Shown here: positions 1 to 64,000 of the stretch, in pieces | How positions within the stretch are numbered: the stretch's first letter is position 1 | Layout of the letters: each line of letters starts with the position of its first letter | Assembly (NCBI GenBank): GCA_918797485.1 | Contig: CAKKNE010000001.1 | Coordinates: 1,984,001 to 2,048,000 of the forward strand | Reading direction: 5' to 3' | Length of the DNA stretch: 64,000 nucleotides | From: Pelagomonas calceolata | Taxonomy: Eukaryota > Sar > Pelagophyceae > Pelagomonadales > Pelagomonadaceae | Position numbers and translations under genes: made by a program | The notes under the pieces: model-generated | Told to the model about the DNA's origin: nothing | What the model saw: only the letters and a program-made list of their open reading frames with translations | Database searches by the model: none

Positions 1-1734
1 AGGATCCCAACTGACGGCTCCTCTGCCGCCGGCGCCGCGCCGTTTTCCGAGCTCAAAGGCGCGGTCCAGCACGACACCTGCGACGTCACGGCCCTCGAAC
101 CTGTACGTCGCGGCCGCTGCCGGCGCCACGAATCGCGTCTCGTACGTCTCCGCTCGTCCAGCGACAAATGGGGTCGTGCCGCCGCCCAGGGCGCGCCAGG
201 CGCCCTCGGCAGCAGTTTGGTCCCCTTCAACAGCTGTAAGCACACGCTCACAGCGCCATTCACCGACGAGCGACGCCGGGTAGAGCACGTCGCCGGTCGC
301 TGCTCCGACCGAGACGTCGAACGCGAAGGCGCAGTGTGGCACCCAAGCGAGTGCCGCAATGGCTGTTGAACAGCTTTGGCGCCGCGTCACCGCATCCGGC
401 ACGGGCGCACCATCGTCCAACGGGACGCGAAACACGAGCCGCTCCACCTCCCAACCAAGAGCGACACACGCGCCGCCCGTCTCCGACCGCGCTCCGTCGG
501 GCAGCGGCCACGCGTCCGAGACCAGAGAAAACCCGGCCTTCGTCAAACCCTCGCGCGCGGCCTCCGCGGCGCGCTCGGACCGCGTCTCGACCGCCAGGAC
601 GCCGCCGGGCGCCAGAGCGCTACGAGCAGCATCCGCGACGTCGGGTGCGAGGATCCAGTCGAGGGCGCCCCTTGTATTGGGAGGAGTGGGATGCTGCACT
701 GATATGGCCTCGAGCGGGCCCGGGTACTTCGCCGCCGCGGCCAGGATGGACCGGGCGTCGGTCGCGACGTAGGCGAGGTTGTCTCCGCAACTGTCGCGCT
801 TTGCCCGCGCCGCGCACGCTTTTACGATGGACCGCGACGCGTCGACGCCGAGGACGTTTCGCGTTCTATCAGAGGCCCAGCCCCGCGCCGCAGCACCCAA
901 GCCGCAGCCGAGGTCGAGCCGGAGCGGCCTCGTGTCATCGGCGAAGAGGTCGCTCAGCAATGGCGGCGCGGGGGGCATCGCGGGCGCGGTGCCCTCCCGG
1001 AAGTCGCGCCGCCGCTGGCGCCCGCGGTTCTCGTGGCCTGCGTGCAGGGAACCGTTCGCGTCGACGGCGTGGAGCTTGATGGTCGACGCGGAGCCCGCAC
1101 GCCAGAGCCAGAGCTGCGGTCGCGCGTCGTCGCGGCCGAGCCGCTCTATATATGAAACGAGGCGCGGCGGGGCGTCTTCGGGCAGCAGGCGCCCGGCGGC
1201 CGTGGCAGCGGCGGCAGTCGTTTCTTCACACACGCAACCAGCAGCAACAAGGCGCTCGTAGGCGTTGAGGACGATTCGTGCTGGTCCGCACCCGTCATCC
1301 GCGCCGTGGTCGAGGCACGCGTCCCGCGAGTCGTCCGGATAAATATCGTCGCCCGACACGTAGAGGCCGCCCGCGCTCCAGGTCTCCTCCACAAATCGGC
1401 GCGCGAGGTTTTGAAATAGCTCCTCATCAGAAACGCCGGCGCGGTGGAAATAGAACGCCGCGTCAGCTATACGTCGGCCCACGAGCTTCGCGTCGACCGC
1501 GACGTTTTGTGCTGCTGCTGCCGCGAGCTCCGCGATTTGCGCACGCGCGTCGCCCTCGCCGTCGTCCTCGGCCGTCGCGAGGGCTAACGCCGCCGCGGCC
1601 ATCCCGAGAACACCACTGCGATCCGTAGTCTTGCGCAGTCGCTGCGTGCGGCTGGCGTCTAGCAGCTTGCCGCGCGCCGAGAGGGCCGTGGCGGCTGCGA
1701 GCATCCATGCTGCGTGCAGTGTGTGGGATGGCAT
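1..1734 (-). CDS. TrmB-like SAM methyltransferase fused to a DUF6816-like domain (3' end beyond window)
   Basis: The frame is open from an ATG at 1734 to the left edge (578 codons), so the stop is not seen. Residues 1-20 are hydrophobic and Ala-rich, a possible targeting leader. Residues about 20-270 match nothing I know. A class I methyltransferase fold follows: motif I DLGCG at about 274-278, an acidic VDAS loop, NLAYVATDA, then ISVQHPTPPNTR near 345, in the place where TrmB tRNA (guanine-N7) methyltransferases have FPDPW-K-R. From about 468 the sequence changes to a segment with GAATGDVLYPASLVGEW, which resembles the DUF6816 family of photosynthetic organisms. Seen: the open frame and these motifs. 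Known: TrmB modifies G46 of tRNA. Inferred: an organelle-targeted RNA methyltransferase. The HPTPP variant means the substrate may differ. Confidence 0.68.
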   Translation of the reverse strand, partial: MPSHTLHAAWMLAAATALSARGKLLDASRTQRLRKTTDRSGVLGMAAAALALATAEDDGEGDARAQIAELAAAAAQNVAVDAKLVGRRIADAAFYFHRAGVSDEELFQNLARRFVEETWSAGGLYVSGDDIYPDDSRDACLDHGADDGCGPARIVLNAYERLVAAGCVCEETTAAAATAAGRLLPEDAPPRLVSYIERLGRDDARPQLWLWRAGSASTIKLHAVDANGSLHAGHENRGRQRRRDFREGTAPAMPPAPPLLSDLFADDTRPLRLDLGCGLGAAARGWASDRTRNVLGVDASRSIVKACAARAKRDSCGDNLAYVATDARSILAAAAKYPGPLEAISVQHPTPPNTRGALDWILAPDVADAARSALAPGGVLAVETRSERAAEAAREGLTKAGFSLVSDAWPLPDGARSETGGACVALGWEVERLVFRVPLDDGAPVPDAVTRRQSCSTAIAALAWVPHCAFAFDVSVGAATGDVLYPASLVGEWRCERVLTAVEGDQTAAEGAWRALGGGTTPFVAGRAETYETRFVAPAAAATYRFEGRDVAGVVLDRAFELGKRRGAGGRGAVSWDP

Positions 1735-1870
1735 CCTAGCACAGGTCACTACGGCCCGTAGCGATGCGCATTGGTCAAACCACGCGACAGCGAGTTAACC
1801 GAGGCTGCTATCTCGTATCTTATCGGCAGCTAGCGTGCTAGACACCGCTGCCAAGCGCCTTGAGCGTCTA

Positions 1871-1894
1871 CTAGCGTAGTCACATACTAGCAAG
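1871..1894. repeat. Hairpin motif, diverged copy
   Basis: CTAGCG and ACTAGCAAG arms lie in the 313-bp divergent gap between the methyltransferase gene (start 1734) and the caspase-like gene (start 2048). A second half-like copy, GCTAGCGTGCTAGACACC, is at 1829-1846. Confidence 0.45.
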
Positions 1895-2047
1895 AATCGC
1901 AGCGCAAACGGCGCTGCGGGGCTCGAGGAGCCAGGATCAACCAAAGCCGTGGGCCCGACGCTGCCGACGCGACCCCCGCACCCTAAGCACGCGGCTACGG
2001 GCTGCCCCGCCCACCGTCGAGCCATGCGCCCCACATAAACAACAGCT

Positions 2048-5000
2048 ATGCCACCCTTCGAGTCGGCAGTCGAGCCCGCCGGCGAGACGGAGAAGGAGCG
2101 CAAGAAGCGGGAAAAACGCGAGCGCAAGGAGGCCAAGAAGCGCGCGAAGGAAGAAGCCGCAATGGCGCCCGCGGACGCGCCCGGCCCGGCGCCCGCAAAA
2201 AAGAAGAAAAAAAAGAAGAAGAAAAAGATCGAAGACGACGACGAGGACGAATTAGAGAGGCTCAAGGCCGCCATGAACGACGACAGTGGCGAGCTCGAGG
2301 CGTCCGAGGAGGAGCTGCTCGAGGAATTGCAGACGGACTGTGCGGTACGCGTACAAAAGCAAGCGCGAGCGCTCAAAGCTCGGAGGCAGGTCCGGAACAT
2401 GATCAAGACGACCTTCGCGAAGGAGTACGACCAAGAACATGATAGGATGGTCTACCGGAACAAAGTGACTGGTTTGGTACAGAGGACGAAGCCACGACTC
2501 CTGCGGGACGAGGACCTGCCCGATCCTATTGTATATGTCGCGCCGGAAGGTTATGAGAGTGTACCTGCTGATAGAAAACAGTTCGCTTTAGTGTTGACTA
2601 CTACCTCATTCAACGATGAGGAGCGGTTACCTGCTCTACCAGCCGTGGTGGAGAACGACCACGACGCGATCCGAAAACATCTCGTGAACCCCTACGTGTG
2701 TAAATACGCAGAGGAGGACTGCCTGTTCCTCAAGAACGTGTCGAAGAATGTCTTTCTCACACAAATTGACGCGTTGCGAGACATTGTAAAAAAAGCGAAT
2801 CAATCAGAAAAACTAAGAACTGGGGCTGGCAGAGAATTCAAGCCCACCGGTTCATTATTAGTGTATGTGGCGACACACGTCGCCACGCACCGATCCGGCG
2901 GGCCCTACTTCTGTTTCTCCGACACGTCTGCCGTGAGCAACTCGTCGTTGCAACGGACCGGTATGAAAGTGAGCCAGTTCTGTAAATTAATCAGGGATAT
3001 CAAGTGTCGCGAGAAGACTGTGATACTAGACTGTTGCCATGTCGAACGGCCGCCGTCCAAAGAAGCCGCGAAGAGACCGGTGGTGGTCTATCCGCCGTCA
3101 ACCTTCTACTCTGATGTAGCGTACAAGGCCGAGTGTCGCGTGCTCGGTTCATGCAAATTAGGAGGCGAAGGCCGGCCGCCGGAATTTGGCGAGCAGCCGC
3201 CGAAGGCTGTGCTTGATCAGCCGGTGCTCGTGGATCGTAGCGAAGATGGCACGTACCACAAAGGTGTTGTTTCATCAGCAAATGAAGACGGGACCTACGA
3301 CGTCACCTTTGCTGATGACGACCTCCAACAGTCAATACCGAGATATTTACTACGACCGCGGAGCAAGGAGGATTTGGCGGCAGAAGCGGAAGAGTTAAGA
3401 AGGGCAGAACTCCTCGAGAAATTACAAAGGTCCATGAAGGTCACGACCCTGACCTCAAAATTCATAAAGAAAACGCAAGTCGCCGCATTGACGACGAGGC
3501 AGCGGGTAGAAGCCCCGGTGCCGGCCGCGGCGCCGGCGCCCGCCGAGGCGCCGGCGCCGGCGCCGGCGCCGTCGGACGATGAGCTCTGCATAGATCAGAG
3601 GGTTGAGGCGAGGTACCACGGTTCGGACCAGTACTACAAGGGTGTGATTACAAGTGTCCACGCCGACTATACGTACGACGTTACGTATGAAGACGGGGAA
3701 ACAGAACGGAACATTCCGAGGGATGCGATACGCGTGGTCGAAGTCCTGGACGAGGCCGAGGCGCCGCCCTCACCCATTCTGGAGGAACCTGTCAAGGAAG
3801 AGGTATCAATTGTTTCGTATGAAGAACCAAGGCTATCTCTATACGCGAGGATCTGTGATAAACTAAGATGCTGCCCGAAGATGCAGGTCAACCAGGACGA
3901 TCCTAGAAATATAATAGTCACCGATGAAGTGGAGCAGCTGTATGCAAGAAGGTGGTGCTGTTGCGAATGGGTGTCAGCTACGTTGTCTCTATTACCGTGC
4001 TGGTGCTGCTGGTCGCAAGCGAAGAAGGCGAGGAAGCGCGCCCGTAAAGAGGAGAAGCTGCGCATCAAGCGGGAGGGCTTGGCCAAGGCCGCGGCGTCGT
4101 ACGAGCGAGCCTTGTATGTCGAGGAACACTCCTTATTTGGAGGGGCCGTGGTGAAGGCTCTCACCGAAGCTGCGGAAACGGACGAGTCCAGAGTTTCTGT
4201 TGAGTCTGTCTACAACAAGGTCACGGAGATAGTAGCTGCAGACATCGAGAAGCGGCGCCAGGTCCAGGCGCTCGAGCAGCAGACGAAGGACCAGGCCGAC
4301 GACGACGAGGAGAAGCGACTACTCGAAGTCTCGCAACGAGCGTCGTTAGACGACCGACCACTCACGGCGGAGGAACCCGAAGATACGACAAACTACGAAG
4401 AGTTGAGTACCTCGACTCTCCAGTCCATAAAAGACCCGCCCAAAGACAACAAGGCCACGCAACGAAAGAAGGCCGAAGAGGCCAAGGAACGGCAGCAGCA
4501 GGCCAAGGAGATCCGGAAAGCTAGACAGCAGGCCATCAAGGAATTAGCTCAATTTAGGGTCGAGCGGAAACAAAAGCTCCCAGATGCTCTTGTAAGTCAG
4601 ACGCCCCAATGCGAATCATCCTCGAAGTGCGCGAAGCAGTACACTACTTTGGCTATGGCTCCGGCCCTACCTCCCGCGCCCGAGCCGCCCGTCGCCGTGA
4701 AGACACGAGCAAGGTCAGCTTTATTACAATGGCAGGATCCACCTTTTTCAGGAACACCCGCAGTCCAATATGACGTGCAGTCCATGGGCACGGCGAAATT
4801 CGACAGTGGGAAATGGGCGAAGTGCGGTGCGTTCACGTATATTGCTAGAAATGAATTCCAGGCGCCTCACCTCGTGCCGGGCATGGCCGTCTACTTTCGC
4901 GTGCGAGCGAGGAACAACAGCGGATGGGGCGCCTGGTCCGAGAGTTCGGAGAAGATTTTGCCCGTCGCAAATAAATTAGTTGGTTTGACCGAGGCCTTCG

Positions 5001-5674
5001 AGGAGGCGGCTCGACGGGGCGCGCCCTACGTACTCCAGAAGATGAAGGCGGCGCCTACGGTAGCCGAGGCGCAGAAATTGGGTGCGCTGCAATTGGGTGC
5101 CATCGCGACGAAAGCCCGAGGCTTCAAGAGGAAAAAAGTAGCGCAAGAGTGTGCTACTTTGATGTTGAAAGCGATGCGGACCTTCGAGGTCGAGAAGGAG
5201 GTCCAATCGCGGGGATGCTTGGTCCTGGGTTGGTGCTTCTTCCGCCATAGTGACGTGGCCAAGAAGTGTTATGAGGAAGCCCTGCAATGCGTCGAGGCGG
5301 CCGCTCAACAATTCCCCGAGGACGTCTCCGTGCAGTCCTACGCGAACTGGGCCCTCGCGCACCTCTCCGAAGCCGAGGACGACCGGCCCTCGACGGTCGG
5401 CTCGCCGGCGAAGACCTTCAGCCAGCTCGGCACGCCGGGCAAGTTCTCGTCCCTCGGCACGCCGGGCAAGTTTAGCCAGCTGAGCACGCCGGGGCGGACG
5501 ACGCCGGGCAAGTTCTCGCAGCTGTCGTCGCCGGGCCGCGAGAAATTGGCCCTGTCGCCGGCCATCGATCCCGACATCGAGGCCTACGCGCAGTGGCTCG
5601 AGGACAAGATCACGCGCGAGGCGGAGAACGTGGGCTTCTTGGAGGGCCGGGGGCACTCGCCGTACAAGTCCTAG
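2048..5674 (+). CDS. Caspase-like domain / double Tudor-like / fibronectin-III protein
   Basis: 1208 aa, start ATG at 2048. Order of parts: Lys-rich charged N-terminus with a poly-Lys run (about 51-60); IQ-like helix (about 95-117); degenerate WW-like stretch (about 124-150); a caspase/metacaspase-type p20 fold (about 178-345) with the core strand FALVLTTTSF, a His in YVATHVATH (about 277-281) and a Cys in VILDCCH (about 328), which match the His-Cys dyad; two Tudor/agenet-like barrels (about 391-440 and 514-563, both ending in G-TYDVT); Cys- and Trp-rich stretch (about 600-660); long coiled coil; fibronectin type III domain (about 874-985) with WGAWSESS; helical segment; and repeated TPGKF motifs (about 1120-1165). 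Peptidase activity is inferred from the dyad only. I do not know this domain order from any named protein. Confidence 0.8.
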   Translation: MPPFESAVEPAGETEKERKKREKRERKEAKKRAKEEAAMAPADAPGPAPAKKKKKKKKKKIEDDDEDELERLKAAMNDDSGELEASEEELLEELQTDCAVRVQKQARALKARRQVRNMIKTTFAKEYDQEHDRMVYRNKVTGLVQRTKPRLLRDEDLPDPIVYVAPEGYESVPADRKQFALVLTTTSFNDEERLPALPAVVENDHDAIRKHLVNPYVCKYAEEDCLFLKNVSKNVFLTQIDALRDIVKKANQSEKLRTGAGREFKPTGSLLVYVATHVATHRSGGPYFCFSDTSAVSNSSLQRTGMKVSQFCKLIRDIKCREKTVILDCCHVERPPSKEAAKRPVVVYPPSTFYSDVAYKAECRVLGSCKLGGEGRPPEFGEQPPKAVLDQPVLVDRSEDGTYHKGVVSSANEDGTYDVTFADDDLQQSIPRYLLRPRSKEDLAAEAEELRRAELLEKLQRSMKVTTLTSKFIKKTQVAALTTRQRVEAPVPAAAPAPAEAPAPAPAPSDDELCIDQRVEARYHGSDQYYKGVITSVHADYTYDVTYEDGETERNIPRDAIRVVEVLDEAEAPPSPILEEPVKEEVSIVSYEEPRLSLYARICDKLRCCPKMQVNQDDPRNIIVTDEVEQLYARRWCCCEWVSATLSLLPCWCCWSQAKKARKRARKEEKLRIKREGLAKAAASYERALYVEEHSLFGGAVVKALTEAAETDESRVSVESVYNKVTEIVAADIEKRRQVQALEQQTKDQADDDEEKRLLEVSQRASLDDRPLTAEEPEDTTNYEELSTSTLQSIKDPPKDNKATQRKKAEEAKERQQQAKEIRKARQQAIKELAQFRVERKQKLPDALVSQTPQCESSSKCAKQYTTLAMAPALPPAPEPPVAVKTRARSALLQWQDPPFSGTPAVQYDVQSMGTAKFDSGKWAKCGAFTYIARNEFQAPHLVPGMAVYFRVRARNNSGWGAWSESSEKILPVANKLVGLTEAFEEAARRGAPYVLQKMKAAPTVAEAQKLGALQLGAIATKARGFKRKKVAQECATLMLKAMRTFEVEKEVQSRGCLVLGWCFFRHSDVAKKCYEEALQCVEAAAQQFPEDVSVQSYANWALAHLSEAEDDRPSTVGSPAKTFSQLGTPGKFSSLGTPGKFSQLSTPGRTTPGKFSQLSSPGREKLALSPAIDPDIEAYAQWLEDKITREAENVGFLEGRGHSPYKS
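5411..5540 (+). repeat. Tandem TPGKF-coding repeat
   Basis: Four imperfect copies of a Leu-(G/S)-Thr-Pro-Gly-Lys-Phe unit plus related SPGR/TPGR units lie near the C-terminus of the caspase-like gene. They are Ser/Thr-Pro-rich and probably disordered. Confidence 0.7.
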
Positions 5675-5986
5675 TGTGTTGGTAGTCTCTCTCGGCCCCG
5701 GGGTGCTGTTCTATTGGTTCGGCGTCACGGTCGCGCGTTTGAAAAAAATTCAAACGGTGCATGGGAGAGCCATGTCTGTATTGGTGCTTCGGAGGAGCCT
5801 TCCATTCGAGCTGCATTTCATAGCCCGTCACGGAGAGCGCCTCGACTCGGCCCTGTCCAGCGCCGCCGAGCAGTGAAGCATGCAGCACACATCGATGCGA
5901 AGCGAAGGGCTGCCTCGCGCGCGCGCGTAGTGAAGCGTCGGGCTGCCTCGCATCGCTTGCGCGGTGGGGCAGGCGTCTGGACAATA
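5675..5986. other. Intergenic region upstream of the LRR-kinase gene
   Basis: 312 bp between two same-strand genes. It is open in the frame of the next gene, but that translation is Arg/Ala-rich and low in complexity, so I treat it as 5' flank. A short direct repeat (GTGAAGC, then GGGCTGCCTCGC) occurs at about 5872-5915 and 5930-5951. Confidence 0.5.
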
Positions 5987-8900
5987 ATGCAGGGCTGCTT
6001 GGAGGAGGACTTTGCTGCGCTGCGGAAGCTGCGCGACGAGAGCGAGTGCGACGAGCTCAAGCAGGCGTGGTCCAGCGAGGACCCGCGCGAGTGGAGATTC
6101 GAATATGAAGGCAAACAGCAGCCATGTGTCACAGTGGCCGACGGCCGCGTGACTGTGCTCACCGTGAAAAGCGCGGACCTCACCGCGTTGCCGAACTCGA
6201 TCAGTGATCTCGGTGCGTTGCAGGTGCTCAACCTCTGGTTTTGCTCGGGTCTCAAAGCACTGCCGGCCACGATAAGTGGCCTCGGCTCGCTAAAAGATCT
6301 TACCTTGTGGGGATGCGGGAGCGTTGTCGAGCTGCCGGATGCAGTTGGAGACCTTAGAAAACTGACGGAGCTCAATGTGCAGGAATGTGGGGAACTCGCC
6401 GCGCTACCGGACACGATTGGTGAGCTTGGCGAGCTGACGACGCTGAATCTGGTAGGATGCTCGAACCTCGAAAAGCTACCAGACGCGATCGATGGCCGTG
6501 AAGGGCTGACGGTGCAGCTTCCGATTCAACTGATGACCGACAGCCCCCTGCTCGAAGACTTTGCCGTTCTGCGAAAACTGCGCGACGAGAGCGAGTGCGA
6601 TGAACTCAAGGCGGTGTGGACCGGCGAGGACCCGCGCACGTGGATGTGCGACTTTGGAGGCGAACAGGGACAATGTATCGGAGTGGAGAATGATAGGGTA
6701 TCTGTGCTCGCGCTCTCGTGCTCGAGCCTCGTCTCGCTACCGGACGCGATCGGCGAGCTCGGCGCGCTGACGGAGCTCGGGTTGTTCGAATGCTCGAGCC
6801 TCGCCGCGCTACCGGACGCGATCGGCGAGCTAAAGGCGCTGACACAGCTCAACTTGAACGGGTGCTCGAGCCTCGAGAAGCTACCAGACGCGGTTGCCGC
6901 GCGTGAAGGACTGAATGTGACGCTGCCATTTCACTTAATGATCCTGGATCTACCAGCATCCCTGCGCGAGGACTTCGTCACTCTGCGGAAGCTGCGCGAC
7001 GACGACGTGAGTGGTGCGCTCAAGGAGTTCTTTGGGGATGGCGATGACCCGCGCGAGTGGGAAGATGGCGATGGAGATGAAATTGTCACGGTGGAGGACG
7101 GCCGCGTGACGAAGCTCGTCTTGTACAAGTGCACGAAAATCTCTGCGCTGCCGGCCGCGATCGGCAAGCTCGGCGCGCTGACAGAACTCACCTTGTGCGG
7201 GTGCTCGAACCTCGCCGAACTACCGGCCGCGATCGGCGAGCTCAAAGCGCTGACGATACTCAACTTGATCGGGTGCTCGAGCCTCGTCGCGCTGCCGGAC
7301 GCGATTGGTAAGCTCGCCGCGTTGACGATGCTCGAGCTGAGAGACTGCTCGAGCCTCACGTACCCTCCGAAAGAGATGCATGGCAACGTGCACAAAACCG
7401 TCGGCTTCTGTTGCCTCAAAATTCTGGAAGACGGCAAAGTGTCTGTGGCAGACGTGAAGAAGAGTATAGTGAATCACGTTATCACTAGAGGAGATCTCGG
7501 GCGCATCGACTCGCTTGCAAGCAAGGATTCGGCGTTTGCTGAGATGACTAAATCAGTCAGGGCCGACTTCGCCGCTCTGCGGAAGCTGCGCGACGACGAC
7601 GCGAGCGGTGCGCTCAGGAAATTTTTTGGGGATGACGAGGACCCGCGCGGGTGGAAACGCGGTAATGCTGTCACGGTCTCCGTAGACGGGGTGACGGAAC
7701 TCAGCTTGATCGGATGCTCGAGCCTCACCGCGCTGCCGGCCGCAATCGGCGAGCTCAAAGCGCTGACGAGACTCGACTTGAGAGGGTGCTCGAGCCTCGC
7801 CGAACTGCCGGCCGCGATTGTGGGGCGTGAAAGGCTGACGGTCATGCTTCCAACTCAGTTGATCCCGGGCTCTCTTGACGAAGACTTCGCCGCTCTGCGG
7901 AAGCTGCGCGACGAGAGCGAGTGCGACGTGCTCAAGGAGGCGTGGACCGACGACGACCCGAGAAACTGGAAGTGCGATTTTGAAGGCGACCAGCAGCCAT
8001 GCGTCCAAGTGGCGGGCGACCGGGTGAGGGGGCTCCAGCTGTCCTTCTCGAGCCTCGCCGTGCTGCCCGACGCGATCGGCGAGCTCGGCGCGCTGACGTA
8101 TCTCAACTTGGTCAACTGCTCGAGCCTCGCCGCGCTACCGGCCGCGATCGGCGAGCTCGGCGCGCTGACCGAGCTCAGGTTGCTCGAGTGCACGAGCCTC
8201 GCCGTACTGCCCGATGCGATCGGTGAGCTTGGTGCACTGACGGAGCTCGTCTTGTACAACTGCTCAAGCCTCACCACGCTGCCGGCCGTGATTGGCGAGC
8301 TCGGCGCGCTGACGACGCTAGTTTTGTACGGCTGCTCGAGCCTCGAAAAGCTGCCGACCGCGATCGACGGGCTTAAAGGGCTGACGTTGGAGCTTCCGGC
8401 GCAACTTGTCACAGGCCCTCTGGCCGAGGACTTCGCCGCTCTGCGAAAACTGCGCGACGACGACGACACAAGCGGTGCGATTAAGGAGAGCGTCGGGGAG
8501 GATGAGGACCCGCGTATGTGGAGAGAGGGCAGGAGCGTCACGGTGGCGGACGGTCGGGTGACGATGCTCGTCTTGTACGAGTGCACGAAACTCACCGCGC
8601 TGCCGGCCACGATCGGCGAGCTCAAAGCGCTGGCGACCCTCAAATTAGGAAAGTGCTCGAGCCTCGCCGTGCTACCGGACACGATCGGCGAGCTCGGCGC
8701 GCTGACGAAGCTCCACTTGTACAAATGCACGAGCCTCGCCGCGCTGCCGGACGCGATCGGCGAGCTCAAGGCGCTGAAGTCGCTCGAACTGTTCACATGC
8801 TCGAGCCTCGTCGCGCTACCGGAGTCGATCGGCGGCCTCGACGCGCTGACAGAGCTCGACTTGCAGGGCTGCTCGAGCCTCGTTGCGCTACCGGACGCGA

Positions 8901-11900
8901 TCGGCGAACTCGGTGCCCTGACGAAGCTCGACTTGAGAGGGTGCTCGAACCTCGCCGCGCTACCGGACGCGATCGGCGAGCTCGGTGCGCTGACGGGGCT
9001 CAACTTGAGCGGCTGCTCGAGCCTTGTCGCCCTACCGGACTCCATTGGTAAGCTCGGCGCGCTGACGATGCTCAATTTGAACGGTTGCTCGAGCCTCACG
9101 TATCCTCCGAAAGAGATGCATGGCAACGTGCACAAAACCGTCGGCTTCTGTTGCCTCAAACTGCTGGAAGACGGCAAAGTGTCTGTGGCAGACGTGAAGA
9201 AGAGTATCTTAAATCACGTGGTCTCTGGAGGAACCGCCGAGCGCATCGACGCGCTCGCGAGCAAGGATTCGGCGTTTGCGGACATCACCGAATCAGCCAG
9301 GGCCGACTTCGCCACTCTGCGAAAACTGCGCGACGACGACGCGAGCGGTGCGCTCAAGAGGTACTTTGGGGACGGCGAGGACCCGCGCGAGTGGACACGC
9401 GTTACGGTGACGGACGGCCGGGTGCCGAAGCTCGACTTGTCCTACTGCAGGAGCCTCGCCAAATTGCCGGCCGCGATCGGCGGGCTCGGCATGCTGGCGT
9501 TTCTGAACTTACAACACTGCTCGAGCCTCGCCGAACTGCCGGACGCGATCGGCGAGCTCAAAGCGCTGACGGAACTCAACTTGACAGGGTGCGAGAGCCT
9601 CGCCGCGTTGCCGGCCGCGATCGGCGAGCTCAAAGCGCTGAGGAGGCTCGACTTGACAGGGTGCGAGAGCCTCGCCGCGTTGCCGGCCGCGATCGGCGAG
9701 CTCAAAGCGCTGAGGAGGCTCGACTTGAACAAATGTTCGAGCCTCTCCGCCCTACCGGAGTCGATGGCCGGTCTCGACGCGCTGACAAAGCTCAACTTGA
9801 GCGGCTGCTCCAAGCTGACGTTCCCAACCCCACACACGCACGGAGATGGTGCTGAGCGAATCAAACGTCTCCTCGCGAACACGACTAGCTTCCTCGACGA
9901 GGGCCTCCGTGCGGCCGACGCTGACGACGACGCAAAAGCGGACTTCCTCGAGATCGTCCACTGCGCGCCCTTCGCCGACCGCCTCGAAGAAGCAGTAAGA
10001 AAGGACCCGGCGCTCGCCGACCTCACGAACGACAAGGGCCAGCGCGCCATCGATCTCGCCTGCTTAGAATGCCGCAGCGCTATGCAAAAAGCCCTTTTCT
10101 TCCTCGGCCGCTACGACGTCGACAAAGGCCCGCCGGAGCACCGGTCCGCGACGTCGCTCGTCGTGCGAGCCGTCGACCACGAGGCGGCCGACGATTACGG
10201 GAAGCTATTTGACGAATTCGACAAGGACGGTAGCGGGACACTTGACTCGAATGAGCTCGGAGCCCTCGCAACAAAGCTGGGCACGAACGTCGAGATCTTA
10301 AAGCTAGAAGACGGGCAAAGCTACACGAGAAAAGCGTTTGTCGCGAAATGCCAGCGGCTCTTCGGCAAGGAACGCAAGGTGGTCCTCAAGATCTTCCAGG
10401 TCGAAGAGCAGTGGCGGAACGAGAAGCGGGGCCGCGACGATCAACAGCTCGACGCGCGCTACGTCGTGCAGACGATCCCGGCGCCCACGGACGACGAATT
10501 TGCAAAAGCGCTCGGCGAGACGAATCTCTTCGGCGAAGGCGTCGGGTCTCGAGCCATAGTCATGGACGCCGCCAATCGAAACCTGTTCCAGATCTACCAG
10601 TCGGAGCGGCCGGATCTGAACAAGGTGCGCATGCTGATGCAGCAGGTCATGGAGTGCGTCCAGCATCTACACGAGAAGAGGCTCGTCCACGGCGACATCA
10701 AGATGCTCAACGTCGTGCGACTGTCCCTCGATAATCGCCTGCGCTTGATTGATCTAGACGCGGCCGCAAAGGTTAGCCGTCATGATGGAGACTACGTCTG
10801 CGCCAAGTTCTCGTCCGCGATTCTACCCCCGGAGTGCTTCGCCAAGCTCAACGCTGATCAAGTGACCAAATTTGAAGCGTACTTTGAAGGCGTTGACACG
10901 GAGCTCCGGGAGAAGGTAGCGCCAAAGACCAAGCATGGTGCATCGTACGTCGTCAAGACGTTCTCTCTCACCGATGATGGCGCCCCCAAAATCGACGGCC
11001 TGCCGTACGAGCTCGTGGAAGCATCCGTAGCTGTCGACTACTGGTCGCTCGGCGCACTCTTGTTCCAGCTGGTCGCGGGTGAACCGCTCGTGCCCTCGAA
11101 TCGCGACGACGACTGTGTTAACGCCAAAAGCATGGCCATATTGGCCTCTTGGAACGACCACGCTGCAAAAAAGAATTTGGCCGTTATCAAGGACGCCGCA
11201 GCGCGGGATCTCGCGTCGAAGCTGCTCGTCCGCGATCCTGATGAGCGGGCCGAATTTAGCATCGCCGACACACTCGCGGCACACCCATTCTTCAAGCCGC
11301 CCAAGCCTGGCGACGTGGCGACACAAGAAAAACTGGATAAGATCATCGAGCAACAAGAGAAGGATAGCAAGAAGTTAGATGCCATTCTTAGTCTGAGCGA
11401 GAAGCACCGCGACGAGCTCCGCCAGACGCGCAGCACGCTCATGCGGGCTATATATGAAGCCACAGAGGTCTCGACGCCGACGGCGTTTGTTGTTCTGAAG
11501 GAGCGACTCCCGGCGGGGGAAGCCAGCGTCGAGTTGACGTTGAACGATGACGGCACTGGGTTTGTGGTGGAGGGCGAAGCCGTCGACGAGGCGAAGGACC
11601 GATACGAAGAGAGCAAGACCTGGCTGAATCTTTGTGCGCGATTCGGGCGCGGCGTTGCGAAGTGCAGCCCATCGGCCATCGCCGAGGCCGTCGCTGGTGC
11701 CTGCGAGGAACTCGTGGTCGGCGAGGAGATGTGGTTATACTTGATAGACGAGCTGACAGGGAAACCCGTAGTGCCGGAGGGCGAATCCATCTACCCTATT
11801 CGCATCACCAAGCCGGCCGAGGTCGTTTCGAAGCTCTTACCGGCCATGCAGGTCGGCCTGCACGCGGCGTCACTGGTCAACGGCGTCGCGGGCGTCGTCC

Positions 11901-12379
11901 GACTCTTTGGCTACCCGTGCCCAAAGGTTCCCGAGGCGTGGCGCGAGGGCGCGCAAAACTCGGTCGAAGTGCTGAAGCAGGAGAGCTCGGTCGAGGCTTT
12001 TGGGGCGGTCCACGAGAAGGTGCAGGACGGCGGCGAAGAGACGGAGACGGTTCGAGGGGCGGCCCTGCGGGAGCTGGAGGCGTTTTATGCAAAATACGAT
12101 CCGGACCGGGAGTACGCGGGCCTGCGACGAATAGGCGACCCTAGCGACGGGACGGCCGTGTGGACGCTGTTGACGGACCCCGAGGAGGTGAAGGCGGCCA
12201 TTGAGAAACGCGCCGCGCAGCGCCGGGCGGAGGCGAGGCGGCACGACGAGAGATTCCAGGAGCTGATGGATAATGCCGAGGCCGGTGCCCCTGCGGCGGC
12301 CACGACACCGGCGATGCCGATCGCCGCGGCGGGCGGCGGCCCATCGGCCGCCCGCGCCCTCGCGTCGCCGCGGCGCTAG
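5987..12379 (+). CDS. Giant LRR / EF-hand / protein kinase
   Basis: 2130 aa from the ATG at 5987. The frame is open upstream to 5714, but the LRR module pattern begins right after this Met. Residues about 5-1278 hold plant-style leucine-rich repeats (L--LP-AIGEL-ALT-L-L-GCSSL), divided by seven copies of a cap-like module (DFAALRKLRD...W--EDPR-W...V-DGRV) that recalls the LRRNT_2 cap of plant receptor kinases. Next come a degenerate ankyrin-like stretch (about 1300-1380), one canonical EF-hand loop DKDGSGTLDSNE (about 1410-1421), and a Ser/Thr kinase domain: VVLKIF (Lys about 1466), VHGDIKMLN (about 1567) and IDLDAA in place of DFG (about 1591). A coiled coil (about 1781-1824) and a stramenopile-type tail follow. 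There is no signal peptide or TM segment, so it is probably cytosolic. The kinase may be calcium-responsive; this is inferred from the EF-hand. Confidence 0.85.
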   Translation: MQGCLEEDFAALRKLRDESECDELKQAWSSEDPREWRFEYEGKQQPCVTVADGRVTVLTVKSADLTALPNSISDLGALQVLNLWFCSGLKALPATISGLGSLKDLTLWGCGSVVELPDAVGDLRKLTELNVQECGELAALPDTIGELGELTTLNLVGCSNLEKLPDAIDGREGLTVQLPIQLMTDSPLLEDFAVLRKLRDESECDELKAVWTGEDPRTWMCDFGGEQGQCIGVENDRVSVLALSCSSLVSLPDAIGELGALTELGLFECSSLAALPDAIGELKALTQLNLNGCSSLEKLPDAVAAREGLNVTLPFHLMILDLPASLREDFVTLRKLRDDDVSGALKEFFGDGDDPREWEDGDGDEIVTVEDGRVTKLVLYKCTKISALPAAIGKLGALTELTLCGCSNLAELPAAIGELKALTILNLIGCSSLVALPDAIGKLAALTMLELRDCSSLTYPPKEMHGNVHKTVGFCCLKILEDGKVSVADVKKSIVNHVITRGDLGRIDSLASKDSAFAEMTKSVRADFAALRKLRDDDASGALRKFFGDDEDPRGWKRGNAVTVSVDGVTELSLIGCSSLTALPAAIGELKALTRLDLRGCSSLAELPAAIVGRERLTVMLPTQLIPGSLDEDFAALRKLRDESECDVLKEAWTDDDPRNWKCDFEGDQQPCVQVAGDRVRGLQLSFSSLAVLPDAIGELGALTYLNLVNCSSLAALPAAIGELGALTELRLLECTSLAVLPDAIGELGALTELVLYNCSSLTTLPAVIGELGALTTLVLYGCSSLEKLPTAIDGLKGLTLELPAQLVTGPLAEDFAALRKLRDDDDTSGAIKESVGEDEDPRMWREGRSVTVADGRVTMLVLYECTKLTALPATIGELKALATLKLGKCSSLAVLPDTIGELGALTKLHLYKCTSLAALPDAIGELKALKSLELFTCSSLVALPESIGGLDALTELDLQGCSSLVALPDAIGELGALTKLDLRGCSNLAALPDAIGELGALTGLNLSGCSSLVALPDSIGKLGALTMLNLNGCSSLTYPPKEMHGNVHKTVGFCCLKLLEDGKVSVADVKKSILNHVVSGGTAERIDALASKDSAFADITESARADFATLRKLRDDDASGALKRYFGDGEDPREWTRVTVTDGRVPKLDLSYCRSLAKLPAAIGGLGMLAFLNLQHCSSLAELPDAIGELKALTELNLTGCESLAALPAAIGELKALRRLDLTGCESLAALPAAIGELKALRRLDLNKCSSLSALPESMAGLDALTKLNLSGCSKLTFPTPHTHGDGAERIKRLLANTTSFLDEGLRAADADDDAKADFLEIVHCAPFADRLEEAVRKDPALADLTNDKGQRAIDLACLECRSAMQKALFFLGRYDVDKGPPEHRSATSLVVRAVDHEAADDYGKLFDEFDKDGSGTLDSNELGALATKLGTNVEILKLEDGQSYTRKAFVAKCQRLFGKERKVVLKIFQVEEQWRNEKRGRDDQQLDARYVVQTIPAPTDDEFAKALGETNLFGEGVGSRAIVMDAANRNLFQIYQSERPDLNKVRMLMQQVMECVQHLHEKRLVHGDIKMLNVVRLSLDNRLRLIDLDAAAKVSRHDGDYVCAKFSSAILPPECFAKLNADQVTKFEAYFEGVDTELREKVAPKTKHGASYVVKTFSLTDDGAPKIDGLPYELVEASVAVDYWSLGALLFQLVAGEPLVPSNRDDDCVNAKSMAILASWNDHAAKKNLAVIKDAAARDLASKLLVRDPDERAEFSIADTLAAHPFFKPPKPGDVATQEKLDKIIEQQEKDSKKLDAILSLSEKHRDELRQTRSTLMRAIYEATEVSTPTAFVVLKERLPAGEASVELTLNDDGTGFVVEGEAVDEAKDRYEESKTWLNLCARFGRGVAKCSPSAIAEAVAGACEELVVGEEMWLYLIDELTGKPVVPEGESIYPIRITKPAEVVSKLLPAMQVGLHAASLVNGVAGVVRLFGYPCPKVPEAWREGAQNSVEVLKQESSVEAFGAVHEKVQDGGEETETVRGAALRELEAFYAKYDPDREYAGLRRIGDPSDGTAVWTLLTDPEEVKAAIEKRAAQRRAEARRHDERFQELMDNAEAGAPAAATTPAMPIAAAGGGPSAARALASPRR
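7349..7470 (+). repeat. Recent internal duplication, copy 1
   Basis: This stretch, encoding YPPKEMHGNVHKTVGFCC and flanks, is nearly identical at base level to 9089-9210, exactly 1740 bp downstream. The few differences suggest recent duplication or gene conversion inside the LRR-kinase gene. Confidence 0.85.
9089..9210 (+). repeat. Recent internal duplication, copy 2
   Basis: Partner of 7349-7470. It encodes the same non-LRR helical insert (KTVGFCCLKLLEDGKVSVAD). Confidence 0.85.
9587..9730 (+). repeat. 72-bp tandem LRR duplication
   Basis: Two adjacent 24-residue LRRs (9587-9658 and 9659-9730) are identical except for the last codon (Thr versus Asn). This is one LRR unit copied very recently. 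Confidence 0.9.
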
Positions 12380-12524
12380 ACCGTGGATTCGCTGCGCCGC
12401 GTCGAGGACCGGCTCGCCAGCATCGAGGACCGGCTCCGGGGGTTGTGTATATATTGGTTTTATTGATGTCCTCGATCGCATCACATCGATGTTACGGTGC
12501 TAGGACTAGTCCTCGACGCATGTA

Positions 12525-12544
12525 GCTAGCTTATACACACTAGC
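12525..12544. repeat. Hairpin motif copy
   Basis: GCTAGC and ACACTAGC arms, 77 bp upstream of the ATG at 12621. The spacer is shorter than in the consensus. Confidence 0.6.
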
Positions 12545-12620
12545 AACCCAAAGCAAGGCCAAGCAGCACGCTGCAGATTTCAGAGCCAAGCACAGCAACA
12601 GTCGATTTACCGAGCCAACA

Positions 12621-13061
12621 ATGGCCGACGACTCGGACTCGGACAGCTCCTTTGGAGAGATACCACTCTGTGCGCCAGCCCAGCCACTGCGAAAAGAGAG
12701 CGTCGTGGTCAAGCCGCCGGAGAGCGAATCCCTCGAGGCCTCGACGGCGCGGCGCGAGCGGGCCGAAAAGGAAAAGCGAGACGCGGCCGAAGCAAAGGAG
12801 CGCGAAGAGGCGCAGGCGCGCGAGCGCGCACGCATCAAAGCGGAGGCGGAGGCCGCGACGCGACGGGAAGAGGAGCCGCCGGCAGAAGACACGCCGCAGC
12901 TGCCGAAGGGCAGCCGCGCCCCGAAGCGCAAGGACGGCAAGCACGAGTCCTTCGACCAGAAGGAGAAGCGCTCCCGGAAGCAGCGGAACGAGTGCGACTG
13001 GAACCAGGAGGAGAAGCGCATCCTGCGCCAGACGACGGACGGCTACTCGCTGGGCTACTGA
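12621..13061 (+). CDS. Small charged coiled-coil protein, probably nuclear
   Basis: 146 aa, ATG at 12621. It has an acidic Ser/Asp N-terminus (DDSDSDSSFGE), then a long Glu/Arg/Ala helix (about 45-85), then a basic tail with KRKDGKHESFDQKEKRSRKQ and EEKRILRQ. The tail looks like a conserved motif of small eukaryotic nuclear proteins, but I cannot name the family. It is followed by a 291-bp gap and a convergent neighbour. The gap shows only G/C-rich sequence. Confidence 0.6.
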   Translation: MADDSDSDSSFGEIPLCAPAQPLRKESVVVKPPESESLEASTARRERAEKEKRDAAEAKEREEAQARERARIKAEAEAATRREEEPPAEDTPQLPKGSRAPKRKDGKHESFDQKEKRSRKQRNECDWNQEEKRILRQTTDGYSLGY

Positions 13062-13352
13062 GCGCACGATGCGGCGTCCTAATCTGTCTCAGTTGTTGTC
13101 CGCGTGACGAGCATCAAAAGGCCGAATTCGAAGGCGGCGCTCCCTCTACGGAGGGGGGGTCGACGCCGCCTCGTGCTGACCATTCGACGAGAAAAGGTGG
13201 GCGCTTTTCGTGGCGCCCCGGACGGACGCTCCCTCCGCGCTTCGCGCTCGCGGGACGGTCTCCGACGCCGCTGAGCGGGCGCCCGGCGCAGGTTTCACTC
13301 GCGCGTGTCGCGGCGATGGCGTGGTGGGGGGTGTGTAAAAAGCATGACTGTC

Positions 13353-14558
13353 TTAGCTCAAGACCATATCCGCCTTCCGAATCACGACACCCGGCTCGCC
13401 CGAGTGCCGCGGCCGGAGCTCCGCGCAGCACCGCGACCGCTTCCCCGCGAGCGCTCTTAAGTCATCGGCGGCGTAGGCCGTCCGCCCCGCCGCGATGGCC
13501 GCGCCCGCGACGGACACGACCGCGACGTGCGCGCCCGCCCCAAAGTCCCCCACGACGCGCACGACGCCCACGGCTAATAAACTCCGTCCACAGTTCGACA
13601 CGACCTCGGCGGCGCCATCATCAACAACGACGCGGCCCTGAGCCGCCGCGCAAGGCTCGTCCTCGCAGACGCGCGACTCCTCCTCGGCCTCCTCGCGCTC
13701 GTGTACGAGCTTCGCGATCGAGCGCACGTGGTCGTCGCGGATACCGTGCTGGAGGAGCCAGCCGTCCAAGCGGTACAGGTAGTCGACGTTGCGGCCGCTC
13801 GGGCCCCGCGCCGACGCTATAATAGACGCTATCGTTGTGATTGGTGATTCGCCCGTGTGGCCGGCCGCTTTACTACGTTGTGGACAGCGCGGGCAGACGT
13901 AGGCCACGACGTCTCTGACGATGGGCACGTCGTCGGACGACCGCCCGTACAAATCGAGGCACCTCTTCTCGTAGGCCGACTCGCGCACGTCCATGGTCTC
14001 GAGGATGCGCGCGGCGTCGCGCGTCGGCAGCAAGAACGCGCAGCCCCAGCACCGGTCGTTGTCTCGTCCCTGCTCGAGCATGACGGCGCGGCCCGGATCT
14101 TTGCTGGTGCCTCTATGTTGTGCGTCGGCCAGGTGGAAGCGGCGGACGTGGCCCTTGACGTACCCCACAATGCTGCGCTCGAACGCAAACCCCTGGCGCC
14201 ACAGTATCGACCCGTACCCAAAAATCCAGATGTCGTCCCAGTCGTCGTGCACCGAATAGGCCTCGGCGCAGGCCGAGCGCTGGTGTTTCAATTCTCGTCG
14301 TTTGGGCGTCTTCGGCGAGGCGGGCGGGCTTCGCGGCGGCGTGCGCGGCGGCGTTCGGCAGGGCGGCACGGGTGGCTGCTCGCCCCTTGCTATACGCGCT
14401 TCCTCATCCAACCCTACCAATGACGCCCGCAGTCGAAAGGCGGCATGCCGCGCGTCCTCGCTCGGCAGCGGCCGTCTACTCTTCAGCCAGCGGTTGAAGA
14501 GCTCTATTCGCGCTGCATCGTCTTTGCACGCAGCCCAAGCTGATGTGAAGTCACTCAT
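13353..14558 (-). CDS. ChaC-type gamma-glutamylcyclotransferase fused to a PUA domain
   Basis: 401 aa, ATG at 14558. After a Pro-rich linker, residues about 107-305 match ChaC glutathione-specific gamma-glutamylcyclotransferase: IWIFGYGSILW (about 107-117, substrate loop), RRFHLADAQHRGT, PGRAVML and MDVRESAYEKR, which carries the expected catalytic Glu. ChaC enzymes cleave glutathione to 5-oxoproline and Cys-Gly in the cytosol. Residues about 307-395 (VVVDDGAAEVV, GRSLLAVGVV, GDFGAGAHVAVV, AAIAAGRTAYAADDLR, VVIRKADMVL) match the C-terminal PUA domain of bacterial glutamate 5-kinase. Known ChaC proteins end after the catalytic domain. The junction lies inside one uninterrupted frame, so the fusion is in the sequence as given. 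Confidence 0.88.
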   Translation of the reverse strand: MSDFTSAWAACKDDAARIELFNRWLKSRRPLPSEDARHAAFRLRASLVGLDEEARIARGEQPPVPPCRTPPRTPPRSPPASPKTPKRRELKHQRSACAEAYSVHDDWDDIWIFGYGSILWRQGFAFERSIVGYVKGHVRRFHLADAQHRGTSKDPGRAVMLEQGRDNDRCWGCAFLLPTRDAARILETMDVRESAYEKRCLDLYGRSSDDVPIVRDVVAYVCPRCPQRSKAAGHTGESPITTIASIIASARGPSGRNVDYLYRLDGWLLQHGIRDDHVRSIAKLVHEREEAEEESRVCEDEPCAAAQGRVVVDDGAAEVVSNCGRSLLAVGVVRVVGDFGAGAHVAVVSVAGAAIAAGRTAYAADDLRALAGKRSRCCAELRPRHSGEPGVVIRKADMVLS

Positions 14559-15010
14559 CGATGCGTTTGCGTCCCCGTCGATGCGTTTGCGCGCTTGCAG
14601 CCAAATTGCTGTGTCAAGCTCTCAGAGCAATGCTGGGCCTTGCGTGGCCAGCAGTGATCACTACGACTGATTACGACACAATAGACCCAGAATCGAATTC
14701 CAAGAGTGTATCAAGGCCAGTCAATACCCCGGCGGGTTGCACAAAAAAAGCTGTGCAAGCCAGAGCCAAGCTAGCGTCCTGTAAGACACTAGCACCGCAT
14801 CAAAGAGGAGCCAGCGGCCAGTTCCACATCCTGACGGGGGTCGTCCCAAAAGAAGGGGGGGCGTGCGAGTCCCTGTGACTCAGCCCTTGCGTCCTAGTCC
14901 AGCCGGACGGGTGGGCCCAGGGGGAGCGGGAGGGGTACGGGGAACCCTGCGACGTAACTAGCCTCAGCCTCAGCCTCGCATCGAACGACCAATAAAAAGA
15001 ACAATATTAC
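14559..15010. other. Intergenic region upstream of the ChaC-PUA gene
   Basis: 452 bp. It holds a short direct repeat TCGATGCGTTTGCG (about 14559-14592) and the hairpin motif at 14770-14793, and nothing that looks coding. Confidence 0.5.
14770..14793. repeat. Hairpin motif copy, full length
   Basis: Arms GCTAGCGTC and GACACTAGC around loop CTGTAA. It lies 212 bp upstream of the ChaC-PUA start. Confidence 0.75.
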
Positions 15011-16207
15011 TCAACAAAGAAACGGCTGCACCATGAACCCGTCGACCAGGTCGGAGAACTGCTCGTCGTCGCGCGCGGCCGCCGGGACAGTGGAAGAACC
15101 GCGGTGCACCGCGTTCGTGTTGTGCTTGAAGAGGCGCGACACGCGCAGCGCCGCGTCCCGCCTATCCGAATCGCCCATGCCGATGACTGATAAGGCGGGC
15201 ACCGTGTCGACCCACCCCGACCGCCAGAAAATCGACAACGCGTGCTTCTGGCCCCGCAACTTTTTGACGACGGCGTTCATGGCCTCGAGGTCCTCGTCGA
15301 CGGCGTGCACGGGCACGACGCCCTTCCACGTCGGGTTCGTGAGGTTATCAATACCGAGCGTCCGGCAGACGCCCCGCGCCGACAGGCCGACCACAATCTG
15401 CGCCGCCTGGCCCACGCCCAACAGAATCTGGAAGGGCCCGCGCTTTTTGACGAACTCCAGCACGCCCCTTAATGCATGTTCGATCTGCTGGTGGTCTTGC
15501 GCGTTCCACCACCGATGCTTGCCGTTCGTTGATAGCGGGCCGCGGAGGCACACGACGTCGTGTGGGCCTAACCCCATGTTCCCACATAGCACGGAGCAGG
15601 CCCTAACGTCGGAATCACGGTCATGCAAAGCGAGGACCCGCTTGCCCGCGCCCGGACATGTCAGAGTAGCGTCAGAAGCCTCCCACCACCAGCCCGAGCC
15701 CGGCGTTGCCGCGCGCGCATTGATGGAAGCGGCGACGTCTTCAGGTGAAGGCGCCTCGGGCGGCAGGACCTTCGCCGTGCCGTAGAAGGCCTCCGGGCTC
15801 TCGAAGCCCGCGTCCGCGTCCTCGGGGGGCACGAGGAGCCTCGGCTTGGGCACGGTGAAGGGTGGAGTGGGAGGCGCGTTTTCGTCGAGGTGCGGCGGCT
15901 TGACCACTTTCCCGGGCACGAGCCACGGGGCATTTTCCGCGAGGAACGCGCGGGCCGCGGCCTCCTCGGCCGGCGTGTTGAGGGCGTCATTGCGCGCGGC
16001 GCGTTCCTCCGCACTCCGTGCCGGGGCCTCGGCCTTTTTTGTCGAAGGGCGCGGTTTGGGCTTGAAGAAGGGCGTCGCTTCGATCTCTTCGTCGTCGCTG
16101 CTGCTCGGGCTGTCGGGTGCTGGGGCTGGAGCTGGTGGTCGGCGCCGCACCGGCGCCTGGTTGCGCGCGCGCGGCGGCGGCTTGAGGCGGGGCTCCTGGT
16201 AGGGCAT
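15011..16207 (-). CDS. Hypothetical protein with disordered N-terminus
   Basis: 398 aa, ATG at 16207. Residues 1-170 are Pro-, Ala- and charge-rich and probably disordered (SPSSSDDEEIEATPFFKPKP). Residues about 175-395 look folded, with alternating hydrophobic strands and helices (GKRVLALHDRDSDVRAC, DVVCLRGPL, FQILLGVGQAAQIVVGL). I do not recognise the fold. No signal peptide or membrane segment is seen. The 319-bp divergent gap to the YggT-like gene holds a motif copy 63 bp from this start. Confidence 0.7.
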   Translation of the reverse strand: MPYQEPRLKPPPRARNQAPVRRRPPAPAPAPDSPSSSDDEEIEATPFFKPKPRPSTKKAEAPARSAEERAARNDALNTPAEEAAARAFLAENAPWLVPGKVVKPPHLDENAPPTPPFTVPKPRLLVPPEDADAGFESPEAFYGTAKVLPPEAPSPEDVAASINARAATPGSGWWWEASDATLTCPGAGKRVLALHDRDSDVRACSVLCGNMGLGPHDVVCLRGPLSTNGKHRWWNAQDHQQIEHALRGVLEFVKKRGPFQILLGVGQAAQIVVGLSARGVCRTLGIDNLTNPTWKGVVPVHAVDEDLEAMNAVVKKLRGQKHALSIFWRSGWVDTVPALSVIGMGDSDRRDAALRVSRLFKHNTNAVHRGSSTVPAAARDDEQFSDLVDGFMVQPFLC

Positions 16208-16269
16208 TGTTTGGGCAGCGATGCGAGTCGTCGATGGCGTTTGGGCTGCCCTGGATCGAGCTTTGAAAT

Positions 16270-16290
16270 GCTAGTGTGTCTACTCGCTAA
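16270..16290. repeat. Hairpin motif copy
   Basis: GCTAGTGTG and CGCTAA arms, 63 bp upstream of the minus-strand start at 16207 and 237 bp upstream of the plus-strand start at 16527. Confidence 0.6.
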
Positions 16291-16526
16291 TATTATTGCT
16301 CTACGGCTGAAGTTGCCAGTCTTGGCTTGAAGTGGCTGCCATAGCAGCAGATTGTCCACTGCGCGATACAACTGCACCGTCTTGCCGCAACAGGAGTGTT
16401 TCGCTCCCAAAGAAAGGCGTAAACCAGCCTAGCACTTACCACAGCGCTGCTTCACTCACAAGCAGTGCAAACAACCAGCGCCGCCGAGCGCTGCCAGGAA
16501 CCCACTCTGCAGCGCGGAGCCACACG

Positions 16527-17234
16527 ATGCCGCCGCGCCGTAGCAGCCTCCTCCAGGCAGCACTGTTCGTCGCGAGCGCCGCGCCAGCGCGCGCGCGCAT
16601 CGGCCCGCCGCCCCTGGTCCCCGGCCGCAAGCTGCACGCGCGCGCGTCGCGGCGGCAGCTCGTCCTCGCGTCCATCACGCCGCCGCAAGCCCAACTCGCG
16701 GCGCGCCCGAGCGGCGACGAGCTGCTGGACACCGCGCTCCAGGGGCTGAAGTACTTCTCGTGGGCCCTCGACGTGGCGATCTTCGCCCCGTTCCTCGCGC
16801 AACTGCCCGTCATCGGCAACCTCCTGGCCCTCGAACCCATCCGCATGGTCCTGACGCCCGTCGAGCTCGTGATGCAGCCGTATTTTGCCGCGTGGCGGTC
16901 GCTGATCCCGATCCACCGGCCCATCGACCTGTCATTACTTCCGGCGTTCTACGCGCCGGCGCTCGCGCGGCGAGAGCTCATGAAGAAAAAGTTCAAAAAG
17001 TTAAGGGCGGCGCACGAGGCGCAACTGGCCCTGCAAGCGGCGGAGCAGGACCAACAGAAGCAGATCGCCGGCGGCGGCGTGCCCAAGGGCGCGAAGGCCG
17101 CCGTCGCGGCGATGGGCGGCGCCGCGGTCTTCACCGGTTTGGCATTGGCGGCGTCGAAGGCTCGGGCAAGTAGCAGCTTCGGGGAGGGTGGCGTGGCGGG
17201 GCTGGACGACATCGCGGAGCCCGTCGCCGAGTAA
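16527..17234 (+). CDS. YggT/Ycf19-like plastid membrane protein
   Basis: 235 aa from ATG 16527. Upstream in-frame sequence exists, but it would place the start before a clear leader. Residues 1-22 form a signal peptide (SSLLQAALFVASAAPARA), followed by an Arg-rich transit-like stretch. Residues about 75-160 match YggT family proteins: a hydrophobic helix, then EPIRMVLTPVELVMQPY, WRSLIPIHRPIDLSLLPAF, in the position of the family's P-L-RP-R-LIP---G-DLSP signature. The C-terminus is basic and Ala-rich with a last hydrophobic helix (AAVAAMGGAAVFTGLALAA). Family members act in plastid cytochrome b6 heme attachment (CCB3) or in membrane organisation. A plastid location is inferred from the leader. 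Confidence 0.7.
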   Translation: MPPRRSSLLQAALFVASAAPARARIGPPPLVPGRKLHARASRRQLVLASITPPQAQLAARPSGDELLDTALQGLKYFSWALDVAIFAPFLAQLPVIGNLLALEPIRMVLTPVELVMQPYFAAWRSLIPIHRPIDLSLLPAFYAPALARRELMKKKFKKLRAAHEAQLALQAAEQDQQKQIAGGGVPKGAKAAVAAMGGAAVFTGLALAASKARASSSFGEGGVAGLDDIAEPVAE

Positions 17235-17256
17235 ACTTCAAGTATCACTTAACACA

Positions 17257-18726
17257 CTAACGCTTCGCGAGGACCTGCGACCGGCCGATCGCCTTGATGT
17301 GCACCGTCGCCGGCGGCTGGGCCCAGGGCTCTCCATCAATTTGCATGTGGAGCTTTTCGGTCGCGCGGACGCGCAGCTCCTTGCACCTTATGAGTCGCCG
17401 GCAGCTTCCACCTAAACCCTTGGTCGTCACGAGCTTCCAGCCGAGGCTGAAGACGTCGTCGACCGTGACGATCTCCAGGACGCCGTCGTCGCTTGTCGTT
17501 TCCTTATCTCTGCCCCATAAATTGCGGCCGCCCGCGTACGACTGCAGATTCAAGACAATCAGCCCCCTACAACTCTTCGGGAGCGTTACCTCCTCCCACG
17601 TGTCCTCGACCTTGCAGAGGACCGTTGTCACATCAATCAGTTTAGGTGGAGGCCCCTGGCAGCCGCAGCACCCTCCGGTCGCTTTCATCCCCAGCCACGC
17701 GTATAACAGCTGGTTCTTGGCCCTCGAACTGAATCTAGCCGGGTTCTTCCTTCTTTCAGCATGGAACGCGAACGCACCAGCGGCATCTAGCCCGATGCTG
17801 AAATAGTTCGAGAACGTGCCGTCGTAGGACCGCCACGTGCCGCCTAATTTCAAGACGGTCTCGCTCGGCTTGACGTGTTGCGAAATGGAGGGCCTTCTCT
17901 CACTTATTGGCAAATTTGTTTCTTTCACTGTGGCGTCGAAACTGTCTTCCACTTCATCGACGGAGGCTAGAGTAGACGCCTGGGACGCGTGGTCCTTTAG
18001 CTGGTCCTGCACGCGCGCGGTCATCCGCGCCGAGTGGTGCCGGCCCTTCCGCACCACCGTATGTGTCTCGGCCTCGTCGACGTGCGCCGAGTACTCGTGG
18101 ACCGAGAAGACCTCCGGGACATGTAGGACCGTTTTATTTCGCTGGCCCTCGGCGTTGGGCATGACCGAACAGGCCCACCTGTCTAAAAGCTTCGGCTCCG
18201 CGTTTTTCACCTGAGCGACCCACTTTTCAGAAGTACATTTGCGAGAAAAATGACCGCCCCAGTTCAGCGACCGCGCGAGATCATTACCGGTACCCAGCGG
18301 CATCGGCGCGATCAAGTAGTGGCAGTGCTTCGCGCCTTCGACCTCATTTTTCACCACATCAATAGCGGCCATGAGCCAGGTCATCGTGCCGTCTCCCCCA
18401 CAAACGATGACTCGCAGGCCATTCCTCGCTTCTTCTACGATGTGGGGCTGGGCGAGGATCTGTTCCGGGTGGGGGTTCTCACCAAGATCGAAGACGCGGT
18501 CCTTGCCGATGATGTCGCTTAAGGCGTCGAGCACTTGTTTGCCCTTGCCGCCGCCGCTCCTTGAGTTGCTGAAGAGTATCACTCCTTTGGCGTCCTCGGT
18601 TTTTGCTGCGGCCGGCGCTGCGGCGCGGCTTTGCTCGGCATCAGCGCTCGGTGCCGGCGCTGCGGCCGCTGCTGCGGCGGCGCTCTCCGGGGCCCGGCCC
18701 TGCTCAGGAGCATCGGCGGCAGCCAT
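17257..18726 (-). CDS. Diacylglycerol kinase-type lipid kinase
   Basis: 489 aa from ATG 18726. The frame extends to 18882, but that would run over the hairpin motif at 18845-18867, which elsewhere is non-coding. After an Ala-rich N-terminus, the catalytic domain starts at VILFSNSRSGGGKG, with the ATP-binding VIVCGGDGTMTWLM and PLGTGNDLARSLNWG. The accessory domain shows NYFSIGLDAAGAFAFH, SRAKNQLLYAWLG, LNLQSYAGGRNLWG and MQIDGEPWAQPP. All are hallmarks of eukaryotic diacylglycerol kinases, which phosphorylate diacylglycerol to phosphatidic acid. No C1 or EF-hand domain precedes the catalytic part, so regulation differs from animal conventional forms. Gap to the neighbouring minus-strand glycosyltransferase gene: 260 bp. 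Confidence 0.9.
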   Translation of the reverse strand: MAAADAPEQGRAPESAAAAAAAAPAPSADAEQSRAAAPAAAKTEDAKGVILFSNSRSGGGKGKQVLDALSDIIGKDRVFDLGENPHPEQILAQPHIVEEARNGLRVIVCGGDGTMTWLMAAIDVVKNEVEGAKHCHYLIAPMPLGTGNDLARSLNWGGHFSRKCTSEKWVAQVKNAEPKLLDRWACSVMPNAEGQRNKTVLHVPEVFSVHEYSAHVDEAETHTVVRKGRHHSARMTARVQDQLKDHASQASTLASVDEVEDSFDATVKETNLPISERRPSISQHVKPSETVLKLGGTWRSYDGTFSNYFSIGLDAAGAFAFHAERRKNPARFSSRAKNQLLYAWLGMKATGGCCGCQGPPPKLIDVTTVLCKVEDTWEEVTLPKSCRGLIVLNLQSYAGGRNLWGRDKETTSDDGVLEIVTVDDVFSLGWKLVTTKGLGGSCRRLIRCKELRVRATEKLHMQIDGEPWAQPPATVHIKAIGRSQVLAKR

Positions 18727-18844
18727 TATTGCTCGTCGGACGGATCGGCGCGATGTCTTAGCACTGCCGCCTATTTCTACGGCTCTGCCAGCGCACTGTG
18801 AGCCGCGGTAGGCCGTGTTTCCCAGCCGCTCTTCCGATGGATTT

Positions 18845-18867
18845 GCTAGTATCTTACAGCCGCTAAC
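18845..18867. repeat. Hairpin motif copy
   Basis: GCTAGTATC, loop TTACAG, arm CCGCTAAC. It lies 119 bp upstream of the chosen lipid kinase start (18726). Confidence 0.65.
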
Positions 18868-18986
18868 CCTTCGAGAAGCCAAGCATTCCCGAGGGGCTCT
18901 TCATCGCGAGCCCTAGAGACGACTACAGAGAGGTAGATTCAAACACCGCAGTACTACAAACGTTCGTTAAACTCCGCGCGCGCCCG

Positions 18987-20084
18987 TCACGGCACGAAGC
19001 CGCACATCTCCGACGCGTTCCCGACCCGCCGCAGGACGTCGAGCCGGTAGATCCGATGCAAATGCCAGAGCAGCGCGCCGTTCTCGCAGATCGACTCCTT
19101 CCGGCATCGGCACTGCACGCGCGACGGCAGGTCAAACAAATGCTCGCGGTGCCTCCACAGAACCCTCCGCAGCGGCATCTGGTCCGTGCCGCCCGGGCCC
19201 GGATTCGATGCGAGCTCATTCAACCAGTCGCGCGTGATCGTTGATGCGCCCGCGCCGCGCATGAAACAGACGCCGCCGTTGCGCTCGGGAAAACCCTTGG
19301 GGATGCCCTCGATCTGGTGGACGGGGTTCGCGCGGTTCGTCCAGTCCTTGTTGAAGCCGATCGATCTGTTCCCGAAGGCGTCGAAGACATCGAACAATTC
19401 TTTCGTGTGCGACCGTTTGAGGCTGATGTCGTTGTCTATATATATGGTGCCGCCTTCATATAGTTCAGAATTCGATGCGAGCGCCGCGACCTTGTGGAAC
19501 CGGACGCGCTGGTGGTTCTCGTGCGATCCGTTTCGGGCCGCGGGATGCGGCGGCGTCCGCGGGATCCACTCGCTCGGCAGGACCCAGGGCTCGATGTGGG
19601 CACAGGGCCGCCTTTCCTCGACGATCTCGAGCTCGCTTCGGTCGGCGACGACGACGCGACAGGGGTAGCCCGTCGCGCAGACGTCGTGCAGCAGCGCGCC
19701 GAGCTCCGACTCCTCGCCGAGCAACGCCTGGACGGGGTCGCGCGTCGCCGCGAGCACGAAGCCGCGCGTCGGCGCGAGCCACGGCGACCCGGCCTCGATG
19801 GCCTCCACGCGAATGCGCAACCCGTGGAGGCCGCACTTGTCCGCGCCCGTCACGGCCCGCGCGCTTTCTATGCTGTTGACCGCGCGGCAGAGCCCCGTCG
19901 GGCCCTCGAGACCCTTCTGGTGCACCACGCGCACGGCCCCCGTCACGAGGTGGACGGCCCCTATTTGCCTGCGTAACAAGTCTACCGGACGACCCCGGCG
20001 CGGCGCCCCTCTCACAAATCGCGGCGGACGAGGACTACTCGTTGAAACTCTACGGTTCAAAAAACGCGGTCGACGCCTCGTCAT
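18987..20084 (-). CDS. GT-A type glycosyltransferase-like protein
   Basis: 365 aa if the ATG at 20084 is right. Residues about 45-360 look like a nucleotide-diphospho-sugar transferase: GFVLAATRDPVQALL, YPCRVVVADRSELEIVEE, GTIYIDNDISL (about 213-222, DND acting as the metal-binding DxD motif), IGFNKDWTNRANPVHQIEGI, FPERNGGVCFMRGAG and GGTDQMPLRRVLW. Such enzymes transfer sugars in the Golgi or ER lumen, but no TM anchor or signal peptide is seen. The first 40 residues are Arg-rich, of low quality, and lie only 24 bp from the neighbour's first ATG, so the true 5' end may lie elsewhere or be interrupted by an intron. Confidence 0.65.
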   Translation of the reverse strand: MTRRRPRFLNRRVSTSSPRPPRFVRGAPRRGRPVDLLRRQIGAVHLVTGAVRVVHQKGLEGPTGLCRAVNSIESARAVTGADKCGLHGLRIRVEAIEAGSPWLAPTRGFVLAATRDPVQALLGEESELGALLHDVCATGYPCRVVVADRSELEIVEERRPCAHIEPWVLPSEWIPRTPPHPAARNGSHENHQRVRFHKVAALASNSELYEGGTIYIDNDISLKRSHTKELFDVFDAFGNRSIGFNKDWTNRANPVHQIEGIPKGFPERNGGVCFMRGAGASTITRDWLNELASNPGPGGTDQMPLRRVLWRHREHLFDLPSRVQCRCRKESICENGALLWHLHRIYRLDVLRRVGNASEMCGFVP

Positions 20085-20107
20085 TGCGGATTGTCTGGCC
20101 CGACCTC

Positions 20108-20899
20108 ATGCCTTCACAACTCCGCGATTCACTAAGGGTCAAGTGCGGCCGCGTCTGGACGCGGCGCCAGCCACCGACGCTCTTCTACGAGCGCCACTTC
20201 CTGCAGAGGCGCGCCCTGTGGGTCCACCGGCCGCCGGGCTTCGCCGAGGTCTTTCAGGACGGCGCGTGGGCTGAAGTGACACACTGCAGCTACGGCGTAA
20301 ATAAGACGGCCGAGCCCTTCTTCTTCGCGGCGTCGGGGTCAGGAGTGTGGATCAACGTCGGGCGCTCGCTGCGGCTGGACTTCCGCGACGAACAAATGCC
20401 ATTGGTCCACCGAGCGATCGCCGACGGCGAGTTTGGGGAGGCGGCGCGGTTGCTCGACGGCGTCGACCTTTCGACATACGACAGCGTACAATTCAGCCAG
20501 ATGCACGGCGGCACGTGGCCCGCGGACGTTTTGACGGAGATCGTGTTTCTCAAATTAAGGTCGGAGTCGGATACGATAGCCAAGTTCCTGCCTTCGTTAC
20601 AATGCGGCCCGTCACATCGACGACGCCCGTGCCGCGCCGACGACGCGGCGGTCGTCCAACAAAATGACTGCCGCCTGCCGCACCTGAATATACATCAAGG
20701 CGTCGACGCGCGGCCCCTCGATCTTGTTACTTCCCCCGGCGTCCACGCGGCCCTCGCGCGGTCGGGCTGCGACGTGGTCAACTGTTCGATGGACGCGGCG
20801 CGCGCGGCGGCCTGGAGCACGACTGCGCCGGCGAACCACCATTTGTGCGGCCGCGCGCACCACCGCCGCCACCACCGGAAGACTAAACTTATTCATTAA
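20108..20899 (+). CDS. Unknown protein, 5' and 3' limits uncertain
   Basis: 263 aa from the first in-frame ATG (20108). Protein-like sequence (DDPGAAPLSQIAADEDYS) continues upstream in frame to about 19980 without an ATG, so the N-terminus may be incomplete or spliced. The well-folded part includes ALWVHRPPGFAEVFQDGAW, CSYGVNKTAEPFFFAASG, SGVWINVGRSLRLD and HGGTWPADVLTEIVFLKLR. After about 20600 the translation turns Arg/His-rich and less convincing. The 3' end overlaps the RNase HII gene by 11 bp, tail to tail. I do not recognise the family. The head-to-head layout with the glycosyltransferase may mean a shared process; this is inference. Confidence 0.55.
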   Translation: MPSQLRDSLRVKCGRVWTRRQPPTLFYERHFLQRRALWVHRPPGFAEVFQDGAWAEVTHCSYGVNKTAEPFFFAASGSGVWINVGRSLRLDFRDEQMPLVHRAIADGEFGEAARLLDGVDLSTYDSVQFSQMHGGTWPADVLTEIVFLKLRSESDTIAKFLPSLQCGPSHRRRPCRADDAAVVQQNDCRLPHLNIHQGVDARPLDLVTSPGVHAALARSGCDVVNCSMDAARAAAWSTTAPANHHLCGRAHHRRHHRKTKLIH

Positions 20900-21890
20900 T
20901 CATCGACTTGACGGGGTCGAACGACTCGCGGTGCAAACCAACAACCCAGCCGTGCTTCGTAATGGCCGCGCGGTGCGCCTTGGACCCGTAGCCCTTGTTC
21001 GCCGCCCAGCCGTATTGGGGGTGCTTTTCATGCAAAGCATGCATGAGCCGGTCGCGGTGGACTTTCGCGATGATCGACGCCGCGGAGACGCAGGCCACGC
21101 TGCCGTCGCCGCCCTTGACCGTGCGCACGCCCAGGCCCCGCGGGCGGCCGCCGCGGCGCCAGGGGTCGTCGACGCCATCGACGACGGCCACGAGCCGGTC
21201 CTCCTCCTCCGCTTCGTTGTTCACGTCACCGATAGCGGTCACGTCGATCATCACGTCATCCCGACCATCGTCCGACGACGAAAGCCTATGAAAGAGCGCC
21301 TCGGCGGCGGCGCGCATGCACGCGAGATTCGCCTGCAGGATGTTCACGTCGTCGATCAGCGGCGCGTCGGCCCTCGCCAGCGCGTAGCGCACGCCCGGCG
21401 CCTCTCTTAATTGCTCGTAGATAGCTTCCCGCGCTTTCTCCGTCGTGATCGTCTTCGAGTCGGCTATCCCATCTATATCGACGTCATTTGGGAGGTAGCA
21501 CGCGCAGGCGACTACTGGTCCTGCCAAACACCCTCTACCGACCTCGTCCACGCCGATGGTTGGTACTTCAATACGCTTGACGGCGGCGGCCGTCGCGTCG
21601 TGGACGTCGCGGCGCGGGAGCGCGAACGTCCTGAGCGCGGTCGGGCGCTTCGCCGCCTTCGCGGCGGTCGTAAGCAGGCGCGCCGGCCGCGGGCGCCGCG
21701 GTGGCGTCGACGGCGGTAGCGTCGCGCTCGTTGCGAGGGGGCGCTTTTGCGGAGTCGCGGGCGCGCCGCGCAGCCGCGGCGACCGGCGCGCCGCGCGGGC
21801 CTTCTGGAGGCTTGCCCGTGCACGCACCATTGGTTGGCGGAGCGCTGCGGTTCGGCTCGAGAAGGCGAGGGCGAGGCACGTCGCCAGCAT
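20889..21890 (-). CDS. rnhB: Ribonuclease HII (bacterial type) with organelle leader
   Basis: 333 aa, ATG 21890. Residues 1-16 form a signal peptide (MLATCLALAFSSRTAA), then about 90 Arg/Ala/Pro-rich residues suit a plastid transit peptide. The catalytic part starts at about 110: GVDEVGRGCLAGPVVACAC (D115, E116), IADSKTITTEKAREAIYEQL, NILQANLACMRAAAE, VAVVDG, VKGGDGSVACVSAASIIAKVHRDRLM and YGWAANKGYGSKAHRAAI. RNase HII removes ribonucleotides from RNA-DNA hybrids. The sequence looks closer to bacterial RnhB than to the nuclear RNase H2 subunit A, suggesting plastid or mitochondrial DNA upkeep. An acidic insert (NNEAEEEDR) sits just before the VDG motif. Confidence 0.9.
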   Translation of the reverse strand: MLATCLALAFSSRTAALRQPMVRARASLQKARAARRSPRLRGAPATPQKRPLATSATLPPSTPPRRPRPARLLTTAAKAAKRPTALRTFALPRRDVHDATAAAVKRIEVPTIGVDEVGRGCLAGPVVACACYLPNDVDIDGIADSKTITTEKAREAIYEQLREAPGVRYALARADAPLIDDVNILQANLACMRAAAEALFHRLSSSDDGRDDVMIDVTAIGDVNNEAEEEDRLVAVVDGVDDPWRRGGRPRGLGVRTVKGGDGSVACVSAASIIAKVHRDRLMHALHEKHPQYGWAANKGYGSKAHRAAITKHGWVVGLHRESFDPVKSMINE

Positions 21891-22433
21891 TCAACGGCCG
21901 GATGCAACCGTTAATAGCCTCTGGCGCTGCGAGGGTTGCCCTCAACGCTAGGGAGAGCGTCAAGGGAGCGTCGCGGAAATCGGCTCAAGGAGCGTCTTGG
22001 CCCCAAAGCGCTCCAGAAGCAGTTGCACCAATGAAGGGGCAACACGCAGTCCGCCCTGCTTGCCTTGGTAGCGCTATGTGATGGACCTATGGGCGCTGCA
22101 CTGCACCAGGCTTAACATGCTTGCTAGTGTCTTCAGGCCGCTAGCCCAAACGCGCAGGAACCCTGGAAGCCGCGCCTAGGGGACGGTACCCCCACAAACT
22201 GGCTCATTGCCGAAAGTTGTTCATAACAGGCAGCTGTTTACGTTCTTCTTACGGCTCCGCGCGCGCGGGCCCTACGCCCCCAACTGCCCCCCTACGAGCA
22301 AGTAAAGTCCACGGCTCTTACCCAAACCGTGCAGACGGCCGCGTCGCACACCGGCGGGGTGCGTCACCGCGACAAGACGCCATACGAGAAGAGGGGGGAG
22401 GGGCACAATTCAAATCAGACGCGCCGTCTCCGT
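21891..22433. other. Intergenic region between RNase HII and LHC genes
   Basis: 543 bp: upstream flank of the RNase HII gene and downstream flank of the LHC gene, both minus strand. It holds the motif copy at 22123-22145. No coding signal is convincing. Confidence 0.5.
22123..22145. repeat. Hairpin motif copy
   Basis: GCTAGTGTC, CCGCTAGC arms with a loop one base shorter (TTCAGG). It lies 233 bp upstream of the RNase HII start and is preceded by TGCTT as in other copies. Confidence 0.75.
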
Positions 22434-23168
22434 TTAGATGCCCTCCGGGAAGTAGAAGCCGGCGAGCGACGTGTACTCCGGCGACGAGAACGACTCGCCG
22501 ACCTGCTGCAGGACGCCTACATCGCCCGCGCCCGAGGATTTGGCCGCGAGGCCGACGATGCCGAGCATCGCGAGGCGGCAGTGCTTGATCTCCTGGAGCT
22601 GCTTCTCGCGGTACTCCTCCGGCGTGTAGTTGAAGCCGAAGGGGTTCCACCGGCCCGGGCCCTGGCCGAGCCCGGAGTCGCCCGGCATGTACGACGGGTC
22701 CTTGAGCTTGTTGATGCGCCAGACCTCGCAGGCGACCATGAAGCCGAGGATCTGGTACCAGCCCGCCTTGGGGATGGCGTCGAGCGCGTCGAAGGGGTTC
22801 ATCTTGCCGAAGGCGTTGTCCTTGCCCGGCCAGTGCGCGATCTCGGGGAAGACCCAGCCGAGGCACGCGAGCTGCGCGATGCGGCCGTGCATGAGCTCGG
22901 CCTCGCGGAAGATCTTGAGCGAGCCATCGCCCTCGTCGCCGACCCACCACGCGCCCGGCGCGTACTTCGAGAAGCCGAGCGGGTCGAAGCCGACGTCGCC
23001 GACGAGCGAGCCGTCGAGCGGCGTCGTCGTCCACGGCAGCGCGACCGACGGGTACTGCGCGCCGCTGCTCGACCGCTTCTGGGCCTTGGGCGCGGCCTTG
23101 GCGCCCTTCTTGCCGAAGCCGAAGCCGGCCGCCGGCGCCGCGAGGCAGAGCGCGACGACGAGCTTCAT
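22434..23168 (-). CDS. Chlorophyll a/c light-harvesting protein
   Basis: 244 aa from ATG 23168; an ATG 27 bases further upstream would put polar residues before the leader. Residues 1-15 form a signal peptide ending in AAPAAG, then Phe, as in the bipartite plastid leader of heterokont algae. The LHC domain has the N-terminal GDVGFDPLGFSKYA, helix 1 with the chlorophyll ligand and salt-bridge residues EAELMHGRIAQLACLGW (E91, H94, R96), helix 2 near WYQILGFMVACEVW, and helix 3 EIKHCRLAMLGIVGL (E193, R198). It binds chlorophylls and carotenoids in the thylakoid membrane and feeds a photosystem. Subfamily (fucoxanthin-type versus LHCR) is not settled by eye. Confidence 0.95.
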   Translation of the reverse strand: MKLVVALCLAAPAAGFGFGKKGAKAAPKAQKRSSSGAQYPSVALPWTTTPLDGSLVGDVGFDPLGFSKYAPGAWWVGDEGDGSLKIFREAELMHGRIAQLACLGWVFPEIAHWPGKDNAFGKMNPFDALDAIPKAGWYQILGFMVACEVWRINKLKDPSYMPGDSGLGQGPGRWNPFGFNYTPEEYREKQLQEIKHCRLAMLGIVGLAAKSSGAGDVGVLQQVGESFSSPEYTSLAGFYFPEGI

Positions 23169-23216
23169 CTTTCTCTCGGGACCTGCGTGTGACAAGCGGG
23201 GTCGCGCGCGGCGCTT

Positions 23217-23224
23217 CCTTTATC
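23217..23224 (-). promoter_or_regulatory. TATA-like element of the LHC gene
   Basis: GATAAAGG on the minus strand, about 49 bp upstream of the LHC start codon in GC-rich surroundings. It resembles the TATAAAGG upstream of the second channel-like gene. Confidence 0.35.
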
Positions 23225-23772
23225 ATCGATACGTGCTTCGCCCGCCCCGTGCTCTCGACCGTCGCGTAACGTCGACGCGCGGGCCGGCCGCAGGCGCTCC
23301 AGCCGGGCGCCGGCAGAGGTGTTCGGCCTCCACGGCGCTCCGCTACGGCGTCCGTGGGCCGCCCCTCCAGCACCCAGCGCCGGCGAGCCGAAGTACCGAG
23401 CACGCGCCTTCGCTGGGGTAGCGACAGCACCGCAGACTAGGCGCGTTTCGCTCACGAATTGCTGTTTTGGAGGCGGCCGCCTGCAGCACTCTTACGGCCC
23501 AAGTGAGCAAGCCACGGTGCTGCGCTTCGAGCAACGTGTGCTCGATCGTATGAAGGTAGCCTCTCGCTCCGTCGATTTGCTGTGTTGGTTCGAACAGGCG
23601 CCGTATGCCGACGATTTGACCGGATGATCGAGCTTGACGACGGCAATGGCTTATCTTGTAATCCTAGTGGCTCGCTATGCTCACAGAAGTACGTCTCCGG
23701 GGCCAGGAATGCGGGGAATGAACTTTCTTCTCGCCCTGCAGCGCTGGAGCTTTCCGGTATTTCATTTTGTTC

Positions 23773-23805
23773 GGCTTGGCTGGGGCTTGGCTGGGGCTTG
23801 GCTGG
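23773..23805. repeat. 11-bp tandem repeat, three copies
   Basis: Three perfect copies of GGCTTGGCTGG followed by a partial fourth. Confidence 0.9.
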
Positions 23806-23913
23806 GGCAAACAGTCTGAGGCGCAGTGCGCACGCGCGACGCGGCCATCCCGACACCGCAACTCATCCAATACGCCAAACAACCCCAAAGGACGGCATAC
23901 AACGCAGCCCGGT

Positions 23914-23953
23914 CCATTCCTTCGGCAGCCCAGCCATTCCTTCGGCAGCCCAG
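23914..23953. repeat. 20-bp tandem repeat, two copies
   Basis: Two perfect adjacent copies of a 20-bp unit starting CCATTCCTTC. Confidence 0.9.
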
Positions 23954-24021
23954 CCCGCATCGACGGCATCAGCAGCACTCGACGGAACGCATCGTTAGGC
24001 AGCCGTCGCAGCGCCGCAGCG

Positions 24022-24291
24022 ATGCGCAGACCACGGCGCGGCACCGACTCGGAAACCGCCAGCAAGCCGCTGCTCACGACGCGGCGGCGCTACCACATCG
24101 CGCTCGGCGCCGCGCGGCAGCTGCTCGCGGGCGGCGAGCTGTCAGCGACGGGCTGCGGCGCGCTCAAGAACCACATCTTCGATGATGATGGGCGCGTGGC
24201 CGCGGCGGTCGAGATTTTTTGGCTGAACGACGACGGCGACGCGCTGCTCGCGACGCTGCGCGCGCTCGGGCTCGGGGCGGCGCCCGGGTAA
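24022..24291 (+). CDS. Small hypothetical protein
   Basis: 89 aa from ATG 24022. After a basic start the sequence is helical and balanced (HIALGAARQLLAGGELS, ALKNHIFDDDGRVAAAVEIF, DDGDALLATLRALGLG). The pattern LLA-G-LS---ALKN-I---D-RV-AA-E-F recalls short helical modules that recur in heterokont proteins, but I cannot name it. It may also be an exon of a larger gene. Confidence 0.45.
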   Translation: MRRPRRGTDSETASKPLLTTRRRYHIALGAARQLLAGGELSATGCGALKNHIFDDDGRVAAAVEIFWLNDDGDALLATLRALGLGAAPG

Positions 24292-24567
24292 GCAGACGTG
24301 TAGTTACTGGGCCGTGGCGCTGACCGCCGTCGGTGCGGGCGGCACTCGTGTCTTCGGGTTCGCGAATCGCAATGGAGTGTACCTACGACCACGAGTAGTA
24401 CCTATGTGAGAGACCGACGAGGACTCTGACCGTGCCGGGAGCGACCTGCTGGTGCGCCGGCAGAACCTACTAGAGGCGGCACAACAGTAGACTGCAGCGC
24501 AGGGCCACCGGCGGACGCGCAGACGGAGCACACATCACTCGTTGCAGGGCAGCCCCGGGGTAGAGCC

Positions 24568-27102
24568 ATGGGCGACTACGAGGACCACGACCTCCTCGTG
24601 GCCCGCCACACGTCGAGCCGCAAGGACCGCCACCGCCGCAAGAAGTACCGGCGCGACCGCGTGCGGCCCGAGGACCACGAGGACCTCGTGGCGGGCCTGC
24701 GCCAGTCGCACGACGCCTGGACGGACGTCGTCAAGGACCGCCACGCGGACGACGACCGCTACGATTATGAGGAGAGGCGGTCGCGGTCGGCGTCGGCGTC
24801 TCCCGCGAAAAGACCGCCGCCGCGGCGCGACGACGACGACGTCATGCTCCAAGTGCAGGAAAAGCTGGCCACGCAGCTGCACCGGCAGGAGCAGCTCCAC
24901 GCGTCCATGGAGAAGCTGCTCGACCGCCAGCGCAAGCTGGCGCAGGAGCTCGTCGAGCGCGACAAGCAGAGCCGGCAGCACGTCCAGCGCATCGAGGCCG
25001 TCGTGTCGAGCATGGCGACGGGCGAGGCCGTGCCGGACGCGCCGGTGGCCGGACCGTCGAGCGCGGTGGACCACTCCGGCACGCTGCCGCGCCTCGCCGA
25101 GGAGCTGCCGTACAAGGACGGGCTGCTCTCGTGGAGCGAGGAGAACGTGGGCGAGCTCTTCGCCTGCATCGCGTTCAAGCACCTCAAGAGCGTGAAGGAC
25201 GAGGTCGACAACGACGAGGCGGAAGAGAACGCGAACGAGATCAAGCAGGCGGCCATGGCCCACGGCGTCGACGGGCGGGCTCTGCCGCACCTGACGATCG
25301 AGGACATGGAGAAGATCGGCGAGAAGGCGGGCCACGTCGAGGGCGGCGGCGAGTGCGCCCTGAAGTTCGTCGGGCACCGCATCGCCATCCTGAACTCCAT
25401 CCACGCGTTCGTGGAGGCGTACAAAGCCGAGCCATGGGACCGGGTGAAGGAGCTCCCGCTGCTACTGCGAGCGGGGAAGAACCGCCACGAGGGCGAGGAG
25501 AATCTGACGGAGAAGCTTTGCAAGACGTTCGGCGTCGACATAATTCAAGGAGACAACTCGGAAGAAGCGCTCCGGGCCGCCATGGTGCACAAGTCCAGCA
25601 AGCCGAAGGCGAAGAAGCGGCCGGAGGTCGTCGTGCCCGTCTTCGCCACGCTGCTCATGAAAAAGCTTACGGAAGATACCGACGGGAATCTGGCCTTGGT
25701 CGGCACGTTCATCCAGCGGCCCCTGCTGTACGACCTCAAGGCCTTTGACCGTGAGTCGGGCAACGAATCAAAACCATATTTCGACATGCGCGTCAACGAG
25801 GGCGAGTCCAAGCCTGAAGACTGCTTCGAGGTGCGGAAAGTAGCGCGTGACCTGGGCCCGGGGCCCAAGAACAAGGACCTGAGGGAGGGCGACGAGAAGG
25901 GCTACTTCACGACGGCCTCCACGACCTTCGTGGCCAAGATGCCCCTCAAGCTCGACAGCGTCTACAACGAGCCGCCGTTCAATATTATGTCCGCGACGGT
26001 CATGATCGAATTGACGAGTTTCATCGGCACGAACGCTCTGAACGAGAAGTTCGAGATGCGGCCGAGCTTTGTGTCTCACGCGGCGGACTTGCGGAACCTC
26101 TGTTCGGTACGGGACTGGAAGGAAGACTACAAGATGGACGAGATGAAGCGCTGGGAGCTCGTCACGCCGATGCCCACCATCGAATACGAGTACGACGGCG
26201 GCAAGGGGGAAAAGGCGCTCTACGTGCCCAAGCTCCGGCTGACCTACTACCTCTACGAGGAGGCCATCCAGCCCGTCATTGAGACGGTCATGCCCATCAT
26301 CTTCGCGTACGTGGCTAATACGTACAACATCATCAACTCGTTCAAGGACGAGGAGCGCGAGTTCAAGGACTACCTGGCAAACAATGTAGGCATCGGTCTC
26401 ACGATCGTCTTCATCATCCCGAGTATAGCCAAAAGCGACGCGTTCGACGCGGAGTGGAAGTGGAACTACGTGTATGTCGTGTGGATCTTCGCGTCGCTCG
26501 TGCTCTCGCTCCCGGCGTACCTGGTGCGATGGCAGGAGCCCCTGTTCCGGCTCGGCAACGGCGCAAACGTGACTCTTGCGCACCTCGTCATCGTCTTCCA
26601 ATGGGCGTCACTCATCATACCGCTCTATAATGGGCTTCAGTGGCAGGCGAGATTACGCAAGATCCGGTCGAACTGGAAGAAGAAGAAGGACCTGCGCATG
26701 ACCTTTCTCGGTCGGCCGGGCGAGATGAGCGAGCGGATGCGGAAACAACAGGGGAAAGGGGACACGGGCAAGACCGCGAACACGAAGGGGTCGAAGGACG
26801 CGCTCAACGGAGACCTGCGGACCTTCGTCGTCAGAACAGGCGAAGGGAAGAAACAGAAGATCGTGCTCAACCCGGACATCTTAGGCGAGGAGGCCATGGA
26901 GACGACGTACAATGAGGCGGGCCACGCGCGCAAGGGCCGCTTCGAGCCCTGGCAGTTCGACGCGAAAAACCACTACATCTACTGCGGGCTCCACCGCAAC
27001 TACTACCAAGATCCCGCCGTCGCGAAGGCCATCGACCACGACGAGCACAACGAGCCCTACAAGCGGCGGCTGCGGCACGACGATCCACCTCCGGAGGAAT
27101 AA
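24568..27102 (+). CDS. SAM-domain protein with pentameric-channel-like body, paralogue 1
   Basis: 844 aa, ATG 24568. A charged coiled-coil N-terminus (1-150) is followed by a SAM-type domain (about 186-275: LSWSEENVGELFACIAFKH, LPHLTIEDMEKIGE, VGHRIAILNSI). Residues about 350-565 look like a beta-rich ligand-binding domain, and about 567-690 carry four hydrophobic segments: YYLYEEAIQPVIETVMPIIF, NNVGIGLTIVFIIPSI, YVYVVWIFASLVLSLPAYL and LAHLVIVFQWASLIIPLY. This layout and spacing resemble Cys-loop/pentameric ligand-gated channels. The 150-residue tail is basic and polar. There is no signal peptide, which is odd if the beta domain faces outside. Channel identity is inference from architecture. 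A paralogue follows 474 bp downstream. Confidence 0.7.
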   Translation: MGDYEDHDLLVARHTSSRKDRHRRKKYRRDRVRPEDHEDLVAGLRQSHDAWTDVVKDRHADDDRYDYEERRSRSASASPAKRPPPRRDDDDVMLQVQEKLATQLHRQEQLHASMEKLLDRQRKLAQELVERDKQSRQHVQRIEAVVSSMATGEAVPDAPVAGPSSAVDHSGTLPRLAEELPYKDGLLSWSEENVGELFACIAFKHLKSVKDEVDNDEAEENANEIKQAAMAHGVDGRALPHLTIEDMEKIGEKAGHVEGGGECALKFVGHRIAILNSIHAFVEAYKAEPWDRVKELPLLLRAGKNRHEGEENLTEKLCKTFGVDIIQGDNSEEALRAAMVHKSSKPKAKKRPEVVVPVFATLLMKKLTEDTDGNLALVGTFIQRPLLYDLKAFDRESGNESKPYFDMRVNEGESKPEDCFEVRKVARDLGPGPKNKDLREGDEKGYFTTASTTFVAKMPLKLDSVYNEPPFNIMSATVMIELTSFIGTNALNEKFEMRPSFVSHAADLRNLCSVRDWKEDYKMDEMKRWELVTPMPTIEYEYDGGKGEKALYVPKLRLTYYLYEEAIQPVIETVMPIIFAYVANTYNIINSFKDEEREFKDYLANNVGIGLTIVFIIPSIAKSDAFDAEWKWNYVYVVWIFASLVLSLPAYLVRWQEPLFRLGNGANVTLAHLVIVFQWASLIIPLYNGLQWQARLRKIRSNWKKKKDLRMTFLGRPGEMSERMRKQQGKGDTGKTANTKGSKDALNGDLRTFVVRTGEGKKQKIVLNPDILGEEAMETTYNEAGHARKGRFEPWQFDAKNHYIYCGLHRNYYQDPAVAKAIDHDEHNEPYKRRLRHDDPPPEE

Positions 27103-27576
27103 TACTATAGTGATATATTACACGTGGCATGTACCACCGCCGCCGCGTCACACCTCCCGGCTCTCATGTTCTTTCCTTGATTTTTCTCTCTCTCTTCTAC
27201 AAGCTCGTATGCGGCGCCGTTGCCGCGCGCAATCCCCCTCCGAGCTCGTTCCTTGCCCCTCTAGCCCTCCTTCTATACGTCGCGCCAGGTATCGCGCGCG
27301 CAGGAGACTTCGCCTTACCGGTATACCGTGGCTTGTGGTCGCCATGGCGCCAGGCCCGCGCTGTCCCGCGGTGCAGCGCCGGAGAGCAGATTAGCGGAGC
27401 AACGCCTGGAGACTGCAGCCCTTTCTTTTAAAGGTGCCAGGGCAGTATAAAGGCTGCCCGGGCACTCCAAACTAGCCGTGCAATTGACTGAACAGCTGCA
27501 AAATAGTTGGGCAAACAGGGCAGGGTAAGCCTTGCGTCGTCCTACGCAGTATCAGTAGCCGCCAAGAGCGCGGCGG
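27103..27576. other. Intergenic region between tandem channel-like genes
   Basis: 474 bp holding the downstream flank of copy 1 and the upstream flank of copy 2, with a good TATA-like box at 27448-27455 inside GGCAG...CTGCC inverted arms. Confidence 0.5.
27448..27455 (+). promoter_or_regulatory. TATA box candidate
   Basis: TATAAAGG, 122 bp upstream of the ATG at 27577, in an otherwise GC-rich flank (GGCAGTATAAAGGCTGCC). Confidence 0.45.
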
Positions 27577-30039
27577 ATGATGAGCCGCAGCCACCGCGCC
27601 CGCGCCGTGCGGCCCGCCGAGAGCCCGGTGGAGGACCTCCGGAGGACGCACGACGCGTGGACGCGGGACCTGCTCGACAGGCTGCCGCACGATTCCGACT
27701 CCTCGGACGGCAACACACCGCCGCGCGCGCGGGCCACGCGGCACCGGTCGCCGACGAGAGACGCCCGCCGGGAGCCGCGGCATCGGGCGCCGGCACGAGC
27801 TGCACCCGAGGAGACGTCGGTCTCGACGGGGGCCCTCGAGCGGCAGATAGCGGGGCTGACCTCGGCGATTCAGATGCTCGTGGAGCAGCAGGCCGCGCAA
27901 CTCCATGGCCAGGAGAGGCTGCGTGCGGATATGGTGCAGATGCTGGCGCGGCAGCAGAACGTGGCCGCGGGCGAGGTTGTGCCGGACGCTCCAGAAACAG
28001 GACCGTCGAGCGCGGGGGCCTGGGACGGGCGCGACCACGCCGGCACGCTGCCGCGCCTCGCCGAGGAGCTGCCGTACAAGGACGGACTGCTCTCGTGGAC
28101 CGAGGAGAACGTGGGTGAGCTCTTCGCCTGCATCGCGTACAAGCACCTGACGAGCGTCGACGATGCGACCGATAACGAGGAGGCTGGTACGCAAGCGCAA
28201 GAGATTAAGGTAGCGGCGAGGAATGAGGGCATCGACGGACGGGCATTGTTGCATCTTACCATCGAAGACATGAAGCAGATAGGCGAAACGGCGGGTGTCG
28301 TCGCAGGCGGCGGCGAGTGCGCTCTGTCGCAGGTCGGGCACCGCATCTCCATCCTGAACTCGCTGGTCGCCTTCCGGGACGCGCACGCGCACGAGCCATG
28401 GGACCGGGTGAAGGAGCTCCCCCTGATAAGGAGCCAGGGTCTGGACCGCAATAAGGGCGCGGCCAAGCTGACGGAGCAGCTGTGCAAGACGTTCGGCGTC
28501 GACCAAATTCAGGGAGACAACGACGACAAGGCCCTCAAGGCCGCCATGGTGCACAGGTCCAGCAAGCCGAAGGCGTCGAAGGCCCCGGAGGTCATCGTGC
28601 CCGTCTTCGCCACTTTACTTGTCAAGAAGATCATCGAAGACACGGACGGGAACCTGAACTTGGTCGGCGCGTTCATCCAGCGGCCGCTCCTCTACGATTT
28701 GGCCTCGTTCGCGCGCACGTCGGGAAAGGAGACGTTGCCGTACTTCGACATGCGCATTAACGAGGGCGAGGCTCAGTCCGAGGACTGCTTCGATATGCGG
28801 CAGGTAGCGCGTGACATGAGCGAGGGGGCCCAGGCCGACGTGAGGACCAACCAGAAGGGCTACTTCGCGACCGCCGCTGCGAACTTTGTCACGACCCTGC
28901 CCCTCAAGCTGAACACGGCTTTCGGCGAGCCACCGTTCAAGATTGTGAGTGCCACGGTCTTGATTGAATTGACATCTTTCCTCGGGAAAAACGATGAGAA
29001 CGAGTTGTTTGAGCTGCGTCCGAGCTTCGTCGCCCACGCGTCGGATCTGCGGATGCTCTGTTCGGTACGGGACTGGTTGGAAGACTACAAGATGGACGAG
29101 AGTAGTAGCTGGAATTTTGTCACGATTATGCCTACCATCGAATACGAGTACGACGGCGGCAAGGGGAAGAAGTCGCTCTACGTGCCCAAATTACGCGTGA
29201 CGTTTTATCTTTACAAAATGGCAACGGGCAAGTTCGTCGCGATCCTCATGCCCATTGTCTTTGCTTTTGCCGCGAATACGTACAATATTCTGCGCTGCTT
29301 TAAGCAGGAAGGTACGGATTTTGCTGATTATCTGGCCAACAACGTCGCCCTCGGTCTCGCCGTCACTTTTGTCGTGCCGTATCTCCTCGAGGAGGCCGAA
29401 TCGCTTACAGTCTATTACTATATCATCTGGATATTCGGCTCGTTTTTATTATCGCTCACGGCCTACTTTTGGCACGAGCCCCTTGATCCGAACGGTAGGG
29501 GACCAAAGCGGAGCCAGATGACCTGGGCGCACCTCGTCATCATCTTTCAATGGGCGTCGCTGATCATACCATTCTATAATTGGACTCAGTACCATAGGGT
29601 AATGAAGAAGATCCGGTCGAACTGGACGGAGAAGAAGGACCTGCGCATGACCTTTCTGGGTCGGCCGGGCTCGGTCAGTGACTGGGAACAAAAGTATGTG
29701 AAAAAGAACGACACGGGCAAGGCCGCGAACAAGAAGGGCTCGCAGGACGTGCTCAACGATCTGCGGACCTTCGTCGTCAAAACCGGCGACCCGAAGAAAC
29801 CGAAGATTAAGCTCAACCCCGAAATCTTGAGCCACAATGCGCAGACGACGACCTACACCGAGGCGGGCCCCGCGCGCAAGGGCCGCTGCGAGCCCTGGCA
29901 GTTCGACGAGAGAAACCACTACATCTACTGCGGGCTCCACCGCAACTACTTCCAGGACAAAGACGTCGCGAAGGCCATCGACCACGACAAGCACAATGTG
30001 CCGTTCCAGCGAAAAAAGAACCACGAGCCAATAGGCTAA
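27577..30039 (+). CDS. SAM-domain protein with pentameric-channel-like body, paralogue 2
   Basis: 820 aa, start at the first of two adjacent ATGs (27577). Same order as its neighbour: charged N-terminus, coiled coil, SAM-type domain (LLSWTEENVGELFACIAYKH, LLHLTIEDMKQIGE, VGHRISILNSL), beta-rich domain, four hydrophobic segments (about 545-670, starting FYLYKMATGKFVAILMPIVF), and a polar tail ending in NHYIYCGLHRNYFQD and a basic end. Identity to paralogue 1 is high from the SAM domain to the C-terminus, low in the first 140 residues. In the second hydrophobic segment NNVALGLAVTFVVPYLL keeps the pattern of copy 1 but changes most side chains. Tandem duplication is clear; function is inferred only from architecture. 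Confidence 0.7.
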   Translation: MMSRSHRARAVRPAESPVEDLRRTHDAWTRDLLDRLPHDSDSSDGNTPPRARATRHRSPTRDARREPRHRAPARAAPEETSVSTGALERQIAGLTSAIQMLVEQQAAQLHGQERLRADMVQMLARQQNVAAGEVVPDAPETGPSSAGAWDGRDHAGTLPRLAEELPYKDGLLSWTEENVGELFACIAYKHLTSVDDATDNEEAGTQAQEIKVAARNEGIDGRALLHLTIEDMKQIGETAGVVAGGGECALSQVGHRISILNSLVAFRDAHAHEPWDRVKELPLIRSQGLDRNKGAAKLTEQLCKTFGVDQIQGDNDDKALKAAMVHRSSKPKASKAPEVIVPVFATLLVKKIIEDTDGNLNLVGAFIQRPLLYDLASFARTSGKETLPYFDMRINEGEAQSEDCFDMRQVARDMSEGAQADVRTNQKGYFATAAANFVTTLPLKLNTAFGEPPFKIVSATVLIELTSFLGKNDENELFELRPSFVAHASDLRMLCSVRDWLEDYKMDESSSWNFVTIMPTIEYEYDGGKGKKSLYVPKLRVTFYLYKMATGKFVAILMPIVFAFAANTYNILRCFKQEGTDFADYLANNVALGLAVTFVVPYLLEEAESLTVYYYIIWIFGSFLLSLTAYFWHEPLDPNGRGPKRSQMTWAHLVIIFQWASLIIPFYNWTQYHRVMKKIRSNWTEKKDLRMTFLGRPGSVSDWEQKYVKKNDTGKAANKKGSQDVLNDLRTFVVKTGDPKKPKIKLNPEILSHNAQTTTYTEAGPARKGRCEPWQFDERNHYIYCGLHRNYFQDKDVAKAIDHDKHNVPFQRKKNHEPIG

Positions 30040-30069
30040 GTATTTTAAATCACACAATTTCACATTACG

Positions 30070-30723
30070 TCACACAATGCCCTCGTAGCCCCCCTTCGAC
30101 GCCGACGACGATACGCCGCAGCAGTCCGCGCAGCACAGCGGCAGGCACGAGCAGATGTAGTCGTGCGCGAACGGCACGTAGGACAGCGTATACCACATCA
30201 ACGCGAGCCACTGGATAAACAGCGACGCGAGGATGCAGCCGAAGCGCGCGCCGTCCGGCACTTGCGTCGCGAACGCGAAGAAGAGCGTCAGCGCCAACGC
30301 GAGGACATAAATAGTCGTCGAGACCCGTCGCTTCGGCGCGCACATCGTCTTCAGCTGCGCCGTCGGCCCGGCCATGAACATGGAGCCCAAAATGGCCACG
30401 ACGTTATCCAGCGTGTACGCGATGGCGAAGGGCGCCGCGTCGCCCCTCCAAATTAGCCGGCGCATCATGAAGGACGCAAAAAGCGCCAAGACAAAGGACG
30501 CCACCATGCACAGACAAAACCCGATCAACCGCGTCTGGTAACTGAGCGAGGGGCAGCAGGCCTCGTAGAGCTGCTCCTCCGCCGTCTTCGGCCGCAGGCC
30601 GAGGAGGCCTTCCGCCTCGAACTGCGCGTCGGACGCCTTCTGGCCCAGAGACGCGAGGCCGTCGCGCGCCCGGTCGGCGTAGGAGCGCGGCTTCGGCTCG
30701 CTACTACCGAAGAGGCGGCTCAT
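30070..30723 (-). CDS. SFT2: SFT2-family vesicle transport protein
   Basis: 217 aa, ATG 30723. A cytosolic N-terminus (about 70 residues) leads to the signature LSYQTRLIGFCLCMVASFVLALF, then IAYTLDNVVAILGSMFMAGP, LKTMCAPKRRVSTTIYVLALALTLFFAF, and LASLFIQWLALMWYTLSYVPFAHD. These match the four TM helices of SFT2/GOT1 proteins, which act in fusion of endosome-derived vesicles with the Golgi. The tail has a short Cys cluster (CSCLPLCCADCCG), a possible palmitoylation site. It converges on the channel-like paralogue 2, 30 bp away. Confidence 0.93.
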   Translation of the reverse strand: MSRLFGSSEPKPRSYADRARDGLASLGQKASDAQFEAEGLLGLRPKTAEEQLYEACCPSLSYQTRLIGFCLCMVASFVLALFASFMMRRLIWRGDAAPFAIAYTLDNVVAILGSMFMAGPTAQLKTMCAPKRRVSTTIYVLALALTLFFAFATQVPDGARFGCILASLFIQWLALMWYTLSYVPFAHDYICSCLPLCCADCCGVSSSASKGGYEGIV

Positions 30724-31148
30724 TTTTGTTCTACGTGACCGCTTCCTGTCGGCTCTCGCGCGTCGGTAGGCGTATGCAGCGCTCTATGTACCGCTTCCTG
30801 TCGGCTGCAGGCTCTCGCGCGACCAGAGGCGTACACAGCGCAGCGCCGGCGCTACGAGGCTGGCTCGTAGCTCGCTGTCCAGCCACGCAACTGTCAGGCA
30901 CGCGGCGGACCGAAACAGATAATGCGACGGTTGAATCAGAGGTGTTGGACGCGATCGCTTACGCAGCGGCCCGAGACGCGGCTTGGCTTGTGCCTGGATT
31001 TTTGCTATGTTGCTAGTGTGTTACCGCTAGCAGATACACGGTGGCGAAGCGTTCGGGGTCCGTACTACCTGGGGGTGGGTTCAATAAGTGGCTCTCTCTC
31101 TCTCGGCAGAAAGAAAAGGAAACATAGTGTAGGAAAACACAACACCAG
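30724..31148. other. Intergenic region between SFT2 and RMI1 genes
   Basis: 425 bp with a 17-bp direct repeat ACCGCTTCCTGTCGGCT (30738-30754 and 30790-30806), the motif copy at 31012-31031, and a CT-rich run near 31090. Confidence 0.5.
31012..31031. repeat. Hairpin motif copy, short form
   Basis: GCTAGTGTGTTACCGCTAGC: both arms kept, four bases missing in the middle. 289 bp upstream of the SFT2 start. Confidence 0.65.
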
Positions 31149-32294
31149 CTAGCGCTGGGACATCTGCGACACGGCGCGCTGGAGCGCCGCGAGCGCCGCG
31201 GGGTCGAGGTCCTCGAGGGCCTCGCGCTTCGCGATCTCGGGCCGCGCGGCGCCGGCGCGCAGCGTCAGGACGCCCTCGTAGCCCGCGATGGCCGTCTGGA
31301 GCGCCGCCTCGCGCGCGGCCTTCTCGCCCGCGTCCACCTCCCTCAACTCGCGCGATGGCCCGCCGAGCAGCCGCGCGAGCTCGGCCTCGGCGAAGTCCGC
31401 ATCCACCCTTCCCGACGGGTCGCGGAGCCGCACGCGCAGCACGAAGCGGCCCTCGGCCGCGGAGAAGCCCCACTTGCGCATCGTCTCGACGTAGCACTGG
31501 ACGCGCGCCGTCCAGGGCGGCGTCAGCGTGGGGATCTGGGCGAGCGTCAGGAGCTCGCCGAAGCTCCGCTGGCGTTTGGGGGAGGGCGGCCGGATCGCCG
31601 GCTTCGGGCGCGCGGCTTTTGGGGGCTGCGGCCGCGGCGGTTGCGGCCTTGGTGGTTGCGGCCTTGGTGGTTGCGGCCGCGGTGGCACCGGGGCCGCGCG
31701 CGGCGCGGGCACCGGCGGCCGCGGGCTCGGGCGCGCCGGCACCGGTGGGCGCGGCGCCGGTGGGCGAGGCGCCGGCGCAACGCGCGGCGCGGGCGGCCCG
31801 CGCGGCGCCGCGGGCGCGGCCGGCGCGGCCGCCGGCGGGGCCGCCGCGGCCGCGGCCCGCGCCGCGAGGGCCTCCGCCTTGACGTGGCCCAGGCAGTCGA
31901 GCACGCGGCAGTTGTCCGGCCGCAGCAGCACGACGCCGCGCTGCACCGGCGCGTCCTTGACAAATATCTTTGCCCCCAGCTCGAGGCGGTCGACCCAGCC
32001 CTGGCAGACCGCGCCGACGTCGACCACCCCGTCCGTGAGCAGCGCCTTGACCGTCTTCGCGTGGCGCGGCGCTGGCTCGCCGACGTCGGCCACGGCCTCG
32101 ACCTGCAGGACCCAGGCGCCTCCCAGCGTGTCGCCGAGCGGCCGCGGCAGCGTCGCCGCCGTCGCCGCCTTTCTCAGATCGTGCGCCAGGAACTGGACGA
32201 AGACCTGTTCTTCGGTCGTGGCGCCGGCGCGCGCCGCCGCGTCGACCCAGCCCTGGTCGACGCGGATGCCTCTTCTTGCTAGGGCGGCGTGCAT
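31149..32294 (-). CDS. RMI1: RMI1-like subunit of the RecQ-Top3-Rmi complex
   Basis: 381 aa, ATG 32294. Residues about 1-35 fit the N-terminal helical part, and about 50-140 match the RMI1 OB-fold: GAWVLQVEAVADVGEP, KALLTDGVVDVGAVCQGW, LELGAKIFVKDAPVQRGVVLLRPDNCRVLDCLGHVKAE. A long Pro/Ala/Arg low-complexity linker (about 145-250) follows. Residues about 260-380 look like a second OB-fold (ARVQCYVETMRKWGF, GRFVLRVRLRDPSGRVDADF, LLGGPSRELREV), the part that pairs with RMI2 in animals. RMI1 helps dissolve double Holliday junctions. It is divergent from the DNA2 gene, 376 bp away. Confidence 0.82.
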   Translation of the reverse strand: MHAALARRGIRVDQGWVDAAARAGATTEEQVFVQFLAHDLRKAATAATLPRPLGDTLGGAWVLQVEAVADVGEPAPRHAKTVKALLTDGVVDVGAVCQGWVDRLELGAKIFVKDAPVQRGVVLLRPDNCRVLDCLGHVKAEALAARAAAAAAPPAAAPAAPAAPRGPPAPRVAPAPRPPAPRPPVPARPSPRPPVPAPRAAPVPPRPQPPRPQPPRPQPPRPQPPKAARPKPAIRPPSPKRQRSFGELLTLAQIPTLTPPWTARVQCYVETMRKWGFSAAEGRFVLRVRLRDPSGRVDADFAEAELARLLGGPSRELREVDAGEKAAREAALQTAIAGYEGVLTLRAGAARPEIAKREALEDLDPAALAALQRAVSQMSQR

Positions 32295-32670
32295 ACTGCT
32301 TACGCGGCGCGCATGCGTGGGCGCAGCGCTTGGAATCGTCTGTTCTTATGAGCGCTGCGACTCACAAGAGTGCTTGGCTGTATATTGCTCGCTCACGCGG
32401 GCGGTAGCACCAGGGAGGCGCCGAGGACCAGTTTGCAAGTTTGATCTCTGCCGCCGCGCACCGCCGCATGCGCAAGCGCTAGTTGTTCGCAGCAGGCACA
32501 AACAGTCTTCACGGCTGCTCTGCGGCTGCTGTGCCGCGACGCGCATTCCTGTACCGCCGCGTCGCGCGGCCGGAGTGCTAAAAAACCAGCAGGCGCACCA
32601 GCAGCCCTAAACGCAGCGCCGCGACCGCGCCGCCGCGACCGCGCCGCTGCGGCAGTGCGCCGCCGCCGCC
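32295..32670. other. Divergent promoter region of RMI1 and DNA2
   Basis: 376 bp between two start codons. I see no clear copy of the hairpin motif here, unlike most other upstream regions, and no TATA-like box. It is candidate shared regulatory DNA. Confidence 0.5.
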
Positions 32671-35600
32671 ATGGACCCGCGCGCGCCGGCGAAGACGCCC
32701 CGCGCCCGCGCCGCGCCGCCACCGCCGACGCCGCTCGACGACGAGTTAATACAATGGGACGCGACGCCCCTCGAGGACGACGAATACGCGTCGAACCCCG
32801 CCTCTGATTTAGCGGGATTCGTCCACGCGCTGAGCGGCGACGAGCCCCACCATGATAGAAGGAGCTGCGGCCTCGCGAACATGCTCGGGTCCGAGGCCGA
32901 GACGGCGCCGCCCGACGAGCCGCCGCCGCCTTCCTGGGAAGACGGCCCGCGGCGGCGCGGCGCGTCGCGGCCGCCCCTCGCCGAGAACACGGTGCCGCTG
33001 AAGCGCGGCGCGCCGGCCGTATCTTCTCAAAGCCCGGCGCGCCGGCCGCCTCCCTCGAAAGTATCGCGCGCGTCGGACGCCGCGCTCGACGCGGCCTTCC
33101 TCGAGTTCGATTTGGCTGCGGCGGCGCCTCCATCGAAGCCCCCGCCGCCGCGGCCGCGGCCGCCGGCGCCCGCCGCGAGGCGACCTCCGGTGCCGGTGCC
33201 GGTGCCGCGACCGCCGGCGCCCGTCGCGAGACGTCTGCTGGCGCCCGTCGCGAGGCGACCGCCGGCGCCGCCGCGCCCGCTGCCGCCGCGGCCGCGGCCG
33301 CGCTCGCTCGAGGCGGCCTACGCGGGCGGCTTCCACCCGGGCGCGCAGGGCGAGGCGGCGCCGCGCGCTGTGCCGGCGCGGCCACCGGCGCCGCGGTCAC
33401 AAGGGCCGCGGGGACCGCCGGCGGTGCGAGGCCCGCCAGTGCCGCCAGCAGCGAGGCCGCCACGACCACCTGTGCCGCGAAGCCAGCCAGTGGCGCGAGG
33501 CCCGCCCCGGCCGGCGGCAGTAACCGCGCCGCCGCGGCCACCTGCACCCGCGCGGGACTCGCTCGACGCCGCGTTCCTCGCCTTCGACCTCCCCGCCGCG
33601 GCGCCGGCGCCGCGCGGCCCTCCTGCAACGCGCGGCCCACCGGTGCCGCGAGGCCCGCTGCGCGGCCCGCTGCCTCCGAGGCCGACCGCCGCGCCGCCGC
33701 GACCGCAACCGCAACCGCCACGCCCGGCGACCGGACCACGGACCTCGCTCGACGCGGCGCTCCTCGGCTTCGATTTGGATGGGGCCGTCGCCGAGGCCCG
33801 CGCCGCGGTACAAACGAAGCGGTGCCGGATCGTTAGTGTACAAGGCCGCGGCGACGCCCTCGTCACCGTCGACGGCGCCACGAAGCGCCTGCGATTGACG
33901 GGCGACTGGGCGCGCGCGGAGTTGCGGGCGGGCGCGCGCGGCCATCTGGTCCCTTGGGCGGCCGTCGGCGAGCCTTGTGTTACGCCTCAGACATTGCCGG
34001 ACGAAATCACCATCGACCAGGCGTCTCCTTATTTCTGGGTGGCGTGTCCCGAAATCTTTGTCTCTCCGACGGCGGTCGTCGCGGCGACGGCCTGCGAGAG
34101 AAGAGCGTGGCTCACGTCCACGGGAGGTTCATCGGGAGGCTCTTCCAAGCCTGCCGCCCTAGGCGCCGCGAAGCACGCCTGCTTTGAAAGAGTAGCGCGC
34201 GGTGAAAGGGACGCGGGTGGCATCGTCCGAGACGCGCTGTCGACGAAGGCTTCGGACTTCTTCGCGGCGGGCGTCGATGATAGGGACGCCCGAAAGGAGT
34301 GCGCGGCCTTCGTCCAGGGTGTGTTGCGGGATGAACAGCTCGTCCAGAGGATTAATAATGCAGCCACGGAGCAGCCTTTGTGGTCTTCGGCATTAGGTTT
34401 ATATGGCGTCGCCGACGCGGTCGTCGAGGATGCTGTTACCGGCAAAACACCGCTAGAACTGAAGACAGGAAAAGGCCACGTCGACCACGAGGCCCAGGCG
34501 GCTATATATGTTGCGATGCTACGAGGCCTGGATTCCAATTGGGCGCGCGGGTCCCACGGCAAAGCTGGACTATTAGTAAGGTACGGCGCCAAGGACCCGA
34601 AACCTCTCGTGACGTCGGTCCGATGCTCTCGGAGAGAACTCACGACCTTGTTGGCCGCGCGGAACGTGGTTGCCGCCGCGGTCGAAAGACACAGTGTGAG
34701 CGACGCCGACGATTTGAATGAGACAGCCCCATCAGTATTAGGGGATGGTCGGGGCGCCTGCGCGCGCTGCTACCAGAGCGAGGCCTGTGCGCTGCGGCAC
34801 TTTTGCGTCGAGGGCGGGTCTGCTGACACGTTTCTTGGTGTATCAAGGGACGAACGCGCGTCGAAGGCTGTAGATGCCTGGGCTTTTGTAGAGAAGCTCG
34901 ACGACGCCGCAAAAGACTACTACCGGAGGTGGTCCGCTTTGATCGACGTCGAGGCGGCGTCGGCGCCGCCGGACGGTGCTCGAGCCGTCGTCACGAAGCG
35001 CCCGGAGGAACGCCGGGGCGACGCCTGCGCTGTGCTACAGAAAGTCGGCGAAACATTGAGTGATGATGGTGTCGTGGTGGATTGTTCAGGTGCCTCGCCG
35101 TTTTCCGTCGGCGACTGCGTGCTGCTCAGCGCGGAGGGCGACTTGCCCACGATCCTCGCGCGGGGCGGCGTCGTTTCTGTCCAAGCAGACAAGCTCTCCA
35201 TTATTCTGAGAGGGTCCTCGGCGAAGCCATTGCCGAGTACTTTACGTGTGGACGGCGACGGCGGCGCTACTTCTTCTAGATCCCAAAAAGCCGCTCTGAC
35301 GGAGCTCCTGACGTCGGAAAACGACGTCCGCGACTTAATCATTGCCTTCCGGGAGCCGGTCTTTGATCAGCAACTCGGCCAGAAGTGGCTCGCGCGCGTT
35401 TTTGATGGTCAGGACTGGGCCCCACCTAGGTGGGGCGGACCTGGCACAGCAGCATCATTATTAGCGAGGGACTTTGGACAACTAAACGAGGAGCAGCGCA
35501 CATCAGTCCACCGGGCGCTGAGCGCGAAGGACTACTGCCTCGTGCGAGGGATGCCGGGCGCGGGAAAAACTCAAACCGCGGCGTTTCTCGTGCGAGCGTT

Positions 35601-36684
35601 GATCGCGGGCGGCAGTCGTGTCTTAGTTGCGTCGCATGCGCACGCGGCCGTGGACCATTTGCTGGAGAAGGTACTTGAGTCAGGTGTATCTAGACGATGT
35701 GTCGTGAGGGTCGCGTCGTCGTCGTCCTCTCGTCGAGTGGCATCATCATTGCGAGATCGGGTCGTACATGGAGACACCGTATCACAAATAAGAGCGCAAC
35801 TCGGTGCGGCGCGAGTCGTGGGTGCCACGTGTTTGTGCTGCGCGAGGGACGGCGTGTTACTGGCTGCAGCCCCGTTCGACGTCGTACTGGTCGACGAGGC
35901 GGCGCAGGTGCACCAGCTCCACGCCGTTGCCGCTTGCTTAAGGGCGGCGCGCTTCGTGTTGGTGGGAGACCCCCACCAGCTGGCTCCTGTGGTCCGATCG
36001 GCCTTTGGCCGGGAAAACGGCGCGTCCGAGTCGCTCTTCCAGCGCTTGGCATCAAAGCATCCGGCGGCGGTCGCGACGCTCCGAACGCAATATCGGATGA
36101 ACGCGCCGGTGATGGATTTGTGCAACGTTGTGCTACATGATGGGGATCGACGGAAGTCGTGGGCCACGGCCCAGCAACTCGTTTGTGGGTCCGACGAAGT
36201 CTCCAAGGCGCGGTTAGCTCTTAATGAAAGTAGTGAAGGCGGATGGGTCGCAGACGTGCTCAAGGAGCCCGTGTCGTTCGTTGATGTGCCTCCATCGTCG
36301 ACGCAGTCCGCGCGGAATACAAATGAAGCAACCGTCGTCGCAACATTGGTCGACGCCCTCCACGCCCGCGGCCTCGATCTACGAGAAGTGGCCGTCCTGA
36401 CGCCTTTTAGAGCTCAGCTCCGCGAACTGAAGCGCCTCCTCCCATCAGACGTCGAGCTCTCGACGGTCGACCGCTTCCAGGGCAAGGACGCGGCCTGCGT
36501 GCTCGTCTCGTTCGCGCGCGCGGACGCGTCGTCGGGATTGCTGGCGGACCCGCGGCGGCTGAACGTGGCGCTGTCGCGGGCGCGGCGCATGTTAATTCTC
36601 GTCGGCGCGCAGGAGGCGCTAGCTTCGGCGTCGCCGCTCTTCGCGCGGTTGGTGGGGGCGGTGCCGGTCGTCGTGGCGTCCTAG
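32671..36684 (+). CDS. DNA2: DNA2-type nuclease-helicase
   Basis: 1337 aa, ATG 32671. Residues 1-380 are Pro/Arg/Ala-rich with three copies of an acidic helix (LDAAFL-FDL; about 138, 297 and 358). The nuclease part shows a first Fe-S Cys in TACERRAWL (about 473), LGAAKHACFERV, GLYGVADAVV, PLELKTGK (about 593, the PD-(D/E)XK Glu and Lys) and the Cys cluster CARCYQSEACALRHFC (about 697-712). The SF1 helicase follows: GMPGAGKT (about 959), VVLVDEAAQV, LVGDPHQLAPVV, LRTQYRMN, VDRFQGKDAACVLVSF and LNVALSRARRMLILVG. DNA2 cuts 5' flaps and resects DNA ends with a RecQ helicase and RPA. Length and order fit the family; the Pro-rich front is unusually long. Confidence 0.93.
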   Translation: MDPRAPAKTPRARAAPPPPTPLDDELIQWDATPLEDDEYASNPASDLAGFVHALSGDEPHHDRRSCGLANMLGSEAETAPPDEPPPPSWEDGPRRRGASRPPLAENTVPLKRGAPAVSSQSPARRPPPSKVSRASDAALDAAFLEFDLAAAAPPSKPPPPRPRPPAPAARRPPVPVPVPRPPAPVARRLLAPVARRPPAPPRPLPPRPRPRSLEAAYAGGFHPGAQGEAAPRAVPARPPAPRSQGPRGPPAVRGPPVPPAARPPRPPVPRSQPVARGPPRPAAVTAPPRPPAPARDSLDAAFLAFDLPAAAPAPRGPPATRGPPVPRGPLRGPLPPRPTAAPPRPQPQPPRPATGPRTSLDAALLGFDLDGAVAEARAAVQTKRCRIVSVQGRGDALVTVDGATKRLRLTGDWARAELRAGARGHLVPWAAVGEPCVTPQTLPDEITIDQASPYFWVACPEIFVSPTAVVAATACERRAWLTSTGGSSGGSSKPAALGAAKHACFERVARGERDAGGIVRDALSTKASDFFAAGVDDRDARKECAAFVQGVLRDEQLVQRINNAATEQPLWSSALGLYGVADAVVEDAVTGKTPLELKTGKGHVDHEAQAAIYVAMLRGLDSNWARGSHGKAGLLVRYGAKDPKPLVTSVRCSRRELTTLLAARNVVAAAVERHSVSDADDLNETAPSVLGDGRGACARCYQSEACALRHFCVEGGSADTFLGVSRDERASKAVDAWAFVEKLDDAAKDYYRRWSALIDVEAASAPPDGARAVVTKRPEERRGDACAVLQKVGETLSDDGVVVDCSGASPFSVGDCVLLSAEGDLPTILARGGVVSVQADKLSIILRGSSAKPLPSTLRVDGDGGATSSRSQKAALTELLTSENDVRDLIIAFREPVFDQQLGQKWLARVFDGQDWAPPRWGGPGTAASLLARDFGQLNEEQRTSVHRALSAKDYCLVRGMPGAGKTQTAAFLVRALIAGGSRVLVASHAHAAVDHLLEKVLESGVSRRCVVRVASSSSSRRVASSLRDRVVHGDTVSQIRAQLGAARVVGATCLCCARDGVLLAAAPFDVVLVDEAAQVHQLHAVAACLRAARFVLVGDPHQLAPVVRSAFGRENGASESLFQRLASKHPAAVATLRTQYRMNAPVMDLCNVVLHDGDRRKSWATAQQLVCGSDEVSKARLALNESSEGGWVADVLKEPVSFVDVPPSSTQSARNTNEATVVATLVDALHARGLDLREVAVLTPFRAQLRELKRLLPSDVELSTVDRFQGKDAACVLVSFARADASSGLLADPRRLNVALSRARRMLILVGAQEALASASPLFARLVGAVPVVVAS

Positions 36685-36737
36685 TGTCGTTGTTTAAGAT
36701 CCAAGAGTCGTTTACAAGGAGTGATCCCCGCGCGTGA

Positions 36738-36759
36738 GCTAGCGGCCTAAGACACTAGC
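36738..36759. repeat. Hairpin motif copy
   Basis: GCTAGCGGC, loop CTAA, arm GACACTAGC followed by AAGCAAG. 95 bp upstream of the ATG at 36854. Confidence 0.75.
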
Positions 36760-36853
36760 AAGCAAGCAGAGGCAAGGCGGGCGCCCATCTCGTCAGTGCA
36801 GGCTTCAAAAGCCAAGTCCGCGGGCCCAGGCCTTCGTCATCAAGGCCTCCTTC

Positions 36854-37333
36854 ATGTGGCGAGAGATGCGATCCGGGCGACGCGATGCCGCACCGGTAGC
36901 CTGGATTGTGTTGTTGGTGTCCTGGTTGCATTGCGCTGCACTACGACCAGCACTGCGACCAACAAGAACCGCGTTGCACGCGAGACGCCCGAAAACTGCA
37001 GACGAGTGGCGCGAGTGGCGACGGAAGGAAAGCGTTAGCGCGCGCAAGCCGGCCGACGACGAGCTCGCGCGGCGCGCGCAGCGCTGGGCAGAAGCGGTCG
37101 GTGCGGACGCCTCGACGCTCGACGGGCTGCCGGAAGCGCGACGACGCGAGTTCCTCGACGAGTTCGAGCGCGACCTTCCCAAGAACGACCCCGCGCCGCG
37201 GAACGCCCCCGTGGAAGATGCATCAGAAATCAACGTCGACTGGGAGCGGCGCGTCCAGTTCGACGCGCTGCGCGACGGCAACGCGCTGAGGCAGAACGAC
37301 GTGTTGAACAAAGCGATCCGATCAGATAAATAA
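36854..37333 (+). CDS. Small protein with signal peptide, probably plastid or secreted
   Basis: 159 aa, ATG 36854. Residues 13-29 are hydrophobic (APVAWIVLLVSWLHCAA), followed by a basic LRPALRPTRTALHARRP stretch typical of a transit peptide. The rest is charged and helical (ADEWREWRRKE, LPEARRREFLDEFERDLPKND, VDWERRVQFDALRDG). I do not recognise the family. Its stop codon lies 3 bp from the end of the convergent DNAAF5-like gene. Confidence 0.6.
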   Translation: MWREMRSGRRDAAPVAWIVLLVSWLHCAALRPALRPTRTALHARRPKTADEWREWRRKESVSARKPADDELARRAQRWAEAVGADASTLDGLPEARRREFLDEFERDLPKNDPAPRNAPVEDASEINVDWERRVQFDALRDGNALRQNDVLNKAIRSDK

Positions 37334-37336
37334 TGT

Positions 37337-40300
37337 CTACTTGTTAAACCCCTGGATCATCTCCGCGTGGTCCTCGAGCGAGCACGTCACGTTCGTCCGC
37401 GGCCGCGTGTGGATCGCCTCCAGGAACGCGGCCGGGTCCAGCGCCGCCGCGGACCGCAGCGCGCCGTCGAGGCGCGCCTGGGCGTCGTCGACGTACGTCT
37501 CCGACGCGGCGTAGTCCGTCGGTAAATGTGAGGCGGCCTTCGCCACAAAATCCAGCAGCGACAGCCGCTCCGATGAATCGTCGACGGCGTCGGGCGCCAT
37601 TCTCAAAGAAGGCAGCACGCTATTCAGCAGATCCGCCCCTTGCTTGCGCAGGGCCTCGTCGTCGCGCAAAAATAATCGATCGAAGGCGTTCAGCGCGAGG
37701 CGCGCCGCGGAATGTACAGATTCGTGGACGTCATCTCCCCTATCCTGCAATTTCGTCGGCCTGCGACTCGAGCCGCCCGACGCGCAGGTTTGGAGGATAT
37801 GGGATGCGGCCTTGGCCCCACCCAGGAAGCGGGCCTTGTCGCGGCCGTCCTGGGGCGCGCCTCGTAGACACGGCTCGACGAGGGCCCCCACCAAACCCTT
37901 CGCGAGCGGTTCCAAGGTCGCTTTATCCAAGTGCTCGACCAATGAAGTAGCGAGGTCGCAGCGCGCGTCCCTGGACGGATCCGTGGAGAACATGGCGTCC
38001 GGTGCGAGCACAATGTCGGCGACGGCCGCGATGGAAGCTTCCCGACTCGCTTCCGAGGCGCACGGGATCAATGAATGGGCCAGGCTCGCCACGACGTTTG
38101 ACGCGTCGTCCTTCGCGGGGTCCTCGTCCTCGCTCGTCAGGAAGCGTTGTATGGATTTCTGGCAGACTTGCGCGCCTATTACCAACAGATGGGGCGATTG
38201 CGAGACGGCGCAGGCCTCCCTCAAAGCAGTAGATTGCCACGTCGCCGCATCTTCAAAGGCTTCATCATTTGCATCGAAGAGCACGTCGAGCCGCCGGGTG
38301 ATGGCTTGCGACGCGTCTTCGTCGCCGCCCGCTTTTGATACGTCTAGTAACGCATTATCTGCCAGTGTCGTGGACGCGCCGCCGCCGCGCCACGCGAGGA
38401 TAGCCCTCAAAAGACTTAACAACGCCGCCTCGAGGGACTCCAATCGGCCGGTAGCGACGAACGCCGCGGCCAGCGCGTCCTTCGACGACGCCACCACATG
38501 AGCTAGTGAAGCACAAGCAGATAACGCAGAGTCGCGTAGGTGGGGCGACGTCGTCCCCACCAAGTTTGGATCCGTGAGCACTTCGGATAAAGGTGCAAAG
38601 TGCGGTAATATACTCGAGGCCTTGGCGCCCCGAATCATCGCTCCTAGTAAATCGGTCACGTCTGCCCGTTGGTCCGCATCGATGCCGCCCGGGAGGACTT
38701 CCAAGTCACCTGACACTCGAGGTGCTAGAAAAGGGACAAATGAATCAGGAACCACGTATCTCCCCAGCACCCGAGCACACTCGAGAACGGATTGACGATG
38801 CTCCCCACCGTATTTTTCATTTCTTCCTCGTTTCAGGGCCTTACAAAGAGCAATCACGATCTTCGACAGCCTCTCGGTCACATGATCCTCGTGGTACACG
38901 AACAGCGTCTGGAGGAGCGTCGCCGACGACACGCGGGCGTACTCCGTCCAGGATGATAATTCGTCCATGACCGGCTGGATGCATCGTTGCGCGAAGGCGC
39001 GCACGATGACTCTAGCTTCGAGAGGTGGCCTCTCCGTATGCGGCCAGGGTAAGCCTTCTGGTGAATGGTTACATCGGGGGTCCCCATCCACACCATATTG
39101 GATCTTCTCGAGCAACTTATCTTCTTGTCTTTCACCCATCATCTCCCTCCCAGCGGCCCTTAAAGCTTCCGCGGCGCAGTCCCTACATTGTTCATCTTGG
39201 TCGATGCGGAAATTGAGCACATACGCAAGTAAACGAGGCTGGTGGTCCCTCCTATCGGCAATACCGACGAACCACTCGGCGAACATCTGCATGGTTGCTA
39301 GTCTTACGGAGGCGTTCGCGTCTCTTGTGAGCTCGGCGACGTAGTTGTATCTGGTTTCAGGGCCGTAAAACGCATGGGTCGGAATCACGTTGTCCTCCCT
39401 GAAACCTACCAAGTCCTTGATGGCGTCGGAGCCCGCGCCTCGCCATTTCCCTACGTTCCTAACCGCTACTGATCGTCTGATGGCATCCACAGTAGCCTTT
39501 CGCACTTTCGCGTGGCGATGCCTTAGATTAGGCAAACAGCACCTAGCTAAAGCACAGGCGTAGGGTATCAGTGCCTCCTGCAAGTCGTCCACACTACAAA
39601 CCGCTGAGATACCTTCGGCAGCTCGTTTCGCTACGAGTCCAAACGTATCTCGGGCAAAGCCGGCAAAAAGTAACATGGCCTCATGCAAATACGCTCCGAT
39701 GATGTTCGCCGGCCGGTTCGTCGTCACGACAATAAGTAATTCACATAATTGTAATCGTAATTCTTCCGCAGGTTCGCCACTGTTGACTAATCTTGTCCTT
39801 GCGAACGCTTCCTGTAGGTCCGGCCGCGCCGTGGCCTTACCCCGCTTGAACTCGTCGTAGCCTTGTAAGTCAAACACAAAGACGGAATTCTCGACGTCCA
39901 ATCCAGAGGCCGGCGAACCTCTATGATGCAGCACAGGGAACAGGTACGGCAGATGCGGCTGCAAGTCCTTGACACGTTTACAGAGCTCCGCCATGAGCCT
40001 AATAGCCTTCTCCCGTAATTTCTCGACAGGGTCCTCGAAGCGCCTCAACAGGGGCTGGCAGAGCGAGTGTAATAGCTCCGCGACCGTCGCGTCCGGCAGG
40101 TTTTGAGTTAAGGCTTTTGATAGGGTGTCGAGGCCCTCTGACCTGACTTTGCTGTCCTCGGCAGCCGTCTGCTGCACGGCCCGTGCCAACCGTCGCAGCA
40201 ACGCCACGGCGGTCTCGGGCGGCGCCGGCGGCTTCGTTTCCTCCTGCTTCTTCTCTGCGACGACAGGTGCGGGCGGCTCCCACCTTTTGGGAGGGCGCTT

Positions 40301-40408
40301 CTTCTTGGCCTTTTTCGCGACGGCGTTCTTCTTGAGGATGCGGTCCCAGGCTTTGTCCCGCGCGCCACTCTCGCCGGCCTGGAGCTCTGCCCAGGCCGCA
40401 TCAGCCAT
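37337..40408 (-). CDS. DNAAF5: HEAT-repeat dynein assembly factor, DNAAF5/HEATR2-like
   Basis: 1023 aa from ATG 40408; the frame extends to 40699 but that part is Arg/Ser-rich. A Lys-rich N-terminus is followed by HEAT-type helix pairs throughout. Family-like stretches include the first arrays (LLRRLARAVQQTAAEDSKVRSEGL, LLHSLCQPLLRRFEDPVEKLREKA), TRYNYVAELTRDANASVRLA, and IQPVMDELSSWTEYARVSSATLLQTLFVYHEDHVTERL, which matches the D-L-DW---R-S---LL--LL-HAE pattern of DNAAF5. That protein preassembles axonemal dynein arms in the cytoplasm. Its presence suggests the organism makes a motile flagellum. If not DNAAF5, it is another HEAT scaffold. Confidence 0.75.
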   Translation of the reverse strand: MADAAWAELQAGESGARDKAWDRILKKNAVAKKAKKKRPPKRWEPPAPVVAEKKQEETKPPAPPETAVALLRRLARAVQQTAAEDSKVRSEGLDTLSKALTQNLPDATVAELLHSLCQPLLRRFEDPVEKLREKAIRLMAELCKRVKDLQPHLPYLFPVLHHRGSPASGLDVENSVFVFDLQGYDEFKRGKATARPDLQEAFARTRLVNSGEPAEELRLQLCELLIVVTTNRPANIIGAYLHEAMLLFAGFARDTFGLVAKRAAEGISAVCSVDDLQEALIPYACALARCCLPNLRHRHAKVRKATVDAIRRSVAVRNVGKWRGAGSDAIKDLVGFREDNVIPTHAFYGPETRYNYVAELTRDANASVRLATMQMFAEWFVGIADRRDHQPRLLAYVLNFRIDQDEQCRDCAAEALRAAGREMMGERQEDKLLEKIQYGVDGDPRCNHSPEGLPWPHTERPPLEARVIVRAFAQRCIQPVMDELSSWTEYARVSSATLLQTLFVYHEDHVTERLSKIVIALCKALKRGRNEKYGGEHRQSVLECARVLGRYVVPDSFVPFLAPRVSGDLEVLPGGIDADQRADVTDLLGAMIRGAKASSILPHFAPLSEVLTDPNLVGTTSPHLRDSALSACASLAHVVASSKDALAAAFVATGRLESLEAALLSLLRAILAWRGGGASTTLADNALLDVSKAGGDEDASQAITRRLDVLFDANDEAFEDAATWQSTALREACAVSQSPHLLVIGAQVCQKSIQRFLTSEDEDPAKDDASNVVASLAHSLIPCASEASREASIAAVADIVLAPDAMFSTDPSRDARCDLATSLVEHLDKATLEPLAKGLVGALVEPCLRGAPQDGRDKARFLGGAKAASHILQTCASGGSSRRPTKLQDRGDDVHESVHSAARLALNAFDRLFLRDDEALRKQGADLLNSVLPSLRMAPDAVDDSSERLSLLDFVAKAASHLPTDYAASETYVDDAQARLDGALRSAAALDPAAFLEAIHTRPRTNVTCSLEDHAEMIQGFNK

Positions 40409-40795
40409 TTTTTTTGGTGGGCAGCCTCTGTACGCGTCGATACTCGTCGAGTGCGTCTGCGCGCTCGTTGCTGAACGTCGTGCGCGTGCTGATCGGCCAC
40501 CGGTCGCTCCTGAAGGACGACGGTGCGCGCGTGGGCAGCCCCTGCAGGCTTCGATCTCGAAAGCGCTGCGGCGCGGCGCTGTCGGAGTCTGGGGACGGAG
40601 GGCTCGCAATTCGTTCCGGGGGGAGTGGTGGCAAAGGTACCTGGACGATTCCAAAAAAGCTAGTGCCTCTTGCCAGCGTGCTGCTCGAGTTTGTCGCACG
40701 CGAACTCCGAGCTGAGCGCATTCTGGAATCGCATAGATTGGGAGAAGAAGCTACCCCACCACACCTTCGTGTCTGCCGAATCTCCATCCTGTGCA
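40409..40795. other. Divergent intergenic region, DNAAF5-like gene and small membrane protein
   Basis: 387 bp. It is open in several frames, but the translations are Arg/Ser-rich. I see no motif copy or TATA-like box. Confidence 0.45.
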
Positions 40796-41080
40796 ATGCG
40801 GATAGCCCTCTATTTGCTAGCGGCGCAGGCGTGGGCGTCGGAGGTCTGCGTTTCTAAGAAAGGAGAACTCCTCACGACAGACTATGTCGTGCAGCCAGTC
40901 GCATCGGCGGACAAGGCCCAGCGGTGCTACACGATCACGCAGCCCAGTATGCAGGAACTTCTGCAGGACGAGGCCTTCTGGACGCGTGAACACCTGGAAG
41001 CATGGGCGCGGAGCCGGCCCTGGTACGTGTACCTGTTGACGGCCTGGGTGCTGTCCGCGGTGACGACCTTGCTCAAATGA
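40796..41080 (+). CDS. Small single-pass membrane protein with signal peptide
   Basis: 94 aa from ATG 40796. Residues 1-15 form a signal peptide (MRIALYLLAAQAWAS). A short segment with two Cys (EVCVSKKG, AQRCYTITQPS) follows, then an amphipathic helix, and a C-terminal TM helix (YVYLLTAWVLSAVTTLL, about 76-92). Probably an ER or plastid-envelope protein; family unknown. Its TGA stop overlaps the start codon of the next gene (ATGA). Confidence 0.6.
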   Translation: MRIALYLLAAQAWASEVCVSKKGELLTTDYVVQPVASADKAQRCYTITQPSMQELLQDEAFWTREHLEAWARSRPWYVYLLTAWVLSAVTTLLK

Positions 41081-41802
41081 GCCAGCTTTGCCAACGGACG
41101 GAGGATGCGCTAAGCAGGGACGGCGTCGCCGTCACGCGTGCCGTCTACCCCGAGGCGGCCGGCGAGGCCTGCGCGGCGTGTCTCGCGGCTGGCCTCGACG
41201 GCCTGGAGCGCATGCTCGCGCTGCCTCAAACGATGGCCGAGCGCATGCGGGGAGCCTCGTTGCGGCACTTTGTGCCCGTTTGGCCGGCGTCCGCAGAGCC
41301 GTGCTTCGCCGCGGCGCTCCGCGCGGCCTTGGCCGGCGAGGCCGGCGCCATCCTGGTGGAAGCGCTCGGCCGGGATGCGGAGCTGCGCGAGGTTCAGCTA
41401 ATTGTGAGCGAGCCGGGCGCGGCCGCGCAAGACGTGCACAGCGACAGCAATTGGAGCGCCGATGCACCGCGACTCGTCACCATGTTCGTCGCGCTCCACG
41501 ACCTCCTGGACGAGCGCATGGGCCCGACGTTTTTTTGGCCGAACACGCACTTGCCCCGTTGCTTTCCAGGCGGGGTCTGGCTCGCGCCGACGGCGTCGCT
41601 GGCCGCGGAGCGGAGATCCGTCTGGTACGCGCAGCGTGCGGGCGACGCGGTGCTCATGGACGCTTGCGCGTGGCACTGCGGCGGCGCCAACACGTCGGGG
41701 ACCCGACGGACGCTGCTCGCTGCGTCGTTTGTCGCCCCGGACCGCGACGCCGCTGCGGAACGCGTGCCTCGACTCGGCGACTTTTTCGAAATAACGCAAT
41801 AA
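41077..41802 (+). CDS. PhyH-like Fe(II)/2-oxoglutarate dioxygenase
   Basis: 241 aa from the ATG at 41077, which overlaps the upstream stop by four bases. The iron ligands are visible as HSDSNW (His-x-Asp, about 126-128) and the distal His in DACAWHCGGANTSGTRRTLL, where the Arg is placed to hold 2-oxoglutarate. Other phytanoyl-CoA dioxygenase-like parts are LVTMFVALHDLLDERMGPTFFWPNTH and AGDAVLMDAC. The substrate is unknown. The short N-terminus (RDGVAVTRAVYPE) is the usual start of this fold. Placement directly after a membrane protein hints at joint expression; this is inference. Confidence 0.82.
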   Translation: MSQLCQRTEDALSRDGVAVTRAVYPEAAGEACAACLAAGLDGLERMLALPQTMAERMRGASLRHFVPVWPASAEPCFAAALRAALAGEAGAILVEALGRDAELREVQLIVSEPGAAAQDVHSDSNWSADAPRLVTMFVALHDLLDERMGPTFFWPNTHLPRCFPGGVWLAPTASLAAERRSVWYAQRAGDAVLMDACAWHCGGANTSGTRRTLLAASFVAPDRDAAAERVPRLGDFFEITQ

Positions 41803-41841
41803 CGTAACGTAAACGAAAAGCACAGGCACAAACTGAAATTG

Positions 41842-41864
41842 GCTAGTGATAGTGAGACACTAGC
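41842..41864. repeat. Hairpin motif copy, diverged
   Basis: GCTAGTGATAGTGAGACACTAGC. Both arms here read like the GTGT side, so the usual asymmetry is lost. 176 bp upstream of the ATG at 42040. Confidence 0.5.
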
Positions 41865-42039
41865 CTGAGGTCAAGGGCTTGTGCGGCTGCTCTGCGCTCC
41901 GCGCTGCTGTCGACACAGAGGCACAAGCGTCCAGCGGTTTTGAAGCCAATTCCAGCCTCTACAAGCCCACGTGACTATCATCGCTTCACGCAAGCTCTGC
42001 TGCACAAAAAAGCTCCTGCCCTGCGATTCACTCTTTGAC

Positions 42040-42789
42040 ATGGCGTCCGACGACGATGCGCCGCCGCGCCGCGTGACGCATACGGAGGGCACGTCGTACA
42101 TCGTTGCTTTCGGACATCCGGAGCTGTTCCCACTTCCTGGATCGAGGGATCTTGTTTTCAGCCCGTTCCCGGCGGCCGGCGGCCAAAACCCTTACCAGCC
42201 CGTAAGCGGTGTGCTGCGTGAGACACATACGCAAATGCAAGAATCCTGGACCATAGATAGCGTGCCCCCTCCCTTCTTCTGCCGCTTCTCCACGTATGTG
42301 TTACACCACTTCTACGAAGCTCTCCGTGGGCTTTCTGAGCGGAGCCGAGGTCTCCGATTGGAGGAGCTGATAGGACATATGAGGCCCCTCGCAACTGATC
42401 AATATGCTGTAGCTATCCTGAGAAGCATCGGTGGGGAGGATCAAGAGAATAGGGGGACGCTTATAGTCGCGATTGCAGTGGCGGCACTCATCCGCGGCTG
42501 TCACGAAGACAAAACGCTCACGGCGTTTTCAGCGACGCTGGATCCCCCTCCGGCTATTCTTGATGCGAGCTGGACCAGCCATCTCTACTTCAATTTGAGC
42601 GACCGCGAGCGAAAGCGGCTCCGACGGTTTGATAACGGGGTCCGCCGCATGCCCTACGTCCTCATGCGCCAGCTCATTCTCCGCAAGGCGCCCAAGAACG
42701 GGGCGCACGGGCCGGCGCGGCGCCTCGTCCGGCGCAACTTCATGCCCGACTCTGAGGAGCTCTTCCGCGTCGTCGTGTCGTTCCTCTAA
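42040..42789 (+). CDS. Hypothetical protein
   Basis: 249 aa from ATG 42040; an upstream in-frame extension to 41971 looks like 5' flank. Polar N-terminus, then a region with aromatic residues (YIVAFGHPELFPLPGSRD), a helical middle (FSTYVLHHFYEALRGLSERSRG, TLIVAIAVAALIRGCHED) and a basic C-terminus (RKAPKNGAHGPARRLVRRNF). No known domain is recognised. It ends 41 bp from the convergent carrier gene. Confidence 0.6.
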   Translation: MASDDDAPPRRVTHTEGTSYIVAFGHPELFPLPGSRDLVFSPFPAAGGQNPYQPVSGVLRETHTQMQESWTIDSVPPPFFCRFSTYVLHHFYEALRGLSERSRGLRLEELIGHMRPLATDQYAVAILRSIGGEDQENRGTLIVAIAVAALIRGCHEDKTLTAFSATLDPPPAILDASWTSHLYFNLSDRERKRLRRFDNGVRRMPYVLMRQLILRKAPKNGAHGPARRLVRRNFMPDSEELFRVVVSFL

Positions 42790-42829
42790 GTGTTGTAAAG
42801 TAATTAGCGAAACGAACTTATAACTATAC

Positions 42830-43891
42830 CTACGTATCAAACAGCAGCCGCCAGACGACCGAGAACACGATCGACTGCAGCCCGTTCGCCAGGATCCGCG
42901 TCGACAGGCCCCGCGTGAAGAACGCCTGGACGCCGTCCTCCCTCGCGATGCGCATCACAATATTCACGTAGGAGTCCTCGTTCGCGCCGTCGCGCCGCCG
43001 CCGCGGCGCCTCTAATTTCAGCGCCGTTTTGGCGGCCGAGGACTGCTTCGTCGTCTTCACGACGCGGATGGGGTTCGACGTGACGTCGCTCACGATGCTC
43101 GACGTGAAGCCGATGACGGCACTCCTTAACATTTGCATCGCCCGGACTTCTTGTCTGGGCACGATCCGCTGGAGGACGTTGTACGTCGCGAACCAGGGAT
43201 AGTGCCCGATCAGCGTCGCCAGGAACATGGCGTACGAGCCCGTATACAGGTTCCGCACGTTGCCTTTGCGAATCGAGTGCCGGAAGACGGCGTCGAAACC
43301 TTTTCTACCTTCCACTTGACTCACGGTTTTCAGAGTGTCAATAGGCATCAATGCTACCCTATATAAGGCCGTCAGGTAGCTGCCGAGGATCGTGACGATC
43401 CATAGAGGATACGCGTGTAAACCCCACACATCAGCATCGCGCAGGCCCAGTACTAATGTATTTGAGGCCGCTGACCCGAAGCGAGACATCGGGCCCTGGA
43501 AGATCGCGAAGGGCAGCCCGCGGTAGAACCGTCGTATACCCCCATCCTTGTAGAGTTTTTTTAACGTGTCTGGTAACGTGCCGCCGTGTCTATATTGATA
43601 ATTCATGGCCGTCCGCAGCCACATGAACGAAAAGACTTGCGCGACGCCCGCAATCGAACCGGTCACGCCGCCCTTGAAGGCCTTCTGCATGGCTGTCTTC
43701 AGGACCTTGCTCGCTAATTCGGTATCGACGCCGGCCTCGAGCGGTGGCGCGTGGCCTCCCCTAACTCTCAGGGACGGGTGTTGCATTGGCGCGAGGTGCT
43801 TGTGGTGCCTCCTTAATGAAGGCGGCGCCGCGAGGGCGGCGAGCTCGCCGAGCGTCGAGAGGCCGACGAGGGTGAGGATGAGCGTGCGCAT
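42830..43891 (-). CDS. SLC25 (mitochondrial carrier)-type transporter with signal peptide
   Basis: 353 aa, ATG 43891. Residues 1-22 are a signal peptide (MRTLILTLVGLSTLGELAALAA), unusual for this family, followed by a transit-like stretch. The body shows three carrier-type repeats: IRRFYRGLPFAIFQGPMSRFG, the canonical loop PIDTLKTV, a diverged loop NPIRVVKTTKQ, and repeat ends such as RNLYTGSYAMFLATLIGHYPWFATYN and VQAFFTRGLSTRILANGLQS. Carriers exchange metabolites across organelle membranes. The leader suggests a plastid envelope location rather than mitochondria; this is inferred. Substrate unknown. Confidence 0.75.
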   Translation of the reverse strand: MRTLILTLVGLSTLGELAALAAPPSLRRHHKHLAPMQHPSLRVRGGHAPPLEAGVDTELASKVLKTAMQKAFKGGVTGSIAGVAQVFSFMWLRTAMNYQYRHGGTLPDTLKKLYKDGGIRRFYRGLPFAIFQGPMSRFGSAASNTLVLGLRDADVWGLHAYPLWIVTILGSYLTALYRVALMPIDTLKTVSQVEGRKGFDAVFRHSIRKGNVRNLYTGSYAMFLATLIGHYPWFATYNVLQRIVPRQEVRAMQMLRSAVIGFTSSIVSDVTSNPIRVVKTTKQSSAAKTALKLEAPRRRRDGANEDSYVNIVMRIAREDGVQAFFTRGLSTRILANGLQSIVFSVVWRLLFDT

Positions 43892-44319
43892 GGTTACGCG
43901 GTTCGTCTACGTGCGCGTGGGTGGCGGCTTGCTGGAGGTGCCAAAGCGCTCTGTGGTGCGCTGTTCGGCTTCGCGCTTGCTTGCTTTGGTGGTGTGCTGC
44001 AGCAGGAGTTGCAAAGGGTGGCGTGGACGTGCAAGCCGCGGCTGCGTCTCGCGTCGGCCGCTTGCACCGGTCGCAGAGATTCTTCGTGCGCCCCTAACCT
44101 GAGCAGAGGCGTAACAATTCGCAACAAACTGCTGGCGCGTCGTCGAGTTGTGCTTGCTAGTGCCTTACAGGACGCTAGCTGCAAAAACGGAGACACGACC
44201 GCAAGCAGCGTGCAGCGCCCCAGAGCAGCTGCAGACACTGACATCAATACTACGGATCGATCGCGCACGCGTGCGGCAGCTGTGAGGAGCACACCGGCAA
44301 CTGCACCAAAGTGGCAGCG
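43892..44319. other. Divergent promoter region, carrier and TCD-like genes
   Basis: 428 bp between two start codons, with one full motif copy at 44156-44179. Nothing else is recognised. Confidence 0.5.
44156..44179. repeat. Hairpin motif copy, full length
   Basis: Arms GCTAGTGCC and GACGCTAGC, loop TTACAG, preceded by TGCTT. 141 bp upstream of the TCD-like start and 265 bp upstream of the carrier start. Confidence 0.75.
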
Positions 44320-45843
44320 ATGCGCAGCAACCGCGACGCATTACTCGTCGCCGCTGGCGCCGCGGGCGGCGCCGCACTAGCAGCATTATTAAGACCATTC
44401 GTAATAGCGAAGCTCAGAGAAAGATTATACAGAGCGCGCTTCGACCAGCACGCCTCTCGGTCACCAATTCTCTTGAGAATATTACGCCTCCTAACAGCAG
44501 ATGAAACGCGCCTGAAGGATCAAATAGCAGTGAAGCGAGACCTACCGCCGGCCGTGGTGGACGAGATGCTGAGCAGACACGAAGCGTTTTTCGGCCGCGA
44601 CGGGCACGCAAAAGTAAGAAACGCGAGGGTGGCGGTCTTCGGCGCCGGCGGCGTCGGAAGCCACTGCATTGTTATGTTAATGAGGGCCGGCGTCAAGGCG
44701 GTGAGGATCGTGGACTTTGATCAGGTGTCGGCGTCTTCTTTGAACCGACATGCAGTAGCCACTTTAGGGGATGTGGGCGAGTCGAAAGTACAATGTCTGA
44801 AGCGCTTCGCCGAAAGTTGCACGCCCTTCGTCGAAGTCGATCCTATAGCGGAGATGGTGACCGCCAAAAATGCTCATCACTTGCTACGAGACTTGGCCGG
44901 TGACAAATTAGACCTCGTTATCGACTGCATCGACGACGTCGAGACCAAAGCATCTCTGTTAAAGGCGTGCGGCGAAAAGCAAATAAAGGCGCTGGCGGCC
45001 ATGGGGGCCGGCGCCAAGGCCGACCCGACGCGCTGGTGCGTCGCGCCTTTGAGGGACGCGATCCACGACCCCCTCGCGACGAAGCTGCGGTGGGTTTTAA
45101 GGGGCAAGGGCGTGGACTACGGCGGCGCTGAATTAGCGTTGGATCCGTCGAAACGGGCGGAGTCGTCTCCAGCTCTAGACGTGACGTGCGTCTACAGTCA
45201 CGAGCCGCCCCGCTGTACCTTGCTACCGTTGACCGACGAGCAGGTCAAGGAAGGTGCTAAGAACTTCGGCGCCGTCGATGTCGACCACTTCCGGGTGAGG
45301 GTGTTGCCGGTGCTGGGGGCGGCACCGGCCATGGCTGGTCATGCGTTAGCTGCCACAGCTCTTTGTTCATTGGCGGGGCAGCCCGTCTGCCCCAAAGTCT
45401 GCGAGCCCACTTCGAAGAAGTTACGAGAGAAGATGCTCATGGCATTTCGCAAAAGGGAGGCGCGGCGGGAACTCGGTGATTCAGCGAGGCCCGATGCCTG
45501 TGATTGGTTGGATCTGCAACCTTCCGATATAGAGTTCATCGTGAATGATATTTGGAGGGGTCGTTGTGCGGTCTCTAGACGGAAGCTCGATCGGAAGCCG
45601 CTGTGTTTATGTAGATGGTACACGTCTCGACGGTTCGCGGACAAAAAGCACTGTATAGGTGCGGACGCCGTCGTCTTAATGGCGCCGCCTTTAGCTGATC
45701 AGCTCGACGCCGCCCTCAATGAAAATCCATCACGGGAAACCGCGGTCGCTGTTGTTGGTGAGGATGCCGTTTCACTAATAGACGCGCGGCTGCGGTGGGT
45801 CCATAGTGTCGCGGGCGGGGCCTGGACGAGCGCGGGCCCGTGA
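44320..45843 (+). CDS. tRNA threonylcarbamoyladenosine dehydratase-like E1 enzyme (Tcd1/Tcd2 type)
   Basis: 507 aa from ATG 44320. An N-terminal hydrophobic helix (ALLVAAGAAGGAALAALL) suggests a membrane anchor, as in yeast Tcd1/Tcd2 of the mitochondrial outer membrane. The E1-like nucleotide fold shows RVAVFGAGGVGSHC (about 103-116), VRIVDFDQVSASSLNRHA (the Asp and Arg/Asn of ATP binding), DLVIDCIDDVETKASLL and the MGAGAKADPTR segment. The C-terminal half is longer than bacterial TcdA and eukaryote-like. The enzyme cyclises t6A37 of tRNA to ct6A using ATP. Upstream lies the divergent carrier gene. Confidence 0.87.
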   Translation: MRSNRDALLVAAGAAGGAALAALLRPFVIAKLRERLYRARFDQHASRSPILLRILRLLTADETRLKDQIAVKRDLPPAVVDEMLSRHEAFFGRDGHAKVRNARVAVFGAGGVGSHCIVMLMRAGVKAVRIVDFDQVSASSLNRHAVATLGDVGESKVQCLKRFAESCTPFVEVDPIAEMVTAKNAHHLLRDLAGDKLDLVIDCIDDVETKASLLKACGEKQIKALAAMGAGAKADPTRWCVAPLRDAIHDPLATKLRWVLRGKGVDYGGAELALDPSKRAESSPALDVTCVYSHEPPRCTLLPLTDEQVKEGAKNFGAVDVDHFRVRVLPVLGAAPAMAGHALAATALCSLAGQPVCPKVCEPTSKKLREKMLMAFRKREARRELGDSARPDACDWLDLQPSDIEFIVNDIWRGRCAVSRRKLDRKPLCLCRWYTSRRFADKKHCIGADAVVLMAPPLADQLDAALNENPSRETAVAVVGEDAVSLIDARLRWVHSVAGGAWTSAGP

Positions 45844-45910
45844 CATTGCCGCGCCGGCGCCGTCTTGTGGTGGCGGCCTGCGCGGGTCGACTGCGTGGCG
45901 CGTCGCGGCG

Positions 45911-45933
45911 ATGGCGTAGAGCTCATACGCCAT
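45911..45933. terminator. Inverted repeat in convergent gap
   Basis: Perfect 8-bp arms ATGGCGTA and TACGCCAT around GAGCTCA, 68 bp after the TCD-like stop and 47 bp after the end of the convergent transporter gene. It may mark 3' ends; function is inferred. Confidence 0.35.
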
Positions 45934-45979
45934 CGACGCAAGTCTAACTAACTTTAACCTGGTATATGTCACGCACACT

Positions 45980-47146
45980 TTAAACCCCCCGCGGAGTACT
46001 CGGCCGCTCCAGGCCTCCTAACCACGAAGGACATTTCCCGCAGGGCCCCAAGTCCTTGAGCAAATCCCCGTACAGGAAGATGGAGTAGATGACTCCAGAT
46101 GCCCCAAGGAAGAACAGCGACGACAGCGCGAAGCCGAAGAACATCGACGACACCAGGGCAATGACTAAAATAGCAACTGAAGTAGCGAACGCCTTCAGAA
46201 TGTTGTCCGCGTACTTGATGACCGCCGCAATTAACAAGCCGCCCGCCGCTTGGATGACGACGTAGGCCCAGGCCACGGGTCCTAGACCTTGTACTAAGTA
46301 CTCTATCAGTGAATGGGGGCAGGCCTCCTCGAAATCACCGGAAACGACTTGCAATCCGACCGTCGCCACGGAGAACAGCGCGAGGTGGACGTTGCGCGTC
46401 CACAGAGATATTGGTGACCCCTTCAGCACCTTCTCAAAATACACGCCCGCGAAGCCTGACAACGACGCGACGACGGAGATCATCATCAGCCCTAACGGTA
46501 CATTTTTCTCACCCGCGTCGCCGGAACCGTCCGAGTGCATCTGCGACGTTTGGACCGTGGCTATTCCTGCGGTTAATACGACGAGGGCGACCCACCTTCT
46601 CTTCCCCAACGTTCTGCCCAGTAGAGCTACGGAGAACAGTGCTGTCGTCAGTATTTTTAATTGGCCAAATAAGCCGAGTACAGGTGCTTCCAAATTTGCT
46701 GCTGCTACTAACAGTAACTGGTTCTGGATGACGTACAACACGGCCGGCACGATCACTTTGAGGCAGTCCAGAGGGTGCGTTACTGTTGTTTTCATGACAG
46801 AGATAACTGGGTTGCCTTTGATTTCTACTGCTAGGAGTACAAGAGCTAATACAATCTTCATGAGCTCAATAACTAATACGACGGCGCCGGGCGACGCGTG
46901 GCACTCGCCGCGCGCTTCCCGATGCAAAGCTTCCACCCTCGACCACCTCGCCGTCACATTTAAGGCGGCGTTCTGCACGACGACGCCCGCGAGTAAGGCG
47001 CCTTTGAGTAGAGAGAAGCCCTCCTTGCTCGGTGTGACGTCTTTTGTCGACGAGGGCAGCAGCGGCGCCGGGCTCGCGCTCCCCGTGCTCATGTCGTCGT
47101 CGCCGTCGACGCTGTTGCGGGGACTCCGCTGCCTGACTCGGCTCAT
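45980..47146 (-). CDS. SLC35A-type nucleotide-sugar transporter
   Basis: 388 aa, ATG 47146. About ten hydrophobic helices after a polar N-terminus. Signature parts: KGALLAGVVVQNAALNVTARWSR, VIVPAVLYVIQNQLLLVAAA, LEAPVLGLFGQLKILTTALFSVALL, KRRWVALVVLTAGIATVQ, GFAGVYFEKVLKGSPISLWTRN and IKYADNILKAFATSVAILV. These match the CMP-sialate/UDP-galactose/UDP-GlcNAc transporter family, which brings activated sugars into the Golgi or ER lumen in exchange for nucleoside monophosphate. The exact sugar cannot be told from the sequence. Confidence 0.93.
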   Translation of the reverse strand: MSRVRQRSPRNSVDGDDDMSTGSASPAPLLPSSTKDVTPSKEGFSLLKGALLAGVVVQNAALNVTARWSRVEALHREARGECHASPGAVVLVIELMKIVLALVLLAVEIKGNPVISVMKTTVTHPLDCLKVIVPAVLYVIQNQLLLVAAANLEAPVLGLFGQLKILTTALFSVALLGRTLGKRRWVALVVLTAGIATVQTSQMHSDGSGDAGEKNVPLGLMMISVVASLSGFAGVYFEKVLKGSPISLWTRNVHLALFSVATVGLQVVSGDFEEACPHSLIEYLVQGLGPVAWAYVVIQAAGGLLIAAVIKYADNILKAFATSVAILVIALVSSMFFGFALSSLFFLGASGVIYSIFLYGDLLKDLGPCGKCPSWLGGLERPSTPRGV

Positions 47147-47672
47147 GAACCGCCTGACGCGACGCGTTGTTGTGTTTGGCGCGCGCGGTGGCCGCGGCGC
47201 TTGCAGCTGTGGTGGCTGCTGTATTTATAACCGCCGGACGCGACGGATGCTGTATTTGGGTTGCCGCGGCTTGCAGCTGTGGTGCTGTGTATTATTTTGA
47301 GTTTAGAGAGCGTGCATGCAGCTAGCGATGCAGACTCAGTGGTGACAGCAGTAGAGGTGATGCCCGCAGCCCCGAATCTATGAAACGCGGCCGACTAAGC
47401 CAGCACACGTCGGCTTCACTTTTTTTGGCTCGAGCCACCTTAGCGTCGATAGACACACTAGCCTTTTAGGCGCTTGCCGCCTAGCACCGTAGACGCATTG
47501 CTCGGGGGCTTTGCCGAGGCGATTCTGCTTGCTTAGAAGGATGTACGCTGTTAAGAAAGACGCACGCGCCCGCCGCCGACGAATCGCCAAAGTACCCACG
47601 AGTCCTGTCTCACGAAGCCGGCCAAGCCTGGTCGCTCCGGATATCAAGATGACTGATTACACAACACAAAAA
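47147..47672. other. Intergenic region upstream of the SLC35A-type gene
   Basis: 526 bp. The part next to the start holds a direct repeat GCTTGCAGCTGTGGTG (about 47199 and 47269). A diverged motif copy is at 47441-47462. No gene is seen. Confidence 0.5.
47441..47462. repeat. Hairpin motif copy, diverged
   Basis: TAGCGTC and ACACTAGC arms with an altered centre (GATAGAC). 295 bp upstream of the SLC35A-type start. Confidence 0.45.
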
Positions 47673-48695
47673 TCAGGGGAAGCCCCCCCCGACGCGCCGC
47701 CGCGACCCCAACTCGTCGAGCGGGTCGTGCCGCACTGCCGCCGACTCGTGCGCCGCCAGGAACGGGTTGCCCCCGCCACTCTCGACGTCGCCGGGCTTGA
47801 CCTCGTCCCTATAAACGCCCCGCTTCTGCTCCTTGCGCCGCTTCTCGTTCTCGCGGCGCTCCCTCTCTTTGCCCCGCCGCGCCGCCGCCGCCGCGTCGGC
47901 GTCGTCGCGCCGATCCTCCAAATAGTCGACGTGCGGGAACCCTTGGTAGGGGTAGGCGTCGCCCTCCAAGCTCCCTTCCCAGAACGGCCGTTGTTGCTCC
48001 CGCTTCCGGTAGAACGAAAATAGCAGCGTGAGGAGCTCGAAGGACCAGGCCAAAGCCTTCACGACCCAAAAGATCGTGAAGAATTTCGTGGAAGGTGGTA
48101 ATTGGTAGGCCAGGACGCAGCCCAGAGCGCCGACGCACAACGACGCCGCTAAAGCTAGATACAGCGAGATCGAGCCTAAACCACGACATAGATCTCGACA
48201 ACAGAAGCAGTCGCAGCAGCCGCCCTTCTCCGCGCAGGGCGCCGACGCCAGGATCTTCAAAATTTGATCATAAATAATGTTCAGGAACGCGGCCAATGCG
48301 ACAGCCAAATAATGATTTGGATCTTTCAGCAGCGGGTAGCGCTGTGCGACGCACGCCGCGAGGAAGACGTTGAGGCCCAGCACGCAGAAGACGTGCGCCG
48401 CCCGATGAGCGCGGCTGAACGGGTGTAGCGCGTGGCCGCGAAAAGCTGCTATCAAAGAGTGATGATTCTCGACGTAAAAGCCGAGGTCGCGCTTCCAGTC
48501 GCGGAACCAGACCGCTCTTTTACCAGCGAATCCGACTCGACAGCTCTCCTCGTTCCTCCTCTCAATTTCGGCGGCTTCCCTCTCTAAACGTAATTTGTGT
48601 CGCCCTTCCTCCGAGAGATGCGTAGCTAGCAAGCCGACGCCCTCCTCCGTCTTCTCGGCTAATTGGCTGGCTGCTTCCTTCAGGGCGGCGAACAT
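47673..48695 (-). CDS. Polytopic membrane protein of unknown function
   Basis: 340 aa, ATG 48695. The first 90 residues are amphipathic and charged. Four hydrophobic helices follow: HVFCVLGLNVFLAACVA, YLAVALAAFLNIIYDQIL, ISLYLALAASLCVGALGCVLAY and FFTIFWVVKALAWSFELLTLLF. A Cys cluster (CAEKGGCCDCFCCRDLC) sits between helices 2 and 3. The C-terminal 100 residues are charged (KERERRENEKRRKEQKRG). I cannot name the family. Confidence 0.7.
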   Translation of the reverse strand: MFAALKEAASQLAEKTEEGVGLLATHLSEEGRHKLRLEREAAEIERRNEESCRVGFAGKRAVWFRDWKRDLGFYVENHHSLIAAFRGHALHPFSRAHRAAHVFCVLGLNVFLAACVAQRYPLLKDPNHYLAVALAAFLNIIYDQILKILASAPCAEKGGCCDCFCCRDLCRGLGSISLYLALAASLCVGALGCVLAYQLPPSTKFFTIFWVVKALAWSFELLTLLFSFYRKREQQRPFWEGSLEGDAYPYQGFPHVDYLEDRRDDADAAAAARRGKERERRENEKRRKEQKRGVYRDEVKPGDVESGGGNPFLAAHESAAVRHDPLDELGSRRRVGGGFP

Positions 48696-49229
48696 CTTTC
48701 TTTTGCCGCTTCGACGGCGTCTTTTGCGGGCCGAAACTCCCGCGGCGGCCCAATGTGGTTTTTACGCTGGCGGACGGCGCGAGATCGGATTTCTGTTCTG
48801 CTGCCGCAAGATGCTATAGCCCAGTGACAAATGCGACCGTTCCGCCAGTCAGCAAGCACCCCAATTGTGAGCTGTGTGGCCCCAAGAAAGTCTCCGGGGA
48901 TTCGCTAGTATGTCTATAGCCTAGCCCGCGCCAAGGCCAGGATTGCTGGCTAGCTGACCGCTCGGCGGTCCTGCGCTCGATAGGATTCGTTTTCCCGTGT
49001 CTCGCTGCAGCTGTGAGCAAGCACCAGCAATTGCGTGGCGTGAATCGAAGTCGCTGCCAAGCTGTGCCCACTGCCCGCGTCGCTGCGTACGCCGCGCGAC
49101 GTGATACATCGCCGCACACGTCGCAGCGCCGTAGCGCCGTAAGCGACGGCGCCGCGCGATACAGATCGCCGCACGCCGTCGCTGCGCCGTAACTGTAAAA
49201 CAGCCGCCGACGCACTTTGACTAGCAACC
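48696..49229. other. Divergent intergenic region, membrane protein and PPIH
   Basis: 534 bp with the motif copy at 48904-48925, an imperfect direct repeat with ATACATCGCCGCAC / ATACAGATCGCCGCAC (about 49101-49175), and a half motif GACTAGCAACC ending 1 bp before the PPIH start codon. Confidence 0.5.
48904..48925. repeat. Hairpin motif copy, diverged
   Basis: GCTAGTATG and GCCTAGC arms, 209 bp upstream of the minus-strand start at 48695. Confidence 0.5.
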
Positions 49230-49793
49230 ATGAGCGTCACCATGGCCGACCCGATAGTGTTGGACGCCATCGCGCGAGGGAATCCGGTGGTGTTCTTCGA
49301 CATTACTATAGGTGGAGTTCCCAGTGGCCGCATCAAGATGGAGCTCTTTTCTGACGAGACGCCAAAAACCGCGGAGAATTTCCGGAGGATGTGCACCGGC
49401 GAGTTCACGCGAGGTTCGCAGCCGGCCGGGTACTTGAAGACGCCCTTCCACCGCGTCATCAAGGAGTTCATGATCCAAGGGGGGGATATTCTCAAAGGGG
49501 ACGGGACGGGCTGTATTTCCATATATGGCGAGTCATTCGCAGATGAGAATTTCAACCTGAGGCACTCCGGGCCGGGGTTGCTGTCCATGGCGAATAGTGG
49601 ACCGGACACGAACGGCAGTCAGTTTTTTATTACCTGTGGCAAGTGCGAGTGGCTCGACGGGAAGCACGTCGTCTTCGGGAAAGTGCTCGACGCCGTCTCC
49701 ATGATGGTCGTGCACAAGATCGAGGCCGTCCAGGCCGGTTCGGATAATAAGCCGAAGCTGCCCGTGCTGATCTCGCAGTGCGGCGAGCTCTAA
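49230..49793 (+). CDS. PPIH: Cyclophilin H, spliceosomal peptidyl-prolyl isomerase
   Basis: 187 aa, ATG 49230 (a second in-frame ATG is at 49242). A single cyclophilin domain with [15 protein letters not shown] (catalytic Arg), [17 protein letters not shown] and [10 protein letters not shown]. It is closest in detail to the PPIH/USA-CyP group: [20 protein letters not shown] at the start, [17 protein letters not shown], and the ending [20 protein letters not shown] binds the U4/U6 proteins Prp3/Prp4 in the tri-snRNP. No leader peptide, in line with nuclear or cytosolic action. The catalytic residues look intact. Confidence 0.95.
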
Positions 49794-50235
49794 GGATTTT
49801 CTGTGAAATAGTGCTGCCTGTTCCGTGGGGTTCGCTCGTTGTCAGTGCTCGTGACGTCATCGCGACGTCGTCGTCGTCGTCGTCTAATCGCGTCTAGTCA
49901 TCGCACGGAGTCGTCGCGTGTGGCTGACTCGCGCGCGTGGACACGTGAGTCGCAGGACCGCCCGACCACCCCCGGTTAGGCGTCGACGGCCGCGCCGAGG
50001 CGTCGCGGCGACGGCGTCGCGGCCCGCTCCGTATTCCCCCGGGCCCCGCCCAACGGTTGGCTGCCAGTTTGCTGCCCGACACACAGCTCGTTATTAGCTC
50101 GAGCACGCGTGTGCCGCTGCCCGCGGAGGAGCTGCGGGAGTTGAGCGGTCCCGGACGCACAGGAGAACGGCCTCGGGACGACCGCGGCGCGCAGCGTAAG
50201 CCCCGAGGGCAGCCCCACACACGCTACACAAAACG
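49794..50235. other. Intergenic region between PPIH and FAM161-like genes
   Basis: 442 bp, same-strand neighbours. A short GTC trinucleotide run is at about 49865-49883. No motif copy or gene is seen. Confidence 0.5.
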
Positions 50236-51840
50236 ATGGCCGATGAACTGGTCCGAAGGAGCTACAGCCGCCGCGACAAGGATGCGTATGAGTCTGAGTC
50301 CGACGGCGAGCTCGAGACCGAGGCCCTGTTCGAGGAGGTCGCCGCCTTGGAGGAGAAGGTCCAGTCGTTGGACGGCACGAGAGACAAGCAGGAGCTCCTA
50401 AGGACGGTCGCGGAGTTGAGAGACGTCCGCAAGAGGTATAACAGAGCCCTAGGACAGAGGAAGTCGCGAGGAAGACCGGCGACGGCCCAGTCCATTGCGC
50501 GGAAACGCGCCATGCGCGATTCGAACCGAAGACCGCAATCCGCGCGGCCTCGCTCCCGAAGTCCCAAGCGCGATTCGAGGATGAGGCGGTCCTGGTCCGG
50601 CACCACGACGCAGCCCAAGCCCTTCTACAACCTCGAGAATGATGTGCAGTTGCGACTGAAGAAGAAGGAGCGCGAAGAACGTAAAAAAAGGGAAAAGGAG
50701 GACGAGCTCCGGAGACGAGACGAGCGCGCCCGGGAGATCTTGTTATCGACAGCTCAAGGCTTGAAACCGCGAGGCTTCGAGGGCGTCGACCGCCACCAGC
50801 AGGAGCAGAATAAGAGGCGGGACGAGGCCTACGCGCGGCGCCAGGCGGAGCTCGAGTCGCTCAACGAGTGCGCGCAGTTCAAGGCCAAGCCCCTGCCGAA
50901 GTCAACGCATAGTTTCCGCAAGCAGGAGGCCGAGGCGGACTTGGATCGGATTGCTCGTATTCAGCGGGACGCCGAAAGGACGGCGGCCAAGGCTACGGAT
51001 ACTACTACGAAACCAGCATTGAACGAGACCGCTCCTGCTCGGCTGGAGACCAAAGTTGCTTGGAAAGCAGAGGAGAAGAAGAAGGTTTCGGAGACTCCGG
51101 AGGAGATCACCGCTCGTCTAGACAGAGAACACGCGCGCTGGCGCAAGACGCTGGAAAGATGCAAGAAGGTCGGCAGGAGCGGCACGATTCCCGTCGATCC
51201 CCTCGCTAAACGTAGAGAAGCCCACGAGGAGCGAAGGCGGAAACATGCAGAAGAGAAGGCTCGACGCGAACGAGCCGCGGCCGAAGACATGGAGGCCCAA
51301 GAAAATTTATTGAGAGAGAAGCGGGTCCGGAGATTAGCTCGGGCTACGGCGAATCGGTTGGAGACGACGAGGCAGACCTACTCTTCTTACTTGAAAGCGC
51401 AAGCTATCCGGGAAAAGCAGCAAGCCCAGAGGGATCGGGAGAAGAAGGAACGCGACGAACAATTTGCAAGAGACGAGAAGCTGCGACTAGCGGCGAAGCG
51501 ACTGGCCAAGGACCTGAAAATCACGCAAGGGCGGGAGGCCATGGACCCGGCCGAGGCGGCCCGTTCAGCAAGGCGCGACTTCCGGCGGCAGCTGCGGAAG
51601 AACAAAGCTAGATTAGATAAGGCTCGGGAGAAGGCGCCTTCGTTAGTCGCGCGGCTGTCTCTCGAAAGCGCAAGGGACAAGGCCCGGGCCCAGGCATTAC
51701 GGAAGGTCGCGAAGGCCGTCTACGGCACGGACAAGGCGGACTGGTCTAGGGTGCCCGACGCGGAGGCGATCTTCGACGCCGAGGATAGGGCGTTTTTGGA
51801 GATCGGCGCCGAGGCGGACGACGACTTCGAGTTCGAGTAG
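50236..51840 (+). CDS. FAM161-like coiled-coil protein, centriole/cilium type
   Basis: 534 aa, ATG 50236. Almost all helical and charged. An N-terminal coiled coil (about 25-80) is followed by an Arg/Ser stretch (about 85-130), PKPFYNLENDVQLRLKKKEREERKK (about 135-165), AQFKAKPLPKSTHSFRKQ (about 215-232) and more coiled coil to an acidic end (DDDFEFE). The F-AKP-P motif preceded by a K/E-rich coil, and spaced as here, recalls the FAM161 (UPF0564) family, microtubule-binding centriole and cilium-base proteins. Similarity is from motif reading only. Together with the DNAAF5-like gene it points to a flagellum. Confidence 0.6.
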   Translation: MADELVRRSYSRRDKDAYESESDGELETEALFEEVAALEEKVQSLDGTRDKQELLRTVAELRDVRKRYNRALGQRKSRGRPATAQSIARKRAMRDSNRRPQSARPRSRSPKRDSRMRRSWSGTTTQPKPFYNLENDVQLRLKKKEREERKKREKEDELRRRDERAREILLSTAQGLKPRGFEGVDRHQQEQNKRRDEAYARRQAELESLNECAQFKAKPLPKSTHSFRKQEAEADLDRIARIQRDAERTAAKATDTTTKPALNETAPARLETKVAWKAEEKKKVSETPEEITARLDREHARWRKTLERCKKVGRSGTIPVDPLAKRREAHEERRRKHAEEKARRERAAAEDMEAQENLLREKRVRRLARATANRLETTRQTYSSYLKAQAIREKQQAQRDREKKERDEQFARDEKLRLAAKRLAKDLKITQGREAMDPAEAARSARRDFRRQLRKNKARLDKAREKAPSLVARLSLESARDKARAQALRKVAKAVYGTDKADWSRVPDAEAIFDAEDRAFLEIGAEADDDFEFE

Positions 51841-51855
51841 TTCTAGGGGGGAGTG

Positions 51856-52647
51856 CTACTTAAACAGTCTTAGAAACAGCTCTTGTAAACCGGCAGCTCT
51901 CAGGTGGCCGGCGAAGGTCGACATGTCCGAGGTCTCGAGGAAGATTCGCGGCAATGCGCGTTCTTCAGCGTCCTGCTCGCCGCGCACCGCCAATTGCTTC
52001 CACCGCCACCTCGTGATGTGGTTCACGAAGGCGTCGACGCGGTCTTTGGGGCCTTCCAAACAAATCGCCCCGGGCCAGCCGATTTTGACGAGGGTCGTCA
52101 CTCCTAAAATCTGCGCGCACTCGCGCAGGCCCGCGCGCTTCGACGGCGCGATGATGTGGTGGCTGTAGATGAGCCTTCTTGTGAGCTCCGTGCCCTCCCA
52201 TACTATTGTCTCGCGCGAGGTCACGGGCGGCGCCGCGGAGCGCCACGACGCGTAGGCCGCCGCGTGGCGCTCGGCCTCTTCATTTAACGCATCGTTGGCC
52301 GCGGCGACGGCCGAGAAAATCGCAGCGTCTCCACTTGAGGAGGCGAGCGCCGCTGCCACGGCAGCTTCGACGTGGTCCTTGATACTGCTGGGCACGCGGT
52401 AGGCCGTCGCCCACGCCACGGACGCCGTCGCCGGTGCGTCCAAGGGGTATGCGGGTGATAGTGCAAACCGCAGAACCGCCTTATCGCCGGGCTCGAACAA
52501 CGTCGCGTCGTCGTCGCCGGCGTCGAGGTCGAGCGATGCCTCTACTATTTCGTCAGTCAGGCTGATACCGTCGAATATCGCACTCAGGGCTTCTCTTTCG
52601 TCGGCACGCGCGGCCGCGTTTTCAGCTGCGCGTGAATGCTCTGTCAT
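51856..52647 (-). CDS. RWD-domain protein, RWDD2-like (RWD plus DUF1115)
   Basis: 263 aa, ATG 52647. Residues about 10-110 form an RWD domain: DEREALSAIFDGI, AVLRFALSPAYPLDAP (the YP---P signature) and an Ala-rich helix. Residues about 145-255 match the C-terminal DUF1115 part of RWDD2 proteins: ELTRRLIYSHHIIAPSKRAGL, ILGVTTLVKIGWPGAICLEG, DAFVNHITRWRWKQLAVRGE. Molecular function of the family is not settled; RWD folds mediate protein contacts. The 3' end lies 15 bp from the FAM161-like stop, convergent. Confidence 0.85.
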   Translation of the reverse strand: MTEHSRAAENAAARADEREALSAIFDGISLTDEIVEASLDLDAGDDDATLFEPGDKAVLRFALSPAYPLDAPATASVAWATAYRVPSSIKDHVEAAVAAALASSSGDAAIFSAVAAANDALNEEAERHAAAYASWRSAAPPVTSRETIVWEGTELTRRLIYSHHIIAPSKRAGLRECAQILGVTTLVKIGWPGAICLEGPKDRVDAFVNHITRWRWKQLAVRGEQDAEERALPRIFLETSDMSTFAGHLRAAGLQELFLRLFK

Positions 52648-53077
52648 CGATCTCAGGAGAGGCAGAATTTGTACTACTACTACGGTACAGTACTTTTACG
52701 AACCAAAGGCCACCAATGCGAGTGCGCAGCCTTGACAAGGCTGGCTCCAAAAAGGAGGCGAGACTGTCCACAGCAATACGGCTTGGCTGCGACTACTCAG
52801 CCGTGCTCGCATCAATAAACGAACTATAACGCATATATTTGATATGGCAATTGAGCTGTACCAGTGCTAAAATGCCTCACAGTGAGTTTGTTGCATGCTT
52901 GCTAGTGTGTTACAGGACGCTAGCAGCCTCCGCCGCCGCGAGCAAAAGGGCCGCATAGTAGCCTCAAGGCTTGCGCAACACGCAGACGAGTGCTGTACCA
53001 ATCGCTGACGGCCACAGCTGCAGAGCGCGGCTCATCTGCAAAGACACAGACCCACCCCTCAGGGCAGGCGAGCAGCA
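52648..53077. other. Divergent promoter region, RWDD2-like and SPF45-like genes
   Basis: 430 bp between two starts with a full motif copy at 52901-52924. The stretch near 52830-52860 is relatively A/T-rich (CATATATTTGATATGG). Confidence 0.5.
52901..52924. repeat. Hairpin motif copy, full length
   Basis: GCTAGTGTG, loop TTACAG, GACGCTAGC, preceded by TGCTT. 154 bp upstream of the plus start (53078) and 254 bp from the minus start (52647). Confidence 0.78.
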
Positions 53078-54106
53078 ATGGACCTCTTCGGCGGCCTGCC
53101 GGAGCCCGTCAAGGGCGGCCGCGGCGGCGCGAGGGGCGGCCGCGTGCCGCAGGCCAAGGGACGCGGCAGGGGCGGCAATTTAGATGGACGCGGCCGGGGC
53201 GGCAATCTCGATGGCCGCGGTAGAGGTAGAGGCGGCAATCTCGACGGGAGAGGTCGAGGCCAGCCCGCTGCAAAAAAAGCAGCCCCGATGGTGCCCGCTT
53301 CATTAACAAGAAAAGTCGTCGCACCGACTACAAAGACCGCCGCACCGAGCGGCCAGTGGACCTCAACTACGGAAACGAAGCAAGCGAGAGATGAAGCTCT
53401 GACAAAGAAGCTGACCGAGCACAATGAGAGCGACCCCGTTGGTTTTGCTGTGAATGCCCAAACACCATCACATGTGGAGGAGCGCGTCGACGACCCTTAT
53501 GACCCGGCGGCCCCCAACGACTACGTGGAGATCCAGAAACGCAAGGAACTGATGCGTACGGTAGAAAGGAGAGAAAGACAACGGCAACAACATTTAGAAA
53601 GATTGGAGAGGGAGCAGGAACGGCTGGCGGAGGAACGACGGGACCTCGCCAAAAAAGCTATGGAGGGCGACGCCGCGGCGCTGGCGTCCGCGGGGCGCGG
53701 CATGGGGCGCGGTCGAGGTGGCGTCTCGAACCTGCCGGCGTGGATGAAGGCGGCGGCGACGGAGGCGGCGGCGGCGGAGAAGCCTCCCCCGGCGCCGGCC
53801 GCGACGGCGACCAAGAAAAAGTCAAAGCCGACGCGCGTGCTGCAGCTGCGGAACTTGGGGGACGCCGACGAGGACTTCGAGCAGCTGCGGGAAGAGATCG
53901 CTTCGGAATGTGGCAAGTACGGTACCGTGGATTCTTCCCATGCGGTTGATGCATTAGAAGGCGAGGCGGCCGTGTATATCCGGTTTACGGAGCGGCGGGC
54001 GGCGGCGAAGGCTCTCGTAGATTTGGAAGGAAGGTTTTTTGCGGGCCAGAAGATCGCGGCGGCGTTTTTTGATGAATCGAAATTTGAGAGTAGGGAGTTC
54101 GGGTAA
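53078..54106 (+). CDS. SPF45/RBM17-like UHM splicing factor with RGG-type N-terminus
   Basis: 342 aa, ATG 53078. Residues about 12-65 hold Gly-Arg repeats (GRGRGGNLD three times). A middle segment VDDPYDPAAPNDYVEIQKRKE resembles the conserved linker of SPF45 and its plant relative DRT111, followed by an acidic/basic coil (about 155-195) and GRGRGGVSNLPAWMK. The C-terminal RRM (about 245-340: TRVLQLRNLG, EIASECGKYGTVDSSHAV, AVYIRFTERRAAAKALVDLEGRFFAGQKIAAAFFD) carries RFF, the R-x-F mark of UHM domains, which bind ULM peptides of splicing factors. I see no G-patch, which SPF45 normally has between linker and UHM. Confidence 0.8.
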   Translation: MDLFGGLPEPVKGGRGGARGGRVPQAKGRGRGGNLDGRGRGGNLDGRGRGRGGNLDGRGRGQPAAKKAAPMVPASLTRKVVAPTTKTAAPSGQWTSTTETKQARDEALTKKLTEHNESDPVGFAVNAQTPSHVEERVDDPYDPAAPNDYVEIQKRKELMRTVERRERQRQQHLERLEREQERLAEERRDLAKKAMEGDAAALASAGRGMGRGRGGVSNLPAWMKAAATEAAAAEKPPPAPAATATKKKSKPTRVLQLRNLGDADEDFEQLREEIASECGKYGTVDSSHAVDALEGEAAVYIRFTERRAAAKALVDLEGRFFAGQKIAAAFFDESKFESREFG

Positions 54107-54220
54107 CAGTTTTAATATGCTTTGCTTAGAGCTAGGCCGCCTAGCCGCCACGATCGCCTAATATGGTTGGCTCTCAGAGTCTTGTCACGTATGCTTAAGC
54201 GGCTACTACTCCGCGGCAGC

Positions 54221-55486
54221 TCACGTGGCGGCTACCGGCTCGGCGGGTGGCGCCGCAGCGGCCGCGGGCTCGGCGGGCGCCGCGGCCGCGTCGGCGGGCG
54301 CCGGGCGCGCCTCAAGGATCGACTCTGGCGTCAATCCTAATTCAAGGGGCGTCGCGTCCTCCGAGATAGGATCAGTGGAGCCCGGCACGCTAAAGATCCA
54401 CGCCCTTTGCGGCCCGTCGCCGGCCTGCCGCGCGGCGAAGGCCCGATACACTTTGCCGAATTTTGTGGTGGTCTTGACCTTGAACCAGACGATCTGGTTC
54501 GATAGCGAGTCGCGCACGCGTAATAATAAAACGTCGGCGCGGTCGCGCGGCCGCCACGGCGGCGCCAGTGACAATACCAAGGACGCCACCAACAGCCCGA
54601 AGTCCGCCAATCTACCACCATCCCTAGGCCCGTGGATCGTACCATCAAACGAAGCCCGAATAATCTCGCCCGCGGACCGCACCCTATAACCTTGCGAAGA
54701 GCGCCTTCTTTGAGGTCTTGAGGAAGAAAAAAGCTCCCACAATGCGTAGGCTAGGCCCGTTTGGACAGCATAAGCAGCGGTCGCCGCGCCTATTAGACCT
54801 GCAACTCTACCTCGACTGGCATCTTGACCTAACAACGCGACTCCCGCTAGCAATTTGAGCATCAGCGTCCAATCCAAGAACTCGTTATCTCGGATATGGT
54901 CCCAGAGGTGCGGCTGCGGTTCTGGCTGTTGCTGGGCGGGCGGTTGCGAAGCCGCGAGCGCGCGTCTCGCGTCTTCGACAAATTGCCGCGTCGCGTCCCG
55001 TGGTGACGCTCCGAAGCCCGAGTTGCGCAGGGCCTCGGCGTAGGCCCTAGCTGCTGGTGAGACGGTGATTGGAGTTGTCTGTGGTTGTCGCGGCGGCGTC
55101 GCTTGCGGAGCGACGGCTGTTGGCCGCGGCGGCGTCGCCGGGGCCGGCGCTTGGGCCTCCGGCGATGTATCCAAGTCCACGGGCGGCGGCGCCGGGGCCG
55201 GCGGCGGCGGCGGGACGACGAGGTGGAACGTCTGGCGGCCCTCTTTCGCTCCTACGATGTCTTCGAGCGTCTGCGCGTCTGTTAAAACCTTGCCGCCGTA
55301 GATGAGGCGCTGGTCGGCCTCGGGCACGCCCAGTTCGTCTTCTAGTTTTACTTTGACGAGGGCGACCCTTGCATTTAACGGGAGCGTCAGGTCGGTCGCG
55401 CCGCGGCCGGCGGGGCGCACGATGCGCAGCTGCGCGACGGGCAGTGTTTCGTCTTCAGAGCTTTCAGAGCTCTCCGCCGCGGCCAT
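54221..55486 (-). CDS. Membrane protein with ubiquitin-like and SUMO-like domains
   Basis: 421 aa, ATG 55486. Residues about 18-91 look like a ubiquitin-like domain (TLPLNARVALVKVKLEDELG, DQRLIYGGKVLTDAQTLEDI). A Pro-rich linker is followed by a helical segment and two or three hydrophobic helices (about 205-250 and 300-320: LMLKLLAGVALLG, AGLIGAATAAYAVQTGLAYA, LADFGLLVASLVLSLAPPW). Residues about 320-390 look like a second beta-grasp domain of SUMO/Rad60 type: LLLRVRDSLSNQIVWFKVK, FGKVYRAFAARQ, PISEDATPLELGLTPESILEA. UBL plus TM recalls HERPUD-type ER quality-control proteins; the second domain is not part of HERPUD. The tail is Ala/Pro-rich. Confidence 0.75.
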   Translation of the reverse strand: MAAAESSESSEDETLPVAQLRIVRPAGRGATDLTLPLNARVALVKVKLEDELGVPEADQRLIYGGKVLTDAQTLEDIVGAKEGRQTFHLVVPPPPPAPAPPPVDLDTSPEAQAPAPATPPRPTAVAPQATPPRQPQTTPITVSPAARAYAEALRNSGFGASPRDATRQFVEDARRALAASQPPAQQQPEPQPHLWDHIRDNEFLDWTLMLKLLAGVALLGQDASRGRVAGLIGAATAAYAVQTGLAYALWELFSSSRPQRRRSSQGYRVRSAGEIIRASFDGTIHGPRDGGRLADFGLLVASLVLSLAPPWRPRDRADVLLLRVRDSLSNQIVWFKVKTTTKFGKVYRAFAARQAGDGPQRAWIFSVPGSTDPISEDATPLELGLTPESILEARPAPADAAAAPAEPAAAAAPPAEPVAAT

Positions 55487-55675
55487 GGCGGCGCAGGAGA
55501 ACGAGGAGAACGCGCAGAGTGTCTCTGAGGTCGGTCGGGAGCGGTGACGGCGGCGCTAAAGAGCTCGGCGGCGGCAAGCCAGGCACAGGGCGCAGTGAAA
55601 AAAGCGCAACGCGAGTCTCTAAGCGCTCTGAGGGTGTAGGGACCCTCCGCGTGGAGCGCTGAGTATTGGAAGCCG

Positions 55676-55699
55676 GCTAGCGGCCTGTAAAGACACTAG
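55676..55699. repeat. Hairpin motif copy, full length
   Basis: GCTAGCGGC, loop CTGTAA, AGACACTAG. 190 bp upstream of the UBL gene start and 18 bp from the stop of the next minus-strand gene. Confidence 0.75.
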
Positions 55700-55716
55700 A
55701 AAGTGGAGTTCGTGAA

Positions 55717-56940
55717 TTACGCGCCGCCCCCGACGAGCCCCTCGTAGACCTCGCGGACGAACGACGGAGAGAAGTCCCCCAACGCTGACGACGGAGCCGC
55801 CCAGCGCCTCGGCGCAGCACAAGCCGCGTCGTCGTGGACGTACGCCAAGTCCGTCAGCGCGCGAAAGTAGATGACGTTCAGCTGTTCCAACACATAAGAC
55901 CAGCACCGGTGGCAGCCGACGCGGCACCGGTTCCAGTTCGTCCAGTGCGGCACCCGACAATACCGACACTCCGGCTCGACGCGCGCCCTCGCTAATACAC
56001 CTTTCCGTCGCAACGCGTCGTAGGTCGCGGGGCAGCCCTCCTCGCCTTTTGTTGTGGGAGGGTAGGTCGCGTCCAGCCAGACCGACGCCACGAGATCAAA
56101 CCGCGCGATTTCTTCCCAGAGGTCTGGTGAGGCCACAAAGTAGTTCGACCACGGCAGCGGCGGGGTCCCCGGTGGCGCGTCAGCTAACAAAGCGGGATCC
56201 GCGTCATACCCAAAGACCTCCCTGAAAAATCGTCTCAGGGTCCTCTGCATTAAATCTTCCCCATTCACCTGTTTCCGAGCGACCCAGCGCTGCGTCTCAG
56301 CTAAAGGTGTGGCGGGCGGGCCGAGGCCGCCCGGGCCCCAGTATATTAGAGAGCGTGGCGTGGACGATGGGAGGTTTTGTAACGAGTCGCAGGGTACGGG
56401 CCGGCCCTTCAACCGGGCTTTCCACGAGCACGTGCCTAATCTAGATGAACCAGTAGCCGCGGCTATTGGTTTCGCTGCCAATCCTAGTAATATCAAAGCA
56501 GCATGCTCGCTCATCAACGTCTGGTAGAACGAGTCCGGTTCCAGTATTTCCGTGAACGCGCCCAGGTCAAAGTCGCAGGCGTCTCGCACCACATCACCCG
56601 CGACCCTTACACCGCGTGCTCGCTGGTCTTCAAACACCGATCCATTTAAGTGGGTCACGCCGTGGTAGACGACGAACAGGCTCGTGTCGCTCTGGCCGCA
56701 GTTCGCGAGCTGTCGGACGTAGTTCTGCAGCGCGGCTTGGCGCCTTGGCGCCTCGGCGGCGAACGCTCTTGCGAGGGGCGAGCGCCTCAGTAAATCCGCC
56801 GCTATGTTTGCGGCGCGCGACGGCTGCGCATCTGCGCTTGAGAGCAGCAGCAGTGGCAGCCAGCGCATCGGCGGCGCGGCGCGCGACGGCTGGGCGTGCG
56901 CGGAGGCGAGCAGCAGTGGCAGCCAGCCTAGGGTGCGCAT
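55717..56940 (-). CDS. Luminal or secreted protein of unknown function, doubled signal peptide
   Basis: 407 aa from ATG 56940; a second candidate start is at 56868, and the frame is open up to 56982. The N-terminus carries the leader twice: WLPLLLASAHAQPSRAA, then WLPLLLLSSADAQPSRAA. The mature part has paired Cys and folded-looking motifs: SDTSLFVVYHGVTHLNGS, DSFYQTLMSEHAALILLGLAA, PLPWSNYFVASPDLWEEIARFDLVAS and the Cys/Trp/Arg-rich CRYCRVPHWTNWNRCRVGCHRC. I cannot assign a family; a Golgi enzyme is possible. The 3' end follows a hairpin motif. Confidence 0.68.
   Translation of the reverse strand: MRTLGWLPLLLASAHAQPSRAAPPMRWLPLLLLSSADAQPSRAANIAADLLRRSPLARAFAAEAPRRQAALQNYVRQLANCGQSDTSLFVVYHGVTHLNGSVFEDQRARGVRVAGDVVRDACDFDLGAFTEILEPDSFYQTLMSEHAALILLGLAAKPIAAATGSSRLGTCSWKARLKGRPVPCDSLQNLPSSTPRSLIYWGPGGLGPPATPLAETQRWVARKQVNGEDLMQRTLRRFFREVFGYDADPALLADAPPGTPPLPWSNYFVASPDLWEEIARFDLVASVWLDATYPPTTKGEEGCPATYDALRRKGVLARARVEPECRYCRVPHWTNWNRCRVGCHRCWSYVLEQLNVIYFRALTDLAYVHDDAACAAPRRWAAPSSALGDFSPSFVREVYEGLVGGGA
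56815..56940 (-). repeat. Tandem duplication of the signal-peptide coding segment
   Basis: About 72 bp is repeated. Each unit starts with ATG CGC (56940 and 56868) and codes a hydrophobic leader plus AQPSRAA. The copies differ at several bases. Confidence 0.8.
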
Positions 56941-57056
56941 CGTCTCGGGCAGCCCTTCCCTGCACACGCGTGCGTCGGTCAATGGTACGATGCTGCGGCA
57001 GTTGCTTCGATCATGGCTTGCTCATGACCAAATGCTGCCAGTCCGCAAAAAAAGTT

Positions 57057-57080
57057 GCTAGCGGCATGTTAAGACACTAG
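57057..57080. repeat. Hairpin motif copy, full length
   Basis: GCTAGCGGC, centre ATGTTA, AGACACTAG. 117 bp upstream of the start at 56940 and 92 bp from the stop of the FG-GAP gene. Confidence 0.72.
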
Positions 57081-57171
57081 GGAATGTACACGACGGGAAA
57101 ACAATGGGGGAGGGCGACTCGGGGTACGAGAGGCCCGAGGGGAATTGCGCGCGGCGCGTGGACGGGCGCGG

Positions 57172-58530
57172 CTAGAGAGCGAGGACCGCGGCGACGAGCA
57201 GGGCGAGGAGCGGACCCGTCCGCGTCGCCGCGTCCGACCCGAGCGCGTTGGACGTTGGCTGGGGCGACACCGTTGGCTGGGCCGTGGGCGTTGGCTGAGG
57301 TGAGGAGACGTAGGCCGAGCCCGAGCCGTAGTAGTCATAAGCTCCGGCCACGACGGTGCCGTTGCTGATCGCCACGGACCAGCCGAAGTAGTCGCCGATA
57401 TTGCCGTCGGAGGCCGTCAATTTGGCCATCTGCCCGTACGTGGCGCCGTCGTTGGTCGTGCGGAACACGTAGGCCGAGCCCGACCAGGCGCCGGCGTCGT
57501 CGTCATGAGGGGAACCGACCACGACGGTGTTGCCGTCGATGGCCACAGAGCAGCCGAAGCGGTCGCCCTCCGCGGCGTCGGAGGCCGTCAATTTGGCCAG
57601 CTGGTCGTACGTGGCGCCGCCGTCGGTCGTGCGGAAGACGTAGGCGGCTTCGCCGTTAGGGGCCCCGACCACGATGGTGGCGCCGTCGACCGCCACGGAC
57701 CAGCCGAAGTAGTCGCCCGCCACTGCGTCACTGGCAGTTAGCTTGGCCACCTGACCGTACGTGGCGCCGCCGTCGCTCGTCTGGAAGACGTAGGTTGAGC
57801 CCTTCCAGTTGTTAGAGCCGTAGTAGTAGGCACCGACCACGATGGTGGCGCCGTCGATGGCCACAGAGTAGCCGAAGTAGTCGTCCTTCGCGGCGTCGCT
57901 TGCAGTGAGCTTGGCTACCTCGCCGTACGTGGCGCCGCCGTCGCTCGTGCGGAACACGTAGGCCGAGCCCGATTTAGTCTTAGCCGATAAAAAGCTGCCG
58001 TCGTCGTCTGCATAGGCCCCCACCACGACGGTACCGCCGGCGAGCGCCACGGAGCCGCCGAAGAAGCCCGCCGCGCCGTCGGAGGGCGTTAGCTTGGCAA
58101 TCTCGTCGTACGTGGCGCCGCCGTCTGTCGTGCGGAAGACGTAAGCGGCTTCGCCGTTAGGGGCCCCGACCACGATGGTGGCGCCGTCGACGACCGCCAC
58201 GGAGTAGCCGAACTTGTCGCCCGCCGCGTCGGAGGCCGTCAGTTTGGCCACCTGGCCGTAAGTGGCGCCGCCGTCGCTCGTGCGGAAGACGTAGACCGAG
58301 CCAGTGTCACTATCCATGGCGTAGGCACCAACCACGAGCGTGTCCCCGTCGATGGCCACGGAGTAGCCGAAGCGGGCGCCCTCCGCGGCGTCGGAGGCGA
58401 CAAGCTTGAGCTGCGCAAGGGTGGCCTCGCTCAGGATCCGATTGCTGCCCCTCGTCACCCTGCGGGCTGGGACCAGCAGCGCCCACGCGTTGGGCGGTCC
58501 AGCCGCGATGAATAAGGCCACAGCGAGCAT
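57172..58530 (-). CDS. FG-GAP repeat cell-surface protein
   Basis: 452 aa from ATG 58530, chosen because it opens a clear signal peptide (MLAVALFIAAGPPNAWA); the longer frame to 58692 would bury it. Seven repeats of about 55-65 residues follow (SVAIDG-T-VVGA...G-AYVFRT-DGGATYG--AKLTASDAA), the FG-GAP type known from integrin alpha chains, which should close one seven-bladed propeller. A Pro/Thr linker (PTPTAQPTVSPQPTSN) and a hydrophobic C-terminal tail (GPLLALLVAAVLAL) suggest a GPI anchor or single TM. Ligand unknown. Repeats are very alike at base level (57644-57690 equals 58145-58191). Confidence 0.88.
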   Translation of the reverse strand: MLAVALFIAAGPPNAWALLVPARRVTRGSNRILSEATLAQLKLVASDAAEGARFGYSVAIDGDTLVVGAYAMDSDTGSVYVFRTSDGGATYGQVAKLTASDAAGDKFGYSVAVVDGATIVVGAPNGEAAYVFRTTDGGATYDEIAKLTPSDGAAGFFGGSVALAGGTVVVGAYADDDGSFLSAKTKSGSAYVFRTSDGGATYGEVAKLTASDAAKDDYFGYSVAIDGATIVVGAYYYGSNNWKGSTYVFQTSDGGATYGQVAKLTASDAVAGDYFGWSVAVDGATIVVGAPNGEAAYVFRTTDGGATYDQLAKLTASDAAEGDRFGCSVAIDGNTVVVGSPHDDDAGAWSGSAYVFRTTNDGATYGQMAKLTASDGNIGDYFGWSVAISNGTVVAGAYDYYGSGSAYVSSPQPTPTAQPTVSPQPTSNALGSDAATRTGPLLALLVAAVLAL

Positions 58531-58654
58531 CGTTGGGCTGCCCCGGCGGGGCCAGTCTGGCACAGCTCTGGGCAGAGTTAAAAAAAAAAATTCCTCGAGG
58601 CCCCGCGGACGACTCCGCGCCAGGCACTCCGACGCAGAGAAAGGAAGGGCCGTT

Positions 58655-58669
58655 CTGTAAGACACTAGC
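58655..58669. repeat. Hairpin motif half copy
   Basis: CTGTAAGACACTAGC followed by AAGCAAAG. The second arm is missing. 125 bp upstream of the FG-GAP gene start. Confidence 0.6.
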
Positions 58670-58860
58670 AAGCAAAGCCGCGGACGCCTCAAAACGCGGC
58701 ACGCGCCCGCCGCCGATGAATCATCAGCGACGCGCGGTGTCTCCCCCCCCCCCAGGTCTATCCCCCAGGCACTTGTCCTAGCACCGTAACAATAGACAGC
58801 GGCGGCGGCGTGCTAAAGGTAAACGGAAGATAAGGTTACACTAGTACTCGAAACGAATTG

Positions 58861-60006
58861 TCACGCCAGCTCTGCGTCATCCATTGGAGGCACGGACACG
58901 AGCGAGGGCGGCCGCAGGTCGACCTGCTCGTAGATTTGTTGCGGCGGCGGCGCCGGCCGCCTTCTTTTATAGCGCTCGACGTTGTAGGCCAAGACCCCGC
59001 TCGCCGTCAGCGCGAAGCCCCCGTACCCTGAGGGAGCGACGTCGTTCTTCAGGAGACCGATCGAGACCCCAATTAGTACCAATTCCTTCGCGACCGCGGC
59101 CACGGCCAGCGTGAGCGACGACGTCAAAGCTACCAATGTGACTTCGACCGTCAACAAACCCAAGCCGCCGAGCGCCAACGCCAAGGCGGCACCCAATGCT
59201 TTTTGTGCGAGGTCACCGCTACCTGGTGTCCGTATCAACCGCCGCGCATCAAGTAAACCAGCGACTAAGACCAAGAACGCGGCCGACGTCGGCAGCGTCC
59301 TCCTTACCAACTCGGTGGGCTTCACCCGCACACCTTTCTGGCAGGCCTTTTGTGTCAGGCCCCACCGCAGGCCACCGACGGCGCCACCCGATACCGTCAG
59401 CAAGACGCCTAGTAACGAGTCCTTCCCGTGATGATGGTGATCCGCGACGCCTGGTGAACAGAGAATAGTACCCGCGCAGATAACTAAAACAATAAGTATG
59501 GAGGACCAGCGGCACGGCTCGAGCTTCAGTGCCAGACCGGCGCCCAAGACAAACACGGGCGTGCAGGCCTTGATCATCGTATGTGTGGCTACCGAGAGGA
59601 GTAGTAATCCGGCATTGGACAAGGCTACTTCCGCGCCGACGCAGCACGCCACATACATGAGTAATCTATCGGTCTCGTCGGGGAAGACGCAACAGCGCTT
59701 CGTCTCTGTTGTTTCCTCCTTGGGGAAGACGCAAGCTGCGGCTCTTGCGCCGCATTCCGCGGATTTCACGAGAGCAGCTTCCACGACGAAGGTCGCTGCC
59801 ACGAGTGACGCGGGGTACGGAAAGGCCTGGAGAGCGGCCTTAAACGCCAAGGTCATCGCTATCGAAAGGATGGCGTAGCCTAGCAAGGCGGCGGCGACGA
59901 CCGCGGCTTTTGGTTCGGCTGGTGGGTCCATGATTCGACGGGGCGTCGCGCCGTAGCTGAGAGGGGGCGAGTTGCGGTAGGAGATGACCGGCGTGGAGAG
60001 GACCAT
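58861..60006 (-). CDS. SLC35C2-like sugar-phosphate/nucleotide-sugar transporter
   Basis: 381 aa from ATG 60006; ATG 59931 (MDPPAEPK) is equally possible and gives 356 aa. It has about ten TM helices of the drug/metabolite superfamily: GYAILSIAMTLAFKAALQAF, VALSNAGLLLLSVATHTMIK, ACTPVFVLGAGLALKLEPCR, LIVLVICAGTILCS, GVLLTVSGGAVGGLRWGLTQ and LVALTSSLTLAVAAVAKELV. The patterns T-TMIK---P-FVL and GG-RW-LTQ match SLC35C2 and triose-phosphate-translocator relatives. The N-terminal half carries Cys/charged inserts (CVFPKEETTETKRCCVFPDE). Probably Golgi; substrate unknown. The C-terminus is a polar tail. Confidence 0.87.
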   Translation of the reverse strand: MVLSTPVISYRNSPPLSYGATPRRIMDPPAEPKAAVVAAALLGYAILSIAMTLAFKAALQAFPYPASLVAATFVVEAALVKSAECGARAAACVFPKEETTETKRCCVFPDETDRLLMYVACCVGAEVALSNAGLLLLSVATHTMIKACTPVFVLGAGLALKLEPCRWSSILIVLVICAGTILCSPGVADHHHHGKDSLLGVLLTVSGGAVGGLRWGLTQKACQKGVRVKPTELVRRTLPTSAAFLVLVAGLLDARRLIRTPGSGDLAQKALGAALALALGGLGLLTVEVTLVALTSSLTLAVAAVAKELVLIGVSIGLLKNDVAPSGYGGFALTASGVLAYNVERYKRRRPAPPPQQIYEQVDLRPPSLVSVPPMDDAELA

Positions 60007-60491
60007 CTATGAGCGCGCCGACGGCGGCGCGGCGGCCCGATTGAGCGCGCCGGCGGCGCCTCAGCGGGCCAATTGCAGCTCCGTTCTCTCGTGGGCCAGG
60101 CGCGCCTCCGAGGGCCGTAAAGGCGGCACAGCGCTTAGTGCGCTGCCGTGGCGATTGCGGGTGCTAGTTCCACACGTTGGATCGATGCTGGGCTATAAGA
60201 GCCTGTTTTATTACGGCTGGAGGTTGTGGTGCGGCTTAATTTAGTTTTCTAGCATGTCTATGAGCTAGGTTACTATTTCCGGGTCACCTGAAAAGGGGGC
60301 TCGCTTGAGCTCCCCGGTTGAAGGCGCGAGCAGTTGCTTACGGTATCGACCCCGACTGACCCATAAGGGCGTAAGTCACGGTGACCGGGACTTGGCAGGT
60401 GACTCAAACTTTGGTCTGGACAAAGAAAACAATTTTAAGGGCCCATCATAACGACGGGTCGGTCCTGTGCCAGCAAACCGAACCGCCCATC
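60007..60491. other. Divergent intergenic region
   Basis: 485 bp. Contains a weak motif-like site at 60249-60268 and GC-rich sequence. No tRNA fold was convincing in the segment 60280-60380. Confidence 0.45.
60249..60268. repeat. Hairpin motif-like site, weak
   Basis: CTAGCATGTCTATGAGCTAG. It keeps the CTAGC/GCTAG ends and little else. Confidence 0.3.
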
Positions 60492-60971
60492 ATGAGCGTC
60501 GTGGAAACCATCCGCGGCCTCCGGAAGATGAGCCTCGCCGCCGACGACGACGGCGCCGCGGCGACGCCGCCCCCGAGTCCCCGGAACTCCAGATGGCCCG
60601 CAGACGGATGTACGATTAGCATCGCGACCGTCGTTGAAGTCATCGGCGGCCTGGACGGCCTTCGCGCGATCCTGACGAAGTACTGGCGCTCGGATCGAAT
60701 CGACGTGACAATGGACGTCTGGGAGGTACATATGCCGAGGGATATGGTCGACTTACTGATTCCAGACCTCGAAGAAGCCCTCTGCCGCGGCTTTTTAGAT
60801 GGCCGCCGCGCGGTAGACATGGCCGTATGCCGTGTCGAATTGTTGATCGAGGAGAACATCACGCTGCCCCTGACGCCTGTCAGCAAGTCGCGTGTGGTCC
60901 AGCTCATACGCGAGAGGGAGGAATATGACTGGAAGCAAATGATTGTTGTTTCTTCCGTCTTTGCAATCTGA
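60492..60971 (+). CDS. Hypothetical protein
   Basis: 159 aa from ATG 60492; upstream in-frame sequence lacks an ATG. Ser/Pro-rich N-terminus (ATPPPSPRNSR), then a helical domain of about 110 residues (VVEVIGGLDGLRAILTKYW, DVTMDVWEVHMPRDMVDLLIPDLEEAL, AVDMAVCRVELLIEENI, VSKSRVVQLIREREEYDWKQ). No family assigned. It ends 102 bp from the convergent ISWI gene. Confidence 0.55.
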   Translation: MSVVETIRGLRKMSLAADDDGAAATPPPSPRNSRWPADGCTISIATVVEVIGGLDGLRAILTKYWRSDRIDVTMDVWEVHMPRDMVDLLIPDLEEALCRGFLDGRRAVDMAVCRVELLIEENITLPLTPVSKSRVVQLIREREEYDWKQMIVVSSVFAI

Positions 60972-61072
60972 ACACCCGCTTCTGCTGGGTGGCGGGCAGT
61001 ACCACGGATACAAGTGCTGTGTAGTTGGATGCAGCATTGATGGGGGGTAGGACGAGCGTAAAACTCCAAACC

Positions 61073-63893
61073 TTACACCCCCGGCAGCACGCCCCCCTTC
61101 GACCGGTACTCGGCCGCCTCGCGCTCGTACCGCACCTTGTCGAGCTCCGACCGCCTCTCCATCTCCTTCCTCTCCGAGTCAGAAGCCTCGGCCCACATGC
61201 CCGTCAGAATACTTTTCAGTTGCGCCTCGGAAGCGCCCGGCTGCGCCCGCCGCAATTCCCTTACATGATTGCGCATGTAGCACCGAAGCGCGGTCCGCGG
61301 AGGCTTCGGCGGCGGGCCCACGGGCACTGGTGGTGGCGGCGCCGGCGCCGGTGGAGGAGGAGGCGGCGGCACGTGCACGACCTTGGCCTTCTTCGGCGCC
61401 GCCTGCTGCACGGGAGAGGCCCGCTTCTTCTGCTTCTTCTCTTGCTTAGCCTTCTCGCGGATCGTGTCCTGCTTGTTTTTATCCTCGACCATCTGCTCGA
61501 ACATCTGGACCACGCGTTGCGGTTGGGTTAACGGTTTCCCCGTCGAAGGATCGCGAGGAGCACCTTTTCGTGCAGCAGCGAGAGCCTTCGCCGCATCTAT
61601 ATAGGCATCATGTCTCCGCTGCAGCTCGGCCATTTCTCTCTCAGCAGACCTAATTAACACCTCGCACCTTCTCCCGATCTGCTCGGGATCTAATGATTTG
61701 AGGAACCAGTCGAACTGGAATTCGGGTCTCGACCGGAAATCGCTCCGGATCTTCCGCCACTCGCCGTAGCCGTGCTCGCAGACCAGCTCCAGTAGTATCC
61801 TCTCTTCATCATGGCGCGTGACCGTCGTCGGCGGGAAGCCAGCGGTCCCAGGGGGATTGAAGCGCAACTCGAGCTTCTCCGGAGTCTCCGAGAACAGCCC
61901 GACAAATTTCCGGGCCGCCTCGAGCAGCCCGGTCATCTCCTGGCGCTTCTTCTCGCCCTTCTCTACAGACTTGACGAGCCTCGCCCATTCGTCGGGCGGG
62001 AAATGGTTCTGACCCTCGCTCCAGAACCGCTCGTTGTACCTCGTGACCTCTCCGTGGCTCTTCCCAAACACGTCTTCGGAAACGCGCTCCAGGTCATCGC
62101 GCCCATGCCTCGACAAAGCTCTCACGAACTGCTGGAAGTGGCCCCGGTGCCAGTCCGGAAAACCTTGAGACAATAAGTGTTCCTTCTCTTCGGCGTCGTC
62201 CGCGTCCAACAGGACCAACGTAGCTAGCGCGTCGTCGTCTCTTAACAGGGCCCGCTTCTTCTCGGGCGTGTCTGTTAACGCTAAGAACCGACGTCTCTCG
62301 ACGTCGCGCAGCTGTTTCAAGCGTTCTTGACCCGGAAATAATTGAAAGTCAGCTAAGGAAGGCATCCGCAGCACCTCGGGCATATCAGAGTCGTCATATT
62401 CTGGTTCTACGGCTTTGGAAGAACGTTTCCTAGCAGGCTCGCCTAGTAACTCCCCGACCTCGTTCTCGGCCGCATATATATCCGCTTTGTACGTCTGCTT
62501 TCGCTCCCGTTTGCCCGTATCTAGGAGGAAGGGCGTCACTCTTTTCGACGCATAATCAGTACCTTCCCACACCGTACTCACGCCCCCGTCCAGCTTGAAA
62601 TCCAGCAGGTCGCCCTTCGACGCCTCCTCCAACCGTTTATTTATATCGTCGGTACGTTTCCTACCTCGTTCGATGATCGCGTCGATGTCCTCATCGCGCA
62701 GCTCGTCGTTCGCGCGGAAGACCTTGTCCGCGCCGAAGCGGACAGCTTTCAGTAATTCCGCCGTCTGGAGTTTTTTGGAAGCGTCTTGCAATCGACCTGA
62801 TTGCACGACGACCGCGTCCAACTTCAATTTTTGGTGGGCCCGCTCGATAATTTTCTCCTCTACCGTTTGTTCAGTAACGAGTCGATACACATGAACGGGC
62901 TTCGTCTGGCCGATGCGGTGGCACCGGTCCATGGCCTGCAGGTCGGCCTGGGGGTTCCAGTCCGAGTCGTACAATACTACCGTATCTGCTGTTTGTAAGT
63001 TAATACCGAGACCGCCCGCCCGCGTACTGAGGAGGAAGCAATATAGAGGCGAAGAAGGCGCGTTGTACTGCTCGATGCGCTCCTCCCGCAGTTCGTGGGG
63101 CGTGGACCCGTCGACGCGGACGTAGCGGTGGCCCCTGCGCGGGACGCGTGGTCTCACGACGACGCCATCGACGCGAAATGAAGACGCCGCATCCATACCG
63201 CATCACCAGGAAGTCCTCCAAGACATCTAACATGCGCGTCATCTGCGAAAAAACAAGGACCCTATGATTTCTCTCTTTCAACCGAGCGAGTAGTTTATCC
63301 AGGACTTTCAACTTCCCACAAGCATCAACCAAGTGTTCCCCCAGAGCCGGTAGCGTCCGATCCTCCACGTGGGGAAAGAGGTAGGGGTGGTTGCAGCATT
63401 TCCGGAGCTGCATGACCAGATTCAGCAACGGCCCGCGCGCTTTCTGCGCAGCCGACCCTTGCACCGTCGAGATCTCCCTCAATAAGCACTGCTTGTAGAC
63501 GTCCCGTTGAATAGGTGCCAATGCAGTAAACAATATAGTTTCCGTCTTTCGAGGCAAATCTTTCTCCACATCTGCCTTGAGTCTCCTAATCATGAACGGC
63601 CTTAGCAATCGATGCAACTGCTCCACCAACATCTGGGTCTTGTCCCGATCCGACGACTGCAAGTTAAACAGCTCGTCAAATCTCTCTGCCGAGGCAAACA
63701 CATCGGGCAGTAGGAAATTCAACAACGCCCAGAGCTCGTGGAGGTTGTTCTGGAGCGGCGTGCCCGTCACGAGTAGTCTATTCTCCGTCTTGAGTAGTCT
63801 GACAGTCTTCGAGAGCTGCGCCCGCTCGTTCTTGATGCGGTGCGCTTCATCGATGATGAGGAAGCGCCAGGGCACCTTCTTGAGGGCGTTGAC
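61073..63893 (-). CDS. ISWI: ISWI-family chromatin remodeling ATPase with C-terminal HMG box (5' part beyond window)
   Basis: Two exons are visible, 63199-63893 and 61073-63134, 918 codons plus stop; the P-loop motif lies beyond the right edge. Helicase lobe 1 has RFLIIDEAHRIKN and LLVTGTPLQNNLHELWALLNFLLP; lobe 2 has RVLVFSQMTRMLDVLEDF, YVRVDGSTPHELRE, LSTRAGGLGINLQTADTVV and DRCHRIGQ. HAND (KRERKQTYKADIYAAENEVG), SANT (FPDWHRGHFQQFVRALSRHG) and SLIDE (HGYGEWRKIRSDFRSRPEFQ, FDWFLKS) modules follow, which define ISWI. The last 75 residues (PRTALRCYMRNHVRELRR, MWAEASDSERKEMER, DKVRYEREAAEYRSKG) form an HMG-box-like domain that animal ISWI lacks. It slides nucleosomes using ATP. Confidence 0.95.
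63135..63198 (-). other. 64-bp intron of the ISWI gene
   Basis: GTATGG donor at 63198 and CGCAG acceptor at 63135. Removing it joins ATG-CG to G-GGC-CAC and restores LEDFLVMRGHRYVRVDG, the continuous ISWI sequence. It contains the 19-base core TCGCGTCGATGGCGTCGTC shared with the next intron. Confidence 0.9.
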
Positions 63894-64000
63894 CTGCGTC
63901 GCGGCGGCGCGGTCGCGTGACGACGCCATCGACGCGAGACGCGTAGGTGCTCTCGCGAGACGCGTCGACGCCACCGCCGCGACGGCGTGTTTTCGACGCA
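63894..64000 (-). other. 3' part of another ISWI intron (donor beyond window)
   Basis: Acceptor GACGCAG ends at 63894; the exon resumes with VNALKKVPWRFLIIDEAHR. Upstream translation (Arg/Ala-rich) does not match ISWI, so an intron is likely. It carries the same core TCGCGTCGATGGCGTCGTC. Confidence 0.75.

Follow-up and report, generated by a model that had tools for sequence, protein, structure and literature searches.

What is the role of a long, near-palindromic motif that recurs between the genes of a 64,000-nucleotide stretch of the Pelagomonas calceolata genome (hereafter 'the window')? A preliminary description offered a promoter or insulator element, a structured 5' leader, and a tiny mobile element as candidate answers. 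The pelagophytes include cosmopolitan and abundant algae (PMC9481584), and the listed results of full-text literature searches describe no promoter element for them. Here, we argue that the motif is probably an orientation-independent, promoter-proximal DNA element and the predicted binding site of one or two sequence-specific proteins.

The refined motif consists of GCTAGTGTCTTAC, usually 1–4 further bases, and [A/C]CGCTAGC, amounting to approximately 20–25 bases in a near-palindromic arrangement. With up to 4 mismatches allowed across the 21 fixed positions, its profile has 48 matches in a 264-kb sample limited to contig 1, compared with 2.0 expected (first-order Markov model, two resamples). 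The 24-mer given in the preliminary description, allowed up to 3 mismatches, yields 7 matches at 4 distinct sites versus 0.06 expected. A looser scan (5 mismatches, any spacer of 3–9) produced 47–65 matches in three resamples and was abandoned as useless. Genome-wide, exact copies with a spacer of 0–6 bases number 1,174 and exact left arms 1,741 (0 for both reversed controls), about a third of the left arms thus being without an exact right arm; some copies enter these totals twice because contigs 1 and 5 have duplicated ends in which they recur. When the k-mers of promoter gaps are counted without supervision, words of the motif likewise come out on top; after masking of the motif, the remaining words are the start-codon context (ATGGCG), a 3'-end word, and GGCTGCCC. 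Among the plus-strand matches listed, 2.52–2.96 Mb of contig 1 is free of exact copies, which by itself is within chance.

Twelve copies in the window pass the profile cut-off (Table 1). Five weaker ones belong to a sister form, CTAG[T/C][A/G]TGT...CTA[G/A], and the original estimate of about seventeen copies is therefore right; the motif is also present at all eight positions first singled out (14770, 18845, 22123, 36738, 44156, 52901, 55676, and 57057). The convergent gap around 41842..41864 is 1 kb long and contains a low-scoring coding stretch (42235-42789, plus strand).

Table 1. Motif copies and associated repeat sequence in the window.
Positions	Strand	Feature	Setting
1870..1891	-	weak copy, 4 mismatches	divergent gap, 135 and 156 bp from two starts
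12525..12544	-	sister-form copy	tandem gap
14770..14793	-	perfect copy, spacer 3	211 bp upstream of gene 13353-14558(-)
16270..16291	+	sister-form copy	divergent gap
18845..18867	+	copy, spacer 2	118 bp upstream of minus-strand start
22123..22145	+	copy, spacer 2	232 bp upstream of gene 20889-21890(-)
22146..22214	+	remnant of 'block B' (~115-bp body after motif in dispersed repeat)	
31012..31031	+	copy, shortest spacer in window, arms share one base	
36738..36759	-	copy, spacer 1	tandem gap
41842..41864	-	copy, 3 mismatches	only motif-bearing convergent gap of sample
44156..44179	+	strong copy, spacer 3	divergent gap, 264 and 140 bp from two starts
47439..47462	-	sister-form copy	tandem gap
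48904..48925	+	sister-form copy	divergent gap
52901..52924	+	strong copy, spacer 3	divergent gap, 253 and 153 bp from two starts
55676..55700	-	copy, spacer 4	189 bp upstream of minus-strand start
57057..57081	-	copy, spacer 4	116 bp upstream of minus-strand start
58643..58669	-	left arm intact, right arm lost	112 bp upstream of minus-strand start
60248..60269	+	weakest sister-form copy	divergent gap

The placement of the copies carries the argument. Judged by our own codon-score gene calls, which are distinct from the published annotation, 47 of the 48 sample copies lie outside coding sequence, even though 74% of the sample bases are called coding (binomial P ~2e-26); the earlier statement that no copy lies in a gene holds for the window and, with this single exception, for the wider sample. 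The motif is distributed in the manner of a general promoter site: 38 of 101 promoter-side gaps contain the main form and 63 do not, compared with 1 of 49 convergent gaps, 30 of which are shorter than 100 bp. By class, divergent gaps carry it in 19 of 49 cases, tandem gaps in 19 of 52, and convergent gaps in 1 of 49 (Fisher P 3e-7); 7 of the 48 copies are unclassed because a neighbouring gene is missing. Distances to start codons were first put at mostly 60–300 bp, and 51 of 60 measured distances fall between 90 and 290 bp.

Three further regularities were found. First, orientation relative to the gene is random (15 same, 13 opposite), in line with the preliminary description's placement in either orientation, and divergent gaps exhibit no side preference (41 gaps; medians 185 and 176 bp, P 0.80). 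Second, copies in divergent gaps lie near the middle (17 of 20 at 0.36–0.65 of the gap), and 19 of 20 copies in tandem gaps lie 88–352 bp from the downstream start. Third, the copies are under-dispersed, with hardly any gap holding more than one: of the 87 gaps of at least 150 bp, 38 hold the 39 copies (~31 expected, P <=0.0007). Divergent gaps, which hold two promoters, do not exceed tandem gaps in their number of sites (P 0.0025 versus independent promoters), and the site numbers fit an apparent sharing of sites by divergent pairs.

Such placement, on the promoter side, free of orientation, and one per gap, supports the promoter option among those proposed. The two-part imperfect palindrome would bind one or two widely acting Pelagomonas proteins, and occupancy of a single site per promoter would make chromatin accessible or bring in the transcription machinery. 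Since the motif occurs in either orientation, a single site between divergent genes could serve both. From sequence, we infer all three components of this mechanism: protein binding, promoter activation or opening, and action on DNA rather than RNA.

The T opposite G that had been noted as a conserved asymmetry is indeed kept in 44 of 47 copies. T-C occupies the eighth arm pair in 27 of 47, and the right arm has at most 2 mismatches in 29 of the 30 copies whose left arm has at most 1. The spacer following TTAC varies in length, 3 being commonest and 2 next. Among spacer-3 copies of the sample (n=17), A predominates at the first base and G at the third (each in 14 of 17), with G or T at the second in 15 of 17. 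The first 100 exact matches listed include 72 spacer-3 copies, of which 25 have AGG, the commonest spacer. Column information reaches background 5 bases to the left and 3 bases to the right of the arms and totals approximately 31 bits, a value inflated by the 4-mismatch cut-off. The usual eukaryotic factor sites lie far below this value, which would count against reading the motif as a promoter factor site.

An unlikely alternative is that the motif is a very small mobile element, or its surviving end, that inserts in open promoter chromatin; its placement would then reflect a choice of insertion sites together with loss from genes. Some mobile elements are known to favour promoters, in either orientation, when they insert, and such a preference could also yield the promoter-only, orientation-free placement described above. 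A dispersed repeat of ~142 bp matches at ~50 places, ~39 of which have all or part of the motif at the left end, and two of three inspected composites have duplication-like flanks: an 8-bp direct repeat surrounds the unit at L038 and a 16-bp direct repeat the unit at L022, 9 of the latter's bases being the motif's own start. At the third, the composite at 22123 in the window, a search for exact direct repeats of at least 7 bases found none. As the main source of the motif copies themselves, a mobile element is not supported: flanking target duplications, proposed as a check, are no more frequent around the 47 copies than in shuffled pairings, 68 of 84 flanks match no other flank, and the block B body is shared by 3 places (4 of 84 flanks). 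In exact copies the fixed places are all intact, yet the commonest spacer accounts for just 25 of the 72 copies among those matches listed, a combination that neutral decay from a single source would not give; because the spacer has its own preferences, resembling possible subfamilies, several source subfamilies (AGG, ATG, and TGG) could mimic it. The spacing of one copy per gap is also more even than chance. A historical variant, to which we give the same low credence, holds that a mobile element wired the promoter network: the motif would have started as one end of a short transposon, of which the ~142-bp repeat, with direct repeats at the edges of two copies, would be the visible remainder; the body would have decayed or been trimmed, and the end would now be read as a general promoter site by a host protein, perhaps a tamed transposase, in thousands of promoters.

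Somewhat less probable still is an insulator or architectural boundary site that would separate neighbouring genes rather than drive them. Its mid-gap position between divergent genes, near-single copy number per gap, and long two-part form would suit such a site, but the motif is equally common in tandem gaps, at the distances from the downstream start given above, and nearly absent from convergent gaps, short as many of these are. Placement data do not distinguish between an insulator and a promoter role. A structured RNA hairpin in 5' leaders is very improbable: the motif does fold, and better on the G-U strand (-14.1 versus -11.2 kcal/mol at 14770), but its orientation is random, pair 8 is mostly unpaired, and the arm changes are essentially uncompensated: across 47 copies, both bases of a pair have changed together once (T-A, at the outermost pair). 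Three of eight folded strands (both at 22123 and that at L038) exceed their shuffles by no more than about one z unit. A search of the window against Rfam gave no family at the gathering score; under lax settings, L038 had one snoRNA match below threshold (E 0.41) and L050 none.

Pfam families were assigned to 13 of 20 motif-bearing genes (20 of 96 sampled), with mixed functions, and to 12 of 20 motif-less genes (20 of 80 sampled); the idea of a regulon was rejected, as a common function is absent among the annotated genes of both sets. Upstream of at least two of the 'motif-less' genes (window 15011-16207 and 45980-47146) lies a copy of the sister form. Beyond the genome, the 24-mer is unchanged in two uncultured marine contigs with Pelagomonas-like DNA (96 and 90%; 89% identical), of which only the reference side and the spacer provide an independent check because these contigs were found by the exact motif with spacer 3 only. 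Four exact patterns had zero matches among IMG/VR viral contigs, a search from which records near the Pelagomonas genome are possibly absent.

One long word in ~40% of sampled promoter gaps would provide a handle on transcription initiation in this lineage and would allow promoter finding in environmental DNA. It may also serve as bait for a factor whose role here could be as central as that of Abf1 or CTCF in other organisms. Because the motif is long, has an elastic spacer, and is connected with a mobile repeat, the origin of such a promoter network can be tested directly.

Among known systems, the budding yeast Abf1 and Reb1 sites are promoter-proximal, are orientation-independent, and serve divergent genes, and the Abf1 site is two-part. 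The Pelagomonas motif resembles them in being promoter-proximal, orientation-free in occurrence, located between divergent genes, and two-part like the Abf1 site, but its sequence is unrelated, and it has ~20 fixed bases plus a variable-length spacer. The vertebrate bidirectional-promoter motifs of NRF1, BANP/ZBTB33 (TCTCGCGAGA), and ZNF143 are likewise long, partly palindromic, and enriched between divergent genes; they differ in sequence and have fixed spacing, whereas the Pelagomonas motif has a built-in T/C asymmetry of its halves and an elastic spacer. The Drosophila DREF and BEAF-32 sites share the placement between divergent genes, there housekeeping genes, but have short CGATA-type cores bound by factors with BED-type zinc fingers. 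Finally, the Introner Elements of pelagophytes are dispersed in the same genome but are ~210 bp long and lie inside genes as introns (PMC9481584), whereas the motif measures ~20–25 bp and lies outside called coding sequence in 47 of 48 cases; individual copies may lie in introns of uncalled genes.

The motif is a candidate lineage-specific promoter element that occurs in either orientation. Aligned copies show a left arm GCTAGTGTCTTAC, often with TT or GCTT directly in front of it, followed by a variable-length spacer and, as right arm, [A/C]CGCTAGC; the motif is present at all eight positions named in the preliminary description of the window. In a 264-kb sample (the window and twenty 10-kb stretches across contig 1), with a match defined as at most 4 mismatches over 21 fixed places, 48 copies were found vs 2.0 in first-order Markov resamples; 15, 11, 8, 6 and 8 of them have 0, 1, 2, 3 and 4 mismatches, respectively. 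Genome-wide, there are 1,174 exact motifs with spacers of 0–6 (reversed control 0) and 1,741 exact left arms (control 0), and extrapolation of the looser form, from 46 net copies per 264 kb on contig 1 only, gives approximately 5,600 copies. Among 47 sample copies, the spacer length is 3 in 17, 2 in 12, 4 in 7 and 1 in 4, with rarer lengths of −1 (the arms sharing one base; n=3), 5 (n=2), −2 (n=1) and 6 (n=1); among the first 100 exact copies listed, spacers of 3, 2, 1 and 4 number 72, 23, 4 and 1. A weaker sister form, CTAG[T/C][A/G]TGT..CTA[G/A], has nine matches at eight sample places distinct from the main form, seven in promoter-side (divergent or tandem) gaps and two, at one place, unclassed; it was found neither in called genes of the sample nor in reversed sequence.

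The genome holding the window comprises 32,445,274 bases in 8 contigs. The genome description (PMC9481584) reports, for P. calceolata RCC100, a nuclear genome of 32.4 Mb in six contigs plus a plastid and a mitochondrial contig, with near-identical ends of contigs 1 (C1) and 5 (C5); this end duplication is seen in the motif pairs C1:41363/C5:41315 and C1:299264/C5:299228. One stretch of contig 1, L039, has 51% GC, three ATG frames of at least 120 aa, no motif and no gene called by our caller, which was trained on GC-rich sequence. It fits the putative centromeres of the same source, which are described there as low in GC with only slightly lower gene density.

Genes were called from codon scores learned on the sample, with introns ignored, and differ from the published models; some gene starts were likely called too far in, as the ‘intergenic’ part shows an enrichment of ATGGCG-type words. 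The earlier claim that no copy lies in a gene holds in the window and for 47 of 48 copies in the sample, 74% of whose bases are coding. Copies are held by 19/49 divergent, 19/52 tandem and 1/49 convergent gaps, with 7 copies near stretch ends left unclassed; the densities are 0.95, 0.99 and 0.13 copies per kb, the last from 7.6 kb and of consequence given the shortness of convergent gaps (median 76 bp). The sole convergent-gap copy of the sample (41842) lies in a gap of 1 kb that also contains a low-scoring coding stretch, and a second 3′-3′ copy, in stretch L013, is from outside the unbiased sample. In divergent gaps, 17 of 20 copies lie mid-gap (at 0.36–0.65 of the gap); in tandem gaps, the downstream ATG is 88–352 bp away in 19 of 20, the remaining distance, 2,190 bp, belonging to a weak copy that is also the one counted inside a called gene. 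Both orientations occur, as had been described, and in similar numbers: 10 to 10 in the sample and 15 same to 13 opposite over loci with both neighbours.

Of 87 promoter-side gaps measuring 150 bp or more, 38 are occupied, by 39 copies, vs approximately 31 expected under random placement (P at most 0.0007 for the excess in three weightings); double sites occur in stretches L038, in the sample, and L024, outside it. Copies are present in 39% of divergent gaps vs 60% expected were promoters independent (P 0.0025). Since divergent gaps thus hold fewer copies than independent promoters predict, divergent gene pairs seem to share one motif site.

Other repeated sequences were noted (see table). The word TTACGGTGCTAGGACTAG has 353 copies with at most one mismatch (control 0); 9 of its 10 sample matches lie 50–300 bp downstream of a stop codon on the sense strand, the tenth, with 4 mismatches, being inside a called gene, and the word is either a 3′-end element or a repeat. 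The repeat CGGTGGCGAAGCGTTCGGGG...TTCAATAAGTGGCTCTCTCTC, 67 bp of which are identical in two places, lies close to gene 3′ ends. Stretch L035 holds an inverted pair of Introner Element-sized repeats that are 89% identical. With the motif masked, GGCTGCCC words are enriched in sample promoter gaps (28 gaps vs 4.6 expected). A long reading frame in the window contains many tandem units of 72 bases that, as judged by eye, appear to be leucine-rich repeats.

Locations of further repeats and regions (L-numbers denote sequence stretches other than the window)
Feature	Location
Word TTACGGTGCTAGGACTAG	window:12492-12509(+), 58772-58789(-); L034:4898; L044:8476; L050:8917 and 9023
~65-bp repeat CGGTGGCGAAGCGTTCGGGG...TTCAATAAGTGGCTCTCTCTC	window:31036-31102; L042:4555-4621; L028 near 2750-2814
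~205-bp inverted repeat pair	L035:5355-5557 and 6250-6452
Low-GC stretch L039	C1:2800001-2810000
Reading frame with tandem units	window:5987-12379(+)
Pelagomonas-like stretches of bacterial MAG contigs	L051:2043-3615; L052:3551-3889

The copies might instead be decayed descendants of one or more mobile-element sources. The motif does have a real mobile side, seen in a dispersed repeat of approximately 142 bp in which a body of approximately 115 bp follows it. A 251-base query from L038 matched 39 other main places (best 40 scored of 127 candidates) over 51–145 bp, with 32 matches beginning no more than 6 bases from the left edge of the motif, 5 inside the motif and 2 beyond. A body-only query (best 40 scored of 48 candidates) shares 30 places with that list by comparison of the two, 29 of them with a complete or partial motif; the other 10 of its 40 places are outside the best 40 scored for the motif query and may or may not carry the motif, and 10 more were found with the motif query only. 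Two copies of AGCCACTG bracket the unit in L038, and in stretch L022 a 16-bp direct repeat surrounds a similar unit placed ahead of a second motif; however, 9 of these 16 bases are the motif's own start, window copy 22123 has no exact direct repeat of length at least 7, and target duplications among 47 copies do not exceed shuffled pairings. Column information falls to background at the motif edges, and 68 of 84 motif flanks match no other; the body, at 3 places, accounts for 4, and another 12 match for other reasons (two 3′-end repeats, one overlapping pair). By hand recount, 72 spacer-3 exact copies among the first 100 listed carry the spacers AGG (n=25) and ATG (n=16), and had single-source decay removed AGG from two thirds of the copies, those intact at all other places should be very few. 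This reasoning would be weaker with several source subfamilies, and the spacer does not vary freely, its mismatch being 27% vs 4% in the arms (17 unbiased spacer-3 copies, the arm rate biased low by the mismatch cut). We do not regard mobile-element decay as the main source of the copies.

The motif is able to fold as RNA, but changes in one arm go unmatched in the other, apart from one paired double change in 47 copies. The eighth arm pair is T-C in 27 of these 47. Together with the random orientation, the uncompensated arms and this pair speak for recognition of the motif as DNA. Given the lasting T/C asymmetry, its two halves would not be equivalent and may be contacted by two different subunits or through an extended left contact.

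Four forms of the exact pattern had no match in IMG/VR, and the spacer-3 form had two in GTDB genomes, on MAG contigs assigned to Spirochaeta and to a proteobacterium, whose run numbers are those of Tara Oceans. Stretches of both align to the Pelagomonas genome, at 96% and 90% identity (two adjoining pieces) in one and 89% over 0.34 kb in the other. Because bacterial-type genes (MgtE, MurB, MgsA) lie on the same contigs, these are probably chimeras of a Pelagomonas relative that arose in assembly or binning. A 24-mer including the spacer is identical to Pelagomonas in both; as the search required the arms, the independent check is limited to the reference side and the spacer.

The 20 genes checked of 96 bearing the motif include those for the RPN6 proteasome subunit, DCP2, a cap guanine-N2 methyltransferase, an aquaporin-type protein, a PPR protein and a kinase; functions are equally mixed among 20 of 80 motif-less genes, and this small comparison reveals no regulon. 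Among the matches listed in a full-text literature search, none describes the motif, and those to its letters are unrelated by title. The motif is most likely the putative site of a general regulatory factor.
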